Source of the DNA: Vogesella sp. LIG4
GTDB taxonomy: Bacteria; Pseudomonadota; Gammaproteobacteria; Burkholderiales; Chromobacteriaceae
Assembly: GCF_900090205.1 (NCBI RefSeq)
Contig: NZ_LT607802.1
Span: 1,782,215-1,846,214 of the forward strand
Length of the DNA: 64,000 bases
Reading direction: 5' to 3'
Made by a program: the position numbers and the translations under genes. The stretch's first letter is position 1. Each line of letters opens with the position of its first letter. Below, piece after piece: positions 1-64,000 of the stretch. The notes beneath the pieces were generated by a model. The model saw only the letters and a list, made by a program, of their open reading frames with translations. It searched no databases and was not told the origin of the DNA.

Positions 1-1
1 G

Positions 2-1210
2 CTGGTGGATGGCGTGGCCGGGCTGTGGAACGTCAACGTCGGCCACAACCGCAGCGAGATCAAGCAGGCCATCATGAACCAGCTGGACGAGCTGGAGTAC
101 TTCCAGCTGTTCGACGGCATCAGCCACCCGCGCGCCGAGGAGCTGTCCGCCACCATCATCGACATGCTGAAGCCGGAAGGCATGGCCCGCGTGGCGTTCA
201 GCAGCGGCGGCTCCGACGCGGTGGAAACCGCGCTGAAGCTGGCGCGCCAGTACTGGCGCGTGAAGGGCCAGCCGGATCGCACCAAGTTCATCTCGCTGAA
301 GCAGGGCTACCACGGCACCCACTTCGGTGGCGCCTCGGTCAACGGCAACACCGTGTTCCGTCGCAACTACGAGCCGATGCTGCCGGGCTGCTTCCACGTG
401 GAAACACCGTGGACCTACCGCAACCCGTTCACCGAAGACCCGGAAGAGCTGGCCAAAATCTGCGCGCAGATGCTGGAGCGCGAGATCCAGTTCCAGAGCC
501 CGGACACCGTGGCCGCCTTCATCGCCGAGCCTATCCAGGGCGCTGGCGGGGTGATCGTGCCGCCGGCCAGCTACTGGCCGCTGATCCGCGAGGTGTGCGA
601 CAAGTACGGCGTGCTGCTGATCGCCGACGAGATCGTTACCGGCTTCGGCCGCTCCGGCTCCATGTTCGGCAGCCGGCTGTGGGGCGTGGCACCGGACATC
701 ATGTGCCTGGCCAAGGGTATTTCCTCCGGCTACGTGCCGCTGGGCGCCACGGTGGTGAACCAGCGCGTGGCGGACGCCTTTGCGGCCAACGCCGACTTCG
801 GCGGCGCCATCATGCACGGCTACACCTACTCCGGGCACCCGGTGGCCTGCGCCGCCGCCATCGCCAACCTCAAGATCGTGCGCGAGGAAAACCTGCCGGC
901 CAATGCCGCCGCACAGGGCGAGTACCTGCTGGCCAAGCTCAAACCGTTCGCCGACAAGTACGCGGCGGTGGGCGAGGTGCGCGGCAAGGGCCTGATGGTG
1001 GCGCTGGACCTGGTGGTGGACAAGACCACCCGCGAGCCGGTGGACCCGATGGGCGGCTACGCCAACCGCGTGGCGGAGATCGCGCGCGAAAACGGCGTGC
1101 TGGTGCGCCCGGTGGGCACCAAGATCATCCTGTCGCCGCCGCTGGTGATCCAGCAGCCGCAGCTGGACACCATCGTCGCCGCGCTGGATGCCGGCTTCGC
1201 CGGCGCCTGA
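2..1210 (+). CDS. Class III omega-aminotransferase, 5' end outside window
   Basis: PLP-dependent fold-type I aminotransferase that moves an amino group from an omega-amine or amino acid to a keto acid such as pyruvate. About 402 residues are visible. The frame is open to the window edge and roughly the first 50-60 residues of a 450-460 residue family member lie outside, so the GTG at 5 is not the start. Visible marks are GLWNVNVGH near the N-terminus, SGGSDAVETALK, the aspartate motif LIADEIVTGFGRSG, the PLP lysine in CLAKGISSG (codon 713-715) and TYSGHPVACAAA. The LuxR gene follows after 34 bases, and an amino-acid permease comes next, suggesting an amine uptake and use locus. The exact amine cannot be told from sequence. 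Confidence 0.9.
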   Translation: MVDGVAGLWNVNVGHNRSEIKQAIMNQLDELEYFQLFDGISHPRAEELSATIIDMLKPEGMARVAFSSGGSDAVETALKLARQYWRVKGQPDRTKFISLKQGYHGTHFGGASVNGNTVFRRNYEPMLPGCFHVETPWTYRNPFTEDPEELAKICAQMLEREIQFQSPDTVAAFIAEPIQGAGGVIVPPASYWPLIREVCDKYGVLLIADEIVTGFGRSGSMFGSRLWGVAPDIMCLAKGISSGYVPLGATVVNQRVADAFAANADFGGAIMHGYTYSGHPVACAAAIANLKIVREENLPANAAAQGEYLLAKLKPFADKYAAVGEVRGKGLMVALDLVVDKTTREPVDPMGGYANRVAEIARENGVLVRPVGTKIILSPPLVIQQPQLDTIVAALDAGFAGA

Positions 1211-1244
1211 TCGCGCCAACCGCAACGCTGCCGGGAGTGCCGCC

Positions 1245-1955
1245 ATGACGACATCCGCCTCCGCCGCCGTGGCGCACTACGCGCAGCGCTGCATCGCCAG
1301 TGTCACCGGCCTGGTGCCGGTGACTTCCTGCGCCTTCTACCAGGTGGACGCCCAGCTGCGGCCGCGCCACTACCTGCTGCACCGCATGCCGGGGCAGGTG
1401 CATCAGCACTATCTGTCCCACTACCAGCAGTGCGACCCGCTGCACCCGGCGCGCTTCGGCCATGGCACCAGCGTGATGCCGATGGGCGAGGCAGTGGCGC
1501 AGGGCGCGCTGCGGCAATCGCGCTATGGCCGCTTCATGGCGCGCCACGGCATGGCCGACGTGGTGGAGCTGTTCGTGCGCCGCGGCGGCCGCGTGGTGGC
1601 CGGCTTCTCGCTGATTCGCGGCGAGGAGCTGGGTGCCTTCGGCAGTGCCGAGCTGGCCACGCTGCAGCAGCTGCACGGCCTGCTGGAGCTGGCGGCCAGC
1701 GGTAACCTGCCGCTGCAGTTGGCCGCAGAGGCGCAGGCCGAGGGCGTGCTGCTTACCCCGCGCGAACGCGAAGTGGCGCTGCTGCTGCGCGACGGCGCCT
1801 GCAACAAGACCATTGCCCGCTTGCTGGCGCTGGGGCTGCCGACGGTGAAAACCCATCTGCAGCACCTGTACCGCAAGTTCGGCGTGAATAACCGTACCGA
1901 GCTTGCCAGCCGGCTGTTTCTGGACCTGGCACACGGTACGGACATGGCCGGCTAA
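1245..1955 (+). CDS. LuxR-family transcriptional regulator
   Basis: A 236-residue regulator. The C-terminal 65 residues form a LuxR/FixJ helix-turn-helix (LTPREREVALLLRDGACNKT, then TVKTHLQHLYRKFGVNNRTEL), and the N-terminal 165 residues are a sensor region I do not recognise. There is no receiver-domain aspartate signature. The ATG at 1245 is chosen because GGGAG lies at 1233-1237; an open upstream extension to 1188 overlaps the aminotransferase and lacks a ribosome site. Position between the aminotransferase and the permease suggests it controls this locus in response to an amine or amino acid (inference). The uptake-like 10-mer at 1718 encodes Leu-Ala-Ala inside the gene. Confidence 0.85.
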   Translation: MTTSASAAVAHYAQRCIASVTGLVPVTSCAFYQVDAQLRPRHYLLHRMPGQVHQHYLSHYQQCDPLHPARFGHGTSVMPMGEAVAQGALRQSRYGRFMARHGMADVVELFVRRGGRVVAGFSLIRGEELGAFGSAELATLQQLHGLLELAASGNLPLQLAAEAQAEGVLLTPREREVALLLRDGACNKTIARLLALGLPTVKTHLQHLYRKFGVNNRTELASRLFLDLAHGTDMAG

Positions 1956-1971
1956 ACTAGGCCAAACAGCA

Positions 1972-2006
1972 CCGGCGCCATCATAAAAAGCCAGTACAGG
2001 CGCCGG
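1972..2006 (+). other. Leader hairpin before the permease gene
   Basis: Arms CCGGCGCC (1972-1979) and GGCGCCGG (1999-2006) pair perfectly across a 19-base loop in the 86-base gap between the LuxR gene and the permease. No T-run follows, so it is not a classical terminator. It may protect or end the upstream message. AGGAG at 2028-2032 serves the permease start. Confidence 0.4.
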
Positions 2007-2041
2007 CTACAAAGCGAGAAACAGATTAGGAGTCACCAGCA

Positions 2042-3553
2042 ATGACTATTCAACAGAAACTTGCCCGCTACCTCGACCAGGGGGTGGTGGGCTTTCCGGT
2101 GGCACTGGCCAGCTCGGTAGGCGTCGTGATGGCCAGCCCGGTAATCCTCACCGTCACCAGCGGCTTCGGCATGGCCGGCAGCACCTTCGCGCTGGCGATG
2201 GTGATCGCCTGGATCATGATGCAGGCGCAGGCCACCACCTTCTCCGAGGCGGCATCGATGCTGCCTACCTCCGGCGCGGTGTACGACTACATCTCCTGTG
2301 GCATGGGGCGCTTCTTCGCCATTACCGGCACCATCTCCGCCTATCTGCTGGTGCATGTGTTTGCCGGCACCGCCGAGACCATCCTCTCCGGCATCATGGC
2401 GCTGGTGAACTTCGAGCACCTCAACACCATGATGGAGAGCAGCGGCAGCTCCTGGCTGGTGGGCGTGGGGCTGGTGGTGCTGTTCGGCGTGCTCAACGCG
2501 CTGGGCATCACCATCTTCGGCAAGGCCGAGATCATCCTCACCTTCGTGATGTGGGCGACGCTGACCATCTTCGGCGTGATCGGCCTAATCAAGGCGCCGG
2601 CGGTGAAGCTGGACGGCTGGTTCGGCAGCCCGCTGGATCTGTCCGACCCCAGCGGCGTGCTGAGCCTGATCGGCATGGCGATGTTCATGTTCGTCGGCTT
2701 CGAGCTGGTGACGCCGCTGGCGCCTGAGCTGAAGAAGGCCGGTCGCAACATTCCGTTGGCCGCCAAGCTGGGCCTCACCGGCGTGGCCACCACCATGTTC
2801 ATCTACGGCGCCGCCATGGTGCACCAGGTGGCCAACGTGCCGATGGACCCGAAAAACCTCGCCGGCCCGCACCTGCTGGATACCCCGATGGCGATTCCGG
2901 CCTTCGCCGGCCAGGTAATGGGCCCGTTCGGCAAGATCTGGCTGGGCATCGGCCTGCTGTTCGCCGGCGCCGCCACCATCAACACCCTGATCGCCGCGCT
3001 GCCGCGCATCCTGTACGGCATGGCGCTGGATGGCGCGCTGCCCAAGGTGTTCGCCTACCTGCATCCGCGCTTCAAGACGCCGCTGTTCGGCATCCTGGTG
3101 GCGGTGGTGGTGCCCTGTGCCCACGCCTGGTACATCCACGGCGACCTCGACCGCATCATGCCGCTGGTACTGGCTGCGGTGTGTGCCTGGGGCGTGGCCT
3201 ACCTGCTGGTGAACATCTCGGTGGCGCTGCTGCGCATCCGCCGCCCGGAATTCCCGCGTGCCTACCGCTCGCCGTGGTTCCCGCTGCCGCAGATCATCTC
3301 CAGCGTCGGCATCCTCATCGCCATCTGGTTCATCACCCCGCCGGGCATGAACAGCCGCGACATCTACGTGCCGTTCGGCGTGATGCTGGGCCTCACCGCG
3401 GTGTATGCGCTGGTGTGGACGGTGTTCGTGCAGAAGGTGCACCCGTTCCGCCCGGTGGCGATCGAGGCGATCCTGGAAGAAGAGTTCGGCAAGGCCGCCG
3501 GCCATGAGTCGCTGATCGACGAGGAACTGAAGCGTGCTGCATCGCTTGGTTGA
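2042..3553 (+). CDS. APC-family amino acid/amine permease
   Basis: A 503-residue inner-membrane transporter of the amino acid-polyamine-organocation superfamily with about 12 hydrophobic segments. The conserved APC features are a glycine-rich first helix (VVGFPVALASSVGVVMASP) and the central FVGFELVTPLAPELKKAGRN region typical of amino-acid/GABA or ethanolamine-type permeases. AGGAG at 2028-2032 fits the ATG. The next gene overlaps its last 20 bases. The adjacent omega-aminotransferase suggests the substrate is an amine or amino acid deaminated by that enzyme (inference); the exact substrate is not visible. Confidence 0.88.
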   Translation: MTIQQKLARYLDQGVVGFPVALASSVGVVMASPVILTVTSGFGMAGSTFALAMVIAWIMMQAQATTFSEAASMLPTSGAVYDYISCGMGRFFAITGTISAYLLVHVFAGTAETILSGIMALVNFEHLNTMMESSGSSWLVGVGLVVLFGVLNALGITIFGKAEIILTFVMWATLTIFGVIGLIKAPAVKLDGWFGSPLDLSDPSGVLSLIGMAMFMFVGFELVTPLAPELKKAGRNIPLAAKLGLTGVATTMFIYGAAMVHQVANVPMDPKNLAGPHLLDTPMAIPAFAGQVMGPFGKIWLGIGLLFAGAATINTLIAALPRILYGMALDGALPKVFAYLHPRFKTPLFGILVAVVVPCAHAWYIHGDLDRIMPLVLAAVCAWGVAYLLVNISVALLRIRRPEFPRAYRSPWFPLPQIISSVGILIAIWFITPPGMNSRDIYVPFGVMLGLTAVYALVWTVFVQKVHPFRPVAIEAILEEEFGKAAGHESLIDEELKRAASLG

Positions 3554-4121
3554 CTGGCTGCGCCGCGAGCGCCCGCCGCGTGGCTACCGCCCGGGCGCCA
3601 CGCTGGCGCGGCTGCGGCTGGAGCTGGGGGCCGAGTGCGAGCCGGCCGGCAGCACCGCGCTGACCTGCCGCAGCGCCGACGGGCTGGCGTTCTCGGTGTG
3701 CGAGCGCACCGATGCGGTATTCCTGGCGCACACCGTCAGCTGCGAGTTCCGCCTGCCGCTGGCGCTGGCTGTGGATACGCTGGCGCCTGAGGTTGGCCGC
3801 ATCGTGATCCGCCACACCGGTGCGCTGCGCCGCCAGGGCATTGCCTGCCAGGTAACCGGGGCGGACGACGGCAGCCTGGCCGCCATCGCCCACCGGCTGC
3901 AGGACGATGCCGCGCTGCAGGCGGCGCTGCTGCCGCTGGATTTCCGCCGCTGCGAGCTGCGGCTGGAGGATGGCCGCTGGCAGCTGTGCATCGAGCATTT
4001 CGGCGCCAGCGAGGTGGTAAGCAACTTCCCGCCGATGCGGCGCTACATCCGGCTGATCGCGCCGCAGCGCCAGGCGCTGTTGCAGAGCCTGCGGGCCTGT
4101 CAGCAGCTGCTGGCGGCTTGA
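3534..4121 (+). CDS. Conserved hypothetical protein (DUF3156-like)
   Basis: A 195-residue soluble protein beginning at a GTG inside the permease gene (20-base overlap), which implies translational coupling. I see no signal peptide, membrane helix or catalytic motif. It is rich in Arg and Leu with a C-terminal amphipathic helix (RRYIRLIAPQRQALLQSL). From memory it resembles the DUF3156 family, whose members sit beside amino-acid permeases; I cannot confirm this. A role in the uptake locus, perhaps modulating the permease, is inference only. A 10-mer copy lies at 3792, read Val-Gly-Arg. Confidence 0.6.
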   Translation: MLHRLVDWLRRERPPRGYRPGATLARLRLELGAECEPAGSTALTCRSADGLAFSVCERTDAVFLAHTVSCEFRLPLALAVDTLAPEVGRIVIRHTGALRRQGIACQVTGADDGSLAAIAHRLQDDAALQAALLPLDFRRCELRLEDGRWQLCIEHFGASEVVSNFPPMRRYIRLIAPQRQALLQSLRACQQLLAA

Positions 4122-4140
4122 GTTCCGTTTTCACTTTGCA

Positions 4141-4175
4141 AACAACAAGGGCGCCTGCGGCGCCCTTGTTGTTTT
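4141..4175 (+). terminator. Intrinsic terminator after the permease operon
   Basis: A perfect 15-bp stem (4141-4155 with 4159-4173, loop TGC) whose 3' arm ends in the T-run TTGTTGTTTT. It closes the aminotransferase-LuxR-permease-DUF3156 transcription unit 20 bases after the last stop codon. Confidence 0.92.
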
Positions 4176-4206
4176 AGCGTGCAGCTTGTCCGGGCTATTT
4201 GCTGCC

Positions 4207-4288
4207 GTAGGGCGGGTTGGCCGCAGGCCATACCCGCGCAGAGTTGGCGGCTTGCGCGGGTATGAACCGCTGGTTCAACCCGCCCTAC
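4207..4288. repeat. 82-bp intergenic inverted-repeat element, copy 1
   Basis: Ends are perfect 13-base inverted repeats, GTAGGGCGGGTTG (4207-4219) and CAACCCGCCCTAC (4276-4288). A nested pair CATACCCGCG / CGCGGGTATG lets the whole element fold into one long hairpin. The left end carries the 10-mer GTTGGCCGCA. Two more copies follow at 4742 and 4869. It has no coding capacity and resembles REP/BIME-type or non-autonomous elements. Confidence 0.85.
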
Positions 4289-4324
4289 GTGGTGCCCGGT
4301 TCAACGCGTAGCTTGCGTGCGGTG

Positions 4325-4356
4325 CGTAGGTTGGGTTGAGCGTAGCGAGGCCCAAC
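4325..4356. repeat. Short inverted-repeat element of a second type
   Basis: GTAGGTTGGGTTGAGCG is followed by GAGGCCCAACG, with GTTGGG / CCCAAC able to pair. This kind of short GTTGGG-AGCGTAGCGA-CCCAAC block is a common dispersed intergenic repeat in many proteobacteria (recalled, not checked). It lies 37 bases after element copy 1. Confidence 0.5.
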
Positions 4357-4693
4357 GTTTACCGGGTTGGTTTGGTGGTGCTGTCTTGGGTGTGGAATCC
4401 GCTGCGCGGATGTTGATTTTGATGTCGGTTCCGCCCGGCGGACAGGTTAAGGGGGCCACCGCGGCCCCCTTAACAATCCCCGGCTCCCCGGCGGCTGCTC
4501 GAAACCCCGTGCAAAAAGGCACGCCCCAGGCGCCGCCGAACTCGCCCCTCGCTAACGGCTCGGGACTCAAACAGATCGGCGTCTTAAAACCTGGGGCGCA
4601 CCATTTTGCCCGGCTCGCGCCAACGGGATTGGGGCACGCCGGTTCGGTCCTGCTGTTTGTTTTGTGGGTCTAATCGTCTGGTGGGGGTCTGTC
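4357..4693. other. Gene-free stretch with one strong hairpin
   Basis: No credible gene is seen. Open frames here, such as one from 4317 to 4673 and one on the minus strand at 4301-4570, lack ribosome sites and family resemblance. The stretch contains a perfect 12-bp hairpin (GTTAAGGGGGCC, 5-base loop, complement; 4446-4474) and GC-rich sequence that looks like a recurrent intergenic module. No T-run follows the hairpin. Confidence 0.5.
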
Positions 4694-4741
4694 GTAGGGC
4701 GGGGCTGCTGTAGGGCGGGGCTGTTGTAGGGCGGGGCTGTT
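4694..4741. repeat. 16-bp tandem repeat, three units
   Basis: Three consecutive 16-base units of GTAGGGCGGGGCTGYT at 4694, 4710 and 4726 run straight into the left end of the 82-bp element at 4742, whose first ten bases match the unit. This looks like slippage or repeated partial duplication of the element's end. Confidence 0.85.
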
Positions 4742-4824
4742 GTAGGGCGGGTTGGCCGCAGGCCATACCCGTGAGGGGTGGCTGGCTGTGCGCGGGTATG
4801 AACCGCTGGTTCAACCCGCCCTAC
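4742..4824. repeat. Intergenic inverted-repeat element, copy 2
   Basis: An 83-bp copy with the same 13-base terminal inverted repeats, the same internal CATACCCG / CGGGTATG pair and the same embedded 10-mer as copy 1. The centre has diverged (GTGAGGGGTGGCTGGCTG in place of the copy 1 centre), while the stems are kept. Confidence 0.85.
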
Positions 4825-4868
4825 GTATTGCTGCTTGTGAAGCTGGGGGATTGTCGGGTGTAGCTGCC

Positions 4869-4950
4869 GTAGGGCGGGTTGGCCGCAGGCCATACCCGCG
4901 CGACGTTGGCGGCTTGCGCGGGTATGAACCGTTGGTTCAACCCGCCCTAC
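4869..4950. repeat. Intergenic inverted-repeat element, copy 3
   Basis: An 82-bp copy nearly identical to copy 1, ending 12 bases before the stop codon of the MarR-family gene. Its hairpin could end or stabilise that minus-strand transcript. The three copies have conserved stems and one orientation with respect to the embedded 10-mer. Confidence 0.85.
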
Positions 4951-4962
4951 GTGCTGTCCGGT

Positions 4963-5439
4963 TCAGTCGACGGCGGTTTCTTCTTCCGGCGTGGCCGGCT
5001 GGGCGGCGGGTGCCGGCAGCTGTTCCAGCTCGGTAAGCAGGGTCAGCAGCTGCTCCAGCTTGTCCTCGCCGAAGTGCTGTTCGATCTGCTCGTAGCAGGC
5101 GGCGGACAGTGGCGAGATCTGCTGCGTCAGCGCGCGGCCTTCTTCCGATAGCGACACGATCAGCCGGCGGCTGTCGTTCTTGTCCTTGCGGCGGTGGATC
5201 AGGCCGGCCTTTTCCATGCGCACCAGGATGCCGGTGAGGCTGGGCGGCAGGATGCAGGCGAGGTCGGCCACCATGCCGGCCTCCATTTCGCCGCGGTCGT
5301 CCAGGAGGCGCATGATGCGCCACTGCTGTTCGGTAAGGCCGAAGCCGTTGAGCAGCGGGCGGAAATAGGCCATCACGGCCTCTCGGGCGCGCAGCAGGTG
5401 CTGCGGCAGACGGTGTTGATGCGGGCGCTGGGTGTCCAT
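4963..5439 (-). CDS. MarR-family regulator, HpaR-like
   Basis: A 158-residue winged-helix regulator. The segments LLRAREAVMAYFRPLLN and LTEQQWRIMRLLDDRGEM followed by ACILPPSLTGILVRMEKAGL closely match the homoprotocatechuate repressor HpaR as recalled. The wing is in HRRKDKNDSRRLIVSL. The C-terminal 20 residues (Pro/Ala/Glu-rich) are an unusual tail. No hpa catabolic genes lie in the window. It is divergent from an SDR gene with 134 bases between starts, so it probably controls that gene and itself. Confidence 0.85.
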   Translation of the reverse strand: MDTQRPHQHRLPQHLLRAREAVMAYFRPLLNGFGLTEQQWRIMRLLDDRGEMEAGMVADLACILPPSLTGILVRMEKAGLIHRRKDKNDSRRLIVSLSEEGRALTQQISPLSAACYEQIEQHFGEDKLEQLLTLLTELEQLPAPAAQPATPEEETAVD

Positions 5440-5460
5440 GAAGTCGTGCCGGATTGCAAA

Positions 5461-5477
5461 TGTTGAATATCTTAACA
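5461..5477. promoter_or_regulatory. Candidate MarR/HpaR operator
   Basis: The imperfect palindrome TGTTGA-ATATC-TTAACA lies 22 bases upstream of the MarR-family start in the divergent region with the SDR gene. AT-rich spaced half-sites of this size are typical of MarR dimers. The assignment is by position. Confidence 0.4.
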
Positions 5478-5573
5478 GTTGTGCCGCGCGCTGGCATGCC
5501 TCTCATCCCTCCGGTTGATGCCGCTGTCGCGGCGGCGGCGGCAGACTGGGGCTCTGTCTACAAGGAGAGCCAC

Positions 5574-6362
5574 ATGTCGCTACACAACAAGGTCATCGTG
5601 ATTACCGGCGCCGGTACCGGCATCGGCGAAGCCTGCGCCCGGCGCTTTGCCGCCGAGGGCGCGCAGCTGGTGCTGATCGGCCGCCGCGAGGGGCCGCTGC
5701 AGCGCGTGGCGCAGGCCAGCGGTGGCCTGGTGCTGGTGGGCGATGCCGCCAGCGGCGCCGACTGGCAGCAGTTCCTGCCGCGCATCCTGCAGCAGTACGG
5801 CGCCATCGACGCGTTGGTGGCCTGCGCCGGCGGCATGGGGCTGGGCAGTGCGACCGACACCGACGATGCGGCCTGGCAGCAGGCACTTGCGGCCAACCTT
5901 GGCACCGCCTTCGCCAGCGCCCGTGCCTGCCTGCCGGCGCTGCAGCAAAGCCGTGGCAGCATCGTGCTGCTGGCGTCCATTGCCTCGCTGGCGGCCGGGC
6001 CGGCGGTGTGCGGCTACACCACCGCCAAGCATGCGCTGCTGGGGCTTACCCGCTCGCTGGCGCGCGATTACGGCCCGCACGGCGTGCGGGTGAACGCGGT
6101 GTGCCCTGGTTGGGTGCGCACGCCGATGGCGGACGAGGAGATGCAGCCGCTGATGGCGCACTACGACGAAAGCCTGGACGCCGCCTATAACCGCGTTAGC
6201 GCCGAGGTGCCGCTGCGGCGCGCGGCCGAGGCGCACGAGATTGCCGCCGTGTGCCGCTTCCTGGTGTCGGACGAGGCCAGCATCATTACCGGCGCCAGCA
6301 TCGTGGCCGACGGTGGCTCCAGCATCGTGGATGTGCCGACGCTGGCGTTCGAGCGCTTGTAG
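5574..6362 (+). CDS. Short-chain dehydrogenase/reductase
   Basis: A 262-residue NAD(P)-dependent oxidoreductase of the classical SDR family. The cofactor motif TGAGTGIG is near residue 12, ACAGG replaces the usual NNAG, and the catalytic serine and YxxxK are in CGYTTAKHALLG. The C-terminus GASIVADGGSS matches the family end. AAGGAGA at 5562-5568 supports the ATG at 5574 rather than the longer open frame from 5454. Substrate unknown. It is divergent from the HpaR-like gene and closed by a hairpin at 6373. Confidence 0.88.
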   Translation: MSLHNKVIVITGAGTGIGEACARRFAAEGAQLVLIGRREGPLQRVAQASGGLVLVGDAASGADWQQFLPRILQQYGAIDALVACAGGMGLGSATDTDDAAWQQALAANLGTAFASARACLPALQQSRGSIVLLASIASLAAGPAVCGYTTAKHALLGLTRSLARDYGPHGVRVNAVCPGWVRTPMADEEMQPLMAHYDESLDAAYNRVSAEVPLRRAAEAHEIAAVCRFLVSDEASIITGASIVADGGSSIVDVPTLAFERL

Positions 6363-6372
6363 GCAACAAAAA

Positions 6373-6394
6373 GGCCGCACCAGCTGGTGCGGCC
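6373..6394. terminator. Bidirectional hairpin terminator
   Basis: A perfect palindrome GGCCGCACCAG/CTGGTGCGGCC has an A-run on the left (AACAAAAA) and TGTTT on the right. It can end both the plus-strand SDR gene and the minus-strand binding-protein gene that converge here. Confidence 0.75.
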
Positions 6395-6416
6395 TGTTTC
6401 AGGTGTAAAGCAGCAA

Positions 6417-7454
6417 TCAGCGTGCTGCCCAGGCGTTGAAGCGCTGCTCCAGGTCCTCGCCGTGCTCCACCCAGAAGTTCACGTCCAGTGCCACCGCGTT
6501 CTTCAGGTTGGCCGGCCAGGTCGGCAGGTTGGCCGCAGTCTTGGCGTCCACCTTCTGCACGGCCTTCAGATTGGTGGGGCCGTAGGCGATGCGGTTGGAG
6601 TACACCGCCTGGTTTTCCGGCTTGCCGGCGTTCTTGATGAAGGCCATGGCTTCCTTGACGTTGGGCGTACCCTTGGGCACCGCCCAGAAGTCCACGTCAT
6701 AGATGCTGCCGGTCCACACCACTTTCAGGTTCTTGCCTTCCTTCTGCACCGCGTCGATGCGGCCGTTGTAGGCCGAACTCATCACCACGTCGCCGGAGGC
6801 CAGGAATTGCGGCGGTTGGGCACCGGCTTCCCACCACTGGATGTTCGGTTTCAGCTGATCCAGCTTCTTGAAGGCGCGATCCACACCGGCCTTGGTGCCC
6901 AGCACCTTGTACACGTCGGCCGGCTTCACGCCATCGGCCAGCAGTGCGAATTCCAGCGTGTACTTGGCGCCCTTGCGCAGGCCGCGCTTGCCGGGGAATT
7001 TCTTCACGTTCCAGAAATCGGCCCAGTTCTGCGGCCCGGTTTTCAGGATGTCGGCGTTGTAGGCCATGGCGGTGGACCACACGAAGATGCCGGCGCCGCA
7101 TTCGGCCACCGCCGGTTTCAGGTAGTCGGCCTTGTTGCCCACCTGTTTCCAGTCGATCTTCTCGAACAGGCCGTCTTCACAGCCGCGCATCAGTTCCGGG
7201 CCTTCCACTTCCACCACGTCCCAGCTCACCTGGCGGGCATCGACCATGGCCTTGATCTTGGCCATTTCGCCGTTGTAGTCGCCGGCGGTCACCTTGTTGC
7301 CGCTGGCTTTCTCGAAGGTCTGGTAGTAGGCGGCGATCTGCGCCTCCTTGTTGGCACCGCCAAAGGACACCACGGTGATGTCCTTGGCCATGGCCGCCGG
7401 GGCGCATGCCGCGATGATGCCCAGCGCGGCAAGGTGGGGGATGAACTTGTCCAT
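6417..7454 (-). CDS. Periplasmic polyamine-type (PotD/PotF-like) ABC binding protein
   Basis: A 345-residue secreted solute-binding protein: signal peptide MDKFIPHLAALGIIAACAPAAMA, then KDITVVSFGGANKEAQ typical of the spermidine/putrescine and related SBP_bac_8 family. ABPs of this type feed a PotABC-like transporter, but no matching ATPase or permeases are near, so it is an orphan component or serves a transporter elsewhere. A strong palindrome at 7659-7682 lies about 205 bases upstream of its start, between a TATACA box and the gene. The 10-mer at 6528 reads Ala-Ala-Asn in this gene. Confidence 0.88.
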   Translation of the reverse strand: MDKFIPHLAALGIIAACAPAAMAKDITVVSFGGANKEAQIAAYYQTFEKASGNKVTAGDYNGEMAKIKAMVDARQVSWDVVEVEGPELMRGCEDGLFEKIDWKQVGNKADYLKPAVAECGAGIFVWSTAMAYNADILKTGPQNWADFWNVKKFPGKRGLRKGAKYTLEFALLADGVKPADVYKVLGTKAGVDRAFKKLDQLKPNIQWWEAGAQPPQFLASGDVVMSSAYNGRIDAVQKEGKNLKVVWTGSIYDVDFWAVPKGTPNVKEAMAFIKNAGKPENQAVYSNRIAYGPTNLKAVQKVDAKTAANLPTWPANLKNAVALDVNFWVEHGEDLEQRFNAWAAR

Positions 7455-7779
7455 GCAAAGTACTCCTTGAATGTGTGTAAGGCGGCTGCCCCGTGGCTGG
7501 GGTCTGGTATGTGCTGCAGACAGGAAGACGGCGCGGCTGGCGGGTGGCGCGGGCCGGGTACCGGCGGCAAGCGGCTGGCAGGGAGGCGGGGTGCGTGGGC
7601 ATGGCGGGCAGGGCGCCCGCGATGTGTGGGTGGCAATGGTGGTGGCATCGCAACCCGCGCCTGGTCAGCGGTTTGACCAGGCCAGTCTACGGAGCGGGGT
7701 TGTATAGCCAAAATATTTAAAAGCTATTCATAAGATAACTTTAACGTATCCAAAGAGGCCGGCTGCTGCCGCGCGTGGC
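7455..7779. other. Upstream region of the binding-protein gene
   Basis: No gene is seen in these 325 bases. It holds a long GC-rich leader for the minus-strand binding-protein gene, a strong 24-base palindrome (7659-7682), a minus-strand TATACA box (7701-7706) and an AT-rich stretch (7706-7750) that probably contains the promoter. Confidence 0.5.
7659..7682. promoter_or_regulatory. Candidate operator palindrome
   Basis: G-CCTGGTCA-N6-TGACCAGG-C is a perfect 9-bp-arm inverted repeat placed about 20 bases downstream of a TATACA box read on the minus strand, where a repressor would block transcription of the binding-protein gene. The CTGGT...ACCAG half-sites recall those before the GntR gene at 13.7-14.4 kb. 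As RNA it would form a stable hairpin, so attenuation is also possible. Confidence 0.5.
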
Positions 7780-8097
7780 TTACTCGCTGCCGGCGCGCTC
7801 TATCACCAGGATGCGCGCCTCGCCTTGCGGGTGGGCCACGTGTTCGCAGCCGGCGGCGGCGTGGAAGATGTCACCGGTTTCCAGCAGCAGCACCTGCTCG
7901 CGGCGCTCGGTGTCGAGATAGTGCATGCGCACGGTGCCATCCAGCACCACGAACAGCTCCTCGCCGTCGTTGACGTGCCAGTGGTAGGGCTGGTCGGTCC
8001 AGTGCAGGCGGGCGCTGGCGCCGTCGATGTTGGCGATGTCGCGGGCGCCCCAGGCACGGCTGGCGGTGAAGTCGCGGGCGCGGATCAGTTGCTTCAT
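7780..8097 (-). CDS. Small cupin-domain protein
   Basis: A 105-residue single-cupin protein. Metal-binding pattern: YHWHVNDGEELFVVLDGTV (cupin motif 1, HxH...E) and ETGDIFHAAAGCEHVAHP (motif 2). The ATG at 8097 follows GGAGAG on the minus strand; the frame extends further upstream without a start signal. Small cupins act as isomerases, dioxygenases or ligand sensors; the activity cannot be read here. It lies 139 bases downstream of an SDR gene on the same strand. Confidence 0.8.
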   Translation of the reverse strand: MKQLIRARDFTASRAWGARDIANIDGASARLHWTDQPYHWHVNDGEELFVVLDGTVRMHYLDTERREQVLLLETGDIFHAAAGCEHVAHPQGEARILVIERAGSE

Positions 8098-8236
8098 GGT
8101 GAATCTCTCCGGTGTGGTGGCAGCCGACGTTGGCCGCATGGCAAGAACAGCCGCCATTGTGGCGGCCATCAGGCTGCCTGACCGGGGGCGCCGGCGCCGA
8201 TATGCGGACCTATCGCGCCAGCGTGCTGCGCGCCGC

Positions 8237-9025
8237 TCAGGGCAGCGCGGCGGCCGATTCCGGCAGCGTGGCGCCGCCATCCACCACGATGGTCTGGCCG
8301 GTAATGTAGCCGGCGGCGTCCGAGGCCAGGAACAGCATGGCGGCGGCGATGTCCGCCGGCTCGCCCAGCCGCCCCAGAGGCACGCCGGCGGCTATGCCGG
8401 CGTTCAGCGCCGCATCGCCCAGGTTGGCCATGGCCGGGGTGCGTATCATGCCCGGCTCCACGCCGTTGACGGTGATGCCGTGCGGCGCCAGTTCCAGCGC
8501 GGCGGCACGGATGAAGCCGTTCACCCCGGCCTTGGAGGCGGCGTAGTGCGCCAGGCCCGGGTAGGCCACGCGCGGGCCGGTAACCGAGGAGGTGGCCAGG
8601 ATGCGGCCGCCGCGCACGCGCAGCAGCGGCAGCGCCGCCTGGGTGAGCCAGAACAGTGCCGACAGGTTCACCGCCAGCGTGCGCTGCAGCAGCGCCGGGG
8701 CGATGTCCGCCAGCGGTGTCAGCGGAAAGTAGGCGGCGTTGTGCAGCAGCACGTCCAGCCGGCCATGCGTGCGGCCAACGTTGTGCAGCAGTTCGCCGAT
8801 GGCGTCGTGGCTGGCGAGGTCGATGCCGTAGGCGTGTACGTCACCGCCGGCAGCGTTCAGCTCGGCAGCGGTGGCGGCGGCCTTGTCGGCCTGCAGATCG
8901 GCGATGATCACGCGCGCGCCGTGGGCGGCAAAGGCGTGGCTGATGCCACGGCCTATGCCCTGGGCGCCGCCGGTGACCAGCACCACGCGGCCGGCAAAAT
9001 CCGGGGTGTAGCAGGGGTTCAGCAT
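8237..9025 (-). CDS. Short-chain dehydrogenase/reductase
   Basis: A 262-residue classical SDR: VTGGAQGIGRG cofactor loop, LHNAAYFPLTP, catalytic serine in ATSSVTG, and active site YAASKAGVNG. The C-terminus ITGQTIVVDGGATLP fits SDRs of the FabG type. GGAG lies before the ATG at 9025; the upstream frame belongs to the next gene's region. With the MoaF-like gene (50-base gap) and perhaps tauD it forms a minus-strand unit. Substrate unknown; a role on an aldehyde or alcohol made from an amine or sulfonate is inference. Confidence 0.87.
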   Translation of the reverse strand: MLNPCYTPDFAGRVVLVTGGAQGIGRGISHAFAAHGARVIIADLQADKAAATAAELNAAGGDVHAYGIDLASHDAIGELLHNVGRTHGRLDVLLHNAAYFPLTPLADIAPALLQRTLAVNLSALFWLTQAALPLLRVRGGRILATSSVTGPRVAYPGLAHYAASKAGVNGFIRAAALELAPHGITVNGVEPGMIRTPAMANLGDAALNAGIAAGVPLGRLGEPADIAAAMLFLASDAAGYITGQTIVVDGGATLPESAAALP

Positions 9026-9075
9026 GCGGAGTCTCCGGCGCCGGGCAGGCTGGCGCCTTACGGGTTGGGTGCCGC

Positions 9076-9891
9076 TCAGTCGAGCGCGTGGCGGGTGGTG
9101 TTCAGCACCTGGGCGCTGGCGCCCACCGCGAAGTTGGACAGCACGCCGAAGTCGCCGCCCTGGTAGCCGACGATCTTGCCGTCGGTCTTGCCGCGCGCCA
9201 GGTCGATCAGCACCACGCCCAGGGTGGGGATGATCTTCTCGCGCCACACGAACAGGTACAGCTGCTCGGCCAGCTTGATGTAGTGGCAGCGGTCCACGTC
9301 GGCCAGGCCCTGTTCCACGCCCTGCAGGCATTGCCAGGCGTAGAAGTTGTCGTTGAGGTAGATGTGTTCGTAGCACTCGGTGCGGCTGTAGCGGTACTGG
9401 TTGCGCATGCCGATCAGCTCGCGGGTGGCGTGGTGCAGCTCCTCGCCGGGGTTGGCCGCATGGTCCACGGTGCCGTGGCTGATGCGGGTGTTCACGGCGG
9501 TCAGCTCCAGGCCCTGCGCCACGCGGCGGAACGGGTCCAGCCGGGTGGCGGCTTCGTCCGGCAGCTGGCCGTCCACGCGGGTGTACAGGCCGCGCGCCAG
9601 GTCCAGCACCAGGCTCAGCGAGGAGGCGGCCGGCACCGGCGGCAGGCAGTCGACAAAGTACAGGCTGTTGCGCAGCGAGGTGACGCGGCAGGGGGCGTTG
9701 ATGTCACTTCCGGCGTCGTGCAGCGTCAGGCTGCCGTCGGCAGCGAAGCTCAGCGTGCAGGCGGCGCCGGCGGCGTCCAGCAGCTGGAAGCTGCGCCCGG
9801 CAAGCTCGCTGCAGGCGGGCAGGGTGTTGTTGTCGGGGGCGAAACCGTCGGCCAGTGCGCCGACCTGGATGAATACCGCTTGCTGTTCCAT
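9076..9891 (-). CDS. MoaF-like protein
   Basis: A 271-residue soluble protein with two similar halves, as in MoaF (N- and C-terminal lipocalin-like barrels). Family-like segments recalled are ISHGTVDHAAN, RNQYRYSRTECYEHIYLND and CLQGVEQGLADVD. MoaF was first described in the Klebsiella moaEF operon in the monoamine/arylsulfatase regulon; its biochemical role is not settled. The start at 9891 is chosen because GGAG precedes it by 6 bases; another ATG is 12 bases upstream. Neighbours are tauD and an SDR, which fits amine or sulfonate metabolism. Confidence 0.72.
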   Translation of the reverse strand: MEQQAVFIQVGALADGFAPDNNTLPACSELAGRSFQLLDAAGAACTLSFAADGSLTLHDAGSDINAPCRVTSLRNSLYFVDCLPPVPAASSLSLVLDLARGLYTRVDGQLPDEAATRLDPFRRVAQGLELTAVNTRISHGTVDHAANPGEELHHATRELIGMRNQYRYSRTECYEHIYLNDNFYAWQCLQGVEQGLADVDRCHYIKLAEQLYLFVWREKIIPTLGVVLIDLARGKTDGKIVGYQGGDFGVLSNFAVGASAQVLNTTRHALD

Positions 9892-9986
9892 TGAATGCTC
9901 CATCGCGTGTGCAAGCCCCGGCGGGGCGATGGCAGCAATCTAGCGGGCCGCCGCCGGGCGGCCCATCAACCGTAGGGATGAGGTGG

Positions 9987-10820
9987 CTAGAACGGGCGGT
10001 CGCCCAGGATGGTGGCGCGGTGCATGATGCGGTGCGCCGGGCGGTAGTCGTCCACCGCGTAGTGCTGGGTGCTGCGGTTGTCCCAGAACGCCACGTCGCC
10101 CGGCTGCCAGCGCCAGCGCACGCTGAACTCCGGGCGGGCGTAGTGGGCGAACAGGAAGCTCAGCAGCGCTTGGCTTTCCGCCGGTTCCAGCTCGTTGATG
10201 CGGGTGGTGAAGCCGTCGCTGACGAACAGCGCCTTCTCGCCGCTTACCGGGTGGGTGCGCACCACCGGGTGGCTGACCGGCGGGGTGGTGCGGCGGGTTT
10301 CCTCGTAGCGCGCCAGCGCCTCCGGCGTGTGGCCGAAGCGCTCCAGCGGGAACGACTTGGTGAAGTCATGCGTGGCGCTAAGCCCGTCCAGCAGTTGCTG
10401 GATGCGCGGCGACAGCGCACGCCAGGCGGCGGTGCCGCTGGCCCACAGCGTGTCGCCGCCGTAGGGTGGCAGCTGGCGTGCGGCCAACACCGAGCCCAGC
10501 GGCGGGGTGGCGATGAAGGTGACGTCGGTGTGCCAGATGGCGTTGTCGCGCAGGTCGTTCTGCGCGGTGTCCAGCACCATGATCTGCGGGATGTCGGCGA
10601 TCTTCGGGTACAGCGGGTGCACGTGCAGGTCGCCGAAAGCGGCGGCGAAGTCGCGCTGCTGCAGCGGGCTGATGTCCTGCTGGCGGAAGAACAGCACCTG
10701 GTGATCCAGCAGCGCCCGGGCGATGGCGGCGCGCTGCGCTTCATCCTGCGGGCGGGACAGGTCTATGCCTTCCACCACGGCGCCAATGGCCGGGGACAGG
10801 CGGGTAAAGCGAAGGCTCAT
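9987..10820 (-). CDS. tauD: Taurine dioxygenase
   Basis: A 277-residue Fe(II)/2-oxoglutarate oxygenase that hydroxylates taurine, releasing sulfite and aminoacetaldehyde in the cytoplasm. The iron ligands are visible: H and D in WHTDVTF and the distal H in HRIMHRATI. Length matches E. coli TauD (283). AAGGAA precedes the ATG at 10820; the longer frame to 10886 lacks a site. It is the last gene of tauABCD. Related enzymes act on other sulfonates or alpha-keto acid partners, but the adjacent tauABC makes taurine most likely. Confidence 0.9.
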
Positions 10821-10869
10821 GGGGATTCCTTGCGGGTAAAGCGGGTGGTTCGATGTGGCTCGGCCTGAC

Positions 10870-11709
10870 TTAGAGCGCCTTGCCATGCCAGGGCGTCAGC
10901 ACGCGCTGCAGCCGGCGCAGCGCCAGCTCCAGGCTGAACGCCACCAGCGCGATGACGATGATGCCCAGCAGCACGATGTCGGTACCCAGGAACTGGGCGG
11001 CGGACTGCACCATGAAGCCCAGGCCGCGGGTGGCAGCCACCAGCTCGGCGGCCACCAGCGTGGACCAGCCGGCGCCCAGGCCGATGCGGATGCCGGTGAG
11101 GATGTCCGGCAGCGCGCCGGGCAGCATCACGTGCCACAGCAGCTGGCGGCGGCTGGCGCCCAGCGACAGCGCGGCCTGCTGGCGGATGTGGTGCACGCTG
11201 GCCACGCCGTGGCTGGTGGCGATCAGCACCGGGGCGAGTATTGCCAGGAAGATCAGCAGCACCTTGGAGGTTTCGCCAATGCCGAACCAGATCACGATCA
11301 GCGGCAGGTAGGCCAGCGGCGGCAGCGGGCGGTAGAACTCGATCAGCGGGTCCAGCCAGTGGCGCAGCAGCGGAAAGGCGCCGATCAGGATGCCCAGCGG
11401 CACCCCCACCGCCACCGCGGCCAGCAGCGCCAGCAGCATGCGCTGCAGGCTGGCGGCCAGGTGCTGCTGCAGCGTGGCGTCCATATAGCCCTGGGTGACC
11501 AGGGTGTGGAACTTGGCGGCCACCGCGGCCGGCGAGGGCAGGAACAGCGCCGGCAGCAGGCCACTGGCGGACAGCGCCCACCAGCCCAGCAGCAGGCTGG
11601 CGATGCTCAGCGCGCTCCATTGCCAGGCGGCCAGCGGGCGCCGTGGGCTGCTGCTGGCCGGCACCGGCGTGGCGGCTGCCGGCAGGGTGTGTTCACTGGG
11701 CTGGCTCAT
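10870..11709 (-). CDS. tauC: Taurine/sulfonate ABC transporter permease
   Basis: A 279-residue inner-membrane permease with about six hydrophobic helices and the ABC coupling motif around [22 protein letters not shown] (E-A-A-like loop). It partners TauB and TauA to import taurine. Its start overlaps the end of tauB by four bases (ATGA), implying coupling. Confidence 0.9.
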
Positions 11710-12488
11710 GCGGCCTCCTGTTGCTGGGCGCGGGTCAGGCTGGCAAGCAGCGTCTCGCGCAGGGTGATGAACTCGGGGTCGGACTTGATGGCGCGCACGC
11801 TCTCGCCGGCCAGGAAGCGCTGGCTGAAGGTTGGCCGCAGGTACTGCACGATGCGGCCCGGGCCCGGCGACATCAGCACCAGGCTGCTGGCCAGGAACAG
11901 CGCTTCTTCGATGTCATGGGTGATCAGGAAGATGCCGCGTCGCGACTGCCGCCACACTTGCAGCAGCAACTGCTGCATCTGCTCGCGGGTGAAGGCGTCC
12001 AGCGCGCCGAACGGCTCGTCCATCAGCAGCAGGCGCGATCGGCTGGCCAGCGCGCGGGCTATGCCCACCCGCTGGCGCATGCCGCCGGACAGCTGCCACA
12101 CCCGCTTGCCGGCGGCGGCGCTCAGCCCCACCTGTTGCAGGGTGTCGGCCACGATGGCGGCGCGCTCGGCGGCCGGCACGCCCTGCAGCTTCAGGCCGAA
12201 GGCCACGTTGCCGGCCACGTCCAGCCACGGCAGCAGGCCGTCCTGCTGGAACACCACCGCGCGCTCGGCGCCGGGGCCGGTTATCGGCTGGCCGTCGAAG
12301 CGCACGCTGCCCTGGCTGGGCGGCGTGAAGCCGGCCAGCACGTTCAGCAACGTGCTCTTGCCGCAGCCGGACGGCCCCAGCGCCACCAGCAGCTCGTCCT
12401 CCGACAGCCCCAGCGACACCTGCTGCAGCGCGGGCTGCGCCTGGCCGGGGTAGTGCACGCCGAGCTGGTCTACTTGCAGCAGGCTCAT
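11706..12488 (-). CDS. tauB: Taurine ABC transporter ATP-binding protein
   Basis: A 260-residue ABC ATPase with Walker A GPSGCGKST, signature LSGGMRQRVGIARAL, Walker [13 protein letters not shown] and the switch histidine in LITHDIEEAL. It powers import through TauC. It begins one base after the tauA stop and overlaps tauC by four bases. The 10-mer at 11830 falls in the gene, reading Leu-Arg-Pro-Thr. Confidence 0.9.
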   Translation of the reverse strand: MSLLQVDQLGVHYPGQAQPALQQVSLGLSEDELLVALGPSGCGKSTLLNVLAGFTPPSQGSVRFDGQPITGPGAERAVVFQQDGLLPWLDVAGNVAFGLKLQGVPAAERAAIVADTLQQVGLSAAAGKRVWQLSGGMRQRVGIARALASRSRLLLMDEPFGALDAFTREQMQQLLLQVWRQSRRGIFLITHDIEEALFLASSLVLMSPGPGRIVQYLRPTFSQRFLAGESVRAIKSDPEFITLRETLLASLTRAQQQEAA

Positions 12489-12489
12489 A

Positions 12490-13473
12490 TCAGTTCAGTG
12501 CCGCCTGCACGAAACGGTTGGTCACATAGGGGCTGTAGTCGGCCTGCAGGCTGTCCACCTTGCCCTGCGACTTCAGAAACGCCGAGGTATCGCTCACCGC
12601 CTTCACGAACGGCTTCTGCAGCAGTGCGCTCTGCTCCTGCAGCGATGGGTAGCGGTTGCCCGGCAGCAGGGCGGTGACTTCCTCCGGCTTGCTGCCGGTG
12701 AGACGGGCGATCTTGTCCACGTTGGCCGCATCGGCGGCAAAGCCTTTCGGGTTCTGGTTGTAGCGCTCGAACACCTTGCCGGTGACCTTCACGAACTGCT
12801 TGAGGAAGTCCGGGTTCTTCTGCGCAAAGTCCTGGCGCACGATCCACAGGTCGTAGGTGGGCGCGCCCCACTTGCTGACCTCGGCCGAGCTGGTCAGCAC
12901 CTTGCCGCTGGCCTTCACCTTGCCCAGCGCCGGCTCCCACACATAGGCGCCGTCGATGTCGCCACGCTGCCAGGCGGCGGCAATCTCGCTGGGGCGCAGG
13001 TTGAGAATGGTCACCTTGCCGGCATCCACCTGCCAGTGCTTGAGCGCCGCCAGCAGGCTGTAGTGGGTGGTGGACACATAGGGCACGGCGATCTTCTTGC
13101 CCGCCAGGTCGGCCGGCTTGCTGATGCCGCTGCCATTGCGCACCACCAGCGCCTCGGACTCGCCGATGATGCCGGTAACCAGGAAGGTCTGGATCGGCAG
13201 GCCGCGGCTGGCGGCGGCGGCCAGCGGGCTGGAGCCGATATTGCCGATCGGCACGTCGCCGGAGGCCACCGCGGCAATCACTTCGGCGCCGCTTTCGAAC
13301 TTGCGCCAGTTGATCTTCTTGCCGGTGGCTTTTTCGTAATCGCCGTCGGCCTGCGCCACCTTGGACGGGTCTACACCGGTCTGGAAGGCGATGGTCACGC
13401 CGTCGTCGGCGTGGGCGGTGCCGGCGGCCAGCGCCAGAGAAACGAACAGGGAAAGCAGTTGCGGTCGGGTCAT
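12490..13473 (-). CDS. tauA: Taurine-binding periplasmic protein
   Basis: A 327-residue periplasmic receptor: signal peptide MTRPQLLSLFVSLALAAGTAHA, then DDGVTIAFQTGVDPSKVAQA as in TauA/SsuA-type proteins. Length agrees with E. coli TauA (320). The ATG at 13473 has GAGGA nine bases upstream; the ATG at 13482 would sit directly on that ribosome site. It is the first gene of tauABCD. In enterobacteria the operon is induced by sulfate starvation through Cbl/CysB; no such site was identified here. Confidence 0.9.
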   Translation of the reverse strand: MTRPQLLSLFVSLALAAGTAHADDGVTIAFQTGVDPSKVAQADGDYEKATGKKINWRKFESGAEVIAAVASGDVPIGNIGSSPLAAAASRGLPIQTFLVTGIIGESEALVVRNGSGISKPADLAGKKIAVPYVSTTHYSLLAALKHWQVDAGKVTILNLRPSEIAAAWQRGDIDGAYVWEPALGKVKASGKVLTSSAEVSKWGAPTYDLWIVRQDFAQKNPDFLKQFVKVTGKVFERYNQNPKGFAADAANVDKIARLTGSKPEEVTALLPGNRYPSLQEQSALLQKPFVKAVSDTSAFLKSQGKVDSLQADYSPYVTNRFVQAALN

Positions 13474-13701
13474 GATGCTCATCCTCAAAGGGCATTTGTG
13501 ATGAGCCATTTAAAAAGCAAACCCGGTACGGCGTGAAATAAGCAATTGGCAAAAACAAATCGGCGGCGGCGGATTTCGATAGCAGAAAAACTGCTGATGC
13601 CGTGATGCCTGCGGCGCCAGGGTTGGCCGCATGAACGCAGCGGCCGCCGCACGCGACACGGGTGCTGGCGGCCTGCTGGTGGGGGGGCGCCGCAGCTGTG
13701 G

Positions 13702-14421
13702 CTACAGCTGGGTAATGTCCTTGCTCACCCGCTTCAGGTGCTGCTCGACATAGAAGGCGGCGGCGGTTTCATCGCCATTGACGATGGCTTCGTAGATCAG
13801 CCGGTGTTCGGCGACATACAGCTCGATACGGGCGGCATCGTAGATGCCGTCATCGCGCAGCCGCTGCCACAGCGGCTGTTCCATGTTTTGTGCAATCTGG
13901 TCTGCAATTCTTACCAGTAGGCTGTCGCCGGTCATGGCCGCCAGTTCGCGGTGGAACAGCCGGTCGGATTCCGTCCACAGCTGCTGCTGCTGCGGGTCAT
14001 CGATGTCCTTCACCTGTGCCATGGCGTTCAACAGCCGCTCCGCCTCCGGGCTGCGCTGCGCCTTGCGCGCGGCCATGCGGGCAATGGAGGGCTCCAGCAG
14101 CAGCCGTACTTCCAGCGTGGCCATCGGGCTGTCGTCGGTGGCGCTGGCGGCGTGCGTGCCGGCTGGCTGCTGGCTGGGCAGTTCGCGGCAGACATAGGTG
14201 CCGGAGCCGCGCAGGGTGACCACCAGCTGTTCGTTCTGCAGCGCGCCGATGGCCTCGCGTACCGCGGGGCGGCTGACGCCGAAGCGGTTGGCCAGCTCGC
14301 GTTCCGATGGCAGCCGCGAGGCAGGCGCAAACTCGCCGCTGTAGATGCGCATGCGAATCTGGTCGGCAACCTGTTCGTAGACCAGCTGGGCGCGAAAAGG
14401 GGCGGCGTGTTCTTCTGGCAT
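13702..14421 (-). CDS. GntR/FadR-family (FCD) transcriptional regulator
   Basis: About 239 residues. N-terminal winged helix of GntR type (RLPSERELANRFGVSRPAVREAI, GSGTYV), then an all-helical FCD ligand domain with metal-ligand-like D and H residues (ESDRLFHREL, AEHRLIYEAI). It is divergent from the ornithine cyclodeaminase-family gene and probably represses it. The start is uncertain: ATG at 14421 with a weak GGAA, or GTG at 14460. FCD regulators usually sense small carboxylates or amino acids. Palindromes at 14472-14498 and 14548-14563 are candidate operators. Confidence 0.82.
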   Translation of the reverse strand: MPEEHAAPFRAQLVYEQVADQIRMRIYSGEFAPASRLPSERELANRFGVSRPAVREAIGALQNEQLVVTLRGSGTYVCRELPSQQPAGTHAASATDDSPMATLEVRLLLEPSIARMAARKAQRSPEAERLLNAMAQVKDIDDPQQQQLWTESDRLFHRELAAMTGDSLLVRIADQIAQNMEQPLWQRLRDDGIYDAARIELYVAEHRLIYEAIVNGDETAAAFYVEQHLKRVSKDITQL

Positions 14422-14471
14422 GGCGTGGTTCCGGGCGGTGGCTGTGGTGGAATTGGTCACATTGTCGGCAG

Positions 14472-14498
14472 AAACTGGCTAATTATCAAAACCAGTTT
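14472..14498. promoter_or_regulatory. Inverted repeat in the GntR/OCD divergent region
   Basis: AAACTGG (14472-14478) and CCAGTTT (14492-14498) are inverted 7-base arms around an AT-rich 13-base centre. A related CTGG...CCAG pair is at 14517-14536. Their clustering between divergent genes suggests operator sites, but this is by position only. Confidence 0.35.
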
Positions 14499-14547
14499 GT
14501 GTCTTTTGTAGTGTTGCTGGTAATAATCGTAGCCAGTTTTGCTGGCA

Positions 14548-14563
14548 CTGGTAAGTATACCAG
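14548..14563. promoter_or_regulatory. Candidate GntR operator
   Basis: CTGGTA-AGTA-TACCAG is an inverted repeat 66 bases upstream of the ornithine cyclodeaminase-family start. The CTGGT-N-ACCAG core matches the general FadR-subfamily operator style (TGGT...ACCA). Confidence 0.5.
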
Positions 14564-14628
14564 ACCGCTACTGCCGCCATGCGGCCAAGCCTGCTGCCAG
14601 CATTTGTTTCTGCCCGGAGGAATTTCCC

Positions 14629-15546
14629 ATGTCGAACCTGAGCGTGCTGACGGCTGCCCAGACTGCCGAACTGCTGCCCTATGTTGCCCTGTGCGAGGAG
14701 GTGGCGCAGGCGGCGCTGGATTGCCGCGCCGGCCTGATTCACAGCCCGGAACGGCAGGTGCTGCCACTGCCGGGCGATGCCGTGCTGCTGTCCATGCCGG
14801 CCACGGCTGCCGATATCGCCATCCACAAGCTGGTCAACGTCTGCCCGGGCAATCAGCACCATGGCTTGCCGACCATTGTCGGCATGGTCAGCGTCTACGA
14901 CGCGGCCACCGGCGTGCCCAGGGTGCTGCTGGATGGCCCCACCGTGACCGCCCGCCGCACGGCAGCGGTTTCGCTGCTGGCGTTGCGCCGCCTGCTGGCC
15001 GAAGCGCCGCGCCACGTGGCGGTAATCGGTTGCGGCACCCAGGCAGCGGCGCACCTGGGGGCGCTGGCTGACACCTATCCCGGCCTGCGGGTGGATGTGC
15101 ATGGCCGCTCGGCAGCGCAGGTGCAGGACTTCATCGCCGCCCACCGCCAGCTTGAGCTGTCGCTGCAGCCGGGCGGCGCACAGGTGGCGGAGGCGGCCAC
15201 GGCCGTGCTGGCACTCACCACCAGCAAGGTGCCGGTGTATGAGCTGCCGGCGCGCAAGGAGCGCCTGTTGATCGGGGTGGGCGCGTTCAAGCCGGACATG
15301 GCCGAGTACGGCGCGGTGCCGATTCACGGCAGCCGGATCTATATCGACGACCCGCTGGGCGCCCGCCACGAAGCCGGCGACCTGATCCAGGCCGGCATCG
15401 ACTGGCAAGCGGTGCACTCGCTGGCCGATGCGCTGCAGGACAGCATCGACTTCGACCAGCCGCGCCTGTTCAAGAGCGTGGGCACGGCGGCCTGGGATCT
15501 TGCCGCCGCCCGCTGCGCGCTGCGCATGCAGAACGCCGCACGCTGA
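14629..15546 (+). CDS. Ornithine cyclodeaminase / mu-crystallin family enzyme
   Basis: A 305-residue NAD(P)-dependent protein. The Rossmann motif VIGCGTQAAAHL begins about residue 128, preceded by DGPTVTARRTAAVS typical of the family. Members include ornithine cyclodeaminase, ketimine reductase and delta1-pyrroline-2-carboxylate reductase; the sequence alone does not choose. GGAGG at 14616-14620 supports the ATG at 14629. A LivJ-type binding protein follows after 114 bases, so the pair may import and use an amino acid or imino acid. The divergent FCD regulator is the probable repressor. Confidence 0.85.
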   Translation: MSNLSVLTAAQTAELLPYVALCEEVAQAALDCRAGLIHSPERQVLPLPGDAVLLSMPATAADIAIHKLVNVCPGNQHHGLPTIVGMVSVYDAATGVPRVLLDGPTVTARRTAAVSLLALRRLLAEAPRHVAVIGCGTQAAAHLGALADTYPGLRVDVHGRSAAQVQDFIAAHRQLELSLQPGGAQVAEAATAVLALTTSKVPVYELPARKERLLIGVGAFKPDMAEYGAVPIHGSRIYIDDPLGARHEAGDLIQAGIDWQAVHSLADALQDSIDFDQPRLFKSVGTAAWDLAAARCALRMQNAAR

Positions 15547-15660
15547 GCCGGACCCGTTGCCGCTGCCCGTGGCCCGGGCGGCAGCCTGTAGCTGCCGGCG
15601 CTGGCGCCGGCAACCCCGAGCATGACCCGTCGTAGCCCCCCACCCCGAAGGATGTCTGCA

Positions 15661-16776
15661 ATGAAAAAAATCGCTGTCTGTACCCTTGTCGCCCTGGCCT
15701 GCCAGGCCGCCGTTGCGGCCAACGTGGTCAAGCTTGGCTTTATCGGCCCCTTGACCGGCCCCGATGCCCACTGGGGCAAGGACAACCAGAACTGTGCCCA
15801 GCTGGCCATCGATAGCCTCAACAGCAAGGGGGTGCGGATCAATGGCGAGCCGGTCACCTTCGAGCTGGTGTCGCAGGACGATCAGGAAGACCCCAAGCAG
15901 TCCACCCTGGCGGCGCAGCGGCTGGTGGATGCCGGCGTGAAGGCGGTGATCGGGCCGTTTACCTCCGGCACCACCATTCCGGCATCGCGCATCGTCAACC
16001 AGGCCGGCATTCCGCAGTTTTCGGTGGCGGTGAACTCGACCTATACCAGCCAGGGCTACCAGAACGCTTTCCGGCTCAGCGCGGTGGATACCCGCATGGG
16101 CCCGGCCATGGCGCAGTACGCGCTGCACGAATTGAAAGCCCGGCGCATTGCCATGGTGGATGACCGCACCGCCTACAGCCAGGGCCTGGCGGACAAGTTC
16201 GAGGCCGAAATCAAGCGCCTGGGCGGCCAGGTGGTGCGTCGCGACTTCACCACGCCGGGGCAGAACAATATGGCCCCCATCGTGACATCGCTGAAGGCAG
16301 CCAAGCCCGACCTGGTGTTCGTGGCACTGTCGGACAACCAGGCGGCGCCGTTTGCGCTGCAGATGAAACAGATCGGGCTGAGCACCAGGGTGCTCAGTGG
16401 CGACATGATCCAGACCGAAGACTTCATCAAGCTGTCCGGCAGCAATGGCGAGGGCTTCATGGCCGCGGTGGCCGGCAATGTGCTGGACAGCCGGCAGCAG
16501 GGCAAGGAATTCATCCGCCAGTACCAGCAGAAGTACGGCAAGCTGCCGCTGGCCTATGGCCCGCAGCATTACGATGCGGTGATGCTGACGGCGCTGGCGA
16601 TGCAGCAGGCCAAGACCACCGATGGCGGCCGGGTGGCCGCGGCGCTCAAGACGCTCAGTTTCGAGGGGGCGAATGCCAGCTACCGTTTCGATGCCAAGGG
16701 CGATCTGCAGAAGGCGCCGATTACCGTCTACCAGGTAAAACAGGCCAAGTGGGTGCCGATCAAGATCACCAACTGA
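15661..16776 (+). CDS. LivJ-type branched-chain amino acid ABC binding protein (orphan)
   Basis: A 371-residue periplasmic receptor: signal peptide MKKIAVCTLVALACQAAVA, then NVVKLGFIGPLTGPDAHWGK typical of Leu/Ile/Val-binding proteins. AAGGA lies before the ATG at 15661; the extension to 15622 lacks a ribosome site. No LivHMGF partners are near, so it is an orphan receptor or uses a transporter elsewhere. Its ligand may be the amino acid handled by the upstream cyclodeaminase-family enzyme (inference). Length is normal for the family. Confidence 0.88.
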   Translation: MKKIAVCTLVALACQAAVAANVVKLGFIGPLTGPDAHWGKDNQNCAQLAIDSLNSKGVRINGEPVTFELVSQDDQEDPKQSTLAAQRLVDAGVKAVIGPFTSGTTIPASRIVNQAGIPQFSVAVNSTYTSQGYQNAFRLSAVDTRMGPAMAQYALHELKARRIAMVDDRTAYSQGLADKFEAEIKRLGGQVVRRDFTTPGQNNMAPIVTSLKAAKPDLVFVALSDNQAAPFALQMKQIGLSTRVLSGDMIQTEDFIKLSGSNGEGFMAAVAGNVLDSRQQGKEFIRQYQQKYGKLPLAYGPQHYDAVMLTALAMQQAKTTDGGRVAAALKTLSFEGANASYRFDAKGDLQKAPITVYQVKQAKWVPIKITN

Positions 16777-16863
16777 GCGGAGGCGCCAACAGGCCGTTTG
16801 CGCCGCGGGTGAGGTATTTCCCCTGATCTGTCGCCCGGCGGCAGCCGGCCTGTGCCCGGAATC

Positions 16864-16896
16864 AAGCCCTTGCGCCTGGCGCAGGGGCTTTGTGTT
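16864..16896 (+). terminator. Intrinsic terminator
   Basis: AAGCCCTTGCGC (16864-16875) pairs with GCGCAGGGGCTT with one G-T wobble, followed by TTGTGTT. It probably ends the transcript of the LivJ-type gene 88 bases after its stop. Confidence 0.7.
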
Positions 16897-17000
16897 GTCG
16901 GCAGCCCGGCGTTGATAAGCTCAGCAGATTTGCTTGTTTCACGCCGCAAGGTTGGCCGCATACAGTGGGCGATCTCCATTCTCTGATGGGTGTCTGCATT

Positions 17001-17029
17001 GACCGGGCCATGTGCCCGGTCTTTTTTTT
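17001..17029 (+). terminator. Strong intrinsic terminator
   Basis: GACCGGGC, a five-base loop and GCCCGGTC are followed by eight T residues (17022-17029). It acts on plus-strand readthrough before the convergent minus-strand operon begins at 17043. The arm plus the A-poor left flank makes it one-directional. Confidence 0.88.
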
Positions 17030-17042
17030 GCGCAGCGGTGCG

Positions 17043-17831
17043 CTACCAGGGCGCCAGCTGCGGCAGGATGGCCTCGGCACGCTGGCGGCAGACCTGGTAA
17101 TCGGCGGCGTCCAGCACGCTGAAATCGGCGATGTGCAGCCGGCGCAGCAAGGGCTGCAGTAGCGGATCGCGCACGCAGGTCGCCAGCGCCTGGCGCAGCA
17201 GGGTAACCACGGCGGGCGGGGTGTCGCGGGCGGTGACCAGCGGCAGGCCGGGCGCGCTGGCGGTGTGGCCGATGCAGCGCAGCTGCGCGAACACTTCCGG
17301 CTCCTGCTGCTGCAACAGGTGCACGCTGATGCAGTCCAGCGCGGCGATGTCGGCCTCGCCGGCGGCCAGTTGCCGTGCCGACAGGCGGTGGGCGCCGCTG
17401 AAGGTCACGCTGGAAAAGAAGCGGCCATCCTGAGCCAGCGGCGCCACCAGCTCGCGCAGCGAATGGCAGCCGGATTGCGAGTGGGGCTCGTTGCACACCG
17501 CGCGGGCGTGGCGGAAGTCGGCCAACTGCTGGCGCGGGTCATCGCGGCGCACCGTCAGCCGGCTGCTGTACTGGTAGCCGCTGCAGCCGGGTAGCGCGTA
17601 GTGGAAGGCGCCCAGCACCTGTACGTGTTCGGCCAGCAGCGTGGCAGCCGGGTAGCCGCAGGTCTGGCTCAGCAGCAGCTCGGGGCTGCGCCAGTGAGCC
17701 AGGTAGTCTTGCGGCCAACCCAGTTCGGTGGGCAGGCCAGCCAGGCCGCCCGCCGTCAGCCGCCGGCGCAGCGCGTTCCAGAACTCGGCCAGCAATGACT
17801 CGTGCGGGTACATCGGCAGGCTGCACAGCAT
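17043..17831 (-). CDS. PhnD-like substrate-binding-fold protein without signal peptide
   Basis: A 262-residue protein with the phosphate/phosphonate-binding (PhnD, PF12974-like) pattern: LLLSQTCGYPAAT, QLADFRHARAVCNEPHSQSGC, then FSGAHRLSARQLAAGEADIAALDCISVH. Despite this periplasmic fold, the N-terminus MLCSLPMYPHESLLAEFWNA has no signal peptide, and AAGGAA directly before the ATG at 17831 argues against a longer start. It lies 10 bases after the last permease of the osmoprotectant ABC operon. It may be a cytoplasmic ligand sensor or accessory protein; function unproven. Confidence 0.65.
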   Translation of the reverse strand: MLCSLPMYPHESLLAEFWNALRRRLTAGGLAGLPTELGWPQDYLAHWRSPELLLSQTCGYPAATLLAEHVQVLGAFHYALPGCSGYQYSSRLTVRRDDPRQQLADFRHARAVCNEPHSQSGCHSLRELVAPLAQDGRFFSSVTFSGAHRLSARQLAAGEADIAALDCISVHLLQQQEPEVFAQLRCIGHTASAPGLPLVTARDTPPAVVTLLRQALATCVRDPLLQPLLRRLHIADFSVLDAADYQVCRQRAEAILPQLAPW

Positions 17832-17841
17832 GGGTTTCCTT

Positions 17842-18597
17842 TCAGTGTGGCGGGTTGGCCTGGGCGTGCGGCGCGATGGCCGCCGCAAGCCAGTCGAACA
17901 GCTGGTCGGCGGCGATGGCCAGCAGCGCCACCAGCAGCGCGCCCTGGATCACGTAGGCGGTGTTGAAGCCGCTGAGGCCGACGATGATGGGCAGGCCCAG
18001 CGTCTTGGCGCCCACGGTGGAGGCGATGGCGGCGGTGCCGATATTGATCACCACTGAGGTGCGCACCCCGGCCAGGATCACCGGCATGGCCAGCGGCAGC
18101 TCCACCCGCCACAGTATCTGCCGTGGCGTCATGCCGATACCGCGCGCGATCTCGCGCACGCCGTCCGGCACCGAATCCAGCCCGGTCATGGTGCCCTGGG
18201 TTACCGGCAGCACGCCGTACAGCACCAGGGCGATCAGCGCCGGCAGCTCGCCAAAGCCGATCAGCGGCGCGGTCACGGCCAGCACCGCCACCGGCGGCAG
18301 CGACTGGCTGATGGCCAGCAGCGTTTCCAGCAGCGGGCGGAAGTCGCGCCCGGCAGGGCGGCTGACGAACAGCCCGGCGCCCACGCCGCCGACAATGGCG
18401 AGGCCGCTGGAGGCGGCGACGATGGCCAGGTGCGCCAGCACCAGGGTGGCAAAGCCTTCCTGCTGGTACAGCGGCCGCGCCAGCTCCGGAAACCAGTGCG
18501 AGAACAGCGGTGCGCTGTGCGGCAGCAACAGCAGGCCGGCCAGCAGCAGGCCGCCGCTGAGCAGCAGCGCGCGGCGGGGGCGGGGCGCGCGGCTCAT
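17842..18597 (-). CDS. yehW: Osmoprotectant ABC transporter permease, YehW/OpuC type
   Basis: A 251-residue inner-membrane permease with about six helices. The ABC coupling loop [20 protein letters not shown] and [17 protein letters not shown] fit the OpuCB/YehW family. It overlaps the ATPase gene by four bases (ATGA at 18594-18597). With YehX, YehY and YehZ it forms a glycine betaine/choline-type importer. The symbol is by family and operon order and is tentative. Confidence 0.82.
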
Positions 18598-19523
18598 GTC
18601 GGCGTGCCCAGCAGGTCGGCAAAGTGCAGCGTGCCGGCGGGGCGGCCCTGCTCGTCCACCACCGGCAGGCGGTCCACGCGGCGGGTGACGAATACCGACA
18701 GCGCCTCGCGCAGCGTGCTGTCACGGCGTATCGGCTCACCTTCCACGCGGGCGTAGGGGTGCACATGGCCGGCCACGGTTTCCAGCCCCAGCAGGCGCAC
18801 GCCCACATCGCTCTGGCCGACGAACTCGCGCACGAAATCGTTGGCCGGCTGCAGCAGGAAGTCATGCGCGCGGCCCTGCTGCACGATGCGGCCCTGGTCC
18901 ATCAGCACGATGCGCTGGCCCAGCAGCAGCGCCTCGTCGATATCGTGGGTCACCAGCACGATGGTCTTGCCGGACAGTGCCTGGATGCGCGCCAGCTCCT
19001 GTTGCAGGCTGCCGCGGGTGACCGGGTCCAGCGCGCCGAACGGCTCGTCCATCAGCAGCACTTCCGGGTCGGCGGCCAGCGCGCGCGCCACGCCCACCCG
19101 CTGCTGCTGGCCACCGGACAGCTCGTGCGGGTAGCGGCTGCGAAAGTCGTCCGGCAGCTGCAGCAGCGCCAGCAGTTCTGCCACCCGCGCGCGGATGCGC
19201 GCCGGCGGCCATTTCAGCAGGCTGGGCACCGCGGCGATGTTCTGTTCCACCGTCCAGTGCGGGAACAGCCCCACCGACTGGATGGCATAGCCGATGCGGC
19301 GGCGCAGCGCCTCCGGCGACTGGCGGCGGATGTCTTCGCCGCCCAGGCGGATGCTGCCGCTGTCCGGCTCCAGCAGCCGGTTGAGCATTTTCAGGGTGGT
19401 GGATTTGCCGGAGCCGGAGGTGCCGATCAGTACGGTCAGCTCGCCGGCGGCCAGCGTCAGGGTAAGTTCGCTTACCGCGCTCCAGCCGTTGAAGCGCTTG
19501 GTGACGTTATCGATCTCGATCAT
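18594..19523 (-). CDS. yehX: Osmoprotectant ABC transporter ATPase, YehX/OpuCA type
   Basis: A 309-residue ABC ATPase: Walker [10 protein letters not shown], signature [15 protein letters not shown], Walker [13 protein letters not shown] and [10 protein letters not shown]. The C-terminal 60 residues ([28 protein letters not shown]) form a CBS-type domain, the ionic-strength-sensing part seen in OpuA-family ATPases. The ATG at 19523 is chosen because the long upstream open frame is a shadow of the next permease gene. Order Z-Y-X-W matches E. coli yehZYXW. Confidence 0.87.
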
Positions 19524-19528
19524 GGTTT

Positions 19529-20659
19529 CTACCTGTCCAGCCAGGAAATCAGCAGTTTGAACAGCGCGTCCACGGCAATGGCCAGCGCCACTACCGGCAA
19601 CACGCCCAGCAGCACCTGGTCCAGCGCACTGCCGGACAGCCCCTGGAACATGATGGCGCCAAAGCCGCCGGCGCCGATCAGCGCCGCCACGGCGGCCAGC
19701 CCCACCGCCTGTACCGCGGTGATGCGCACGCCGCCAACGAATACCGGCAGCGCCAGCGGCAGCTCCACACGCCAGAACACCTGCCACGGCGACATGCCCA
19801 TGCCGCGCGCCGCCTCGCGCACTGCCGGCGGCACCTGCTGCAGCCCGGCCAGGGTGCCGCGCGTCAGCGGCAGCAGCGAGTACAGCAGCAGCGCCAGCAG
19901 CGCCGGCGGCATGCCCACCCCGGCGATGCCGCTGTGCGGGAACAGCCGGCCCAGCAGCGCCAGCGGCCCGATCAGTAGCCCGAACAGCGCGATGGAGGGG
20001 ATGGTCTGCACCACGTTGAGCAGCGGGAACAGCCAGGCGCGCACGCGGGCGGAGCGGAACGCCAGCAGGCCCAGCACGGTGCCGGCCAGCAGCGCCGGCA
20101 GCACCGAGAACAGCACCAGCTGCACATGCTGCAGCAGCGCCTGGGCGAAGTTGTCGCGGTAGTTGTCGTATTCCTTCAGCAGCGACAGCTGATCCAGCGT
20201 GCCGTGGTACAGCAGCCAGGCCGCCGGCAGCAGCGCCGCCAGCACCACGGCGGTCTGCCGCGCCACACCGGGCGAGAGCCGGCGCAGTGCCTCGATCAGC
20301 AGCAGCCATGCGGCCAACTGCAACAGCCAGAAGCCGGCGCCGAACGACACCCGCACCAGCGAATCCTCGCCGCCGGCACGCAGCACCGCCTCGTGGCCGG
20401 CCAGCCACAGCAGCGCATTGCTCAGCAGCGCCGCCGCCAGCAGCATGCCCAGCTGCAGCCGGCGGCCGTCCGACAGCCAGGGTGAGGCCAGCAGCGGCAG
20501 CGCCGGCAGCAGCAGCCAGGCCACACCGGTGCTGTGCAGCTGGCTCAGCCACAGCCCCTGGCCGCTCAGCAGCCGGTTGGGGGCGTAGCCGAGCAGCGGC
20601 AGCGTGGCGCCGGCCAGCAGCAGCGCCGCCAGCAGCAGGTAGACGCGGTCGGTTCTCAT
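19529..20659 (-). CDS. yehY: Osmoprotectant ABC transporter permease, YehY type
   Basis: A 376-residue permease, longer than YehW because of about four extra N-terminal hydrophobic segments, as in YehY. The coupling loop is VREAARGMGMSPWQVFWRVE. The ATG at 20659 has GGAGG five bases upstream; an ATG 12 bases earlier is possible. It ends five bases before yehX starts. The 10-mer complement at 20309 lies within it. Confidence 0.83.
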   Translation of the reverse strand: MRTDRVYLLLAALLLAGATLPLLGYAPNRLLSGQGLWLSQLHSTGVAWLLLPALPLLASPWLSDGRRLQLGMLLAAALLSNALLWLAGHEAVLRAGGEDSLVRVSFGAGFWLLQLAAWLLLIEALRRLSPGVARQTAVVLAALLPAAWLLYHGTLDQLSLLKEYDNYRDNFAQALLQHVQLVLFSVLPALLAGTVLGLLAFRSARVRAWLFPLLNVVQTIPSIALFGLLIGPLALLGRLFPHSGIAGVGMPPALLALLLYSLLPLTRGTLAGLQQVPPAVREAARGMGMSPWQVFWRVELPLALPVFVGGVRITAVQAVGLAAVAALIGAGGFGAIMFQGLSGSALDQVLLGVLPVVALAIAVDALFKLLISWLDR

Positions 20660-20684
20660 GCCGCCCTCCATGCCGCCGCTACGC

Positions 20685-21608
20685 TCACTTGATGAAGCCC
20701 TTGCTCTTCAGGTAGCTGGCGGCCACCTTGCGTGCGTCGCGGCCTTCGATGGCGATGCTGGCGTTCAGCTTCTGCAGCGTGGCGCTGTCCAGCGAGCGGA
20801 ACACCGGCTGCAGCAGCGCGGCAATGCGCGGCTGGCGCGCCAGCGCGTCGCTGCGGATCACCGGGGTGGGCGCGTAGATGGGCTGCACGCCCTTCACGTC
20901 TTCCAGTGTCACCAGCCCCAGCGCCGCCACCGGGCCGTCGGTGCCGTAGGCCATGGCGGCGTTGACGCCGGAGGTCTGCTCGGAGGCGGCCTTGATGGTG
21001 ACGGCGGTGTCACCGCCAGCCAGGGTCAGCAGCTGATCCTGCTTGAGCTTGAAGCCGTAGGCGCCCTCGAAGGCCGGCAGCGCGTCCGGGCGCTCGATGA
21101 ACTCGGCGGAGGCCGCCAGCTTGAAGCTGCCGCCCTTGCTGATGTAGTGCCCCAGGTCGCTCAGGGTCTTGAGCTTGTTGGCCGCAGCAAGGTCCTTGCG
21201 CACGGCGATGGCCCAGGTGTTGTTGGCCGGCGACGGCGTCAGCCACACCAGTTTGTTACGCTCCTGGTCCAGTTTTTTCACCAGCTGGTAGCCGGCATCG
21301 GCGTTCTTCCACGCCGGGTTGCTTTCATCAGAGAAGAAGAACGCACCGTTGCCAGTGTATTCCGGGTAGATGTCGATCTCGCCGGCGGTGATGGCGCCGC
21401 GCACCACCTTGGTATTGCCCAGCGATACCTTGCTGACGGTCTGGATGCCGTTGGCCTCCAGCACCTGCTGGATGATGTTGCCCAGCAGCGCGCCTTCGGT
21501 GTCGATCTTGGAGCCGACGCGGATGGGGTCGGCGGCCAGCGCCGGGGTGGTCAGGGTGGCGGCCAGCACGGCCAGCAGCGGCAGGAAGCGGGAGATGCGT
21601 TGCGTCAT
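20685..21608 (-). CDS. yehZ: Osmoprotectant-binding periplasmic protein, YehZ/OsmF type
   Basis: A 307-residue periplasmic receptor: signal peptide MTQRISRFLPLLAVLAATLTTP, mature start ADPIRVGSKIDTEGALLGNI, and the family motif IDIYPEYTGNG. It binds quaternary ammonium compounds or related ligands for the YehXYW transporter. The ATG at 21608 has AGG upstream; the extension to 21638 would overlap the desaturase gene. The desaturase gene ends only 22 bases upstream, so the two may share a transcript. Confidence 0.86.
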   Translation of the reverse strand: MTQRISRFLPLLAVLAATLTTPALAADPIRVGSKIDTEGALLGNIIQQVLEANGIQTVSKVSLGNTKVVRGAITAGEIDIYPEYTGNGAFFFSDESNPAWKNADAGYQLVKKLDQERNKLVWLTPSPANNTWAIAVRKDLAAANKLKTLSDLGHYISKGGSFKLAASAEFIERPDALPAFEGAYGFKLKQDQLLTLAGGDTAVTIKAASEQTSGVNAAMAYGTDGPVAALGLVTLEDVKGVQPIYAPTPVIRSDALARQPRIAALLQPVFRSLDSATLQKLNASIAIEGRDARKVAASYLKSKGFIK

Positions 21609-21630
21609 GATAGGACCTCGGTAGTTGGCG

Positions 21631-22590
21631 TCAGGCAAAGGGATGAAACTCGGCGATGACCGGTTGGCGGCGGTGGCGCCACAGCAACGGCAGGTAGCCC
21701 TGTTCGGTGAAACCGTCGCAGTGCTGCCGGTAGTGCTCGCGACGGGCCAGGTAGGTCTGGCGCAGCCGGAACCAGGGAATGCCCGGGTGCAGGTGATGCA
21801 CCAAATGATAGTTCAGGTTAAGAAACAGTAAGCGCCAAGGCCAGGCCGCTTCGTTGATTACCGAGCGGGCATTGGCCTGCGGCGCCGCGCGGTGCTCGTA
21901 GAAGGAGCGCACCATCGCCAGCGACAGCGCCGGGTAGGCCACCGCCAGCAGGTAGTACAGCGGGGCAATGCCGGCACGCGCCAGCAACAGCAGCATGCCG
22001 CTCAACAGTAGTACATGCGCAGACCATATGCATGACGTGCGCACGTCGCGCTGGCGCCAGGCGGCCAGCAGGGTGGCGCCCCAGCCCAGCGCCGGCCCCA
22101 GCAGCAGGCGCCCCGGCGCGGTGTTGCGCCAGCGGAGCAGCGCCAGCCACGCCCCGGGCTGGCCGGCGGCGCGCTGGTAATAGCTTTCCGGGTCGATGCC
22201 GGGCAGGGTCAGGTGGTCGTCATGGTGGTGGGCGAGATGGCTGTCGCGGTACACCGGGTAGGGGTACCACACCGCCAGCGGCGCCCAGCCCAGCAGCGCG
22301 TTCAGCCAGGCATGGCGGCTGGGGTGGCCGTGGATCAGCTCATGCTGCAGCGACAGATACCAGCAGGTGAATACCACCAGCAGCGGGGTGCCCAGCCACG
22401 GCCCCAGCTGGCGCCAGGCCAGCACGCTGCCCAGCCAGCCGCCGTAGATGGCAGCGATCAGCAGCCAGGTGGGCCACTCCACGTTGCCGCGGCGGGCAGG
22501 GTTGGCCGCATGTTCAGTGCGGTGTGCCGCCGGCTGCCCGCTGGCGGTCGGCGCGTCCGGATGCGCGGCAAGATGCAGACTGCAGTACAT
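21631..22590 (-). CDS. Membrane fatty acid desaturase
   Basis: A 319-residue integral membrane di-iron enzyme with all three histidine boxes: HELIHGH, HLAHHHDD and HLVHHLHP, separated by hydrophobic segments. It introduces double bonds, or hydroxyl groups in relatives, into acyl chains or other lipids. GAGGGG lies before the ATG at 22590. Its stop is 22 bases before yehZ on the same strand, linking membrane fluidity to osmoprotectant import (inference). The N-terminal 45 residues are variable. Confidence 0.87.
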   Translation of the reverse strand: MYCSLHLAAHPDAPTASGQPAAHRTEHAANPARRGNVEWPTWLLIAAIYGGWLGSVLAWRQLGPWLGTPLLVVFTCWYLSLQHELIHGHPSRHAWLNALLGWAPLAVWYPYPVYRDSHLAHHHDDHLTLPGIDPESYYQRAAGQPGAWLALLRWRNTAPGRLLLGPALGWGATLLAAWRQRDVRTSCIWSAHVLLLSGMLLLLARAGIAPLYYLLAVAYPALSLAMVRSFYEHRAAPQANARSVINEAAWPWRLLFLNLNYHLVHHLHPGIPWFRLRQTYLARREHYRQHCDGFTEQGYLPLLWRHRRQPVIAEFHPFA

Positions 22591-22769
22591 ATTTCCCCCT
22601 CGGTACAGGCCCCGTGGCCGCGGTGTGGCGGCAGGGGCGTGGCAATGAGGGGGCCACTGTATACAGCGCGGCAGACGCCGGAAAACAAGAAATCCTCACA
22701 AGGAAATTCGCCCGGCATCGATAAGCCTAGGCGAAAAATGCATAAGTGCTGTGCGTGGCGGGGAAGGGT

Positions 22770-23456
22770 TCAGGCTCCGGCCTGTGCCTGCAGATGCAGC
22801 AGGATGGCGTGGCCGCCGCTGACGATGTCGTCGCCGATGGCGCGGGCGGCGGCGGGGCCATCCCCCTGCTGCAGCGCGGCGATCAGCGGCGGGTGGTAGT
22901 CGATCATGTCCTGGCCGCCGGCGGCGTAGGCGGCAGAAATCAGCGGCCCCATCTGCAGCCAGATGCGGGACAGGATGCCGCCCAGGAAGGGCATGCCGGC
23001 GATGTCCACCAGCGCGAAGTGGAACTGCTGGTTCAGGTCGCAGCCGGCGGCGTGGTCGCCGCGCGCCAGCGCATCGTTATTGCGCGCCACCAGATCCTGC
23101 AGCCGGGCGATGTCGGCCGCGGTGGCGCGGGCGGCGGCGGTCTCTGCAGCCAGGCCTTCCAGCTTGACGCGGATGGCGCGTATCTCCAGGTAGCGCTGCA
23201 GCGTCATGTGCGGCACGCGGATATCGCGCGGCGACTTCATCTCCAGCGCCTGCTCCTGCACCAGGCGCAGGATGGCGTCACGCACCGGGGTGACGCTGGT
23301 GCCCAGCTTTTCCGCCAGCTCGCGGATCTTCAGCCGCTCGCCAGGGCGCAGCCGCCCCTGGATCAGCGCCTCGCTGATCAGGTGGTAGACGGTGCTGCCC
23401 AGGTTGTCGGGCACCTCGAAAGGCGCCTGATTTTGTCGCGATACTGCCTTGCTCAC
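22770..23456 (-). CDS. GntR-family (FCD) transcriptional regulator
   Basis: A 228-residue regulator. Winged helix with LKIRELAEKLGTSVTPVRDAI and the FCD-type helical domain (NNDALARGDHAAGCDLNQQFH, MIDYHPPLIAAL). GTG at 23456 is preferred because AAGGAG lies just upstream; the frame to 23675 has no ribosome site and runs into the divergent region. It is divergent from the SDR-kinase-PLP enzyme operon, which it probably regulates through the palindromes at 23618-23655. Confidence 0.85.
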   Translation of the reverse strand: MSKAVSRQNQAPFEVPDNLGSTVYHLISEALIQGRLRPGERLKIRELAEKLGTSVTPVRDAILRLVQEQALEMKSPRDIRVPHMTLQRYLEIRAIRVKLEGLAAETAAARATAADIARLQDLVARNNDALARGDHAAGCDLNQQFHFALVDIAGMPFLGGILSRIWLQMGPLISAAYAAGGQDMIDYHPPLIAALQQGDGPAAARAIGDDIVSGGHAILLHLQAQAGA

Positions 23457-23617
23457 GAAAAATTTCTCCTTACATATCAGCCATATGCTGCGCCGATAGT
23501 TTCGTTTGCGCCTTGTCTTGCTTGGAAAGCAGGGGTTTTCGAGGCCCCCCGTCGTGTTCCGCTTCCGGCAGGTGTTGCTCATGCTGGCGGCGGGTGGGCT
23601 GCAAGCGGCTGCGGTGC

Positions 23618-23636
23618 TTGCATGCCGGGCATGCAA
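23618..23636. promoter_or_regulatory. Candidate operator 1 of the kinase/phospho-lyase operon
   Basis: TTGCATGC-CGG-GCATGCAA is a perfect 8-bp-arm palindrome between the divergent GntR gene and the SDR operon. Four bases separate it from a second palindrome. Symmetric 16-20 bp sites are typical for GntR dimers. Confidence 0.5.
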
Positions 23637-23639
23637 CAA

Positions 23640-23655
23640 ATATGATGCATCATAT
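23640..23655. promoter_or_regulatory. Candidate operator 2 of the kinase/phospho-lyase operon
   Basis: ATATGATGCATCATAT is a perfect 16-base palindrome 61 bases upstream of the SDR start. With the neighbouring palindrome it forms a tandem pair that could bind two GntR dimers cooperatively. Confidence 0.55.
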
Positions 23656-23716
23656 ACAAAAACAACGACCGTCACCAGACAGGCCCGCCGTACGCCACCC
23701 CTACAGGAGCGATATC

Positions 23717-24478
23717 TTGTCCACTCACAGCGATTCCCTTCCGCCGCGCCAGCGCTACATGCTGCTCACCGGCGCCAGCCGCGGCATCGGCCACGCCACG
23801 GTGAAACTGTTCCAGGAGCAGGGCTGGCGCATCCTCACCGTGTCGCGGCAGCCGTTTTCCGAAACCTGCCGCTGGCCGATGGCGCGCGACAGCCACCTGC
23901 AGGCGGATCTTGCCGACCTGGCCGCGCTGCCGGCGCTGGTGGCCGAGGTGCGCCGCCGCCTGCCGGACGGCGAGCTGCATGCGCTGGTGAACAACGCCGG
24001 CATATCGCCCAAGGGGCCGCAGGGCGCGCGGCTGGGGGTGCTGGACAGCGACATGGACACCTGGCAGCGGGTGCTCAACGTCAACCTGGTGTCCACCGCG
24101 CTGCTGGCGCGCGAACTGTTCCCGGAGCTCAAGCGCGGGCAAGGCAGCATCGTCAATGTCACCTCCATCGCCGGCTCGCGGGTGCACCCGTTCGCCGGCG
24201 TGGCCTATGCCGCCTCCAAGGCAGGGTTGGCCGCACTCACCCGCGAACTGGCGCACGAGCTGGCGCCGCACGGGATCCGCGCCAATGCCATCGCCCCGGG
24301 CGAGATCGACACCGCCATTCTGTCGCCGGACACCGCCAGCATTGTCGAGCGCGACGTGCCGATGCGCCGGCTGGGCACGCCGCAGGAGGTGGCCGAGGCG
24401 ATCCACTTCCTGTGCAGCAGCCAGTCCGCCTACATCAATGGCGCGGAAATCCACATCAACGGGGGCCAGCATGTCTGA
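23717..24478 (+). CDS. SDR oxidoreductase, first gene of the kinase/PLP operon
   Basis: A 253-residue classical SDR: LTGASRGIGHATV, VNNAGISPKGP, catalytic serine in NVTSIAGS and YAASKAGLAAL; end INGAEIHINGGQ. TTG at 23717 is chosen because AGGAG lies at 23705-23709; the next in-frame ATG (23759) lies just before the cofactor loop and lacks a site. It overlaps the kinase gene by eight bases. It may oxidise or reduce the aldehyde or alcohol handled by the operon (inference). The 10-mer at 24226 reads Leu-Ala-Ala. Confidence 0.85.
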   Translation: MSTHSDSLPPRQRYMLLTGASRGIGHATVKLFQEQGWRILTVSRQPFSETCRWPMARDSHLQADLADLAALPALVAEVRRRLPDGELHALVNNAGISPKGPQGARLGVLDSDMDTWQRVLNVNLVSTALLARELFPELKRGQGSIVNVTSIAGSRVHPFAGVAYAASKAGLAALTRELAHELAPHGIRANAIAPGEIDTAILSPDTASIVERDVPMRRLGTPQEVAEAIHFLCSSQSAYINGAEIHINGGQHV

Positions 24479-25526
24479 GGCGATGGACAACCAGCTGTTC
24501 ACCACCATGGCCGCAGCCACCGCGGCGGACGAAGTGGCCGCGCTGCTGTGGACGCACTACCGGCTGCGCGGCGACAGCAGCAAGCTCAACAGCGAGCGCG
24601 ACGAGAACTTCCACATCCGCGCCGACGACGGCCGCGAATACGTGCTCAAGCTCAGCCACCCGGCGGAAGACCGCGCGGTCACCGACTTCCAGACCCGGGC
24701 GCTGCTGCACGCGATACAGCGCGACCCCGGCCTGCCGATACCGCAGGTGATCGCGCGCCAGGACGGCGCACCCTACGGCGTGGTGGCGATGCGCGACGGC
24801 AGCCAGCGCGTGTTGCGGCTGCTGAGCTTTCTGCATGGCCAGCCGCTGCACCAGGTCAGCCGCAGCGAAGCGCAGCGCCGCCAGCTGGGGCACACCCTGG
24901 CCCGGTTGAATGTGGCGCTGAGCGACTTCAGCCACCCGGCGGCGTCGCACCGCCTGCTGTGGGACATCCAGCACAGCCAGGACCTGGCGCCGCTGCTGCA
25001 GGCCACCCCGGCCGGCGCCAAGCGCGACGCGCTGGCCAGCTGGCTGGCACACTTCGACAGTGCCTTGCGGCCAACCCTGGCCGGCCTGCGCCGCCAGGTG
25101 ATCCACAACGACATGAACCCCTACAACGTGCTGGTGGGCGCTGACGGCGTGAGCACCGCCGGCATCATCGACTTTGGCGACATGGTGCACGCGCCGCTGG
25201 TGGACGAGCTGGCGGTAGCCTGTTCCTACCAGCTGTCCGAACAGGCCAACCCGCTGGACAGCGCCGGCGAGGTCATTGCCGCCTATCACGCCGTCAATCC
25301 GCTGACGGCGCAGGAGGTGGGCCTGCTGTACGACCTCATCCTCACCCGGCTGTGCATGACGGTGACCATCACCGGCTGGCGCGCGGTCAAATACCCGGAA
25401 AACAGTAGCTACATCCTGCGCAACCACGGCCTGAGCTGGGACGGCATGCAGCGGCTGCTGGCCATGGGCCGCCCGCAGGCACAGGCATATCTGCACGCCG
25501 TTTGCGGCACGAAAGGACAGGCATGA
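24471..25526 (+). CDS. APH-family small-molecule kinase (hydroxylysine kinase-like)
   Basis: A 351-residue phosphotransferase of the aminoglycoside phosphotransferase/choline kinase fold. The lysine in YVLKLSHPAED, the catalytic loop VIHNDMNPYNVLV and the metal motif IIDFGDMVHAP are visible. In animals the related AGPHD1 phosphorylates 5-hydroxylysine, and its product is cleaved by a class-III PLP phospho-lyase; the next gene here resembles that lyase. It overlaps both neighbours (8 and 4 bases). Substrate is probably an amino alcohol or hydroxy-amino acid (inference). Confidence 0.78.
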   Translation: MSEAMDNQLFTTMAAATAADEVAALLWTHYRLRGDSSKLNSERDENFHIRADDGREYVLKLSHPAEDRAVTDFQTRALLHAIQRDPGLPIPQVIARQDGAPYGVVAMRDGSQRVLRLLSFLHGQPLHQVSRSEAQRRQLGHTLARLNVALSDFSHPAASHRLLWDIQHSQDLAPLLQATPAGAKRDALASWLAHFDSALRPTLAGLRRQVIHNDMNPYNVLVGADGVSTAGIIDFGDMVHAPLVDELAVACSYQLSEQANPLDSAGEVIAAYHAVNPLTAQEVGLLYDLILTRLCMTVTITGWRAVKYPENSSYILRNHGLSWDGMQRLLAMGRPQAQAYLHAVCGTKGQA

Positions 25527-26848
25527 GCAAGGATCAACGCATGGTGAACGCCTTCGACCCGGCCAGCGCCGGGCAGCTGCCGGCGCGCGAGCAGGAACTG
25601 ATCCGCCGCCGCCAGGCCGCGCTGGGCAGCGCCTACCGGCTGTTCTACGAGCAGCCGCTGCACGTGGTGCGGGCAGAGGGCGTGTGGCTGTACGACCCGG
25701 ACGGCACGCCCTACCTCGACGTGTACAACAACGTGGCCTCGGTAGGGCACAGCCACCCGCGCGTGGTGGCGGCCATCGCCCGGCAGGCGGCCACCCTCAA
25801 CACCCACACCCGCTACCTGGGCGACGGCATCGTCGACTACGCCGAGCGCCTGCTGGCCACCTTGCCGGCAGCCGGCTACCAGGCCATGTTCACCTGCACC
25901 GGCAGCGAGGCCAACGACCTGGCGCTGCGCCTGGCGTGGAACGCCACGGGCGGCAAGGGGGTGATTGTCAGCAGCCACGCCTACCACGGCGTGACCAGCA
26001 GCGTGGCCGAGTGCTCGCCGGCCTTTGGCGACAGCGTGCCGCTGGGCGTGCACGTGCGCACCGTGCCGCCGCCGGACAGCTACCGGCAGGGGCCGGATGC
26101 CGGCGAGCGCTTCGTGCGCGAAGTGGAGGCCGCCATTGCCGACCTGCGCCGCCATGGCATCCAGCCGGCGGCGCTGCTGGTGGATACGCTGTTCACCAGC
26201 GACGGCGTGTATCCGGAGCCGGCGGGCTGCCTGGCCCGCGCCGCAGAGGCGATCCGCGCCGCCGGCGGCCTGTTCATCGCCGACGAGGTGCAGGCCGGCT
26301 TCGCCCGCAGCGGCAGCCATTTCTGGGGCTTCCAGCGCCACGGCGTGCTGCCGGATATCGTCACCATGGGCAAGCCGATGGGCAACGGCCACCCGATCGC
26401 CGGCCTGGTGGCGCGGCCCGAGATCATCGATGCCTTCGGCAGCCGCGTGCGCTACTTCAACACCTTCGGCGGCAACGCCGTGTCCTGCGCCGCCGGCATG
26501 GCGGTGCTGGACGTGATCCGGGACGAAAACCTGCAGCACAACGCGCTGGAAACCGGTGCCTACCTCAAGGCCGGCTTCGAAACGTTGGCCGCAAGGCACG
26601 CGCTGATCGGCGACGTGCGCGGCGCCGGCTTCTTCCTGGGCGTGGAAATGGTCAGCGACCGCGCCAGCAAGGCCCCGGCCAGCGCCGAGACCGCGCGCAT
26701 CGTCAACGCGCTGCGCCAGCGCCGCATCCTGATCAGCGCCACCGGCCCGGCCGGCAACATCCTCAAGGTGCGCCCGCAACTGGTGTTCGCCCGCGAGCAC
26801 GCCGATATGCTGCTGAGGGCGCTGGATGAGGTGTTGGCGGGTTTGTAG
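25523..26848 (+). CDS. Class III PLP enzyme, phospho-amine phospho-lyase-like
   Basis: A 441-residue fold-type I PLP enzyme. YNNVASVGHSHPRVVAAIAR, LNTHTRYLGDGIVDYAERL, SHAYHGVTSSVAE, FIADEVQAGFARSG, TMGKPMGNGHPIAG (PLP lysine) and YFNTFGGNAVSCAAGMAV strongly recall human AGXT2L1/AGXT2L2, which eliminate phosphate and ammonia from phosphoethanolamine or phosphohydroxylysine. ATG at 25523 overlaps the kinase stop (ATGA). The kinase would supply the phosphorylated substrate. It could instead be an ordinary transaminase; the gene partnership favours a lyase. Confidence 0.78.
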   Translation: MSKDQRMVNAFDPASAGQLPAREQELIRRRQAALGSAYRLFYEQPLHVVRAEGVWLYDPDGTPYLDVYNNVASVGHSHPRVVAAIARQAATLNTHTRYLGDGIVDYAERLLATLPAAGYQAMFTCTGSEANDLALRLAWNATGGKGVIVSSHAYHGVTSSVAECSPAFGDSVPLGVHVRTVPPPDSYRQGPDAGERFVREVEAAIADLRRHGIQPAALLVDTLFTSDGVYPEPAGCLARAAEAIRAAGGLFIADEVQAGFARSGSHFWGFQRHGVLPDIVTMGKPMGNGHPIAGLVARPEIIDAFGSRVRYFNTFGGNAVSCAAGMAVLDVIRDENLQHNALETGAYLKAGFETLAARHALIGDVRGAGFFLGVEMVSDRASKAPASAETARIVNALRQRRILISATGPAGNILKVRPQLVFAREHADMLLRALDEVLAGL

Positions 26849-26867
26849 TGCCGCTGTTGGTGCCGAA

Positions 26868-26906
26868 AAAACAAAACCCTTCCGCGTGGCGGAAGGGTTT
26901 TGTTTT
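26868..26906. terminator. Strong bidirectional terminator
   Basis: An 18-bp stem with loop GTG (26868-26906), A-rich left arm and T-rich right arm. It ends the kinase/PLP operon on the plus strand and purB on the minus strand. Confidence 0.93.
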
Positions 26907-26952
26907 GTGCAGGCCAGCTATTGATAGCCTGCCGTCAGCTTGCGGCCAACGT

Positions 26953-28326
<1,374 letters not shown>

Positions 28327-28387
28327 TCAGTGCTTCCAGGTTGCTGGCCAGCAGGGCTGGCCGGTTGCTTCAAATAAAAACGGAATC

Positions 28388-29287
28388 TCAGGCCCGCAGG
28401 CGGCGGACGATGCCGGCCGCCAGCGTGTCGGCAGCGGGCGGGTTGAAACGGAAAAACAGCTCCGGTTCGATCATTTCCAGTTCCATGATGGCCAGTTGAC
28501 CATCATTGTCGCGGATCAGGTCCACGCGGGCGTACAGCACGTCGAACGGCACCGCCGCCACCGCGGCCTCGGCAAACAGGATCTCGTCGGCAGTGGCTTC
28601 GTAACGGTGCACGGTGCCGCCGTGGTCGTCCTGCACGCGGAAGTCGCCTGCCTTGGCGGTCTTGCGGATGGCGTGGGTGTACTTGCCGTCGATGATCATC
28701 AGCGACAGCTCGCCGCTTTCCAGGATGTTGCGCTGGAATGGCTGCAGCATCATGGCTTCCTGCTCGATCAGCTCGCCGAACACGCATTCGTGCTGCTCGC
28801 TGTCGATGCCGGCAAAACGGTAGGTGTGGCGCGCGGAGCCGGAAATGGCCGGCTTGAGGATGACCTCATCCCAGCCGGTTTCCGCCACGATGTGGGCCAG
28901 AGAACGCGCATCGCCACGTTCGATATAGACCGTGGGTACGATGTTGACGTCTTTTTCTGCCAGTGCACCCAGGTAGTGCTTGTCGATGTTCCAGTGGATC
29001 AGCGCCGCTTCGTTGAACAGCCGGGTGGTCTGGCTGACGCGGGCCAGCCAGGGGGCGAATTCGGCAAAGCGGTGGAAGTAGTCCCAGGTGGTGCGGAATA
29101 CCGCGCTGCGGCAGTTCGCCCAGTCGAAATCGGGGTCGGCCCAGTCCTTGCGGCCAACCTTCAGGCCGTGTTTTTCCAGCGCTTGCAGTACCAGGCCGTC
29201 TTCGGTGTGCACCTGGCGGCTGTACCAGTCGGCCTCGTTCAGGGCCAGGAGTTCGTGGTCGGTCAGGACGATTACGTCGTATTGCAT
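28388..29287 (-). CDS. ATP-grasp protein (DcsG / glutathione synthetase-like)
   Basis: A 299-residue ATP-grasp ligase-type protein. Visible are VILKPAISGSARHTYR (nucleotide lysine region), QPFQRNILESGELSLMIIDG and the metal-binding end ARVDLIRDNDGQLAIMELEM. From memory it resembles DcsG, the cyclase of cycloserine synthesis, and other RimK/glutathione-synthetase relatives of unknown activity. The ATG at 29287 is chosen over the frame to 29326. It lies between purB and ffh on the same strand with no biosynthetic cluster, so a housekeeping ligase is more likely than an antibiotic role. Confidence 0.7.
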   Translation of the reverse strand: MQYDVIVLTDHELLALNEADWYSRQVHTEDGLVLQALEKHGLKVGRKDWADPDFDWANCRSAVFRTTWDYFHRFAEFAPWLARVSQTTRLFNEAALIHWNIDKHYLGALAEKDVNIVPTVYIERGDARSLAHIVAETGWDEVILKPAISGSARHTYRFAGIDSEQHECVFGELIEQEAMMLQPFQRNILESGELSLMIIDGKYTHAIRKTAKAGDFRVQDDHGGTVHRYEATADEILFAEAAVAAVPFDVLYARVDLIRDNDGQLAIMELEMIEPELFFRFNPPAADTLAAGIVRRLRA

Positions 29288-29344
29288 GGTATCGGCGAAA
29301 AAACAGCGTAAAAAACGGGCGTACACGACGCCCGTTGCAATGGA

Positions 29345-30709
29345 TTACATGCCCGGCAGCATGCCCTTCATGCCTTTGAGGCCCTTGAGCATCTTGAACA
29401 TGCCGCCCTTGGACGAGAACATCTTCATCATCTTCTGCATCTGCTCGAACTGGGCCAGCAGCTTGTTCACTTCCTGCACGCTGACGCCGGAGCCGGCGGC
29501 GATGCGACGCTTGCGGCTGGCCTTGAGCAGCTCGGGCTTGCGGCGCTCATCCATGGTCATGGAGTTGATGATGCCCTCGATGCGGCGCATGGATTTCTCC
29601 GCCTCGGCACCCTGCACGCCCTTGGCCAGCTGGCCGATTTCGCCCGGCATCTTTTCCAGCATGCTGGTCATGCCGCCCATTTTCTTCATCTGCTGCATCT
29701 GGGTCTTGAAGTCTTCGAGGTCGAAGCCCTTGCCGGACTTCAGCTTCTTGGCCATCTTGGCCGCTTCTTCCTCGTCGATACCCTTCTGCACGTCCTCGAT
29801 CAGGGACAGTACGTCACCCATGCCGAGGATACGGCCGGCCAGGCGGTCGGGGTGGAACGGCTCCAGGCCGCTCACCTTTTCGCCTACGCCGATGAACTTG
29901 ATTGGCTTGCCGGTGATGTGGCGCACCGACAGCGCGGCACCGCCACGCGAGTCGCCATCCATCTTGGTGAGGATCACGCCGGTCAGCGGCAGGGCCTCGT
30001 TGAAGGCCTGGGCGGTGTTCACCGCATCCTGGCCCTGCATGGCATCCACCACGAACAGGGTTTCGATCGGGTTCAGGCAGGCGTGCAGCGCCTTGATCTC
30101 GGCCATCATCGCTTCGTCGATGGCCAGACGGCCGGCGGTATCTACCATCAGCACGTCGAAGAAGTGGCGCTTGGCGTAGTCCACCGCGGCTCGGGCGATG
30201 TCTTCCGGCTTCTGGCTGCCGTCGGACGGGAACCACTCCACGCCCACTTGCTCGGCCAGCAGCTTCAGCTGTTCGATGGCGGCGGGGCGGTACACGTCGG
30301 CGGAAACCACCAGCACCTTCTTCTTCTGGGTTTCCTTCAGCAGCTTGGCCAGCTTGCCCACGGTGGTGGTTTTACCGGCGCCCTGCAGGCCGGCCATCAG
30401 AATGATGGCGGGTGGTACCGCGGCCAGGTTCAGGGCGTCGTTCTTCTCGCCCATCAGCTTGACCAGCTCTTCGTTGACCACGCCGATCATGGCCTGGCTT
30501 GGTGTCAGGCTGCCCAGTACCTCCTGGCCCAGCGCGCGTTCCTTGACGTTGGCAATGAAGGTTTTGACCACGGGCAGTGCCACGTCGGCCTCCAGCAGGG
30601 CCATGCGCACTTCGCGCAGAGCGTCCTGGATATTGGTCTCGCTAAGCCGCGCCTGACCGCGCAAGGTTTTCAGCGCACCGGTGAGGCGTGAGGAAAGGTT
30701 GTCAAGCAT
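29345..30709 (-). CDS. ffh: Signal recognition particle protein Ffh
   Basis: A 454-residue GTPase that binds 4.5S RNA and signal sequences for co-translational insertion. N domain, then G domain with GLQGAGKTTTVGKLA, DTAGRLAID, TKMDGDSRGGAALS, and a Met-rich M domain (TQMQQMKKMGGMTSM and a C-terminal QMMKMFSSKGGMFKML). Start and length agree with the family (453 in E. coli). Divergent from the ccsA-like gene, an arrangement also seen in E. coli (ffh/ypjD). Confidence 0.98.
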   Translation of the reverse strand: MLDNLSSRLTGALKTLRGQARLSETNIQDALREVRMALLEADVALPVVKTFIANVKERALGQEVLGSLTPSQAMIGVVNEELVKLMGEKNDALNLAAVPPAIILMAGLQGAGKTTTVGKLAKLLKETQKKKVLVVSADVYRPAAIEQLKLLAEQVGVEWFPSDGSQKPEDIARAAVDYAKRHFFDVLMVDTAGRLAIDEAMMAEIKALHACLNPIETLFVVDAMQGQDAVNTAQAFNEALPLTGVILTKMDGDSRGGAALSVRHITGKPIKFIGVGEKVSGLEPFHPDRLAGRILGMGDVLSLIEDVQKGIDEEEAAKMAKKLKSGKGFDLEDFKTQMQQMKKMGGMTSMLEKMPGEIGQLAKGVQGAEAEKSMRRIEGIINSMTMDERRKPELLKASRKRRIAAGSGVSVQEVNKLLAQFEQMQKMMKMFSSKGGMFKMLKGLKGMKGMLPGM

Positions 30710-30815
30710 GGGGTGTCCTTATGGTCTGCCAAGTGCTTTGTGCTTGGTGTAGACTGCCGTAATCGTCCATTTTACCACGACCCGGCGTCCCGGCGTGGCG
30801 CTTCCCCCAATTCAG

Positions 30816-31634
30816 ATGAGTGGCATCCTGTTGATTTTGGTCATTTTGCTGCTGTCCGGTTACCTCGGGCTGTCCTGGCATTTCATCGGCCACTGGCGTG
30901 GCGTATCGTTGTGGCCGCGTCAGCCGCAGCGCGAACATTTCCTGCTCGGCGTATTGCTGGCGGTGCATGCCATGGTGCTTACCCTGCCGGTGGCGCACTC
31001 GGGCGCCCTGAACATGGGGCTGGGCTCGGCGCTGTCGCTGCTGGCGTGGATCATGTTGCTGATATTCTGGACCGGCAGCTATTTCGCCCGCATGGAAGGC
31101 TTGCAGGTGTTCCTGGTGCCGCTGGGGGCCATCGGCGTGCTGATGGCCGAGGTGCTGCCCTTGCCGCACACCCTGTACCAGGTCGACAACCCGGCTTTCA
31201 TCCTGCATCTGCTGGTGTCGCTGCTGGCTTACAGCCTGTTCGCCATCGGCGCGCTGCTGGCGATCCTGATGTTGCTGCAGGAGAAGGCGCTGCATGAGCA
31301 CCGCTTTGCGCTGGCCAAGCGCATGCCGCCGCTCCTGGTGCTGGAAAACCTGATGTTCCAGACGCTGGGTACCGGCTTCGTGCTGCTGACTTTCAGCCTG
31401 CTCAGCGGTGTATTTTTTGCCGAGGAAGTATTCGGCCGCGCGGTGCCCATCAGTCACAAGGTTGTGTTTGCCGTGCTCTCCTGGCTGGTGTTCGGCGGCC
31501 TGCTGGTTGGCCGCAAGCTGCATGGCTGGCGTGGTCGCATCGCCATCCGCTGGACACTGACCGGTTTTGCACTGTTGCTATTAGGGTATATCGGTAGCAA
31601 GGTGGTGCTGCAATTCTTTTTGCACAAGATCTAG
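30816..31634 (+). CDS. CcsA/YpjD-like cytochrome c assembly-family membrane protein
   Basis: A 272-residue protein with about eight hydrophobic helices, of the cytochrome c assembly (CcsA/YpjD, DUF-type) group. In E. coli YpjD beside ffh is linked to heme or metal transport, not clearly to cytochrome c. His residues at IGHWRG and VAHSG may bind heme. Two starts are possible, GTG at 30795 and ATG at 30816; neither has a clear ribosome site, and the ATG is chosen as nearest to the first helix. The 10-mer at 31506 reads Val-Gly-Arg. Confidence 0.82.
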   Translation: MSGILLILVILLLSGYLGLSWHFIGHWRGVSLWPRQPQREHFLLGVLLAVHAMVLTLPVAHSGALNMGLGSALSLLAWIMLLIFWTGSYFARMEGLQVFLVPLGAIGVLMAEVLPLPHTLYQVDNPAFILHLLVSLLAYSLFAIGALLAILMLLQEKALHEHRFALAKRMPPLLVLENLMFQTLGTGFVLLTFSLLSGVFFAEEVFGRAVPISHKVVFAVLSWLVFGGLLVGRKLHGWRGRIAIRWTLTGFALLLLGYIGSKVVLQFFLHKI

Positions 31635-31691
31635 CGTTTTGACATATTGGTTGCTCCCCTTGTAAGTCGGGATTCCGACAGGAGGTTCACC

Positions 31692-32003
31692 ATGAAGAAA
31701 CTGCTGGCAGCCCTGTGCATGCTGTTTGTCACCTTGTCTGCCTGGGCGGTCGTGAATGCCAATACCGCGACTGCGCAGCAACTGGAGGCGCTCAACGGCA
31801 TCGGCCCGGTAAAGGCCAAGGCGCTGATCGACTACCGCACCAAGAATGGCCCCTTCAAAACTTACGCCGACCTGCAGAAGGTGCCGGGCTATGGTCCGAA
31901 GACCCTGGAGAAGCTCAAGTCCGAGCTGGTGGTTGGCGCCGGTACCGCGCCGGCGGCGCCTGCTGCAGCCGCTAAGCCTGCTGCTCCTGCCAAGAAGCCT
32001 TGA
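31692..32003 (+). CDS. comEA: ComEA-like helix-hairpin-helix DNA-binding protein
   Basis: A 103-residue exported protein: signal peptide MKKLLAALCMLFVTLSAWA, then one helix-hairpin-helix domain NANTATAQQLEALNGIGPVK, YRTKNGPFKTYADLQKVPGY, GPKTLEKLKSELV and an Ala/Pro/Lys-rich tail. ComEA proteins hold double-stranded DNA in the periplasm during natural transformation. GGAGG at 31681-31685 supports ATG 31692. The terminator follows directly, so it is a single-gene unit. Its presence supports an uptake role for the dispersed 10-mer. Some short ComEA homologues have other roles. Confidence 0.85.
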   Translation: MKKLLAALCMLFVTLSAWAVVNANTATAQQLEALNGIGPVKAKALIDYRTKNGPFKTYADLQKVPGYGPKTLEKLKSELVVGAGTAPAAPAAAAKPAAPAKKP

Positions 32004-32024
32004 TCCAGGCGCCCCTGCTTAACC

Positions 32025-32048
32025 AGGCCCGACTTTGTCGGGCCTTTT
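32025..32048. terminator. Intrinsic terminator after comEA-like gene
   Basis: AGGCCCGAC (32025-32033), loop TTT, GTCGGGCCT and TTTT. It lies between the plus-strand comEA-like stop and the end of the convergent photolyase gene, whose stop codon overlaps its 3' end. Confidence 0.9.
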
Positions 32049-33451
32049 CATTTGCGGCCGAACAACGCCAGTGCCAGCTCGCGTTGCTCGGCATGCTCGA
32101 CAATGGGAGCTGGGTAGTCGCGGCCAAGCTCGAAGCCCGCCGGCAGACTTTTCGCCAGCCATGGCGCATGGATGGCCTTGTCGTCCAGTGAGGCCAGCTC
32201 CGGTACGTAGCGGCGGATGAACTTGCCTTCCGGGTCGAACTTTTCCGACTGGCTTACCGGGTTGAAGATGCGGAAGTAGGGCTGGGCATCGCAGCCGGTG
32301 GAGGCAGCCCACTGCCAGCCGCCATTGTTGGCCGCAAGGTCGAAATCCAGCAGCTTGGCGGCAAAGTAGGCTTCGCCGCGGCGCCAGTCGATCAGCAGGT
32401 CCTTGACCAGGAAGCTGGCGGCGATCATGCGCAGCCGGTTGTGCATATAGCCGCTGTGGTTGAGCTGGCGCATGGCAGCATCCACGATGGGGTAACCGGT
32501 ACGCCCCTGGCACCAGGCGGCGTACCATTCCTCCTTGCCTGGAAACACCAGGCCGCGGTACTGCTCCTTGAAACTATCGCTGGCAACGTGCGGGAAGTGC
32601 CATAGCAGTTGCTGGTAAAACTCGCGCCAGATCAGCTCGTTCAGCCAGCACGTTGCTCCTTCCGACTCCTCCTGCAAGGCAAGGGCGATGGCTTCGCGTA
32701 TCGATAGCGTGCCAAAGCGCAGGTGCGCCGACAGGTAGGAAACACCCTTGATGGCCGGGAAGTCGCGCGTTGCCTTGTAGTGGCTCAGGCGGTCGCCAAA
32801 ATCCTGCAGTAGTTGTTGTGCGCCACTGCGGCCGGTTGGCAGCCGCAAATCGGCGACCGTTGCGTTGGCAAAGCCGATATCTGCCAGTGCGGGCAGCCGT
32901 AACTGCGCCGGTGGCAGCGCCAAGGCACCTGCAAGCGGAGCCGGGCGCGGCTGGGTCAGTGCCGGGCTGAAACGCTGCCGCCAGGCCTTCATATATGGCG
33001 TGAATACGGTGTAAGGCCTGCCTTGCCCGGTAAGGAGTTCGTCGCACTCGAAAATGACTTGATCCTTGCATGGCTGAAAGGCGATGCCCTGTGCGGCCAA
33101 CCTTGCCGCAACCTGTGCATCCCGCGCACGGGCATACGGCTCGTAATCCCGATTGCAGTACACGGCATCGCAAGCAAACTGCTGCGCCAGCCTGGGAATC
33201 TCCACTGCCGGGTTGCCCTGTACCGCATGCAGGCCGCCGCCATGCTGTTGCAGGCTGTGATCTAGTTCCTGCAAGGCGGCATGAATGAATGCCAGCCTGC
33301 GATCGTCATCAGGCAGCGGCGCAAGAATGAGGTGGTCGAGCACAAAGACACAAACGACGCGCGAATGAGCTTGCAGCGCCTGAAACAGGGCAGTGTTGTC
33401 AATCGCGCGTAAGTCGCGCCGAAACCACATGAGAGCGGCGGAAGTGGTCAT
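32048..33451 (-). CDS. phrB: Deoxyribodipyrimidine photolyase
   Basis: A 467-residue FAD enzyme that repairs UV-induced cyclobutane pyrimidine dimers using light. N-terminal antenna domain (MWFRRDLRAIDNTALFQAL), then the FAD-binding helical domain with NELIWREFYQQLL, GRTGYPIVDAAMRQL, HNRLRMIAASFLVKDL and WQWAASTGCDAQPYFR, all class I CPD photolyase marks. ATG 33451 fits; the extension to 33556 is unlikely. E. coli PhrB is 472 residues. Two 10-mer copies (32327, 33092) lie inside. Confidence 0.95.
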   Translation of the reverse strand: MTTSAALMWFRRDLRAIDNTALFQALQAHSRVVCVFVLDHLILAPLPDDDRRLAFIHAALQELDHSLQQHGGGLHAVQGNPAVEIPRLAQQFACDAVYCNRDYEPYARARDAQVAARLAAQGIAFQPCKDQVIFECDELLTGQGRPYTVFTPYMKAWRQRFSPALTQPRPAPLAGALALPPAQLRLPALADIGFANATVADLRLPTGRSGAQQLLQDFGDRLSHYKATRDFPAIKGVSYLSAHLRFGTLSIREAIALALQEESEGATCWLNELIWREFYQQLLWHFPHVASDSFKEQYRGLVFPGKEEWYAAWCQGRTGYPIVDAAMRQLNHSGYMHNRLRMIAASFLVKDLLIDWRRGEAYFAAKLLDFDLAANNGGWQWAASTGCDAQPYFRIFNPVSQSEKFDPEGKFIRRYVPELASLDDKAIHAPWLAKSLPAGFELGRDYPAPIVEHAEQRELALALFGRK

Positions 33452-33517
33452 GGAACGTCTGGCTAGTAGTGAAATTGCAACGCTTTGGGGAGGGGTGTTG
33501 CATATTTTGCAGCTAGA

Positions 33518-33536
33518 AAGATTGATTTGCAATCTT
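33518..33536. promoter_or_regulatory. Inverted repeat upstream of porin 1
   Basis: AAGATTG-ATTTG-CAATCTT is a perfect 7-bp-arm palindrome in an AT-rich stretch (33510-33600) that probably holds the porin 1 promoter. It could be an operator or a hairpin with its downstream T-rich run (TTGATATTTTTAAT). Function unassigned. Confidence 0.4.
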
Positions 33537-33617
33537 GATATTTTTAATAAAAACAAACTCTTATGGTGTTTTTTCTTCTGGTTGTCAGTTGCTGATTTTT
33601 ATTTCTGCAACATGCCT

Positions 33618-33745
33618 TTTATCGTCCGAAGCAGATGCCGCCGGACATGCCGGTGGTCTGAAAAAGCCCCTGTCCAGAAGCTGAGTGTCTGGATACCCGG
33701 ATTAACACCGCGGGCAAGGTTCGTGACCCCTGAAAGGAAAAACCA
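33618..33745 (+). promoter_or_regulatory. Structured porin 1 leader
   Basis: About 128 bases between an AT-rich promoter region and the start. A hairpin CAGAtgCCGCCGG (33632-33644) / CCGGTGGTCTG (33650-33660) is matched almost base for base in the porin 2 leader, as are the CTGAAAGGA ribosome site and flanks. Conservation beyond what a ribosome site needs suggests RNA regulation or stability control. Confidence 0.6.
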
Positions 33746-34723
33746 ATGAAAAAACTTATCGTACTGGCTACCCTGGCTGCCCTGCCGGCAGTTGCCATGG
33801 CAGACGTTACCATCTCCGGCGACCTGGCTGTCGGCATCGTCAATACCAAGAATGGTGGCCCCAAGACTGACCCTGTAGCCAAGCACTCCCTCACCACCGA
33901 AAATCGTACTCAGGGTGAAATCAAGTTCGCTGGCTCCGATGATATCGGCAACGGTCTGAAAGCCATCTGGCAGATTGCCAGCCGTATCAACCTGGCTGAT
34001 CAGTCCATCGACGCTCGCGACAACCTGTGGGCGGGCCGTGACTCCTTTGTGGGCCTGACCGGCGGTTTTGGTACCCTGACCATGGGTAACATCTACATCA
34101 TGCCGACCTCGGGTGCGATGTCCATTTTTGAAAATGAAAATGCCACCTGGAAGTCGCTGATCTATGATCAAGGCTTCCGTGCCAATAATATGGTTTCATA
34201 TCAAACACCGAATCTGGGCGGCTTTACTGGCACTGTCCAGCATAGCTTTGGTGTTAGCAGCGGTGATGAGCAGGCTAGGCTGTACGCGCAGGCCGTCAGC
34301 CTGGCTTACCAAGGGAACGGTTTCGCCGTGTCTTATGATGGCTCCCGCTTCAAGGAAAATTCTTCCGGAGACTTTACAAAGCTCCACGAACTGAATGGTT
34401 CGGTAACCTTGGGCGACCTGAAACTGATGGCTGCTTATGCACAGGGCACCTCGGGTGTCCTTGATGCTAAGATCAAGGGTTATGGTGTTGGTGCCGCTTA
34501 TACCTATGGCAACTTCGTGCCGAAGTTTGAGTACTGGCATGAGGGCAATGCGAAGATTGCCGGCACGTCCTATAAAACTGGCAGCAACAACTACGCGCTT
34601 GGCGTGGAATATGGTCTGTCCAAGCGTACCCGCGCTGGTGTGGAATATGTTCGTACCAACTACAAGTCGTCTGACCTGGAGAATGCGAACGTTGCTACCG
34701 TCTACCTGGGTACCAAGTTCTAA
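33746..34723 (+). CDS. Outer membrane porin (Neisseria-type), copy 1
   Basis: A 325-residue trimeric general porin. Signal peptide MKKLIVLATLAALPAVAMA, mature start DVTISGDLAVGIVNTK, and a C-terminal strand ending ATVYLGTKF with the terminal Phe needed for outer-membrane insertion. Porins of this family let small polar solutes diffuse. AAAGGAAA lies before the ATG. Its signal peptide and first 35 residues are nearly identical to the second porin, while loops differ (for example SVSSGDEQ region), so they are diverged duplicates. It lacks the 10-mer. Confidence 0.95.
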   Translation: MKKLIVLATLAALPAVAMADVTISGDLAVGIVNTKNGGPKTDPVAKHSLTTENRTQGEIKFAGSDDIGNGLKAIWQIASRINLADQSIDARDNLWAGRDSFVGLTGGFGTLTMGNIYIMPTSGAMSIFENENATWKSLIYDQGFRANNMVSYQTPNLGGFTGTVQHSFGVSSGDEQARLYAQAVSLAYQGNGFAVSYDGSRFKENSSGDFTKLHELNGSVTLGDLKLMAAYAQGTSGVLDAKIKGYGVGAAYTYGNFVPKFEYWHEGNAKIAGTSYKTGSNNYALGVEYGLSKRTRAGVEYVRTNYKSSDLENANVATVYLGTKF

Positions 34724-34744
34724 GCAAGGTATTCCAGTGTGATC

Positions 34745-34768
34745 AAAGGCTGCTACGGCAGCCTTTTT
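34745..34768 (+). terminator. Porin 1 terminator
   Basis: AAAGGCTGC (34745-34753), loop TACG, GCAGCCTTT and further T residues to 34768, 22 bases after the porin stop. Its stem sequence is nearly the same as that of the porin 2 terminator, another trace of the duplication. Confidence 0.92.
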
Positions 34769-35235
34769 GCTTTTGGTGTGCGACTGTTGGTCGAGCCTGG
34801 CGGTTGCTGGTCGCCAAGAGCTTATGCCGTGACGTTTGTTTTTCACTGTGCAGCAGGTGTCCGCCTGCGCAGAACCACCTCATCGTGCAGTGTTTCTTGC
34901 CTTATATCGGTACGCCTTGGGCGGGGGCCTGTCGTCAGTATTTCCCGCGCGGCATCTCCTCGCTGAGCCATGGCATGGCTGTTGGTCTCACCGCTCCGTT
35001 GACCTCAATGTGACAGGCATTGCAACGCTGTCACTGTTGTTGCTTGTATGCAGGGCAGACATACCTGTTTCTGTAGTGGAAATGCAACGGATGCCAGGCG
35101 GGTGTTGTATTTGTTGCCGATTGCCAACAGTGTTGTTTTTCAAAAAAATCGTTAAAAAACATTTGCTTGCATTGTGAGTTGTTGGGTTTTGCTTGGTTTC
35201 TATGGTTCGTAATTTGTTTTTTTACAACGCCAAGT

Positions 35236-35347
35236 TTATAGTCCGCCTCAGATACCGCCGGAATACCGGTGGTCTGAACAGCCCAGCCGGAGCCTAGGCT
35301 TCGGACAAACCAACGGGCAACCTACGTGACCTCTGAAAGGAACACAC
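35236..35347 (+). promoter_or_regulatory. Structured porin 2 leader
   Basis: A 112-base leader homologous to that of porin 1. Hairpin 1 is CAGAtaCCGCCGG (35249-35261) / CCGGTGGTCTG (35266-35276); hairpin 2 is CCGGAGCC-TA-GGCTTCGG with one wobble. It ends in CTGAAAGGA before the ATG. Compensating changes keep hairpin 1 while the loop differs (ACATG versus AATA), which supports a real RNA structure. Confidence 0.6.
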
Positions 35348-36331
35348 ATGAAAAAGCTGATCGTTCTGGCTACTCTGGCTGCCCTGCCGGCAGTTGCAAT
35401 GGCTGACGTTACCATCTCCGGTGACCTGGCTGTTGGCATCGTAAACAGCAAGGCCGAAGGCAAAGGCTCCCTGACTACCGAAAACCGCACCAACGGTAAC
35501 ATCCGTTTCGCCGGTTCCGACGATCTGGGTAACGGTCTGAAAGCCATCTGGCAAATCGAAAACCGTATCAACCTGGCTGATACCTCCGGCGCCAACTCCC
35601 GTGACAACGTATGGGCCGGTCGCGAGTCCTTCGTTGGCCTGACTGGTGGTTTCGGTACCCTGAAAATGGGCACTATCTACCTGATGCCGACTTCCGGTCA
35701 GATGGACTTCTTTGAGAACAACAGTGCTGCTTGCGGTGGCGACGGCCTGTGGTGCTCCAGCATCTATGACCAGGGTTCCCGCTACAACAACATGGTTTCC
35801 TACCAGACTCCGTCCTTCGGCGGCTTCACTGCAACCGTACAGCACAGCTTCGGTAACGGTACTGCTAAAGGCGAAACCAACACCAACGAACAGAACAAGA
35901 TGTACAGCCAAGCTGTAAGCCTGGCTTACCAGGGTCAAGGCTTTGCCGTGTCCTACGATGGTTCCCGTGCCAAAGAAGACACCCAGGGCAACTACCTGAC
36001 CCTGCAGGAAGTTAACGCCAACGCTACCTTCGGCGACCTGAACCTGATCGCTGGTTACGCTCATGGCAAGGATGAAGCTGCTAAGGCCTCCCGCAATGGC
36101 TGGGGTCTGACCGCTGCTTACACCATCGGTAACTTCGTTCCGATGCTGGGCTACTGGCACGAAGGTGCAGCAACCGGTAACAACGACAGCGTTAACTCCT
36201 ACGCTGCTGGCGTTAAGTACAACCTGTCCAAGCGTACCCGCGCTGGTGTTGAGTACTCGCGTCAGAGCTACCATCAGTCTGGCATGACTGAAACTCACGC
36301 TACCACCGTATACCTGGGCACTTCCTTCTAA
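35348..36331 (+). CDS. Outer membrane porin (Neisseria-type), copy 2
   Basis: A 327-residue porin with the same signal peptide as copy 1, mature start DVTISGDLAVGIVNSK and terminal ATTVYLGTSF with C-terminal Phe. A pair of cysteines (SAACGGDGLWCSS) is present in one loop only here and could form a disulfide. Codon use favours GCT, GTT, GGT, AAC and CTG endings unlike surrounding genes, a mark of very high expression. It is likely the major porin. Differences from copy 1 are mostly in surface loops. Confidence 0.95.
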   Translation: MKKLIVLATLAALPAVAMADVTISGDLAVGIVNSKAEGKGSLTTENRTNGNIRFAGSDDLGNGLKAIWQIENRINLADTSGANSRDNVWAGRESFVGLTGGFGTLKMGTIYLMPTSGQMDFFENNSAACGGDGLWCSSIYDQGSRYNNMVSYQTPSFGGFTATVQHSFGNGTAKGETNTNEQNKMYSQAVSLAYQGQGFAVSYDGSRAKEDTQGNYLTLQEVNANATFGDLNLIAGYAHGKDEAAKASRNGWGLTAAYTIGNFVPMLGYWHEGAATGNNDSVNSYAAGVKYNLSKRTRAGVEYSRQSYHQSGMTETHATTVYLGTSF

Positions 36332-36350
36332 TAGGAACGCTTCGGTTTGA

Positions 36351-36377
36351 AAAAGGCTGCTTCGGCAGCCTTTTTTT
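36351..36377 (+). terminator. Porin 2 terminator
   Basis: AAAAGGCTGC (36351-36360), loop TTCG, GCAGCC and seven T residues. UUCG tetraloop plus long T-run indicates a very efficient intrinsic terminator. Confidence 0.95.
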
Positions 36378-36479
36378 ATTGCTTCAATCACCCGCCAGGC
36401 ATTGCTAAAACTACGGCAGCGGTTAAGATGCGGCTATAACTGATAGCGCATGCAATTCATGCAGGTGGCAGGAAATCGT

Positions 36480-38183
36480 ATGGAAAATATCGCCATATCC
36501 GGTTTGAGCAGGGCCCTGGTCCAGAGCGAAATGCTGCTGGCTACTGATGCCGAATCCATCGTCAAGCTGGCGCAGACGGGGGGTATTTCCTTCGTCGAGC
36601 AATTGGTACAAAGCAAGAAGATGTCGGCACTGGAGGTGGCGGTATTTGCTTCCACTACCTTTGGGCTGCCTCTTTATGATTTGAGTCGCCATAGCAGTGA
36701 GGCGATTCCGCGTGGATTGCTGGATGGCGATTTCATTGCGGCCAACCGTTTGCTGCCGTTGTTCCGTCGCGGGAACCGCCTCTTTGTTGCCGCATCGGAT
36801 CCCACGCAGAGCAGTGCGCTACATGCCATTACCTTCAAGACCGGCCTGACTGTCGAATGCGTGGTGGTGGAAGACGACAAGCTGGGTGCTTTGGTCGGAA
36901 ACCTGGCGGAAAGCTCGTTGTCGGCAATCAATAACCTGGCCGCCGAAGAGTTTGGTGAGCTGGAAATTGCCGACCCGGATGCTGCACCAGGCGGCGATGC
37001 ATTACCGGATGTGGATGACGCGCCGGTGGTGCGTTTTGTAAACAAGCTGATGGTGGATGCCATCAATGGCGGCGCATCCGATATCCACTTTGAGCCGTAC
37101 GAGAAGTTCTACCGTATTCGCTACCGGGTGGATGGGGTACTGAAAGAAGTTTCCCAGCCGCCCTTGGCAATCAAGGAAAAGCTGGCTTCGCGTATCAAGG
37201 TAGTGTCCAGAATGGATATTTCCGAGAAACGCATTCCACAGGATGGCCGGCTGAAACTGGTTCTGTCCAAGAGCAAGGCGGTGGATTTCCGGGTCAGCAC
37301 CTTGCCGACGCTGTATGGCGAAAAAATCGTGATGCGTATCCTCGATTCTTCGGCGGCATCGCTGGATATCGAGCAGCTGGGATTCGAGCCGGAACAGAAG
37401 GAAATGCTGCAGCAGGCAATTGCCCGACCGTATGGCATGATTCTGGTTACTGGCCCGACGGGTAGTGGTAAAACGGTGTCGCTGTATACCTGCCTGAATA
37501 TTCTCAACAAACCAGACAGCAATATTTCCACCGCGGAAGACCCGGTGGAAATCAACCTGCCGGGTATTAACCAGGTCAACGTAAACGAAAAGGCGGGTTT
37601 GACCTTTGCCTCGGCATTGCGTGCCTTTTTGCGTCAGGATCCGGACATCATCATGGTGGGTGAGATCCGTGACTTTGAAACCGCTGATATCGCCATCAAG
37701 GCGGCGCAAACCGGCCACCTGGTGTTTTCCACCCTGCATACCAATAACGCGCCGGCTACGCTCAACCGCCTGCTGAATATGGGCGTGGCTCCATTCAATA
37801 TTGCCAGCTCGGTACTGCTGATCATGGCGCAGCGTCTGGCGCGGCGCCTTTGCAAGCATTGCAAGCAACCGGTGGACATTCCGCGCAATGCCTTGTTGCG
37901 CGCGGGCTTCCGTGAGGAGGAACTGGATGGCAGCTGGGCACCTTACGGGCCGGTAGGTTGTGACCAGTGCAAGGGAACAGGCTATAAAGGTCGAACCGGT
38001 ATCTATGAACTGATGCCGATTACCGATGGCATGATCCGCCTGATCATGAGCGATGGTAATGCGGTGCAGATTGCTGATCTGGCCAAGGCGGAAGGCATGG
38101 TCGAATTGCGGCGTGCCGGCCTGCTCAAGGTGATGCGCGGCATCACCTCGCTGACCGAGATTGAAGCGGTTACCAACGAATAA
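36480..38183 (+). CDS. pilB: Type IV pilus extension ATPase
   Basis: A 567-residue GspE/PilB hexameric ATPase that drives pilus polymerisation at the inner membrane. N-terminal MshEN-like part, then Walker A GPTGSGKT, Asp box [15 protein letters not shown], Walker [13 protein letters not shown] and a His box ([16 protein letters not shown]). Two CxxC pairs ([21 protein letters not shown]) bind zinc. AGGA at 36469-36473 supports ATG 36480 over ATGs at 36450 and 36459. First gene of pilBCD-coaE-zapD-yacG. The pilus is the uptake machine for DNA in Neisseriales. Confidence 0.96.
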
Positions 38184-38200
38184 TCCAACAGGGATCGACC

Positions 38201-39421
38201 ATGGCTGGAGCTGTAGGCAAGAAGCCGACTGTCCATATCTGGACCTGGGAAGGCAAGGATCGTACCGGCAAGTTGATCCGCGGCGAGATTCGCGCGGAAT
38301 CCGAAGTCGTCGCCAAGGCGCAACTGCGTCGCCAGGGGCTGAATGTTACCAGGGTGACTAAGCGCAAGGTCAAGTTCGGGCAGAAAGTTACCGAGAAGGA
38401 CGTGGCACTGTTTACCCGCCAGCTATCCAGCATGATGAAAGCGGGTGTGCCCTTGCTACAGGCATTCGATATTGCCGCCAAGGGGCATAGCAATGCGCTG
38501 TTTACCCGCATCCTGCTGGATGTGCGTGCGGAGGTGGAGGCGGGCAGCAGTCTGGCCGATGCGTTCCGTAAATACCCTTTGTATTTTGATGGTCTGTTCT
38601 GCAACCTGGTCGCCGCGGGGGAAACCGGCGGGGTGCTGGATGCACTGTTGGAAAAGCTGGCGACCTACAAAGAAAAAGTGCTGGCCATCAAGGGCAAGAT
38701 CAAATCGGCACTGGTCTACCCCGGGGCGATCATTGCCACCGCTTTCATCATTACCGCGGTGATCCTGATTTATGTGATTCCGGCGTTCAAGGAGTTGTTT
38801 TCCAGCTTTGGCGCGGACCTGCCGACACCGACGCTCATCGTCATCAAGCTGTCCGACTTCTTTATCGCCTATTGGTGGATTATCGTTGGCGTACTGGTCG
38901 GTGGCATTACCAGTATTACTTATACCTACAAGCGCTCGGCCAAGATGCAGGATACGCTGGACCGCCTGATCCTGAAGGTGCCGGTAATCGGGGATGTGGT
39001 ACGCAAGGCGACCATTGCCCGCTGGTGCCGTACCTTGTCCACCATGTTTACCGCCGGTGTGCCGCTGGTGGAAGCTTTGGATTCTGTGGGTGGGGCTGCC
39101 GGCAACAAGGTATACGCCGATGCCACCAAGGTGATCCAGACCGAGGTGACCACCGGTTCCACTTTGAATGCCTCCATGCAGCGCAGCAACCTGTTTCCCA
39201 ATATGGTGCTGCAGATGACGGCCATCGGTGAGGAGTCCGGCGCACTGGACGACATGCTGGACAAGGTGGCCGACTTCTATGAGGAAGAGGTCGACAACGC
39301 GGTAGCATCGCTGTCCAGCCTGCTGGAGCCGATGATCATGATCATTCTGGGCGTGCTGATTGGCGGCCTGGTAGTGGCCATGTACATGCCGATCTTCAAG
39401 ATGGGTCAGGTGGTGGGTTGA
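38201..39421 (+). CDS. pilC: Type IV pilus inner-membrane platform protein
   Basis: A 406-residue GspF/PilC (PilG in Neisseria) family protein with two T2SF domains, each marked by a conserved start (FTRQLSSMMKAGVPLLQAFD and CRTLSTMFTAGVPLVEALDS), and three membrane helices. It connects PilB to the growing pilus. Its TGA overlaps the ATG of pilD (TGATG). Confidence 0.95.
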   Translation: MAGAVGKKPTVHIWTWEGKDRTGKLIRGEIRAESEVVAKAQLRRQGLNVTRVTKRKVKFGQKVTEKDVALFTRQLSSMMKAGVPLLQAFDIAAKGHSNALFTRILLDVRAEVEAGSSLADAFRKYPLYFDGLFCNLVAAGETGGVLDALLEKLATYKEKVLAIKGKIKSALVYPGAIIATAFIITAVILIYVIPAFKELFSSFGADLPTPTLIVIKLSDFFIAYWWIIVGVLVGGITSITYTYKRSAKMQDTLDRLILKVPVIGDVVRKATIARWCRTLSTMFTAGVPLVEALDSVGGAAGNKVYADATKVIQTEVTTGSTLNASMQRSNLFPNMVLQMTAIGEESGALDDMLDKVADFYEEEVDNAVASLSSLLEPMIMIILGVLIGGLVVAMYMPIFKMGQVVG

Positions 39422-40275
39422 TGCTGGAGGTCATGACAAGTTTGCCGGCGGCCCTGCAAACGGGGCTGGCCCTGGTGCTGGGTCTGCTGATCGGCAGTTT
39501 TCTCAACGTGGTGATTCACCGCCTGCCCAAAATGATGGAGCGACAGTGGCAGGCCGAATGCGCCAGCATGTCTGGCAGTGATGCGCCGGAACCGCCGCGC
39601 TATAACCTGGTCTATCCGCCTTCAGCCTGCGTGCATTGCCAGGCGCCGATACGCGCCTGGCAGAATATCCCCCTGCTGAGTTTTGCCCTGCAACGCGGCC
39701 GTTGCGCCAACTGTGGCGGTGCCATTTCCTGGCGTTATCCGCTGGTGGAGCTGGTATCCGGCCTCATGTTGGCCGCATTCGCCGGGCACTGGGGGCTGAG
39801 CGGATACTGGCTGTGGGCCAGCGGCTTCGGCCTGACCCTGCTGGCGCTGGCGCTGATCGATGCCGCCACCCAGTTGTTGCCGGATGACCTGACTTACCCG
39901 CTGTTGTGGGCCGGTCTGCTGTTCAACCTCGATGCCGGTTTTGTGCCGCTGTCGCAGGCAGTGGTGGGGGCTGTGGCTGGCTATTTGATCCTGTGGAGCG
40001 TGTATTGGCTGTTCAAGCTCACCACCGGCAAGGAAGGCATGGGCTACGGTGACTTCAAGCTGTTGGCGGCACTGGGGGCCTGGCTTGGTTGGCAGATGCT
40101 GCCGCTGATCATCCTGCTGTCCTCGCTGGTGGGGGCGCTGGTCGGCATCGTCCTGATGGCGGCCGCCAGGCAGGGGCGCGGCCAACCCATGCCATTTGGC
40201 CCTTACCTTGCCGCTGCCGGCCTGATCGCTTTCCTGTGGGGCAAGCCGATTCTGGCTTGGTACCTGGGTGGCTAG
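39421..40275 (+). CDS. pilD: Prepilin peptidase/methyltransferase
   Basis: A 284-residue inner-membrane aspartyl protease that cleaves and N-methylates prepilins. Two CxxC pairs for zinc (CVHCQAP and GRCANCGG), catalytic aspartates in LIDAATQLLPDD and the GxGD motif MGYGDFKLL. ATG at 39421 overlaps the pilC stop. The end overlaps coaE by eight bases. The 10-mer at 39768 reads Leu-Ala-Ala. Confidence 0.96.
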   Translation: MLEVMTSLPAALQTGLALVLGLLIGSFLNVVIHRLPKMMERQWQAECASMSGSDAPEPPRYNLVYPPSACVHCQAPIRAWQNIPLLSFALQRGRCANCGGAISWRYPLVELVSGLMLAAFAGHWGLSGYWLWASGFGLTLLALALIDAATQLLPDDLTYPLLWAGLLFNLDAGFVPLSQAVVGAVAGYLILWSVYWLFKLTTGKEGMGYGDFKLLAALGAWLGWQMLPLIILLSSLVGALVGIVLMAAARQGRGQPMPFGPYLAAAGLIAFLWGKPILAWYLGG

Positions 40276-40885
40276 CCCGGTTGTCGGGCTGACCGGCGGT
40301 ATCGGCTCCGGCAAGAGCACGGTGGAGCGCCTGTTTGCCAAGCTGGGCATCCCCAGCGTGGACACCGACAGCATTGCCCACCAGCTGACCGTGGCGGGCG
40401 GGGCTGCCATGGCGGCCATTCGGGCGGCATTCGGCGATGCCGTCATCGCCAGCGATGGCGCGCTCGACCGTGCCGCAATGCGGAGCAGGGTATTCGCCGA
40501 CGCAGCAGAACGTCAGCGTCTGGAGGCGATCCTGCATCCGATGATCCGTGCCGAGAGCATGCGTCAACTGGCGGCGGTTCGGGCGCCCTATGTGTTGCTG
40601 GGTGTACCGCTGTTGTTCGAAACCCGGCTGTTCGATGGTGTGATTCAGCGTAGTTTGTTGGTGGATTGCACCGAGGAGGTGCAGAAACAACGGGTGATGG
40701 CGCGTAGCGGCTTGTCTGCGGATCAGGTGGCGGCCATCATGGCGGCGCAGATGCCGCGCACGCAAAGGTTGCTGCTGGCGGATGACGTTATCGAAAACAA
40801 TGGCGATCTGGCGGAATTGGCGCTTCAAGTCGATGACAAACACCGCTATTATCTAGCCTGCTTTGGTTTGCCGGCTCCGGCATGA
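40268..40885 (+). CDS. coaE: Dephospho-CoA kinase
   Basis: A 205-residue kinase for the last step of coenzyme A synthesis. P-loop GLTGGIGSGKST at the N-terminus, DTDSIAHQLT, and GVPLLFE. GTG start at 40268 overlaps pilD by eight bases, so translation is coupled. The pilD-coaE-zapD-yacG order is conserved in many beta- and gammaproteobacteria. Confidence 0.96.
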   Translation: MASPVVGLTGGIGSGKSTVERLFAKLGIPSVDTDSIAHQLTVAGGAAMAAIRAAFGDAVIASDGALDRAAMRSRVFADAAERQRLEAILHPMIRAESMRQLAAVRAPYVLLGVPLLFETRLFDGVIQRSLLVDCTEEVQKQRVMARSGLSADQVAAIMAAQMPRTQRLLLADDVIENNGDLAELALQVDDKHRYYLACFGLPAPA

Positions 40886-40909
40886 TGTTACAACCCAACG
40901 GATATTGCC

Positions 40910-41668
40910 GTGACCAGTTTCGAGTTTCCCATCACCGAACGAACCCGCACCCTGCTTCGCCTGGAGCAGGTGTATCAACGGCTGGTGTTCTTCATTGCGC
41001 AGGATGAGGCCAATTGCCATCATGCCGCGTTGATGGCGCTGTTCGAGGTGCTGGAGTCCGCTGGCCGTACCGAGTTGAAGTCCGATCTGCTGCAGGAGCT
41101 GGAGCGGCAGAAGCTGGCGCTGGAAGCGCTACGCGACAACCCGGTGATTGCCCAGGATGCGCTGGATGCGGTGCTGGAGGAAATCGAGCAGACTTCGGTC
41201 AGCCTGCTGGAGATCAGCGGCAAGTTCGGCCAGCATCTGCGCGAGAACGAATGGCTGATGGGCATCAAGCAGCGCTCGGTGATTCCCGGTGGTACCTGCC
41301 AGTTCGATCTGCCGTCCTACCATCTGTGGCTGCAGCGTGATACCGAGGCGCGTCGTGTCGACCTGCTGCGCTGGGCCGCGCCGCTGATGCCGACATCGCG
41401 GGCCGCCAGCGTGCTGCTGAAGCTGCTGCGCGACAGCGGCAAGTCCCACCAGTACGTGGCGCGTGGCGGTGCATTCCAGCAGATGTCCGGCGGCAAGGTG
41501 GTGCAGCTGATCCGCGTTTCCTTCGATGCTGGCCTGCAGATCGTGCCGGAAATCTCTGCCAACAAGTATGCGCTTAACGTGCGCTTCATCCATGCCGGTA
41601 CTGGCGAGGTGCGTGCCCGTCAGGTCGAGCAGGATGTCGACTTTACCCTTACCTACTGCAAGTTCTGA
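40910..41668 (+). CDS. zapD: Cell division protein ZapD
   Basis: A 252-residue cytoplasmic protein (DUF1342) that crosslinks FtsZ filaments. Family start FEFPITERTRTLLRLEQVY and WLMGIKQRSVIPGGTCQFDL are present. GTG start at 40910. Length and place in the coaE-zapD-yacG unit fit. Confidence 0.94.
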   Translation: MTSFEFPITERTRTLLRLEQVYQRLVFFIAQDEANCHHAALMALFEVLESAGRTELKSDLLQELERQKLALEALRDNPVIAQDALDAVLEEIEQTSVSLLEISGKFGQHLRENEWLMGIKQRSVIPGGTCQFDLPSYHLWLQRDTEARRVDLLRWAAPLMPTSRAASVLLKLLRDSGKSHQYVARGGAFQQMSGGKVVQLIRVSFDAGLQIVPEISANKYALNVRFIHAGTGEVRARQVEQDVDFTLTYCKF

Positions 41669-41671
41669 GTC

Positions 41672-41854
41672 ATGTCCGTGAAAACCGTTGCCTGTCCGCA
41701 ATGCCGCCAGCCGGTGGCCTGGGGGCCGCAAAGCCCGTACCGCCCGTTCTGCAGCGAGCGCTGTCGCCTGATCGACCTGGGGCAGTGGGCTGATGAAAGC
41801 TACCGTGTGCCGGTGTCCGGCGATGACCCGATGCGTGAGCTGGAACAGCTATAG
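41672..41854 (+). CDS. yacG: DNA gyrase inhibitor / zinc-binding protein YacG
   Basis: A 60-residue zinc-ribbon protein: [10 protein letters not shown] and [17 protein letters not shown]. YacG binds GyrB and inhibits gyrase in E. coli. Three bases separate it from zapD. The 10-mer complement starts two bases after its stop. Confidence 0.93.
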
Positions 41855-41882
41855 CGTGCGGCCAACCCTGGCTGTAATAGAA

Positions 41883-41906
41883 AAAGCCGCCTGTTAGGGC
41901 GGCTTT
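41883..41906. terminator. Bidirectional terminator
   Basis: AAAGCCGCC (41883-41891), loop TGTTAG, GGCGGCTTT; A-run upstream (AAAAAG). It lies between convergent yacG and amiC and can serve both. Confidence 0.88.
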
Positions 41907-41923
41907 GTCGTTGGGCGGCTTGC

Positions 41924-43159
41924 TCAGATACGCGCCACCGGCGCGCCCTGTGCGAAGTAGCTGCGTACGCCGGAGGTAATCGCTTCCGCCATCTGTTGCT
42001 GGAAGTCGGGGTCGATCAGTTTCTGCTCTTCCTCCGGGTGGCTGATGAAGGCGGTCTCCACCAGGATGGACGGGATGTCCGGCGCCTTCAGCACCGCAAA
42101 GCCGGCCTGCTCCACCTTGTCCTTGTGCAGCTTGTTCAGGCCCCCCATCTTGCCCAGCACCGATTTGCCCAGCTTCAGGCTGTCGTTGATGGTGGCGGTC
42201 TGGGTGAGGTCGAACAGGGTGTGCGCCAGGTATTTGTCCTTGCCACCTATCTTCACGCCACCCACCAGGTCGGCATCGTTCTGCGTCTTGGCCAGAAAGC
42301 GCGCCATGGTGCTGGTGGCGCCGTTTTCCGACAGCGCGAACACCGAGGAGCCGCGGGCGGTACGGTTGTCCACGGCATCGGCATGCACCGAGATGAACAG
42401 GTCGGCATTCAGCTTGCGCGCCTTGGCGACGCGCACGCCCAGCGGAATGAATACGTCCTCGTCGCGGGTCAGCACTGCGCGCATGTTCTTCTCGCCATCC
42501 AGCATCTTTTTCAGCTGGCGGCCGATCTTCAGCACCACGTCCTTTTCGCGGATGCCGCTGGGGCCGATGGCGCCCGGGTCTTCGCCGCCGTGGCCGGGGT
42601 CGATCATGATGGTGAGGGTGCGCCCCGGGCCCTTGTCCTTGCTGTCGCGCGGGCTGTCATTGTTCAACTGGCCCTTGTTGTAGTCTTCAAGCAGTGCCAG
42701 CAGCGGGTCGTCCTGTTGGGCGCTGGCCGGGTAGAGGTCCAGCACCAGCCGGTACTGGTATTCGCCTACCGGCTTCAGCGAGAAGATCTGCGGCTTCACC
42801 TCGTTGCGCAGGTCGAACACCAGGCGCACGGTGTCGCCATTGAACTGGCCGGCACGTGCCATGCGGATGAAGGGGTCTGCACTCTGGATCTGTTTGCTCA
42901 TGTCCTGCAGCACATTGCTCAGCTGCACGCCAACCAGGTCCACCACCAAGCGGTTGGGGTTGGCCAGTGAGAAGTGCTTGTAGCGGATCTCGCTGCTGGC
43001 TTCGATGGTGACGCGGGTGTAGGTGGACGATGGCCATACGCGCACGGCGACGATCTGGCTGGGCGCCGCCACGCCGATACGGCTGACGGTGAGCAGAAAG
43101 GTGGCGGCAGCGGCGCCGATCAACCGGCGGCGGTCAAGGTCTGGAAGCGGGTGAGACAT
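41924..43159 (-). CDS. amiC: N-acetylmuramoyl-L-alanine amidase AmiC
   Basis: A 411-residue periplasmic zinc amidase that splits septal peptidoglycan during division. A twin-arginine signal (DRRRLIGAAAATFLL) predicts Tat export as for E. coli AmiC. The N-terminal AMIN domain targets the septum. The Amidase_3 domain has zinc ligands in IDPGHGGEDPGA, E in IREKDV, H in SVHADA and catalytic E in VETAFISH. Its start lies 40 bases inside tsaE. Confidence 0.96.
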   Translation of the reverse strand: MSHPLPDLDRRRLIGAAAATFLLTVSRIGVAAPSQIVAVRVWPSSTYTRVTIEASSEIRYKHFSLANPNRLVVDLVGVQLSNVLQDMSKQIQSADPFIRMARAGQFNGDTVRLVFDLRNEVKPQIFSLKPVGEYQYRLVLDLYPASAQQDDPLLALLEDYNKGQLNNDSPRDSKDKGPGRTLTIMIDPGHGGEDPGAIGPSGIREKDVVLKIGRQLKKMLDGEKNMRAVLTRDEDVFIPLGVRVAKARKLNADLFISVHADAVDNRTARGSSVFALSENGATSTMARFLAKTQNDADLVGGVKIGGKDKYLAHTLFDLTQTATINDSLKLGKSVLGKMGGLNKLHKDKVEQAGFAVLKAPDIPSILVETAFISHPEEEQKLIDPDFQQQMAEAITSGVRSYFAQGAPVARI

Positions 43160-43608
43160 GCTGTTCCTGTTTCACTGTGGGCGACAAGACGGAAGTTGCG
43201 ACCTTCCCCGGCTACCTGGAGTTCCAGGGTCAGGTCGGGCACGGGCAGTACTCCGTCTGCCTTTTGCGGCCATTCGACGATGCACAGGGTGTCGGTGGCC
43301 AGATAGTCGGCAAAGCCGGCGTCGTACCACTCCTGCGGATCGCTGAAACGGTATAAATCAAAATGATGCACGGTCATGGCGGGTAGGGGGTAACTTTCCA
43401 CCAGCGTGTAAGTCGGGCTTTTCACCCGGCCGCCATGGCCGAGCGCGCGCAGCAGGCCGCGGGTGAAGGTGGTCTTGCCGGCGCCCAGGTCGCCTGCCAG
43501 CTGCAACTGCAGGCCGGGCTGCAGGCAGTCGGCGACGTGGCGGCCCAATTGCAAGGTAGCGGCCTCGTCGGCGAGATAACCCTCGACACTGGTATGATCC
43601 GTCGCCAT
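43120..43608 (-). CDS. tsaE: tRNA threonylcarbamoyladenosine ATPase subunit
   Basis: A 162-residue P-loop protein needed for t6A37 modification. Walker A GDLGAGKTTF and HFDLYRF plus CIVEWPQKADG motifs are clear. It overlaps amiC by 40 bases and its ATG (43606-43608 on the minus strand) overlaps the ATG of divergent queG by two bases. tsaE-amiC order is common in proteobacteria. Confidence 0.94.
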   Translation of the reverse strand: MATDHTSVEGYLADEAATLQLGRHVADCLQPGLQLQLAGDLGAGKTTFTRGLLRALGHGGRVKSPTYTLVESYPLPAMTVHHFDLYRFSDPQEWYDAGFADYLATDTLCIVEWPQKADGVLPVPDLTLELQVAGEGRNFRLVAHSETGTACLTRFQTLTAAG

Positions 43609-44701
43609 GAATGAAATGTCCGTTCAAAACGAGAATTATCGCCATTTGGCTAGCCAAATCAAGCTGTGGGCCAGCGAGCTTGGCTTTGCCGACGCCCGCA
43701 TCACCCGTGCCGAGCTGCCGGCGGAAGCGGAAACCGCCCTGGCTGCCTGGCTGGCCGAGGGCTGCCATGGCGAAATGGACTACATGGCTCGCCATGGCAT
43801 GCTGCGGCTGCGCCCGGCGGAACTGGTGCCCGGTACGCTGCGGGTAATCAGCCTGCGCATGCACTACTGGCCGGCCGGGGCATGCGATGCCGATACGGTG
43901 CTGGCGGATGGCAACAGCGCCTATGTTTCACGATATGCACTGGGCCGCGACTACCACAAGGTGATCCGCAACCGGCTGCAGAAGCTGGCCGAGCGCATCA
44001 GCGCTGCCGATCCGGCGCACCAGTTCCGCGTGTTCACCGACAGCGCGCCACTGGCCGAGGTGGCGTTGGCCGCACAGGCCGGGCAGGGCTGGCGCGGCAA
44101 GCACACGCTGCTGCTCAACAAACAGCAGGGCTCGCTGTTCTTTCTGGGCGAGATACTGACCAATCTGCCCTTGCCGGAAGATGACAGCGAGCCCGGCCAT
44201 TGCGGCCGCTGCACCCGCTGCATCGATATCTGCCCTACCGGCGCCATCGTGGCACCGTACAAGGTGGATGCGCGGCGCTGTATCTCCTATCTCACCATCG
44301 AGTTGCAGGGCGTGATTCCCGAGCCACTGCGCCCGCTGATCGGCAACCGTGTCTATGGTTGCGACGATTGCCAGCTGGCCTGCCCGTGGAACCGTTTTGC
44401 GGTGCCTACTGCCGAGGCCGATTTCGCCGTGCGCCATGGCCTGGACAATGTCAGCCTGCTGGAGCTGTTCGGCTGGGATGAGGCAACCTTCCTGGCGCGC
44501 ATGGCCGGTAGCCCGATTTATCGCATCGGCTACGCCAAGTGGTTATCCAACCTGGCGATCGGGCTGGGCAATGCCCCTTACGACGCGGCGATTGTTGTTG
44601 CGTTGCAACAGAGGGAGGGCTCGGAAAATGACTGGGTGCGCGAATCGGTGGCCTGGGCACTGCAACGGCAGCTGCAGGCGGCAGCGGAAGAAGGGAAGTA
44701 A
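43607..44701 (+). CDS. queG: Epoxyqueuosine reductase
   Basis: A 364-residue cobalamin- and Fe-S-dependent enzyme of the last step of queuosine synthesis in tRNA. Two [4Fe-4S] motifs: CGRCTRCIDICPTGAI and CDDCQLACPWNRF. Starts at 43607 or 43616 (both ATG in frame); the earlier overlaps the tsaE start by two bases. TAA at 44699-44701 touches the palindromic 10-mer pair. Confidence 0.95.
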   Translation: MNEMSVQNENYRHLASQIKLWASELGFADARITRAELPAEAETALAAWLAEGCHGEMDYMARHGMLRLRPAELVPGTLRVISLRMHYWPAGACDADTVLADGNSAYVSRYALGRDYHKVIRNRLQKLAERISAADPAHQFRVFTDSAPLAEVALAAQAGQGWRGKHTLLLNKQQGSLFFLGEILTNLPLPEDDSEPGHCGRCTRCIDICPTGAIVAPYKVDARRCISYLTIELQGVIPEPLRPLIGNRVYGCDDCQLACPWNRFAVPTAEADFAVRHGLDNVSLLELFGWDEATFLARMAGSPIYRIGYAKWLSNLAIGLGNAPYDAAIVVALQQREGSENDWVRESVAWALQRQLQAAAEEGK

Positions 44702-44724
44702 GGTTGGCCGCATGCGGCCAACCT
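44701..44724. repeat. Palindromic pair of 10-mers, copy A
   Basis: Two copies of the 10-mer in opposite orientation, fused without spacer, make a 24-base perfect palindrome with 12-base arms beginning at the last base of the queG stop codon. Like paired DUS in Neisseria, it may act in transcription termination as well as uptake. Confidence 0.9.
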
Positions 44725-44736
44725 GGAGCGTGTAGA

Positions 44737-44770
44737 CAAAGGCCTTCCGCGCAGCGAAAGGCCTTTGTTT
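44737..44770 (+). terminator. Intrinsic terminator after queG
   Basis: CAAAGGCCTT (44737-44746) pairs with AAGGCCTTTG (44758-44767), then TTTT. It also has an A-run on its left so it could work from both sides. Confidence 0.85.
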
Positions 44771-44865
44771 TGGAAACGGGAAGGCTGCCGATGAATGGCC
44801 TGACTCGGGCGGCCCGGCTTTGCCGGGTCCGGTCACACCCGAACGATTGCGTTGTCAGCAGCCTG

Positions 44866-44891
44866 AAGGTTGGCCGCATGCGGCCAACCTT
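44866..44891. repeat. Palindromic pair of 10-mers, copy B
   Basis: A second, 26-base perfect palindrome (13-base arms) of the same inverted 10-mer pair, five bases beyond the end of the minus-strand GNAT gene. The two palindromes therefore sit at the 3' ends of two converging genes. Confidence 0.9.
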
Positions 44892-44895
44892 GTCG

Positions 44896-45357
44896 TCAGG
44901 CGAGTGCCTTGGTGAAGTGGAACGAGGAGATCACGAAGCCATGGCGCAGGTACAGCTTGTGCGCCGCGGTGCGCCAGGTGCCGGAATCCAGCACCAGGTA
45001 GCCGCAGCCCAGTGCGCGGGCTTCCGCCTCGCACCAGTCCAGCATCTGGCTGCCCACGCCTTGCGAGCGCACGGCCTCGTCGGTTACCAGGTCGTCCACG
45101 TACAGCCGCATGTCTTCGTAGGTGTTTTCGTAGACGCGGTACAGGCCCAGCGCCACCACCTTGTCACCGTCGTCCAGCGCGGCGATCAGGCGGGCGCCGT
45201 AGCTGCAGATGCGGCCCATCTTGGCGACATAGTCGGCGCCGCTTTCCGGCAGCATCGGCCGCAGCTGGCGGTGTACCGGCAGCGCGGCGGCCAGCAAGGC
45301 CGGCTCCACGATGCGCCCGTGCTCGTCGCACAGGCGGACGATGCGCAGCCCGCTCAT
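44896..45357 (-). CDS. GNAT-family N-acetyltransferase
   Basis: A 153-residue acetyltransferase. Acetyl-CoA loop VTDEAVRSQGVGSQMLDW and the C-terminal GTWRTAAHKLYLRHGFV typical of GNAT proteins. Target unknown. ATG at 45357 overlaps the MaoC gene stop by four bases (ATGA), so it is the second gene of a coupled pair. Confidence 0.86.
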   Translation of the reverse strand: MSGLRIVRLCDEHGRIVEPALLAAALPVHRQLRPMLPESGADYVAKMGRICSYGARLIAALDDGDKVVALGLYRVYENTYEDMRLYVDDLVTDEAVRSQGVGSQMLDWCEAEARALGCGYLVLDSGTWRTAAHKLYLRHGFVISSFHFTKALA

Positions 45358-45776
45358 TTGCCGGCGCGCGACGGTGCGATGACCAGCGATTCGCCGTCCA
45401 GAATCACCTTGCCCTTCACCAGGCATTGGGTGGCAAGCTTGACGCGCTTCTTGGCGGCATCCAGCTCGATGACGGTGGCGCGGGCGGTAACGGTTTCGCC
45501 GATCTTCACCGGCGCCTTGAAGCGGGTGGATTGCGACAGGTAGATGGTGCCTTCGCCCGGCAGGCGGGTGCCCACCACGGTGGAGATCAGGCTGGCGGTG
45601 AGCATGCCATGGGCGATGCGGGTGCCGAACATCGAGGCCTCGGCATATTCCTGATTGATGTGTACCGGGTTGTCGTCGCCGGATACGGCGGCGAACATCA
45701 GGATGTCGGCCTCGGTAATGGTCTTGGCGTACTCGGCGCTGTCGCCGATCTGGATGTCTTCGAAATAAACCGTCAT
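45354..45776 (-). CDS. MaoC-like (R)-specific enoyl-CoA hydratase
   Basis: A 140-residue hotdog-fold hydratase of the MaoC/PhaJ type. Catalytic Asp-His motif in GDDNPVHINQEYA and HGMLTASLIS. Such enzymes convert enoyl-CoA to (R)-3-hydroxyacyl-CoA, feeding polyhydroxyalkanoate synthesis or beta-oxidation. Close to etfBA and an acyl-CoA dehydrogenase, though divergent from them. Confidence 0.88.
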   Translation of the reverse strand: MTVYFEDIQIGDSAEYAKTITEADILMFAAVSGDDNPVHINQEYAEASMFGTRIAHGMLTASLISTVVGTRLPGEGTIYLSQSTRFKAPVKIGETVTARATVIELDAAKKRVKLATQCLVKGKVILDGESLVIAPSRAGK

Positions 45777-45896
45777 GGGGGTTCCCTGTGCAGAGTAGTG
45801 ACCGGGCGACGGTGGTGGCCGCCGCCGTTTAGCGCGTGCTCCTGCCTGTATCTTGTTGTTATGACGTCCTCAATGTTGCAGTGCATTCTTGCACGC

Positions 45897-45924
45897 TTTC
45901 CCCCAAATGCAAATTGTGGGGAAA
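45897..45924. promoter_or_regulatory. Inverted repeat upstream of etfBA
   Basis: TTTCCCC (45897-45903) and GGGGAAA (45918-45924) flank a 14-base AT-rich centre in the 293-base region between the divergent MaoC gene and etfB. It may be an operator for fatty-acid genes, but no named regulator box was recognised. Nothing else is seen in this gap. Confidence 0.35.
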
Positions 45925-46069
45925 TCGCGTAATATCTCCTCACCCCTGTTGTACTGCAGTTGCTTTGTAGTCAATCTACCAATTAAACGCTCGTTTTATT
46001 TTGTGCCACAGGCGCGCCGCGCCGGAGCACGAATCGGGCTGTTTCAACCAGAGAGTTCGCTGGAGGAAT

Positions 46070-46819
46070 ATGAAAGCTCTAGTCGCTGTGAAGCGCGTTG
46101 TTGATTACAACGTGAAAGTGCGGGTCAAGGCCGACGGCACCGATGTGGACGTCGCCAACGTCAAGTTCTCGATGAACCCGTTCGACGAAATCGCGGTGGA
46201 AGAAGCCGTGCGCCTGAAGGAAGCCGGCAAGGTCACCGAGATCGTGGTGGTATCGATGGGGGTGAAGCAGTGCGAGGAAACCCTGCGCACCGCACTGGCC
46301 ATGGGCGCCGACCGTGCCATCCTGGTGGAAACCGATGCCGAACTGCAGCCGCTGGCCGTGGCCAAGCTGCTGAAGGCCGTAGCCGATAAAGAGCAGCCGC
46401 AGCTGCTGATCGTCGGCAAACAGGCCATCGATGACGATGCCAACCAGACCGGCCAGATGACTGCCGCGCTGCTGGGCTGGGCGCAGGGCACTTTCGCCTC
46501 CAAGGTGGACGTGGCTGCCGAAACCGTGGACGTGACCCGCGAAGTGGACGGCGGTCTGGAAACCGTCAAGCTGCGCCTGCCGGCGGTGGTGACCACCGAC
46601 CTGCGCCTGAACGAGCCGCGCTACGTCAAGCTGCCGAACATCATGGCCGCCAAGAAGAAGCCGCTGGACAAAACCACCCCGGCCGAGCTGGGCGTGGACG
46701 CTGCCCCGCGTCTGAAAACCCTGAAAGTGGCCGAACCGGCCAAGCGCTCCGCCGGCATCAAGGTGGCCAACGCTGCCGAGCTGGTGGCCAAACTCAAGAA
46801 CGAAGCAAAGGTGCTGTAA
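46070..46819 (+). CDS. etfB: Electron transfer flavoprotein beta subunit
   Basis: A 249-residue AMP-binding subunit of ETF, the electron carrier from acyl-CoA dehydrogenases to the quinone pool. [20 protein letters not shown] and signature [19 protein letters not shown] are family marks. GGAGG at 46062-46066 fits ATG 46070. Confidence 0.97.
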
Positions 46820-46822
46820 GCC

Positions 46823-47755
46823 ATGGCTATTCTCGTTATCGCTGAACACGACAACCAGAGCCTGAAAGCAGGCACCCTCAACACTGTTACCGCCGCCGCC
46901 AAACTGGGCGAAGTGCACGTACTGGTAGCCGGCCACAACGCCGCCGCCGCTGCCGATGCCGCCAAGTCCGTGGCCGGCGTGGCCAAGGTACTGCTGGCCG
47001 ACAGCGCTGCCTACGCGCACGGCCTGGCCGAGAACGTGGCACCGCTGGTGGTGGATCTGGCCAAGGGCTACAGCCACGTGCTGGCTCCGGCTACTTCCTA
47101 CGGCAAGAACCTGCTGCCGCGCGTGGCCGCGCTGCTGGACGTGGCGCAGATTTCCGACATCATCGCCATCGAATCCGCCGACACTTTCGTGCGTCCGGTT
47201 TACGCCGGCAACGTACTGGCCACCGTGCAGTCTTCCGACAGCATCAAGGTAATCACCGTGCGCACCACTGCTTTCGAAGCAGCTGCTGCCGGTGGTGCGG
47301 CCAACGTTGAAAGCGTTGCCGCCGCTGCCGATGCCGCGCTGTCGAGCTTTGTTGGCCAGGAGCTGACCAAGTCCGACCGCCCGGAGCTGGGCGCCGCCAA
47401 GATCATCGTTTCCGGTGGTCGCGCGCTGGGTTCCGAACAGCAGTTCAAGGCAGTGATCGAGCCGCTGGCCGACAAGCTGGGCGCAGCCGTGGGTGCTTCC
47501 CGCGCCGCGGTGGACGCCGGCTACGCGCCGAACGACTACCAGGTTGGCCAGACCGGCAAGGTAGTGGCGCCGCAGCTGTACGTGGCGGTGGGCATCTCCG
47601 GTGCCATCCAGCACCTGGCCGGCATGAAGGATTCCAAGGTGATCGTGGCGATCAACAAGGATGAAGAAGCGCCGATCTTCCAGGTGGCCGACTACGGCAT
47701 CGTTGGTGACCTGTTCACCGTGGTGCCGGAGCTGATCGCCGAGCTGTCCAAGTAA
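46823..47755 (+). CDS. etfA: Electron transfer flavoprotein alpha subunit
   Basis: A 310-residue FAD-binding subunit. C-terminal FAD domain with [33 protein letters not shown] and [23 protein letters not shown] (split by three bases from etfB). It passes electrons from the downstream acyl-CoA dehydrogenase. 10-mer complement at 47296 reads Ala-Ala-Asn. Confidence 0.97.
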
Positions 47756-47809
47756 TACCCGCTGTACCCATAAAACAAGGCGTGGCGCTACGGTGCCACG
47801 CCATACAAG

Positions 47810-47897
47810 AAGGCCGGCCATGACCGGTTCGTCTGGGGAATACCTGCCGCATGTGCGGCGGGCATGTCCGTTGGCGGACAGCATGGCCGGCCTTTTT
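47810..47897 (+). terminator. Branched hairpin between etfA and the dehydrogenase gene
   Basis: Outer arms AAGGCCGGCCATG (47810-47822) and CATGGCCGGCCTT (47882-47894) are perfect complements and end in TTTTT. Between them sit two more hairpins, one on CCTGCCGCA/TGCGGCGGG and one on TGTCCG-TTGG-CGGACA. The whole would fold as a branched structure. It may terminate etfBA transcripts partially, or be a structured RNA. Confidence 0.65.
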
Positions 47898-47931
47898 GCA
47901 CGACGAAGGTTTTAATCGAGGAGCTGTACAC

Positions 47932-49716
47932 ATGATTTACAAGGCACCTAGCAAAGACATCCGCTTCGCCCTCAACGAGCTGGCGGAGCTGCCGGCCATC
48001 TGCACCCTGCCGGGCTACGAAGACTGCAGCGTCGAACTGACCGACGCCATCCTGGAAGAAGGCGCCAAGTTCGCCGAGAACGTGCTGGCCCCGATCAACC
48101 GTAACGGCGACAAGGGCGCCAAGTGGGCGCCGGACTACACCGTCACCGCCGCCGAGGGCTTCAAGGATGCCTGGCAGCAGTACGTTGAAGCTGGCTGGGT
48201 AGGGCTGCGCGCCCCGGCAGACTTTGGCGGCCAGGGCCTGCCGGCACTGGTGGCGATTGCCGCCGAGGAAATGTGGTGTTCGGCCAACCTGGCGTTCTCG
48301 CTGGCGCCGCTGCTGACCCTGGGGGCGGTGGAAGCCATCAACCACCACGCCTCCGACGAATTGAAAGCCGTCTACCTGCCGCGCATGTCCAGCGGCGAGT
48401 GGACCGGCACCATGAACCTCACCGAGCCGCAGGCCGGCTCCGACCTGGCACAGGTGCGCAGCAAGGCCGTACCGGTGGGGGACGGCAGCTACAAGATCAG
48501 CGGCCAGAAGATTTTCATCACCTGGGGCGAGCACGACATGGCGGACAACATCGTCCACCTGGTGCTGGCCCGTCTGCCGGATGCACCGGCCGGGGTGAAG
48601 GGCATTTCGCTGTTCATCGTGCCCAAATTCCTGGTGAATGCCGACGGCAGCCTGGGCGCGCGCAACGACGTGCGCTGCGTGTCGCTGGAACACAAGCTGG
48701 GTATTCACGGCAGCCCCACTGCAGTGATGAGCTTCGGTGACGATGGCGGCGCCATCGGCTACCTGGTGGGCGAAGCCAACAAGGGCCTGGCTTATATGTT
48801 CACCATGATGAACCACGCCCGCCTGGGTGTGGGTGTGGAAGGCATGGCGGTATCCGAGCGTGCCTACCAGAAGGCGGTGGAGTACGCCCGCGACCGCGTG
48901 CAGAGCCGTGCCGTCGGCAGTCCGGACCCGGCTGGCGTGCCCATCATTCGTCACCCGGATGTACGCCGCATGCTGATGACCATGAAGGCGCAGATCGAAG
49001 CGCAGCGCGCGCTGGCTTTCTATGCCGCCGCCGCGCTCGACCGCGCCGCCCGCCACCCGGTGGCCAGCGAAGCGGCGCGCAACCAGGCGCTGGTCAACTT
49101 CCTGATCCCGATCGTGAAGGGCTGGAACACCGAACAGGCCAACGAGATCACCAGCCTGGCGGTGCAGGTGCATGGCGGCATGGGTTTCATCGAGGAAACC
49201 GGTGTTGCCCAGTACTACCGCGATGCGCGCATCACCGCCATCTACGAAGGCACTACCGGCATCCAGGCGCTGGACCTGATCGGCCGCAAGACTGCGGTGG
49301 AAGAGGGGGCCACTGCGCGCTGGCTGCTGGAAGAAGTGCGCGTGACAGCGGGCAAGTTGGCCGCAGCCGGCTACGCCAGCATGGCGGCCAACCTTGAGGC
49401 GGCGGCGAAAGAGGCCGAACGCTGCGTGGCCTTCATTCTGGCCACTTTCGGCGAGCAGCCTGCCCTGGCCGCCGCCGGCTCGGTGCCCTTCCTCAAGCTG
49501 ATGGGCATCGTGCTGGGCGGCTGGATGATGGGCCGTGCGGCACTGATCGCCCGCGCACAGCAGGGCGATGACGGTGTCGATGCCGAGTTCCTGTCCGCCA
49601 AGATCGTCACCGCGCGCTTCTACGCCGAGCACCTGCTGCCGCAGGCGAGCGGCCTGGCCGCGGCTATCGTGGATGGCGCCGGCAGTGTGCTGGAGCTGGA
49701 CGAAAGCCTGTTCTGA
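47932..49716 (+). CDS. Acyl-CoA dehydrogenase, large (DmdC-like) type
   Basis: A 594-residue FAD-linked dehydrogenase. Longer than typical 380-residue enzymes because of an N-terminal helix and a C-terminal extension of about 130 residues, as in DmdC (3-methylmercaptopropionyl-CoA dehydrogenase) and related proteins. Conserved MNLTEPQAGSDLAQVRSKAV, WGEHDM and IYEGTTGIQALDLIGRK. GAGGAGC fits ATG 47932. It donates electrons to EtfAB upstream. Substrate chain is not resolved. Confidence 0.9.
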   Translation: MIYKAPSKDIRFALNELAELPAICTLPGYEDCSVELTDAILEEGAKFAENVLAPINRNGDKGAKWAPDYTVTAAEGFKDAWQQYVEAGWVGLRAPADFGGQGLPALVAIAAEEMWCSANLAFSLAPLLTLGAVEAINHHASDELKAVYLPRMSSGEWTGTMNLTEPQAGSDLAQVRSKAVPVGDGSYKISGQKIFITWGEHDMADNIVHLVLARLPDAPAGVKGISLFIVPKFLVNADGSLGARNDVRCVSLEHKLGIHGSPTAVMSFGDDGGAIGYLVGEANKGLAYMFTMMNHARLGVGVEGMAVSERAYQKAVEYARDRVQSRAVGSPDPAGVPIIRHPDVRRMLMTMKAQIEAQRALAFYAAAALDRAARHPVASEAARNQALVNFLIPIVKGWNTEQANEITSLAVQVHGGMGFIEETGVAQYYRDARITAIYEGTTGIQALDLIGRKTAVEEGATARWLLEEVRVTAGKLAAAGYASMAANLEAAAKEAERCVAFILATFGEQPALAAAGSVPFLKLMGIVLGGWMMGRAALIARAQQGDDGVDAEFLSAKIVTARFYAEHLLPQASGLAAAIVDGAGSVLELDESLF

Positions 49717-49726
49717 TGCGGCTGAC

Positions 49727-49752
49727 AAGCGCCCCGCATGGCGGGGTGCTTT
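49727..49752 (+). terminator. Terminator after the acyl-CoA dehydrogenase
   Basis: AAGCGCCCCGC (49727-49737), loop ATG, GCGGGGTGCTT with one G-T wobble and TT. It separates the etf/acyl-CoA unit from carA. Confidence 0.75.
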
Positions 49753-49842
49753 GCCGCATGACAGGCAGTGGTAACGCTGGCGTCAGCCTGGCTGACGTCA
49801 GCGTAAACTTAGGAATTTACCCCGATTGTCCGCCTGGACGGC

Positions 49843-49870
49843 TTGCCGAAAACGGATTTCGTGTTACAAT
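49843..49870 (+). promoter_or_regulatory. Sigma70-type promoter of carA
   Basis: TTGCCG (49843-49848), 16-base spacer, TACAAT (49865-49870). Initiation is expected near 49877, giving a leader of about 88 bases. Confidence 0.65.
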
Positions 49871-49885
49871 CGAAAAGTTTATCCG

Positions 49886-49957
49886 AACGGGACATGCGCA
49901 AGCTGCGCGGTGTCCCGTTTGTTGTATAAGTGATTAAAAAAACACTATTTTCAGGAG
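49886..49957 (+). promoter_or_regulatory. carA leader hairpin with short ORF
   Basis: AACGGGACA (49886-49894) pairs with TGTCCCGTT (49911-49919), followed by TTGTTG. Overlapping it is an 11-codon open frame (ATG at 49894 to TAA at 49929). This resembles the leader-peptide/attenuator arrangement reported before carA in pseudomonads, where pyrimidines control transcription. The short frame has only a weak ribosome site. AGGAG at 49953-49957 serves carA itself. Confidence 0.4.
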
Positions 49958-49964
49958 CCAGCCA

Positions 49965-51098
49965 GTGACAACCGTACCCGCGATTCTTGCCTTGGCTGAC
50001 GGCACGCTGTTTAAAGGCGTAGCCATCGGTGCCAATGGCCACACCGTCGGAGAGGTGGTTTTCAATACCGCCATTACCGGTTATCAGGAGATCCTCACCG
50101 ACCCGTCCTATACCCGGCAGATCGTCACCCTGACTTATCCGCATATTGGTAACGTCGGCGCGAACTCGGAAGACACCGAGTCCCGCGCCGTTTTCGCATC
50201 CGGCCTGATCATCCGTGATCTGCCGCTGCTGCACAGCAACTTCCGTGCGGAAGATTCGCTGTCTGATTACCTCAAGAAGAACAACGTCGTCGCCATCGCC
50301 GACATCGATACCCGCAAGCTCACCCGCCTGCTGCGCGAAACCGGCGCCCAGGCCGGCTGCATCATGGCGGGCGATATCGATGAGGCCAAGGCCATCGAGC
50401 TGGCCCGCGGTTTCGGCAGCATGGCCGGCCAGGACCTGGCCCAGGTTGTTAGCTGCGATCAGCCGTATGAGTGGAACACCCGCGAATGGCGTCTGGGCCA
50501 GGGCTACACCGCCCAGACCGACACCCCGTTCCACGTGGTGGCCTACGACTACGGCGTGAAGCACAACATCCTGCGCATGCTGGCCGAGCGCGGCTGCAAG
50601 CTGACCGTAGTGCCGGCCAAGACCCCGGCCAAGGACGTGCTGGCGCTGAATCCGAACGGCGTGTTCCTCTCCAACGGTCCGGGCGACCCGGAACCGTGCG
50701 ACTACGCCATCACCGCCATCCGCGAACTGCTGGACAGCAAGCTGCCGGTATTCGGCATTTGCCTGGGCCACCAGCTGCTGGGCCTGGCTTCCGGTGCCAA
50801 GACTTCCAAGATGAAGTTCGGCCACCACGGCGCCAACCACCCGGTGCAGGATCTGGATTCCGGCCGCGTGATGATCACCAGCCAGAACCACGGCTTCCAG
50901 GTGGATGAAACCAGCCTGCCGGCCAATGTGCGCGTGACACACCGTTCGCTGTTCGACGGCACCGTGCAGGGCATCGCGCTGACCGACCGCCCGGCATTCT
51001 CCTTCCAGGGTCACCCGGAAGCGAGCCCGGGCCCGGAAGACGTGGCCTACCTGTTCGACCGCTTCATCTCTGCCATGGCAGATCGCAAGACTGCCTGA
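49965..51098 (+). CDS. carA: Carbamoyl phosphate synthase small subunit
   Basis: A 377-residue glutaminase subunit that provides ammonia to CarB for arginine and pyrimidine synthesis. Class I glutamine amidotransferase site [10 protein letters not shown] with catalytic Cys, and [13 protein letters not shown] start at 49965 behind AGGAG. A LysE-type gene lies between it and carB. Confidence 0.97.
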
Positions 51099-51113
51099 TC
51101 CAAGGAGCGCATC

Positions 51114-51761
51114 ATGTTTGGCATAACCGACCTGACCACCTACATCCTCGGCACCATCTTCATTGTGCTGCTGCCGGGCCCCAACTCGATGTATGTGCTG
51201 TCCGTGGCCGCCCAGCGCGGGCACCGGGCCGGTTTTGTCGGAGCCGCCGGCGTGTTCGTCGGCGACTTCATCCTGATGACGCTTGCCGCTACTGGCGCGG
51301 CTGGCTTGCTGAAGACCAACCCGGCGCTGTTTGCCGTGGTGAAGTACCTCGGCGGTGGTTACCTGGCCTGGATCGGCATCAACATGCTGCGCGCTGCCGT
51401 GCGCGCCCTGCGTAATGCAGGGCAGCCGGCACAGGCGAGCGATGCGAAGACGGTGAATGCGGCCAACCCTTTCACCCGCGCCCTGGTCATCAGCCTGATG
51501 AACCCCAAGGCCATCCTGTTCTTCGTGTCCTTCTTCGTGCAGTTTGTCGATCCGGCCTATGCCTACCCGGGCGTGACCTTCGCCATCCTCGGCGCCATCC
51601 TGCAGTGCTTCAGCGCGCTGTATCTGACCACCATCATCATCGCCGGCTTCCGTCTGGCCGAAGCCTTCCGTCGCCGCCGCAAGCTGGCGGCGTCGCTGTC
51701 CGGCACGGTGGGGGCGATGTTTGTCGGATTTGGCGCCAAGTTGGCCGCAGCAAGCCTGTGA
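51114..51761 (+). CDS. LysE/RhtB-family amino acid exporter
   Basis: A 215-residue inner-membrane protein with about six helices. LPGPNSMYVLSVAAQRGHRAG and YLGGGYLAWIGINMLRAA and LMNPKAILFFVSFFVQFVDP are LysE/RhtB family marks; members export amino acids such as lysine, arginine, threonine or homoserine. It sits in the carA-carB gap, 15 bases after carA and 32 before carB, so it is co-transcribed. Arginine, made from carbamoyl phosphate, is a plausible cargo (inference). Two 10-mer copies occur inside (51458, 51740). Confidence 0.88.
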   Translation: MFGITDLTTYILGTIFIVLLPGPNSMYVLSVAAQRGHRAGFVGAAGVFVGDFILMTLAATGAAGLLKTNPALFAVVKYLGGGYLAWIGINMLRAAVRALRNAGQPAQASDAKTVNAANPFTRALVISLMNPKAILFFVSFFVQFVDPAYAYPGVTFAILGAILQCFSALYLTTIIIAGFRLAEAFRRRRKLAASLSGTVGAMFVGFGAKLAAASL

Positions 51762-51793
51762 ACTGAATCATTGAATTGAATTGAGCGAATACG

Positions 51794-54700
51794 ATGCCGA
51801 AACGTACTGATATCAAGAGCATTCTCATCATTGGCGCCGGCCCGATCGTGATCGGCCAGGCGTGCGAATTCGACTACTCCGGCGCCCAGGCCTGCAAGGC
51901 ACTGCGCGAAGAGGGTTACAAGGTGGTGCTGGTGAACTCCAACCCGGCCACCATCATGACCGACCCGAACATGGCCGACGTCACCTACATCGAGCCGATT
52001 ACCTGGCAGGTGGTGGAAAAGATCATCGCCAAGGAGCGTCCGGACGCGATCCTGCCGACCATGGGCGGCCAGACCGCGCTGAACTGCGCCCTGGACCTGG
52101 CACGCAACGGCGTGCTGGAGAAGTACAAGGTCGAGCTGATCGGCGCCACCGAAGACGCCATCGACAAGGCGGAGGACCGCGGCCGCTTCAAGGAAGCCAT
52201 GGCCAAGATCGGCCTGTCCTGCCCGCTGTCCTTCGTATGCCACACCATGGAAGAATCGCTGGAAGCGCAGAGCAAGGTCGGCTTCCCGACCCTGATCCGC
52301 CCGTCCTTCACCATGGGCGGTTCCGGCGGCGGCATCGCCTACAACAAGGAAGAGTTCCTGGCCATCTGCGAGCGCGGTTTCGAAGCCTCGCCGACCCACG
52401 AACTGCTGATCGAACAATCCGTACTCGGCTGGAAAGAGTACGAGATGGAAGTGGTGCGCGACCGCAACGACAACTGCATCATCATCTGCTCGATCGAAAA
52501 CTTCGACCCGATGGGTGTGCATACCGGCGACTCCATCACCGTGGCCCCGGCGCAGACGCTGACCGACAAGGAATACCAGATCATGCGCAATGCCTCGCTG
52601 GCAGTGCTGCGTGAAATCGGTGTGGATACCGGCGGCTCCAACGTGCAGTTCGCGGTGAACCCGGACACCGGTGACATGATCGTCATCGAGATGAACCCGC
52701 GCGTATCGCGTTCCTCGGCACTGGCTTCCAAGGCCACCGGCTTCCCGATCGCCAAGGTCGCCGCCAAGCTGGCGGTGGGCTACACCCTGGACGAACTGCG
52801 CAACGAGATCACCGGCGGCGCCACCCCGGCCTCGTTCGAGCCGTCCATCGACTACGTGGTAACCAAGATCCCGCGTTTCGCCTTCGAGAAATTCCCGCAG
52901 GCCGACGACCGCCTGACCACCCAGATGAAGTCGGTGGGCGAAGTGATGGCCATGGGCCGCACGCTGCAGGAATCGATGCAGAAAGCACTGCGTGGCCTGG
53001 AAACCGGCCTGTCCGGCTTCAACCCGGTAACCAGCAACGAAGAATCCATCCGTCACGAGCTGGGCGCGCCCGGCCCGGAACGCATCCTGTACGTGGCCGA
53101 CGCCTTCCGCAGCGGCATGAGCCGTGACGACATCTTCGCCATCAGCAAGATCGACCCGTGGTTCCTGGCGCAGATCGAGGACCTGGTAGGCGAAGAGCAG
53201 GCACTGGCTGGCCGCAAGCTGGAAAGCCTGTCCTACGACGAGCTGCGTCGCCTGAAGCGCAAGGGCTTCTCCGACCGCCGTCTGGGCGAGCTGCTGGGCA
53301 CCGACCAGGCTGCCGTTCGCGCCCACCGCTGGAGCCTGAAGCTGCACCCGGTATACAAGCGCGTGGACACCTGCGCCGCCGAGTTCGCCACCAACACCGC
53401 CTACATGTACTCCACCTACGAGGAAGAGTGCGAGGCTGCACCAACCGACCGCAAGAAGGTAATGGTGCTGGGTGGCGGCCCGAACCGTATCGGCCAGGGT
53501 ATCGAATTCGACTACTGCTGCGTGCATGCTGCGCTGTCGCTGCGTGAATCCGGTTTCGAGACCATCATGGTCAACTGCAACCCGGAAACCGTGTCCACCG
53601 ACTACGACACCTCCGACCGCCTGTACTTCGAGCCGCTGACGCTGGAAGACGTGCTGGAAATCTGCCGCGTGGAAAAACCGTTCGGCGTGATCGTGCAGTA
53701 CGGCGGCCAGACCCCGCTGAAACTGGCGCGCGCACTGGAAGCCAACGGCGTGCCCATCATTGGCACCAGCCCGGACATGATCGATGCCGCGGAAGACCGC
53801 GAGCGCTTCCAGCAGCTGCTGAACGACCTGGGCCTGAAGCAGCCGCCGAACCGCACCGCGCGCAACCCGGTGGATGCGATGCGCCTGGCCGAAGAAATCG
53901 GCTACCCGCTGGTGGTGCGTCCGTCCTACGTACTGGGCGGCCGCGCGATGGAAATCGTGCACGAGCCGGCCGACCTGGAGCGCTACATGCGCGAGGCAGT
54001 GAAGGTATCCAACGACAGCCCGGTGCTGCTGGATCGCTTCCTGAACGACGCCATCGAAGTGGACGTTGACTGCATCTCCGACGGCACCGACGTGGTGATC
54101 GGCGGCATCATGCAGCACATCGAACAGGCCGGCGTGCACTCCGGTGACTCCGCTTGCTCGCTGCCGCCGTACAGCCTGTTCCCGGCTGTGCAGGACGAGA
54201 TCCGCCGCCAGACCGTGGCCATGGCCCGCGCGCTGAACGTGGTGGGCCTGATGAACGTGCAGTTCGCCATCCAGCGCGACACCATCTACGTGCTGGAAGT
54301 GAACCCGCGTGCCTCGCGTACCGTGCCGTTCGTGTCCAAGGTAACCTCCGCGCCGCTGGCCAAGATCGCCGCCCGCGCCATGGCCGGCATCAGCCTCAAG
54401 GAGCAGGGTTTCACCAAGGAAGTGGTACCGCCGTACTACGCGGTGAAGGAAGCGGTATTCCCGTTCATCAAGTTCCCGGGCGTGGACACCATCCTCGGCC
54501 CCGAGATGAAGTCCACCGGTGAAGTGATGGGCGTTGGCCGCACCTTCGCCGAAGCCTTCGTCAAGAGCCAGCTGGCTGCCGGCGACCGTCTGCCGCGCAC
54601 CGGCAAGGTGTTCCTGTCGCTGCGTCAGAGTGACAAGGAAGGTGGCGTGGAAGTGGCGCGCGAACTGCAGAAGCTGGGCTTCGGCGTCTGCGCCACCCGC

Positions 54701-55003
54701 GGTACCGCCAAGGCGCTGGCCGAGGCCGGCATCGTGGTGCAGATCGTCAACAAGGTGAACGAAGGTCGTCCGCACATCGTCGACATGATCAAGAACGGCG
54801 AGATCGACGTGCTGGTCAACACCGTGGACGAGAAGCGCCAGGCGATCCAGGACAGCCACGCCATCCGCCGCTCCGCGCTGCAGATGCGCGTGCCGCAGTA
54901 CACCACCCTGGCCGGTGCCAAGGCAGTGTGCGTGGGCCTGTCGCACGTGGATGACTTCGATGTGTACAGCGTGCAGCAGCTGCACGCGGAAGTGCAGGGC
55001 TAA
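51794..55003 (+). CDS. carB: Carbamoyl phosphate synthase large subunit
   Basis: A 1069-residue synthase with two homologous ATP-grasp halves ([20 protein letters not shown] and [19 protein letters not shown]) and a C-terminal allosteric MGS-like domain ([12 protein letters not shown]). It makes carbamoyl phosphate from bicarbonate, ammonia and two ATP. Length is standard (E. coli 1073). The 10-mer at 54533 reads Val-Gly-Arg. Confidence 0.98.
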
Positions 55004-55007
55004 ACGG

Positions 55008-55043
55008 ATTTGCCTGCGGCCAACCTTTGAACCGCAGGCAAAT
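55008..55043 (+). terminator. carB terminator hairpin containing a 10-mer
   Basis: ATTTGCCTGCGG (55008-55019) pairs with CCGCAGGCAAAT (55032-55043). The 10-mer complement starts within the left arm at 55015. There is no T-run, and the stem overlaps a promoter for greA, so its role as terminator is moderate. Confidence 0.6.
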
Positions 55044-55055
55044 TCCCGTTACAAT
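55027..55055 (+). promoter_or_regulatory. Sigma70-type promoter of greA
   Basis: TTGAAC (55027-55032), 17-base spacer, TACAAT (55050-55055). Spacing and boxes are near consensus. Its upstream half overlaps the carB hairpin. Confidence 0.65.
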
Positions 55056-55076
55056 CCGCGCTGACAATATTGCCCG

Positions 55077-55111
55077 CCAAGCCGCCGTCCTGTACGGCGG
55101 CTTGCGCTTTT
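55077..55111 (+). ncRNA. greA leader hairpin, GraL-like candidate
   Basis: CAAGCCGCCGT (55077-55087) pairs perfectly with ACGGCGGCTTG (55093-55103), followed by CGCTTTTAT. Initiation from the promoter at 55027-55055 would give a 45-50 base RNA if transcription stops here. In E. coli the greA leader makes the small RNA GraL in this way; similarity here is of position and structure, not sequence. It may be an attenuator only. Confidence 0.45.
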
Positions 55112-55147
55112 ATCATGGGGCGGCGACGCCCCCGGAGAAACAGAATC

Positions 55148-55624
55148 ATGATCAAAATCCCGCTGACCGTGCGTGGCGCCGAGCTGCTCAAGGCCGAGCT
55201 GCAGCGTCTGAAAAGCGTGGAGCGCCCGTCCGTGATCGAGGCCATCGCCGAAGCGCGTGCCCAGGGCGACCTGTCGGAAAACGCCGAATACGATGCCGCC
55301 AAGGAACGCCAGGCGTTCGTGGAAGGCCGCATCGCCGAGCTGGAAGGCAAGATTTCCAACGCCCAGATCATCGACCCGAACGATCTGGACGCCGATGGCC
55401 GCATCGTGTTTGCTGCCACCGTGAAGCTGATGGACCTGGAAAACGACGACGCGGTAACCTACCAGATCGTGGGTGACGACGAAGCCGACATCAAGGACGG
55501 CAAAGTGTCGATCAACTCCCCGATCGCCCGCGCGCTGATCGGCAAGGAAGCCGGCGACGTGGCCGAGGTACAGGCCCCGGGCGGCATCCGCGAATACGAA
55601 ATCCTGGACGTACTCTATATCTGA
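55148..55624 (+). CDS. greA: Transcription elongation factor GreA
   Basis: A 158-residue factor that rescues backtracked RNA polymerase by stimulating transcript cleavage. N-terminal coiled coil with the acidic tip [20 protein letters not shown] (D and E at the loop), then the FKBP-like C-terminal domain. GGAGAAAC before ATG 55148; the frame upstream is leader. Length as in E. coli (158). Confidence 0.97.
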
Positions 55625-55672
55625 GCGCCGCCGCTGGCGGTGCATGGCCAGTAAGGCCGGCAGGGGGGATGC

Positions 55673-56104
55673 ATGAACGGTTTGCGTGAAATTGCCCGCA
55701 CCTTGTGGATTGGCGGCATGTGGGTGATCGGCATCATCGTGACGCCAGTGCTGTTTTCATCGCTGGAAAACGTCACTGCCGGCATGGTGGCCGGGCGGCT
55801 GTTTGCCATGATCGCCTGGGTGGGACTGGTGTGCGGCATCTTCCTGATGGTGGAACTGGTGCTGCGCAACGGTGCCCGCGCACTGAAAAGCGGCCCGTTC
55901 TGGCTGCTGGTGGGCATGCTGCTGTGCATTGTGATCAATCACTTTGCGGTGACGCCCATCATTGCCGGCCTCAAGCTGAAGATGAACCATGCGGCAGAAG
56001 GCTTGTTCGGCGGTGGTTTCGGCACCTGGCATGCGATTTCCAGCCTGATCTACCTGGTGCAGAGCCTGATGGGGCTGGTGTACATCCTCAGCAACGACAA
56101 CTGA
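55673..56104 (+). CDS. DUF4149 / TMEM205-like membrane protein
   Basis: A 143-residue inner-membrane protein with four hydrophobic segments: LWIGGMWVIGIIVTPVLF, LFAMIAWVGLVCGIFLMVE, FWLLVGMLLCIVINHFAV and ISSLIYLVQSLMGLVYIL. The conserved family position between greA and yhbY is typical of betaproteobacteria. Function unknown. Confidence 0.82.
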   Translation: MNGLREIARTLWIGGMWVIGIIVTPVLFSSLENVTAGMVAGRLFAMIAWVGLVCGIFLMVELVLRNGARALKSGPFWLLVGMLLCIVINHFAVTPIIAGLKLKMNHAAEGLFGGGFGTWHAISSLIYLVQSLMGLVYILSNDN

Positions 56105-56120
56105 GCGTTGCGGCCAATAA

Positions 56121-56150
56121 AAAAGCGGTGGCTGGCATGCCACCGCTTTT
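56121..56150. terminator. Bidirectional terminator
   Basis: AAAAGCGGTGGC (56121-56132), loop TGGCAT, GCCACCGCTTTT. It lies between the convergent DUF4149 and yhbY genes, flanked by a 9-base near-copy (56109) and a full copy (56162) of the 10-mer. Confidence 0.9.
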
Positions 56151-56174
56151 CTCTATCTGAGGTTGGCCGCAAGC

Positions 56175-56501
56175 TTACGGACGGGCCTTCAGCGCTTTCT
56201 TGCTCTTGGGCAGCTCGATCAGCTGCTTGTCGGACGGGCGATACAGCACCAGCAGTTTGCCGATATGCTGCACCTGGCCGGCGCCCAGCTCGTTGCTGAC
56301 CTGTTCGTAGATGGCCACGCGGGCGTCGCGGTCGTCGCCCTGTACGCGGACCTTGATCAGCTCGTGGGCATCCAGGTTGATGGCGATTTCGCGGATAACC
56401 GACTCGGTCAGGCCGTTGTTGCCGATCATCACCACCGGGTTCAGCGAGTGGGCCAGACCTTTCAGGTATTGGCGCTGGACAGGGGTCAGTTCGATTTTCA
56501 T
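56175..56501 (-). CDS. yhbY: Ribosome assembly RNA-binding protein YhbY
   Basis: A 108-residue CRM-domain protein bound to pre-50S particles. The MIGNNGLTESVIREI part holds the GxxG RNA-binding loop. ATG at 56501 is chosen over TTG at 56513. Divergent from rlmE, as in E. coli. Confidence 0.94.
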   Translation of the reverse strand: MKIELTPVQRQYLKGLAHSLNPVVMIGNNGLTESVIREIAINLDAHELIKVRVQGDDRDARVAIYEQVSNELGAGQVQHIGKLLVLYRPSDKQLIELPKSKKALKARP

Positions 56502-56587
56502 GTATTGCTTCAAGTTTCAGATTAAAAAGCGATTTTACTTGAATTTAGCCTAATTCCCAACGGGGATTTTCGAAGCAGGAACTCAAC

Positions 56588-57205
56588 ATGGCGCGCAGTA
56601 AAACCAGTAATGCCTGGCTGAAGGAACACGTCAACGATTCGTACGTGCAGCAGGCACAGAAAGACGGCTACCGGGCCCGTGCCGCCTACAAGCTGCTGGA
56701 GATCAACGACAAGGACAAGCTGATCCGCCCCGGCACCGTGCTGGCGGACCTGGGCTCGGCGCCCGGCAGCTGGTCGCAGGTGGCGGCGCGCATCGTGGGC
56801 GACCAGGGCAAGGTGTTCGCGCTGGACATCCTGCCGATGGATGCGATTCCCGATGTGGCCTTCATCCAGGGCGACTTTCGCGAGCAGGAAGTGCTGGAAG
56901 AATTCGTCGCCCTGCTGGGCGGGCGCGAACTTGATCTTGTAATTTCCGACATGGCGCCCAATATCTCCGGGATGAGCAGTATCGATCAGGCCAGAAGCTT
57001 CCACCTGACTGAGCTCGCGCTGGAATTTGCCCGCGACCATTTGAAACCTGGCGGCAGCTTTCTCGTCAAAGTGTTCCAGGGGAGCGAATTTCAGGATTAC
57101 ATGAAAGCCATGCGCGAACTGTTTACCGAAGTGGTAACACGCAAGCCCAAGGCTTCGCGTGATCGCTCCAGTGAAATCTACCTGCTGGGCAAGGGCCGTC
57201 GCTGA
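56588..57205 (+). CDS. rlmE: 23S rRNA 2'-O-ribose U2552 methyltransferase
   Basis: A 205-residue RrmJ/FtsJ enzyme. SAM motif [14 protein letters not shown] in [13 protein letters not shown] in [12 protein letters not shown] and E at SSEIYLL complete the K-D-K-E site with K in YRARAAYKL. Followed 69 bases later by ftsH, as in many proteobacteria. Confidence 0.96.
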
Positions 57206-57274
57206 CAGCCTGCCTGCTCGGGTTTACAATCAGATAACCATTTACCTTGTCAGGGCACATAGGAGCACGCTCTT

Positions 57275-59182
57275 GTGAACAATATCGGGAAGAACATAGC
57301 GATCTGGGTGATCATCGGTCTGGTACTGATGACGGTGTTCAACCAGTTCACCAAACGGCAGGAAACCCAGAACCAGGTCGAGTATTCGCAATTCATGAGC
57401 GATGTCGAAACTGGCAAGGTGCAGTCCCTTACCATCGAGGGCAATCCGTTGCGCGGCCAGTGGATTCGCGGCAAGCGCAACGACGGCTCCCAGTTCAGCA
57501 CCTTTGCACCGCTGGATACCAAGCTGGTGGATGTGCTGATCAACAACAACGTGCGCTTCTCCGCCAAGCCGGAAGAAGAGCAGTCGATGCTGATGCAGAT
57601 CTTCATCAGCTGGTTCCCGATGCTGCTGCTGATCGGCGTGTGGTTCTTCTTCATGCGCCAGATGCAGGGCGGCGGCAAGGGCGGTGCGTTCTCGTTCGGC
57701 AAGAGCAAGGCGCGCATGCTGGACCATGACGCCAACACCGTAACCTTCGCCGATGTCGCCGGTTGCGACGAGGCCAAGGAAGAGGTGAAGGAGATCGTCG
57801 ACTACCTGCGCGACCCTACCAAGTACCAGAGCCTGGGTGGCCGCATCCCGCGCGGCATCCTGCTGTGCGGCTCGCCGGGTACCGGTAAGACGCTGCTGGC
57901 CAAGGCCATTGCCGGCGAAGCCAAGGTGCCGTTCTTCAGCATCTCCGGTTCCGACTTCGTGGAAATGTTCGTCGGCGTGGGCGCTTCGCGCGTGCGTGAC
58001 ATGTTCGAGCAGGCCAAGAAGAACGCACCGTGCATCATCTTCATCGACGAAATCGATGCGGTTGGCCGTCAGCGTGGCGCCGGCCTCGGCGGTGGCAACG
58101 ACGAACGCGAACAGACCCTCAACCAGCTGCTGGTGGAGATGGATGGCTTTGAAACCAACCAGACCGTGATCGTGATCGCCGCCACCAACCGTCCGGACGT
58201 GCTCGACCCGGCGCTGCAGCGCCCGGGCCGTTTCGACCGCCAGGTGGTGGTGCCGCTGCCGGATATCCGCGGCCGCGAGCAGATCCTCGGCGTGCATATG
58301 CGCAAGGTGCCGATTGCTGCCGACGTGGATGCGCCGGTAATCGCACGCGGTACCCCGGGCTTCTCCGGTGCCGACCTCGCCAACCTGGTGAACGAGGCCG
58401 CGCTGTTTGCCGCCCGCCGCAACAAGCGTCTGGTGGACATGCTGGACTTCGAATCCGCCAAGGACAAGATCATGATGGGCGCCGAGCGCAAGTCCATGGT
58501 GATGTCCGAGGAAGAGAAGAAGAACACCGCTTACCACGAGTCCGGCCATGCGGTTGTCGCCAAGCTGCTGCCGAAGTCCGACCCGGTACACAAGGTCACC
58601 ATCATCCCGCGTGGTCGTGCACTGGGCGTGACCATGCAGCTGCCGGAAGAAGATCGCTACGCTTACGACCGTGGCTACCTGCTGGACCGTATCGCCATCC
58701 TGTTCGGCGGCCGTATCGCCGAAGAGCTGTTCATGAACCAGATGACCACCGGCGCCAGCAACGACTTCGAGCGAGCCACCCAGATGGCGCGCGACATGGT
58801 GACCCGCTACGGCATGTCCGACAAGCTGGGCCCGATGGTGTACGGCGAGAACGAGGGTGAAGTGTTCCTCGGCCGCTCCATCACCACCCACAAGAACCTG
58901 TCGGAAGCCACCATGCAGCAGGTGGATCAGGAAATCCGCCACATCATCGACCAGCAGTACTCGCTGGCGCGTCGCCTGCTGGACGAAAACCGCGACAAGG
59001 TAGAGGCGATGACCGCTGCGCTGCTGGAATGGGAAACCATCGACGCCGAGCAGATCAACGACATCATGGATGGCCGCCCGCCGCGTCCGCCCAAGCCGGG
59101 TGGCGGTTTTGCCAAGCCGGAGCCGAAGAATCCGCCGCCGCCGGCCCCCGAGGCCAGCATCACGCCGGCGCAGGAAGTGTAA
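57275..59182 (+). CDS. ftsH: ATP-dependent zinc metalloprotease FtsH
   Basis: A 635-residue membrane-anchored AAA+ protease for quality control of membrane and some soluble proteins. Two N-terminal helices (residues 5-22 and about 107-125), Walker A GSPGTGKT, Walker [14 protein letters not shown] region [20 protein letters not shown] and zinc site HESGHA near residue 421. The Walker A has Ser where Pro is most usual (GPPGTGKT), a conservative change. GTG start at 57275. Confidence 0.97.
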
Positions 59183-59205
59183 GCGCCCGGCAGCTTGCCA
59201 ACGCC

Positions 59206-59237
59206 AAGGCCGCAGCCTTAAGCTGCGGCCTTGTTTT
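59206..59237 (+). terminator. Hairpin terminator between ftsH and folP
   Basis: AAGGCCGCAGC (59206-59216) and GCTGCGGCCTT (59222-59232), then GTTTTTT. It partly separates folP-glmM from ftsH transcription. Confidence 0.88.
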
Positions 59238-59287
59238 TTCAGGTGCCGCATTCCTACGCGGCACCGGTTCTACGCGGTGCGGCCAAC

Positions 59288-60127
59288 ATGCAGCCATTTG
59301 TTTGCGGGCGATTCACGCTCGACCTGACCCGTCCCCTGGTGATGGGAATCCTCAACGTTACTCCCGACTCCTTCTCCGACGGCGGCCGCTTCGACCGGCT
59401 GGACGCGGCGCTGGCACATGCCGAGCAGCTGCTGGCCGACGGGGCGGACATCCTCGACATCGGCGGTGAATCCACCCGCCCGGGCGCGCCCTTCGTCAGC
59501 CCGCAGGAGGAAGAGCAGCGCGTGCTGCCGGTGCTGCAGAAGCTGGCAGGCCTGGGCGTGCCGCTGTCGCTGGATACCCGCCGCAGCAGCGTGATGCGCG
59601 CAGCGCTGGATGCTGGTGCGGTGGACCTGATCAACGATGTGTCGGCGCTGGAAGACGACGGCGCGCTGCCGCTGGTGGCTGCGGCCAACGTTGGCATCTG
59701 CCTGATGCACAAGCAGGGCAACCCGGACAATATGCAGCAGCGGCCGCAGTACCGCGACGTGGTGGAAGAGGTGGGCGACTACCTGGCGCGCCGCGTGGCG
59801 TTGTGCCGCGAGCAGGGCGTGGCGATGGAACGCCTGCTGGCCGACCCCGGCTTCGGTTTTGGCAAGACGCTGGAGCACAATCTGGCGCTGCTGCGCGAGC
59901 TACCGCGGCTGGAAGCCATGGCCGGCGTGCCGCTGCTGGTGGGCATGTCGCGCAAGTCCATGCTGGGCGCGGTGACCGGCGAGCAGCAGCCGGACCAGCG
60001 CCTGGGCGCCAGTGTGGCGGTGGCACTGTTGGCCGCACAGCGCGGCGCCAGGATCATCCGCGTGCATGACGTGAAAGCCACCCGCCAGGCGCTGCAGATG
60101 TGGCAGGCGCTGGAAGCATCCAACTAA
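59288..60127 (+). CDS. folP: Dihydropteroate synthase
   Basis: A 279-residue TIM-barrel enzyme that joins p-aminobenzoate to dihydropterin pyrophosphate in folate synthesis; target of sulfonamides. GILNVTPDSFSDGG, DIGGESTRPGA and ILDIGG marks are clear. ATG at 59288 is chosen because E. coli FolP begins a few residues before this motif; the frame to 59231 runs through the ftsH terminator tail. A 10-mer complement ends one base before the ATG and occupies the ribosome-site position. Other copies at 59680 (Ala-Ala-Asn) and 60028. Confidence 0.95.
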   Translation: MQPFVCGRFTLDLTRPLVMGILNVTPDSFSDGGRFDRLDAALAHAEQLLADGADILDIGGESTRPGAPFVSPQEEEQRVLPVLQKLAGLGVPLSLDTRRSSVMRAALDAGAVDLINDVSALEDDGALPLVAAANVGICLMHKQGNPDNMQQRPQYRDVVEEVGDYLARRVALCREQGVAMERLLADPGFGFGKTLEHNLALLRELPRLEAMAGVPLLVGMSRKSMLGAVTGEQQPDQRLGASVAVALLAAQRGARIIRVHDVKATRQALQMWQALEASN

Positions 60128-60199
60128 CGATTACGACCTGTCCGCCGGTGGCAAGCCGGCGGTAAAATGGCCGCCATAACGCGATACAAGAGGCAAACA

Positions 60200-61531
60200 A
60201 TGGGCCGCAAATATTTTGGTACCGACGGCGTACGAGGCGAAGTCGGCAAGTTTCCGATCACCCCGGATTTCGTGCTGCGCCTGGGTTACGCCGCCGGCAA
60301 GGTGCTGGTGGACCACGAGCGCCAGGAACACCCGACGGTGATCATCGGCAAGGACACCCGCATCTCCGGCTACATGCTGGAGGCCGCGCTGCAGGCCGGC
60401 TTCACCGCCGCCGGCGTCAACGTGCTGCTTACCGGCCCGCTGCCGACGCCGGGCATCGCCTACCTGACCCGCGCGCTGCGGCTGTCGGCCGGGGTGATGA
60501 TCTCCGCCTCGCACAATCCTTACCAGGATAACGGCATCAAGTTCTTCGCCGAAGGCGGCAAGAAGCTGGACGATGCGCTGGAGCTGCAGATCGAGGCGAT
60601 GCTGGATTCGCCGATGGAAACCAGCCCGTCGCGCGAGCTGGGCCGTGCCCGCCGCATCGACGGCGCCGCCGAGCGCTACATCGAATTCTGCAAGAGCACC
60701 TTCCCCAACGAGCTGGACCTCAAGGGCCTGAAGCTGGTGGTGGACTGCGCGCATGGCGCCACCTACCACATCGCGCCCAAGGTATTCCACGAGCTGGGGG
60801 CCGAGCTGATCACCATCGGTGCCGAGCCCAACGGCTACAACATCAACGACGGCGTGGGCGCCACCCATCCGGAGGCGGTGGCTGCCGCGGTGCTGGCGCA
60901 TGGCGCCGACTTCGGCATTTCGCTGGACGGCGATGGCGACCGGCTGATGATGGCCGACCGCCACGGCCGGCTGTACGACGGCGACCAGCTGATCTACGTG
61001 GTGGCCAAGGCGCGCGCCGCGCGCGGCCAGCTGCACGGCGGCGTGGTGGGCACGGTGATGACCAATATGGCGATGGAACTGGCGCTGCAGCAGCAGGGCA
61101 TCGCCTTTGGCCGCGCCAAGGTGGGCGACCGCTACGTGCTGGAGATGCTGCATGCCAACGGCTGGCAGGTGGGCGGGGAAGCTTCCGGCCACATCCTGTG
61201 CCTGGACAAGCACAGCACCGGCGACGGCATCATTTCCTGCCTGCAGGTGTTGGCCGCATGCCAGGAGCTGGGCAAGGACCTGGCTGCCATCTGCAGCGAC
61301 TGGCAGCCGTTCCCGCAAAAGATGATCAATGTGCGCCTCGATGGCCAGGACTGGCAGACTGCCAGCGCCGAGCGGCACGAGGCGGCCAAGGCGGCGCTGG
61401 CCGGCCGTGGCCGCGTGGTGCTGCGTCCGTCCGGTACCGAACCGGTGGTACGGGTAATGGTGGAGGCTGACGATGTCGCGCTGGCCGTGCACTGGGCCGA
61501 GGACATCGCTGCCGCCATCCGCGGCAGTTGA
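60200..61531 (+). CDS. glmM: Phosphoglucosamine mutase
   Basis: A 443-residue enzyme that makes glucosamine-1-phosphate for cell-wall precursors. Phosphoserine loop [17 protein letters not shown], metal loop [11 protein letters not shown] and C-terminal [18 protein letters not shown] at 60190-60193 fits ATG 60200. Gene order rlmE-ftsH-folP-glmM is conserved from E. coli. The 10-mer at 61249 reads Leu-Ala-Ala. Confidence 0.97.
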
Positions 61532-61552
61532 GACGGCATCTGCCCGGATCAG

Positions 61553-61573
61553 GCCGCCCGCGGGCGGCTTTTT
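61553..61573 (+). terminator. glmM terminator
   Basis: GCCGCCCG/CGGGCGGC palindrome (61553-61568) and TTTTT, 22 bases after the glmM stop. Confidence 0.9.
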
Positions 61574-61766
61574 GCATGCCTTTACACAGTATGGGTTTTG
61601 TCGCGTTTCTTGCCTTGCGGCAAGTTCCTTAAGCGGAGCGCAAGGGGGGCTGTGGTATCATGGCAGCCGTTTCAGAACTGCCTCGACGTATCCGCTGGCG
61701 CGGAGTCGCTTCCTGCGGGAGCGGCGTTGACGTGGCTTCAACCGATCAACGGTTTGTCAGGCTGAC

Positions 61767-62384
61767 ATGGATATCCTGCAGATTCTTCTCGATTTGTTCA
61801 CGGGTTACGGTTATCTGGCTGTTTTCCTGGTATTGCTGGTGTGTGGCTTTGGTGTGCCGATTCCCGAGGACATCACCCTGGTAGCGGGTGGCATCATTTC
61901 CGGGCTGGGTTACACCGAAGTGAACTGGATGTTCGTGGTGGGCATGGCCGGCGTGCTGGTAGGCGATGGCATCATGTTCTTTGCCGGGCGCTTCTTCGGC
62001 AACCGCGTGCTGCGTTTCCGCCCGGTGGCCAAGGTGATGACGCAGGCGCGCTTCGAGGCTGTGCAGGAGAAGTTCGCCAGGTATGGCAACTGGGTGCTGT
62101 TCGTCGCCCGCTTCCTGCCGGGGCTGCGCTCGCCCATCTTCCTTACCGCCGGCCTGACCCGGCGCATTCCCTACTGGCGCTTTCTGCTGATGGACGGCTT
62201 TGCCGCGCTGATCTCGGTGCCGCTGTGGGTGTACCTGGGCTACCTGGGCGCCAGCAACCGCGACTGGCTGATGGAAATGGTACACCGTGGCCAGACCGGG
62301 GTGTTCATCGTGCTGGGCGTGTTCGGCTCGGTGCTGACCCTGCTGTGGTGGCGCAAGCGCCGCGCCACGCAGCAATCGTCCTGA
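61767..62384 (+). CDS. DedA-family membrane protein
   Basis: A 205-residue inner-membrane protein with about five hydrophobic segments. FGVPIPEDITLVAGGIISGL, FARYGNWVLFVARFLPGLRS (family F-x-x-R-x-x-P-G) and LTAGLTRRIPYWRF are DedA marks. The family includes lipid (undecaprenyl phosphate, phosphatidylethanolamine) flippases; the specific cargo is not clear. The stop is followed by a 10-mer and a terminator. Confidence 0.9.
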   Translation: MDILQILLDLFTGYGYLAVFLVLLVCGFGVPIPEDITLVAGGIISGLGYTEVNWMFVVGMAGVLVGDGIMFFAGRFFGNRVLRFRPVAKVMTQARFEAVQEKFARYGNWVLFVARFLPGLRSPIFLTAGLTRRIPYWRFLLMDGFAALISVPLWVYLGYLGASNRDWLMEMVHRGQTGVFIVLGVFGSVLTLLWWRKRRATQQSS

Positions 62385-62405
62385 TGACCGGCCATGCGGC
62401 CAACT

Positions 62406-62431
62406 AAAAACCCCGCCTAGGCGGGGTTTTT
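62406..62431. terminator. Bidirectional terminator between dedA and the FKBP gene
   Basis: AAAAACCCCGCCT/AGGCGGGGTTTTT is a 26-base perfect palindrome with an A-run and a T-run. It is placed 21 bases after dedA stop and 20 before the FKBP stop. The 10-mer complement is at 62395. Confidence 0.93.
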
Positions 62432-62451
62432 GCATGGGCTGCGGCGCGACT

Positions 62452-62778
62452 TCAGTCTACCTGCAGCAGCTCCACTTCAAATACCAGGATGGCATTCGGC
62501 GGAATCACGCCGCCGGCGCCGCGGGCGCCATAACCCAGTTCCGCGGGGATGGTGAGCTTGCGCTTGCCGCCCACTTTCATGCCCACTACGCCCTGGTCCC
62601 AACCCTTGATGACGTAGCCTGCGCCCAGCGGGAAGCTGAACGGCTGGAAACGGTCCTTGCTGGAATCGAATTTGCTGCCATCGGTCAGCCAGCCGGTGTA
62701 GTGCACGGTGACTTCCTTGCCGGTCTGCGCCTCGGTGCCGTCACCCACGACCAAGTCTTCGATGATCAGTTCTGCCAT
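62452..62778 (-). CDS. FKBP-type peptidyl-prolyl isomerase
   Basis: A 108-residue single-domain [42 protein letters not shown] and [20 protein letters not shown] are standard catalytic segments. No signal peptide, so cytoplasmic, like Neisseria FkbP. Confidence 0.96.
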
Positions 62779-62933
62779 TGTTATGTCCTCGTTGCTGCGG
62801 TGAGTCTTGAACCGGGCATTCTACCTGCTGCACGGCCGGGCGATAAGCTGAATGTTGTCTTTACAGCTCAATGGCTTATAACAAGAAAAGTCGCGGTTCA
62901 TCCACGCAGCTGTCGAAATAAAGGGGACCAATC

Positions 62934-63710
62934 ATGGACATTACCCATCTGCCCAGCAAAGAACATATTGTCGTCAATCACGTTGCCGTTTCCGCGCCAC
63001 TGCAGTGGCTGAAGCTGGGGTGGCAGGATCTGCGCCGCGCACCGGCCGATTCCATGTTCTACGGCGCCGTTTTCGTACTGATGGGCTATCTGCTCAATAT
63101 GTATTTCAGCTATGCACCCGAGTACATGATCACCCTGGCCGCGCTGTTCCTGCTGGCCGGGCCGTTCATGGCCATCGGCCTGTACGACATCTCGCGCCAG
63201 CTGGAAGCCTTCAACGGCGGGCGGGTGCGCCTGGCGCACAGCATGGCGGCCTGGCGCAGCAATATGCCCGGCTTCTCGCTGTACGCGGTATTGCTGGCGG
63301 TGATGGTGTTCGGCTGGTTCCGCATTTCGCTGCTGATGTTTGCGCTGTTCTACGAGGGTAGTGTGCCGACGCTGGATTCGCTGGTGGCCAATGCCTTCAC
63401 CCAGGAGAACATCGGCTTCCTGGTTGCCTGGTTCGGTACCGGCTTCTTCTTTGCCGTTGCGGTGTTCTCGCTGAGCGTATGCGCCATTCCGATGCTGCTG
63501 GACAAGGAAGTGGACACCATCACCGCCATGGTGATGAGCGTGCAGGCGGTGTACCACAACATGCTGACGATGCTGTTCTGGGCGGCTATCATCGTGGCTC
63601 TGACCGCGATCGGGTTTGCCACCCAGTTTGTCGGGCTGCTGCTGATCACCCCGCTGATCGGCCTGTCCAGCTGGCATGCCTATCGCGCCCTGATCTCCTA
63701 CGAGCACTAA
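62934..63710 (+). CDS. DUF2189 family membrane protein
   Basis: A 258-residue inner-membrane protein with about six hydrophobic segments, in three pairs. The first half holds ADSMFYGAVFVLMGYLLNMY and LAGPFMAIGLYDISRQLE, typical of DUF2189. AAGGGGA precedes the ATG at 62934. Function unknown. Confidence 0.85.
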   Translation: MDITHLPSKEHIVVNHVAVSAPLQWLKLGWQDLRRAPADSMFYGAVFVLMGYLLNMYFSYAPEYMITLAALFLLAGPFMAIGLYDISRQLEAFNGGRVRLAHSMAAWRSNMPGFSLYAVLLAVMVFGWFRISLLMFALFYEGSVPTLDSLVANAFTQENIGFLVAWFGTGFFFAVAVFSLSVCAIPMLLDKEVDTITAMVMSVQAVYHNMLTMLFWAAIIVALTAIGFATQFVGLLLITPLIGLSSWHAYRALISYEH

Positions 63711-63723
63711 GCCTGCCTGCCAC

Positions 63724-64000
63724 ATGACCGAACCCGCCATCGTGTTTCTGGACCGGGACAGCCTGCCTGTCCCGGTTCCCGTTTGTAAGCTGCCGCATAC
63801 CTACCGCGAATTCCCGGCCACCAGCCGCGAGCAGATCGTGGCGCACTGCGCCGACGCCGACATCGTCATCACCAACAAGGTGCCGTTCGATGCGGCAACG
63901 TTGGCCGCATTGCCGCGGCTGAAGATGCTGGCCATCGCCGCCACCGGCTACAACCACATCGACCTGGATAGCTGCCGCCGCCAGGGCATCGCGGTGGCCA
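63724..64000 (+). CDS. D-2-hydroxyacid dehydrogenase, 3' end outside window
   Basis: The first 92 residues from ATG 63724 (MTEPAIVFLDRDSLPV, DADIVITNKVPFDAATLAAL, LKMLAIAATGYNHIDL) match the N-terminal domain of glycerate/D-2-hydroxyacid dehydrogenases (HprA-like). The NAD domain lies beyond the window. The 10-mer at 63900 reads Leu-Ala-Ala. Confidence 0.86.
   Translation, partial: MTEPAIVFLDRDSLPVPVPVCKLPHTYREFPATSREQIVAHCADADIVITNKVPFDAATLAALPRLKMLAIAATGYNHIDLDSCRRQGIAVA

Follow-up and report, generated by a model that had tools for sequence, protein, structure and literature searches.

To our knowledge, the Neisseriaceae and the Pasteurellaceae are the only families for which a self tag on DNA taken up is established. 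The USS of the Pasteurellaceae, a self-uptake word of other wording than GTTGGCCGCA, the 10-mer considered here, is like it abundant and found both in genes and as inverted pairs. The predicted USS receptor is ComN/PpdA, a FimT-family pilin (PMC12616744), whereas the candidate described below is a ComP. For the Neisseriaceae, Frye et al. 2013 (PMC3630211) describe eight dialects of the DNA uptake sequence (DUS), each a 10-mer (12-mer when extended) with about 940-5,900 copies, that follow genus or species group, one genome having two; the core CTG at +6..+8 and the A at +10 are conserved, copies are paired in dyad symmetry, and kingDUS numbers 21 percent more with one mismatch. The same paper reports five genomes near the neighbouring family Chromobacteriaceae without an obvious DUS. 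As to the receptor, Berry et al. 2016 (PMC4906244) describe for Neisseria ComP a DD region that two disulfides among four Cys hold in place and whose loop contacts DNA.

Judged from sequence, GTTGGCCGCA is in all likelihood the DNA uptake sequence of this Chromobacteriaceae genus, and one of several genus-level GTTGGCCG dialects. It shares with DUS the length of 10 bases, copies in the thousands in about equal orientations, genus dialects, paired copies, a ComP-type pilin and the occurrence of one genome with two words (here G017, which carries a second word). It differs from DUS in its host family, in that CTG is found on neither strand of GTTGGCCGCA or of the AA and AG forms, and in that one-mismatch copies are not in excess of chance. 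In the window, that is, the whole stretch of 64,000 nucleotides analysed, 51 exact copies are present (29 plus, 22 minus) against 0.62 expected. They are listed below as exact matches, with intergenic positions, and the one directly past carB, taken from the gene calls.

781..790, minus, copy
1718..1727, plus, copy
3792..3801, plus, copy
4216..4225, plus, intergenic copy
4751..4760, plus, intergenic copy
4878..4887, plus, intergenic copy
5888..5897, minus, copy
6528..6537, plus, copy
8129..8138, plus, intergenic copy
8770..8779, minus, copy
9451..9460, plus, copy
10479..10488, minus, copy
11830..11839, plus, copy
12721..12730, plus, copy
13622..13631, plus, intergenic copy
15714..15723, minus, copy
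16951..16960, plus, intergenic copy
17710..17719, minus, copy
20309..20318, minus, copy
21177..21186, plus, copy
22501..22510, plus, copy
24226..24235, plus, copy
25066..25075, minus, copy
26584..26593, plus, copy
26941..26950, minus, intergenic copy
28177..28186, minus, copy
29149..29158, minus, copy
31506..31515, plus, copy
32327..32336, plus, copy
33092..33101, minus, copy
36737..36746, minus, copy within pilB
39768..39777, plus, copy within pilD
41857..41866, minus, intergenic copy
44065..44074, plus, copy within queG
44703..44712, plus, copy, half 1 of a perfect 20-bp inverted pair
44713..44722, minus, copy, half 2 of the 44703 pair
44869..44878, plus, copy, half 1 of a second perfect inverted pair
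44879..44888, minus, copy, half 2 of the 44869 pair
47296..47305, minus, copy
49356..49365, plus, copy
51458..51467, minus, copy
51740..51749, plus, copy
54533..54542, plus, copy within carB
55015..55024, minus, copy directly past carB
56162..56171, plus, intergenic copy
59278..59287, minus, intergenic copy
59680..59689, minus, copy
60028..60037, plus, copy
61249..61258, plus, copy within glmM
62395..62404, minus, intergenic copy
63900..63909, plus, copy

The outermost copies thus lie at 781 and 63900-63909. None of 100 shuffles of the window reaches 51 copies, and the word is its top-ranking 10-mer, the runner-up being an overlapping 10-mer with 28 copies. The whole genome (G000, 4.15 Mb) holds 2,895 copies, far above chance. 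In a 464 kb sample (the window together with 20 further 20-kb pieces of the same genome, 11% of it), GTTGGCCGCA is the top 10-mer by z-score, with 339 copies at a mean gap of 1,263 bp. A preliminary description had counted 48 copies in the window (29 and 19), overlooking three on the minus strand; its plus-strand count, its expectation of less than one copy in 64 kb and its spacing of about 1.3 kb agree with these values, and the genome-wide count and 10-mer ranking that it proposed as checks both came out in favour of its reading. The extended form of the word is AA[G/C]-GTTGGCCGCA-NG.

Dialects of the word extend over the family. All 12 other genomes searched of the same genus (g1) carry 1,871-2,442 copies of GTTGGCCGCA, while in sister genera the ending is GTTGGCCGAA (8 genomes, 183-2,168 copies) or GTTGGCCGAG (2 genomes, 1,590 and 1,940 copies), so that the endings CA, AA and AG sort by genus. 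Altogether, 23 of the 61 family genomes searched bear the word in four related wordings, and it is absent in places both between and within sister genera. The word, taken in the earlier proposal as the lineage's own, is shared, as GTTGGCCG dialects, by 7 of the 10 genera of Chromobacteriaceae. Its placement of the DNA in a Neisseriales lineage was right in spirit: in a protein search, genome G024 of genus g4 proved to have a ComP orthologue identical to a protein named Crenobacter cavernae, and pilins resembling those of genus g6 bear the name Aquitalea, both of which we take to be Chromobacteriaceae. No genome among 386 sampled from the order's other families approaches these numbers, the four words together reaching at most 223 copies. 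A TTTACCCTGATCGA-like repeat of genus g9, considered as another word, was rejected, since within pilin clusters it codes for the prepilin motif GFTLIE.

Site turnover is observed as well, and we lean slightly towards a model in which dialects switch in place (same position, other ending) and drive keeps one-mismatch copies at chance. On the best reading of the sequences, the Chromobacteriaceae dialects, with no CTG core, would be new next to the eight published ones, and one of these words may be among the 10-mers over-represented in the five DUS-less genomes of the 2013 survey (Table S1D, PMC3630211). A literature search for GTTGGCCGCA gave, among the matches listed, no title on uptake words, and the searches for uptake sequence with Vogesella and for DNA uptake sequence with Aquitalea gave no match; one of the dialect words occurs once in PMC3868556, among the papers listed for these words with uptake terms. 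The four wordings and the absences within one family offer a natural series in which to study how thousands of genomic sites and their receptor come to change wording in step.

The word very probably works as a 'self' tag for DNA uptake, in this genome and, as variants, in sister genera. Natural transformation would begin with the binding of word-bearing DNA by a minor pilin displayed on type IV pili. The likeliest candidate for this pilin is the ComP orthologue, whose gene lies next to aroB and the gene of a FimT-like pilin. DNA would then enter by retraction of the PilBCD-built pilus, followed by ComEA and ComEC, and chromosomal recombination would favour word-bearing alleles, such that copies build up and near-miss copies are replaced. 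ComEC is encoded in the genome, and the window itself holds the following genes.

31692..32003, plus, comEA-like, 103 aa, periplasmic DNA-binding competence protein (TIGR00426 72.2 bits, cut-off 53.1; TIGR01259 match under its cut-off)
36450..38183, plus, pilB, type IV pilus assembly ATPase (TIGR02538 847 bits, cut-off 675.65)
38201..39421, plus, pilC/pilG, type IV pilus platform protein (PilC/GspF models, all under equivalog cut-offs)
39433..40275, plus, pilD, prepilin peptidase (PF06750 and PF01478 above cut-off; no NCBIfam match at 1e-5)

The ComP orthologue of G000 has Neisseria ComP, the DUS receptor, as its sole sequence matches in the PDB (5HZ7, 2M3K, 2NBA), and its best fold match, in a positive fold test, is again Neisseria ComP. 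Its homology to that protein exceeds that of the other pilins, with PilE-like pilins as controls, and the two have in common a W-P-x-L-P motif past the helix. An orthologue was picked in all 23 word-bearing genomes, weakly in G021. Matches to profile A1 in 61 of 61 genomes are not orthologue calls, because this profile also takes in PilE-like pilins. Against PF16732 (cut-off 27.3), the ComP of G000 scores 23.8 bits, the lowest of three matches in its genome, and that of G003 32.4, with PilE-like pilins higher; the two stronger G000 matches were rejected as ComP, being PilE-like pilins without any ComP match in the PDB. Unlike Neisseria ComP, the 29 orthologues measured have a single short Cys pair at the C terminus (spaced by 9-11 residues and followed by 2-4 more) and lack the second disulfide as well as the DD region, the part believed to do the reading in the Neisseria system. 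The ComP of G000 and G017 additionally has a Cys in the helix, its third beyond residue 40. With regard to the electropositive stripe of the ComP receptor, the net charge of ComP in word-bearing genomes ranges from -4 to +6 (net charge alone counted). A W-[LVI]-[GS] insertion that appeared dialect-linked was discarded as a marker, since word-less g6 ComPs have it too. In a tree of 31 ComPs, in which the G021 row ended before its C-terminal tail, the 13 g1 ComPs form one supported group (100/99), which is no independent proof of co-evolution of receptor and word because the group equals the genus; the AA label requires three changes and the deep forks lack resolution.

The word would most likely raise uptake and be read by this ComP rather than by another pilin. 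That the uptake sequence is instead read by the FimT-like pilin of the comP cassette or by a PilE-like pilin, ComP having a different role, is possible but rather unlikely. In favour of such a reader, besides the missing DD region, comP of G000 shares an overlap with the FimT-like gene, which adjoins it in the 12 other g1 genomes, Legionella FimT binds DNA, and the predicted USS receptor ComN is of the FimT family; the Legionella FimT is described as non-sequence-specific (PMC12616744). Moreover, the PDB sequence comparison, which took in three G000 pilins (the FimT-like pilin being left out), gave a proven word receptor as match for ComP only, and g1 is the one genus in which FimT directly adjoins ComP: four loci of other genera have it at a distance of about 1.4-2.3 kb, and in the remaining loci either the stretch examined had no FimT match or ComP itself had no match there.

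The reading of GTTGGCCGCA as an uptake word, already put forward in the preliminary description, is supported by the counts and by the lack of a strong orientation bias. Indeed, strands are balanced genome-wide (1,458 forward, 1,437 reverse, p 0.71), and in the 464 kb sample 166 copies are leading and 134 lagging (p 0.07, 39 copies of three low-skew stretches being left out). KOPS and Chi are abundant short words that are strongly polar, and matS and SlmA sites occur in clusters and are palindromic. A signal of these types, acting in chromosome segregation, the nucleoid (both kept as alternatives in the earlier description) or recombination, would fit the high copy number across the whole genome and the small, not significant leading-strand excess; it is nevertheless disfavoured because the strands are balanced, and appears highly improbable, as shifts of wording between sister genera and avoidance of divergent spacers would be unexpected for such signals.

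Placement was assessed with a gene finder trained with GC3 > GC1 > GC2 required, which puts 35 window copies in genes and 16 between them, close to the mix of about 32 and 17 first described, and 204 of the 339 sample copies in genes. Convergent gene ends are enriched in the word and divergent spacers depleted. The inverted pairs noted earlier are also found: besides the two perfect back-to-back pairs of the window, 24 of 25 neighbouring pairs less than 60 bp apart in the sample are inverted. These inverted pairs are intergenic, as might be expected of a mobile REP/MITE-like repeat or a terminator hairpin, and abundance alone could recall a methyltransferase-kept word such as HIP1, which is palindromic. 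Such origins have very little probability, given that most copies are genic and in view of the decay of flanking conservation about 3-4 bases from the 10-mer, the T run seen by eye after few pairs, and a sequence that differs from its own reverse complement. Finally, an artefact of codons or composition in a GC-rich genome, in whose favour two protein-friendly frames hold 146 of the 204 genic copies (72 percent), is already refuted and its probability negligible, as an order-3 Markov model expects 3.5 copies in the sample against the 339 observed, the reversed word has 8 copies genome-wide, density is higher between genes than within them, and the remaining 48 family genomes have only 8-58 copies of GTTGGCCGCA each. 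All six frames are represented among the genic copies, and the commonest readings are Ala-Ala-Asn and Leu-Ala-Ala.

By far the best account of GTTGGCCGCA, the 10-mer ending in CA, is that it represents a putative uptake word of the DUS type, which would work like the DNA uptake sequence (DUS) of the Neisseriaceae. It is the top-count 10-mer of the window, where 51 exact copies (29 plus, 22 minus) stand against an expectation of 0.62, a number attained by none of 100 shuffles of the window; the roughly 48-fold repeat of the preliminary description is thus borne out. The window (G000:C1:1782215-1846214) belongs to a genome, G000, of one contig of 4,147,242 bases, and the genome-wide count that had been proposed as a test lies far above chance, with 2,895 copies (1,458 on the forward strand, 1,437 on the reverse; 0.70 per kb, or 0.70 percent of the genome) versus 8 for the word read backwards. 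A 464 kb sample of G000, made of the window and 20 stretches of 20 kb each, holds 339 exact copies versus 3.5 expected under an order-3 Markov model, with no excess in the sample of the 30 one-mismatch words pooled (99 seen versus 106.5 expected), and the word is therefore all-or-none. This absence is unexplained if mutation decays copies, and is unlike kingDUS of Kingella oralis, described as gaining 21 percent when one-mismatch copies are counted (PMC3630211). Single intergenic copies prefer A (0.69), A (0.60) and G (0.71) upstream and G (0.73) at +2 downstream, a weaker extension of the word that is fainter still in genic copies.

Within the genus of the window (g1), GTTGGCCGCA reaches 1,871-2,442 copies in 12 of 12 relatives searched (reversed control at most 14), and 8-58 copies in the 48 family genomes from nine other genera. 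Related words are found in some of these. In particular, GTTGGCCGAA, ending in AA, is abundant in eight of these 48 genomes (G014 2,168, G021 1,851, G017 1,368, G016 1,245, G013 1,104, G022 893, G023 579 and G029 183) and does not exceed 78 copies in the remaining family genomes, g1 among them, while GTTGGCCGAG, ending in AG, reaches high counts in the two g4 genomes (1,940 and 1,590; at most 165 in every other family genome). GTTTGCCGAA counts 616 copies in G017 and at most 66 in the others, so that G017, the one word-bearing genome among ten of g6, holds two co-existing words. Thus, the proposal of a word of the lineage's own stands in that GTTGGCCGCA is high only in g1, and has to be widened as sister genera bear related words, 23 of 61 family genomes from seven of ten genera being word-bearing and the remaining 38 lacking these words. 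In the g1 genome G006, about 620 copies of GTTGGCCGCG (2,551 GTTGGCCGMR less the CA, AA and AG counts) accompany 1,871 of GTTGGCCGCA, possibly a dialect in the making. In two g8 genomes, G027 and G036, the AG word (92, 85) and the AA word (62, 45) are mildly raised, perhaps as remnants of a lost dialect.

A protein identical to the ComP of G024 carries the name Crenobacter cavernae, and pilins resembling those of g6 carry the name Aquitalea; as we take both genera to belong to the Chromobacteriaceae, the family is therefore the Chromobacteriaceae. A sample of 399 genomes of the order was scanned for GTTGGCCGMR, which pools the four words, and its count did not exceed 223 in the 386 genomes outside the family. 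Some of these have up to about five times as many copies as their reversed control (82 versus 16 in G123, 139 versus 31 in G288), far below DUS levels. GTTGGCCGCA lies outside the set of described DUS dialects and lacks their CTG core, in agreement with the unrelatedness first claimed. Five genomes of the Chromobacteriaceae neighbourhood are reported in a 2013 survey to show no obvious DUS (PMC3630211), and the literature searched, which did not extend to Table S1D of that survey, yielded no published description of these words.

The alternative of a segregation signal calls for strong orientation bias. Strands are equal across G000 (p 0.71). GC skew is clear in 18 of the 21 sampled stretches, where 166 copies face leading and 134 lagging (p 0.07); the other three, with 39 copies, were excluded. 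No strong segregation-type polarity is seen, which makes this alternative improbable.

The placement of the putative uptake word was classified with our own simple gene finder. As had been noted for the window, copies fall both in and between genes (204 genic, 133 intergenic and 2 on an edge in the 464 kb sample), with densities of 0.53/kb genic versus 1.72/kb intergenic, the latter being 3.40/kb in convergent, 2.00/kb in codirectional and 0.39/kb in divergent spacers. The inverted pairs reported earlier are also recovered: 24 of 25 pairs of neighbours less than 60 bp apart are inverted, 14 abut perfectly (7 per polarity), each of the 25 has its first member between genes, and, judged by eye, a T run follows in few cases only. 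Gaps above 60 bp are more even than random (coefficient of variation 0.74). Word density follows GC in 5-kb bins (Spearman 0.44, 92 bins; 0.36 words/kb in the ten lowest-GC bins, 0.86 in the top quarter). The sample has five word-free gaps longer than 4.5 kb, of which two, L048:12176-19642 and L039:6597-12280, cover minor-pilin gene clusters.

Competence genes located in G000 are the following.

Window 31692-32003, comEA
Window 36450-40275, pilB, pilC and pilD
G000:C1:1900508-1902295, ComEC

ComEA lies over the cut-off in 59 and ComEC in 57 of the 61 family genomes; among those searched, the word-bearing G001 and G008 lack a good ComEC match and G021 has fragments only. Since both genes occur in word-bearing and word-less genomes alike, they permit, and do not prove, the uptake reading.

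The minor pilin ComP is the DUS receptor in Neisseria, where four Cys are described as pairing into two disulfides that keep in place the DD region, which together with the beta1-beta2 loop makes the main DNA contact (PMC4906244). The candidate receptor of GTTGGCCGCA is a ComP homologue that departs from this DD-region pattern: all 29 measured orthologues have a single C-terminal Cys pair, 9-11 residues apart with 2-4 residues beyond, and alignments show no counterpart of the first Cys in the Neisseria pattern either. The g1 ComPs share R-N-T-D-[NDP]-[GD]-Y, placed by a structure model in the loop joining the first two sheet strands, and nine of ten ComPs of AA and AG genomes have [KVIA]-N-x-D at the equivalent position. 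A W-[LVI]-[GS] insertion, missing in g1 and found in eight of these ten, was ruled out as dialect-specific because it is present in word-less g6 ComPs. Within g1, identity to the G000 ComP (comP, locus L037:10003-10422) is 37-55 percent and that of the nearby aroB about 74-87 percent; judged by these sequence comparisons, ComP is fast-evolving relative to its neighbour.

Across the aligned pilB-zapD region of 21 genomes, two of them word-less and without word copies there, many sites are common within g1 sub-clades and different between them, and others occur in single genomes. At two columns the ending is swapped (CA in g1, AG in g4), and near column 3184, in slightly shifted columns, AA in g2 and g5 meets AG in one g4 genome; off-dialect copies occur in G007 (AA), G013 (AG), G024 (AA) and G016 (CA). 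This pattern fits active gain and loss, not an inherited fossil.

Among the 204 genic copies, 82 are read as Ala-Ala-Asn and 64 as Leu-Ala-Ala. Sampled G000 proteins contain AAN 115 times, NAA 40 times and ANA 54 times, so that Ala-Ala-Asn outnumbers these two permutations 2-3 times in the 464 kb sample; from this excess and the 82 copies reading it, GTTGGCCGCA seems to shape the G000 proteome.
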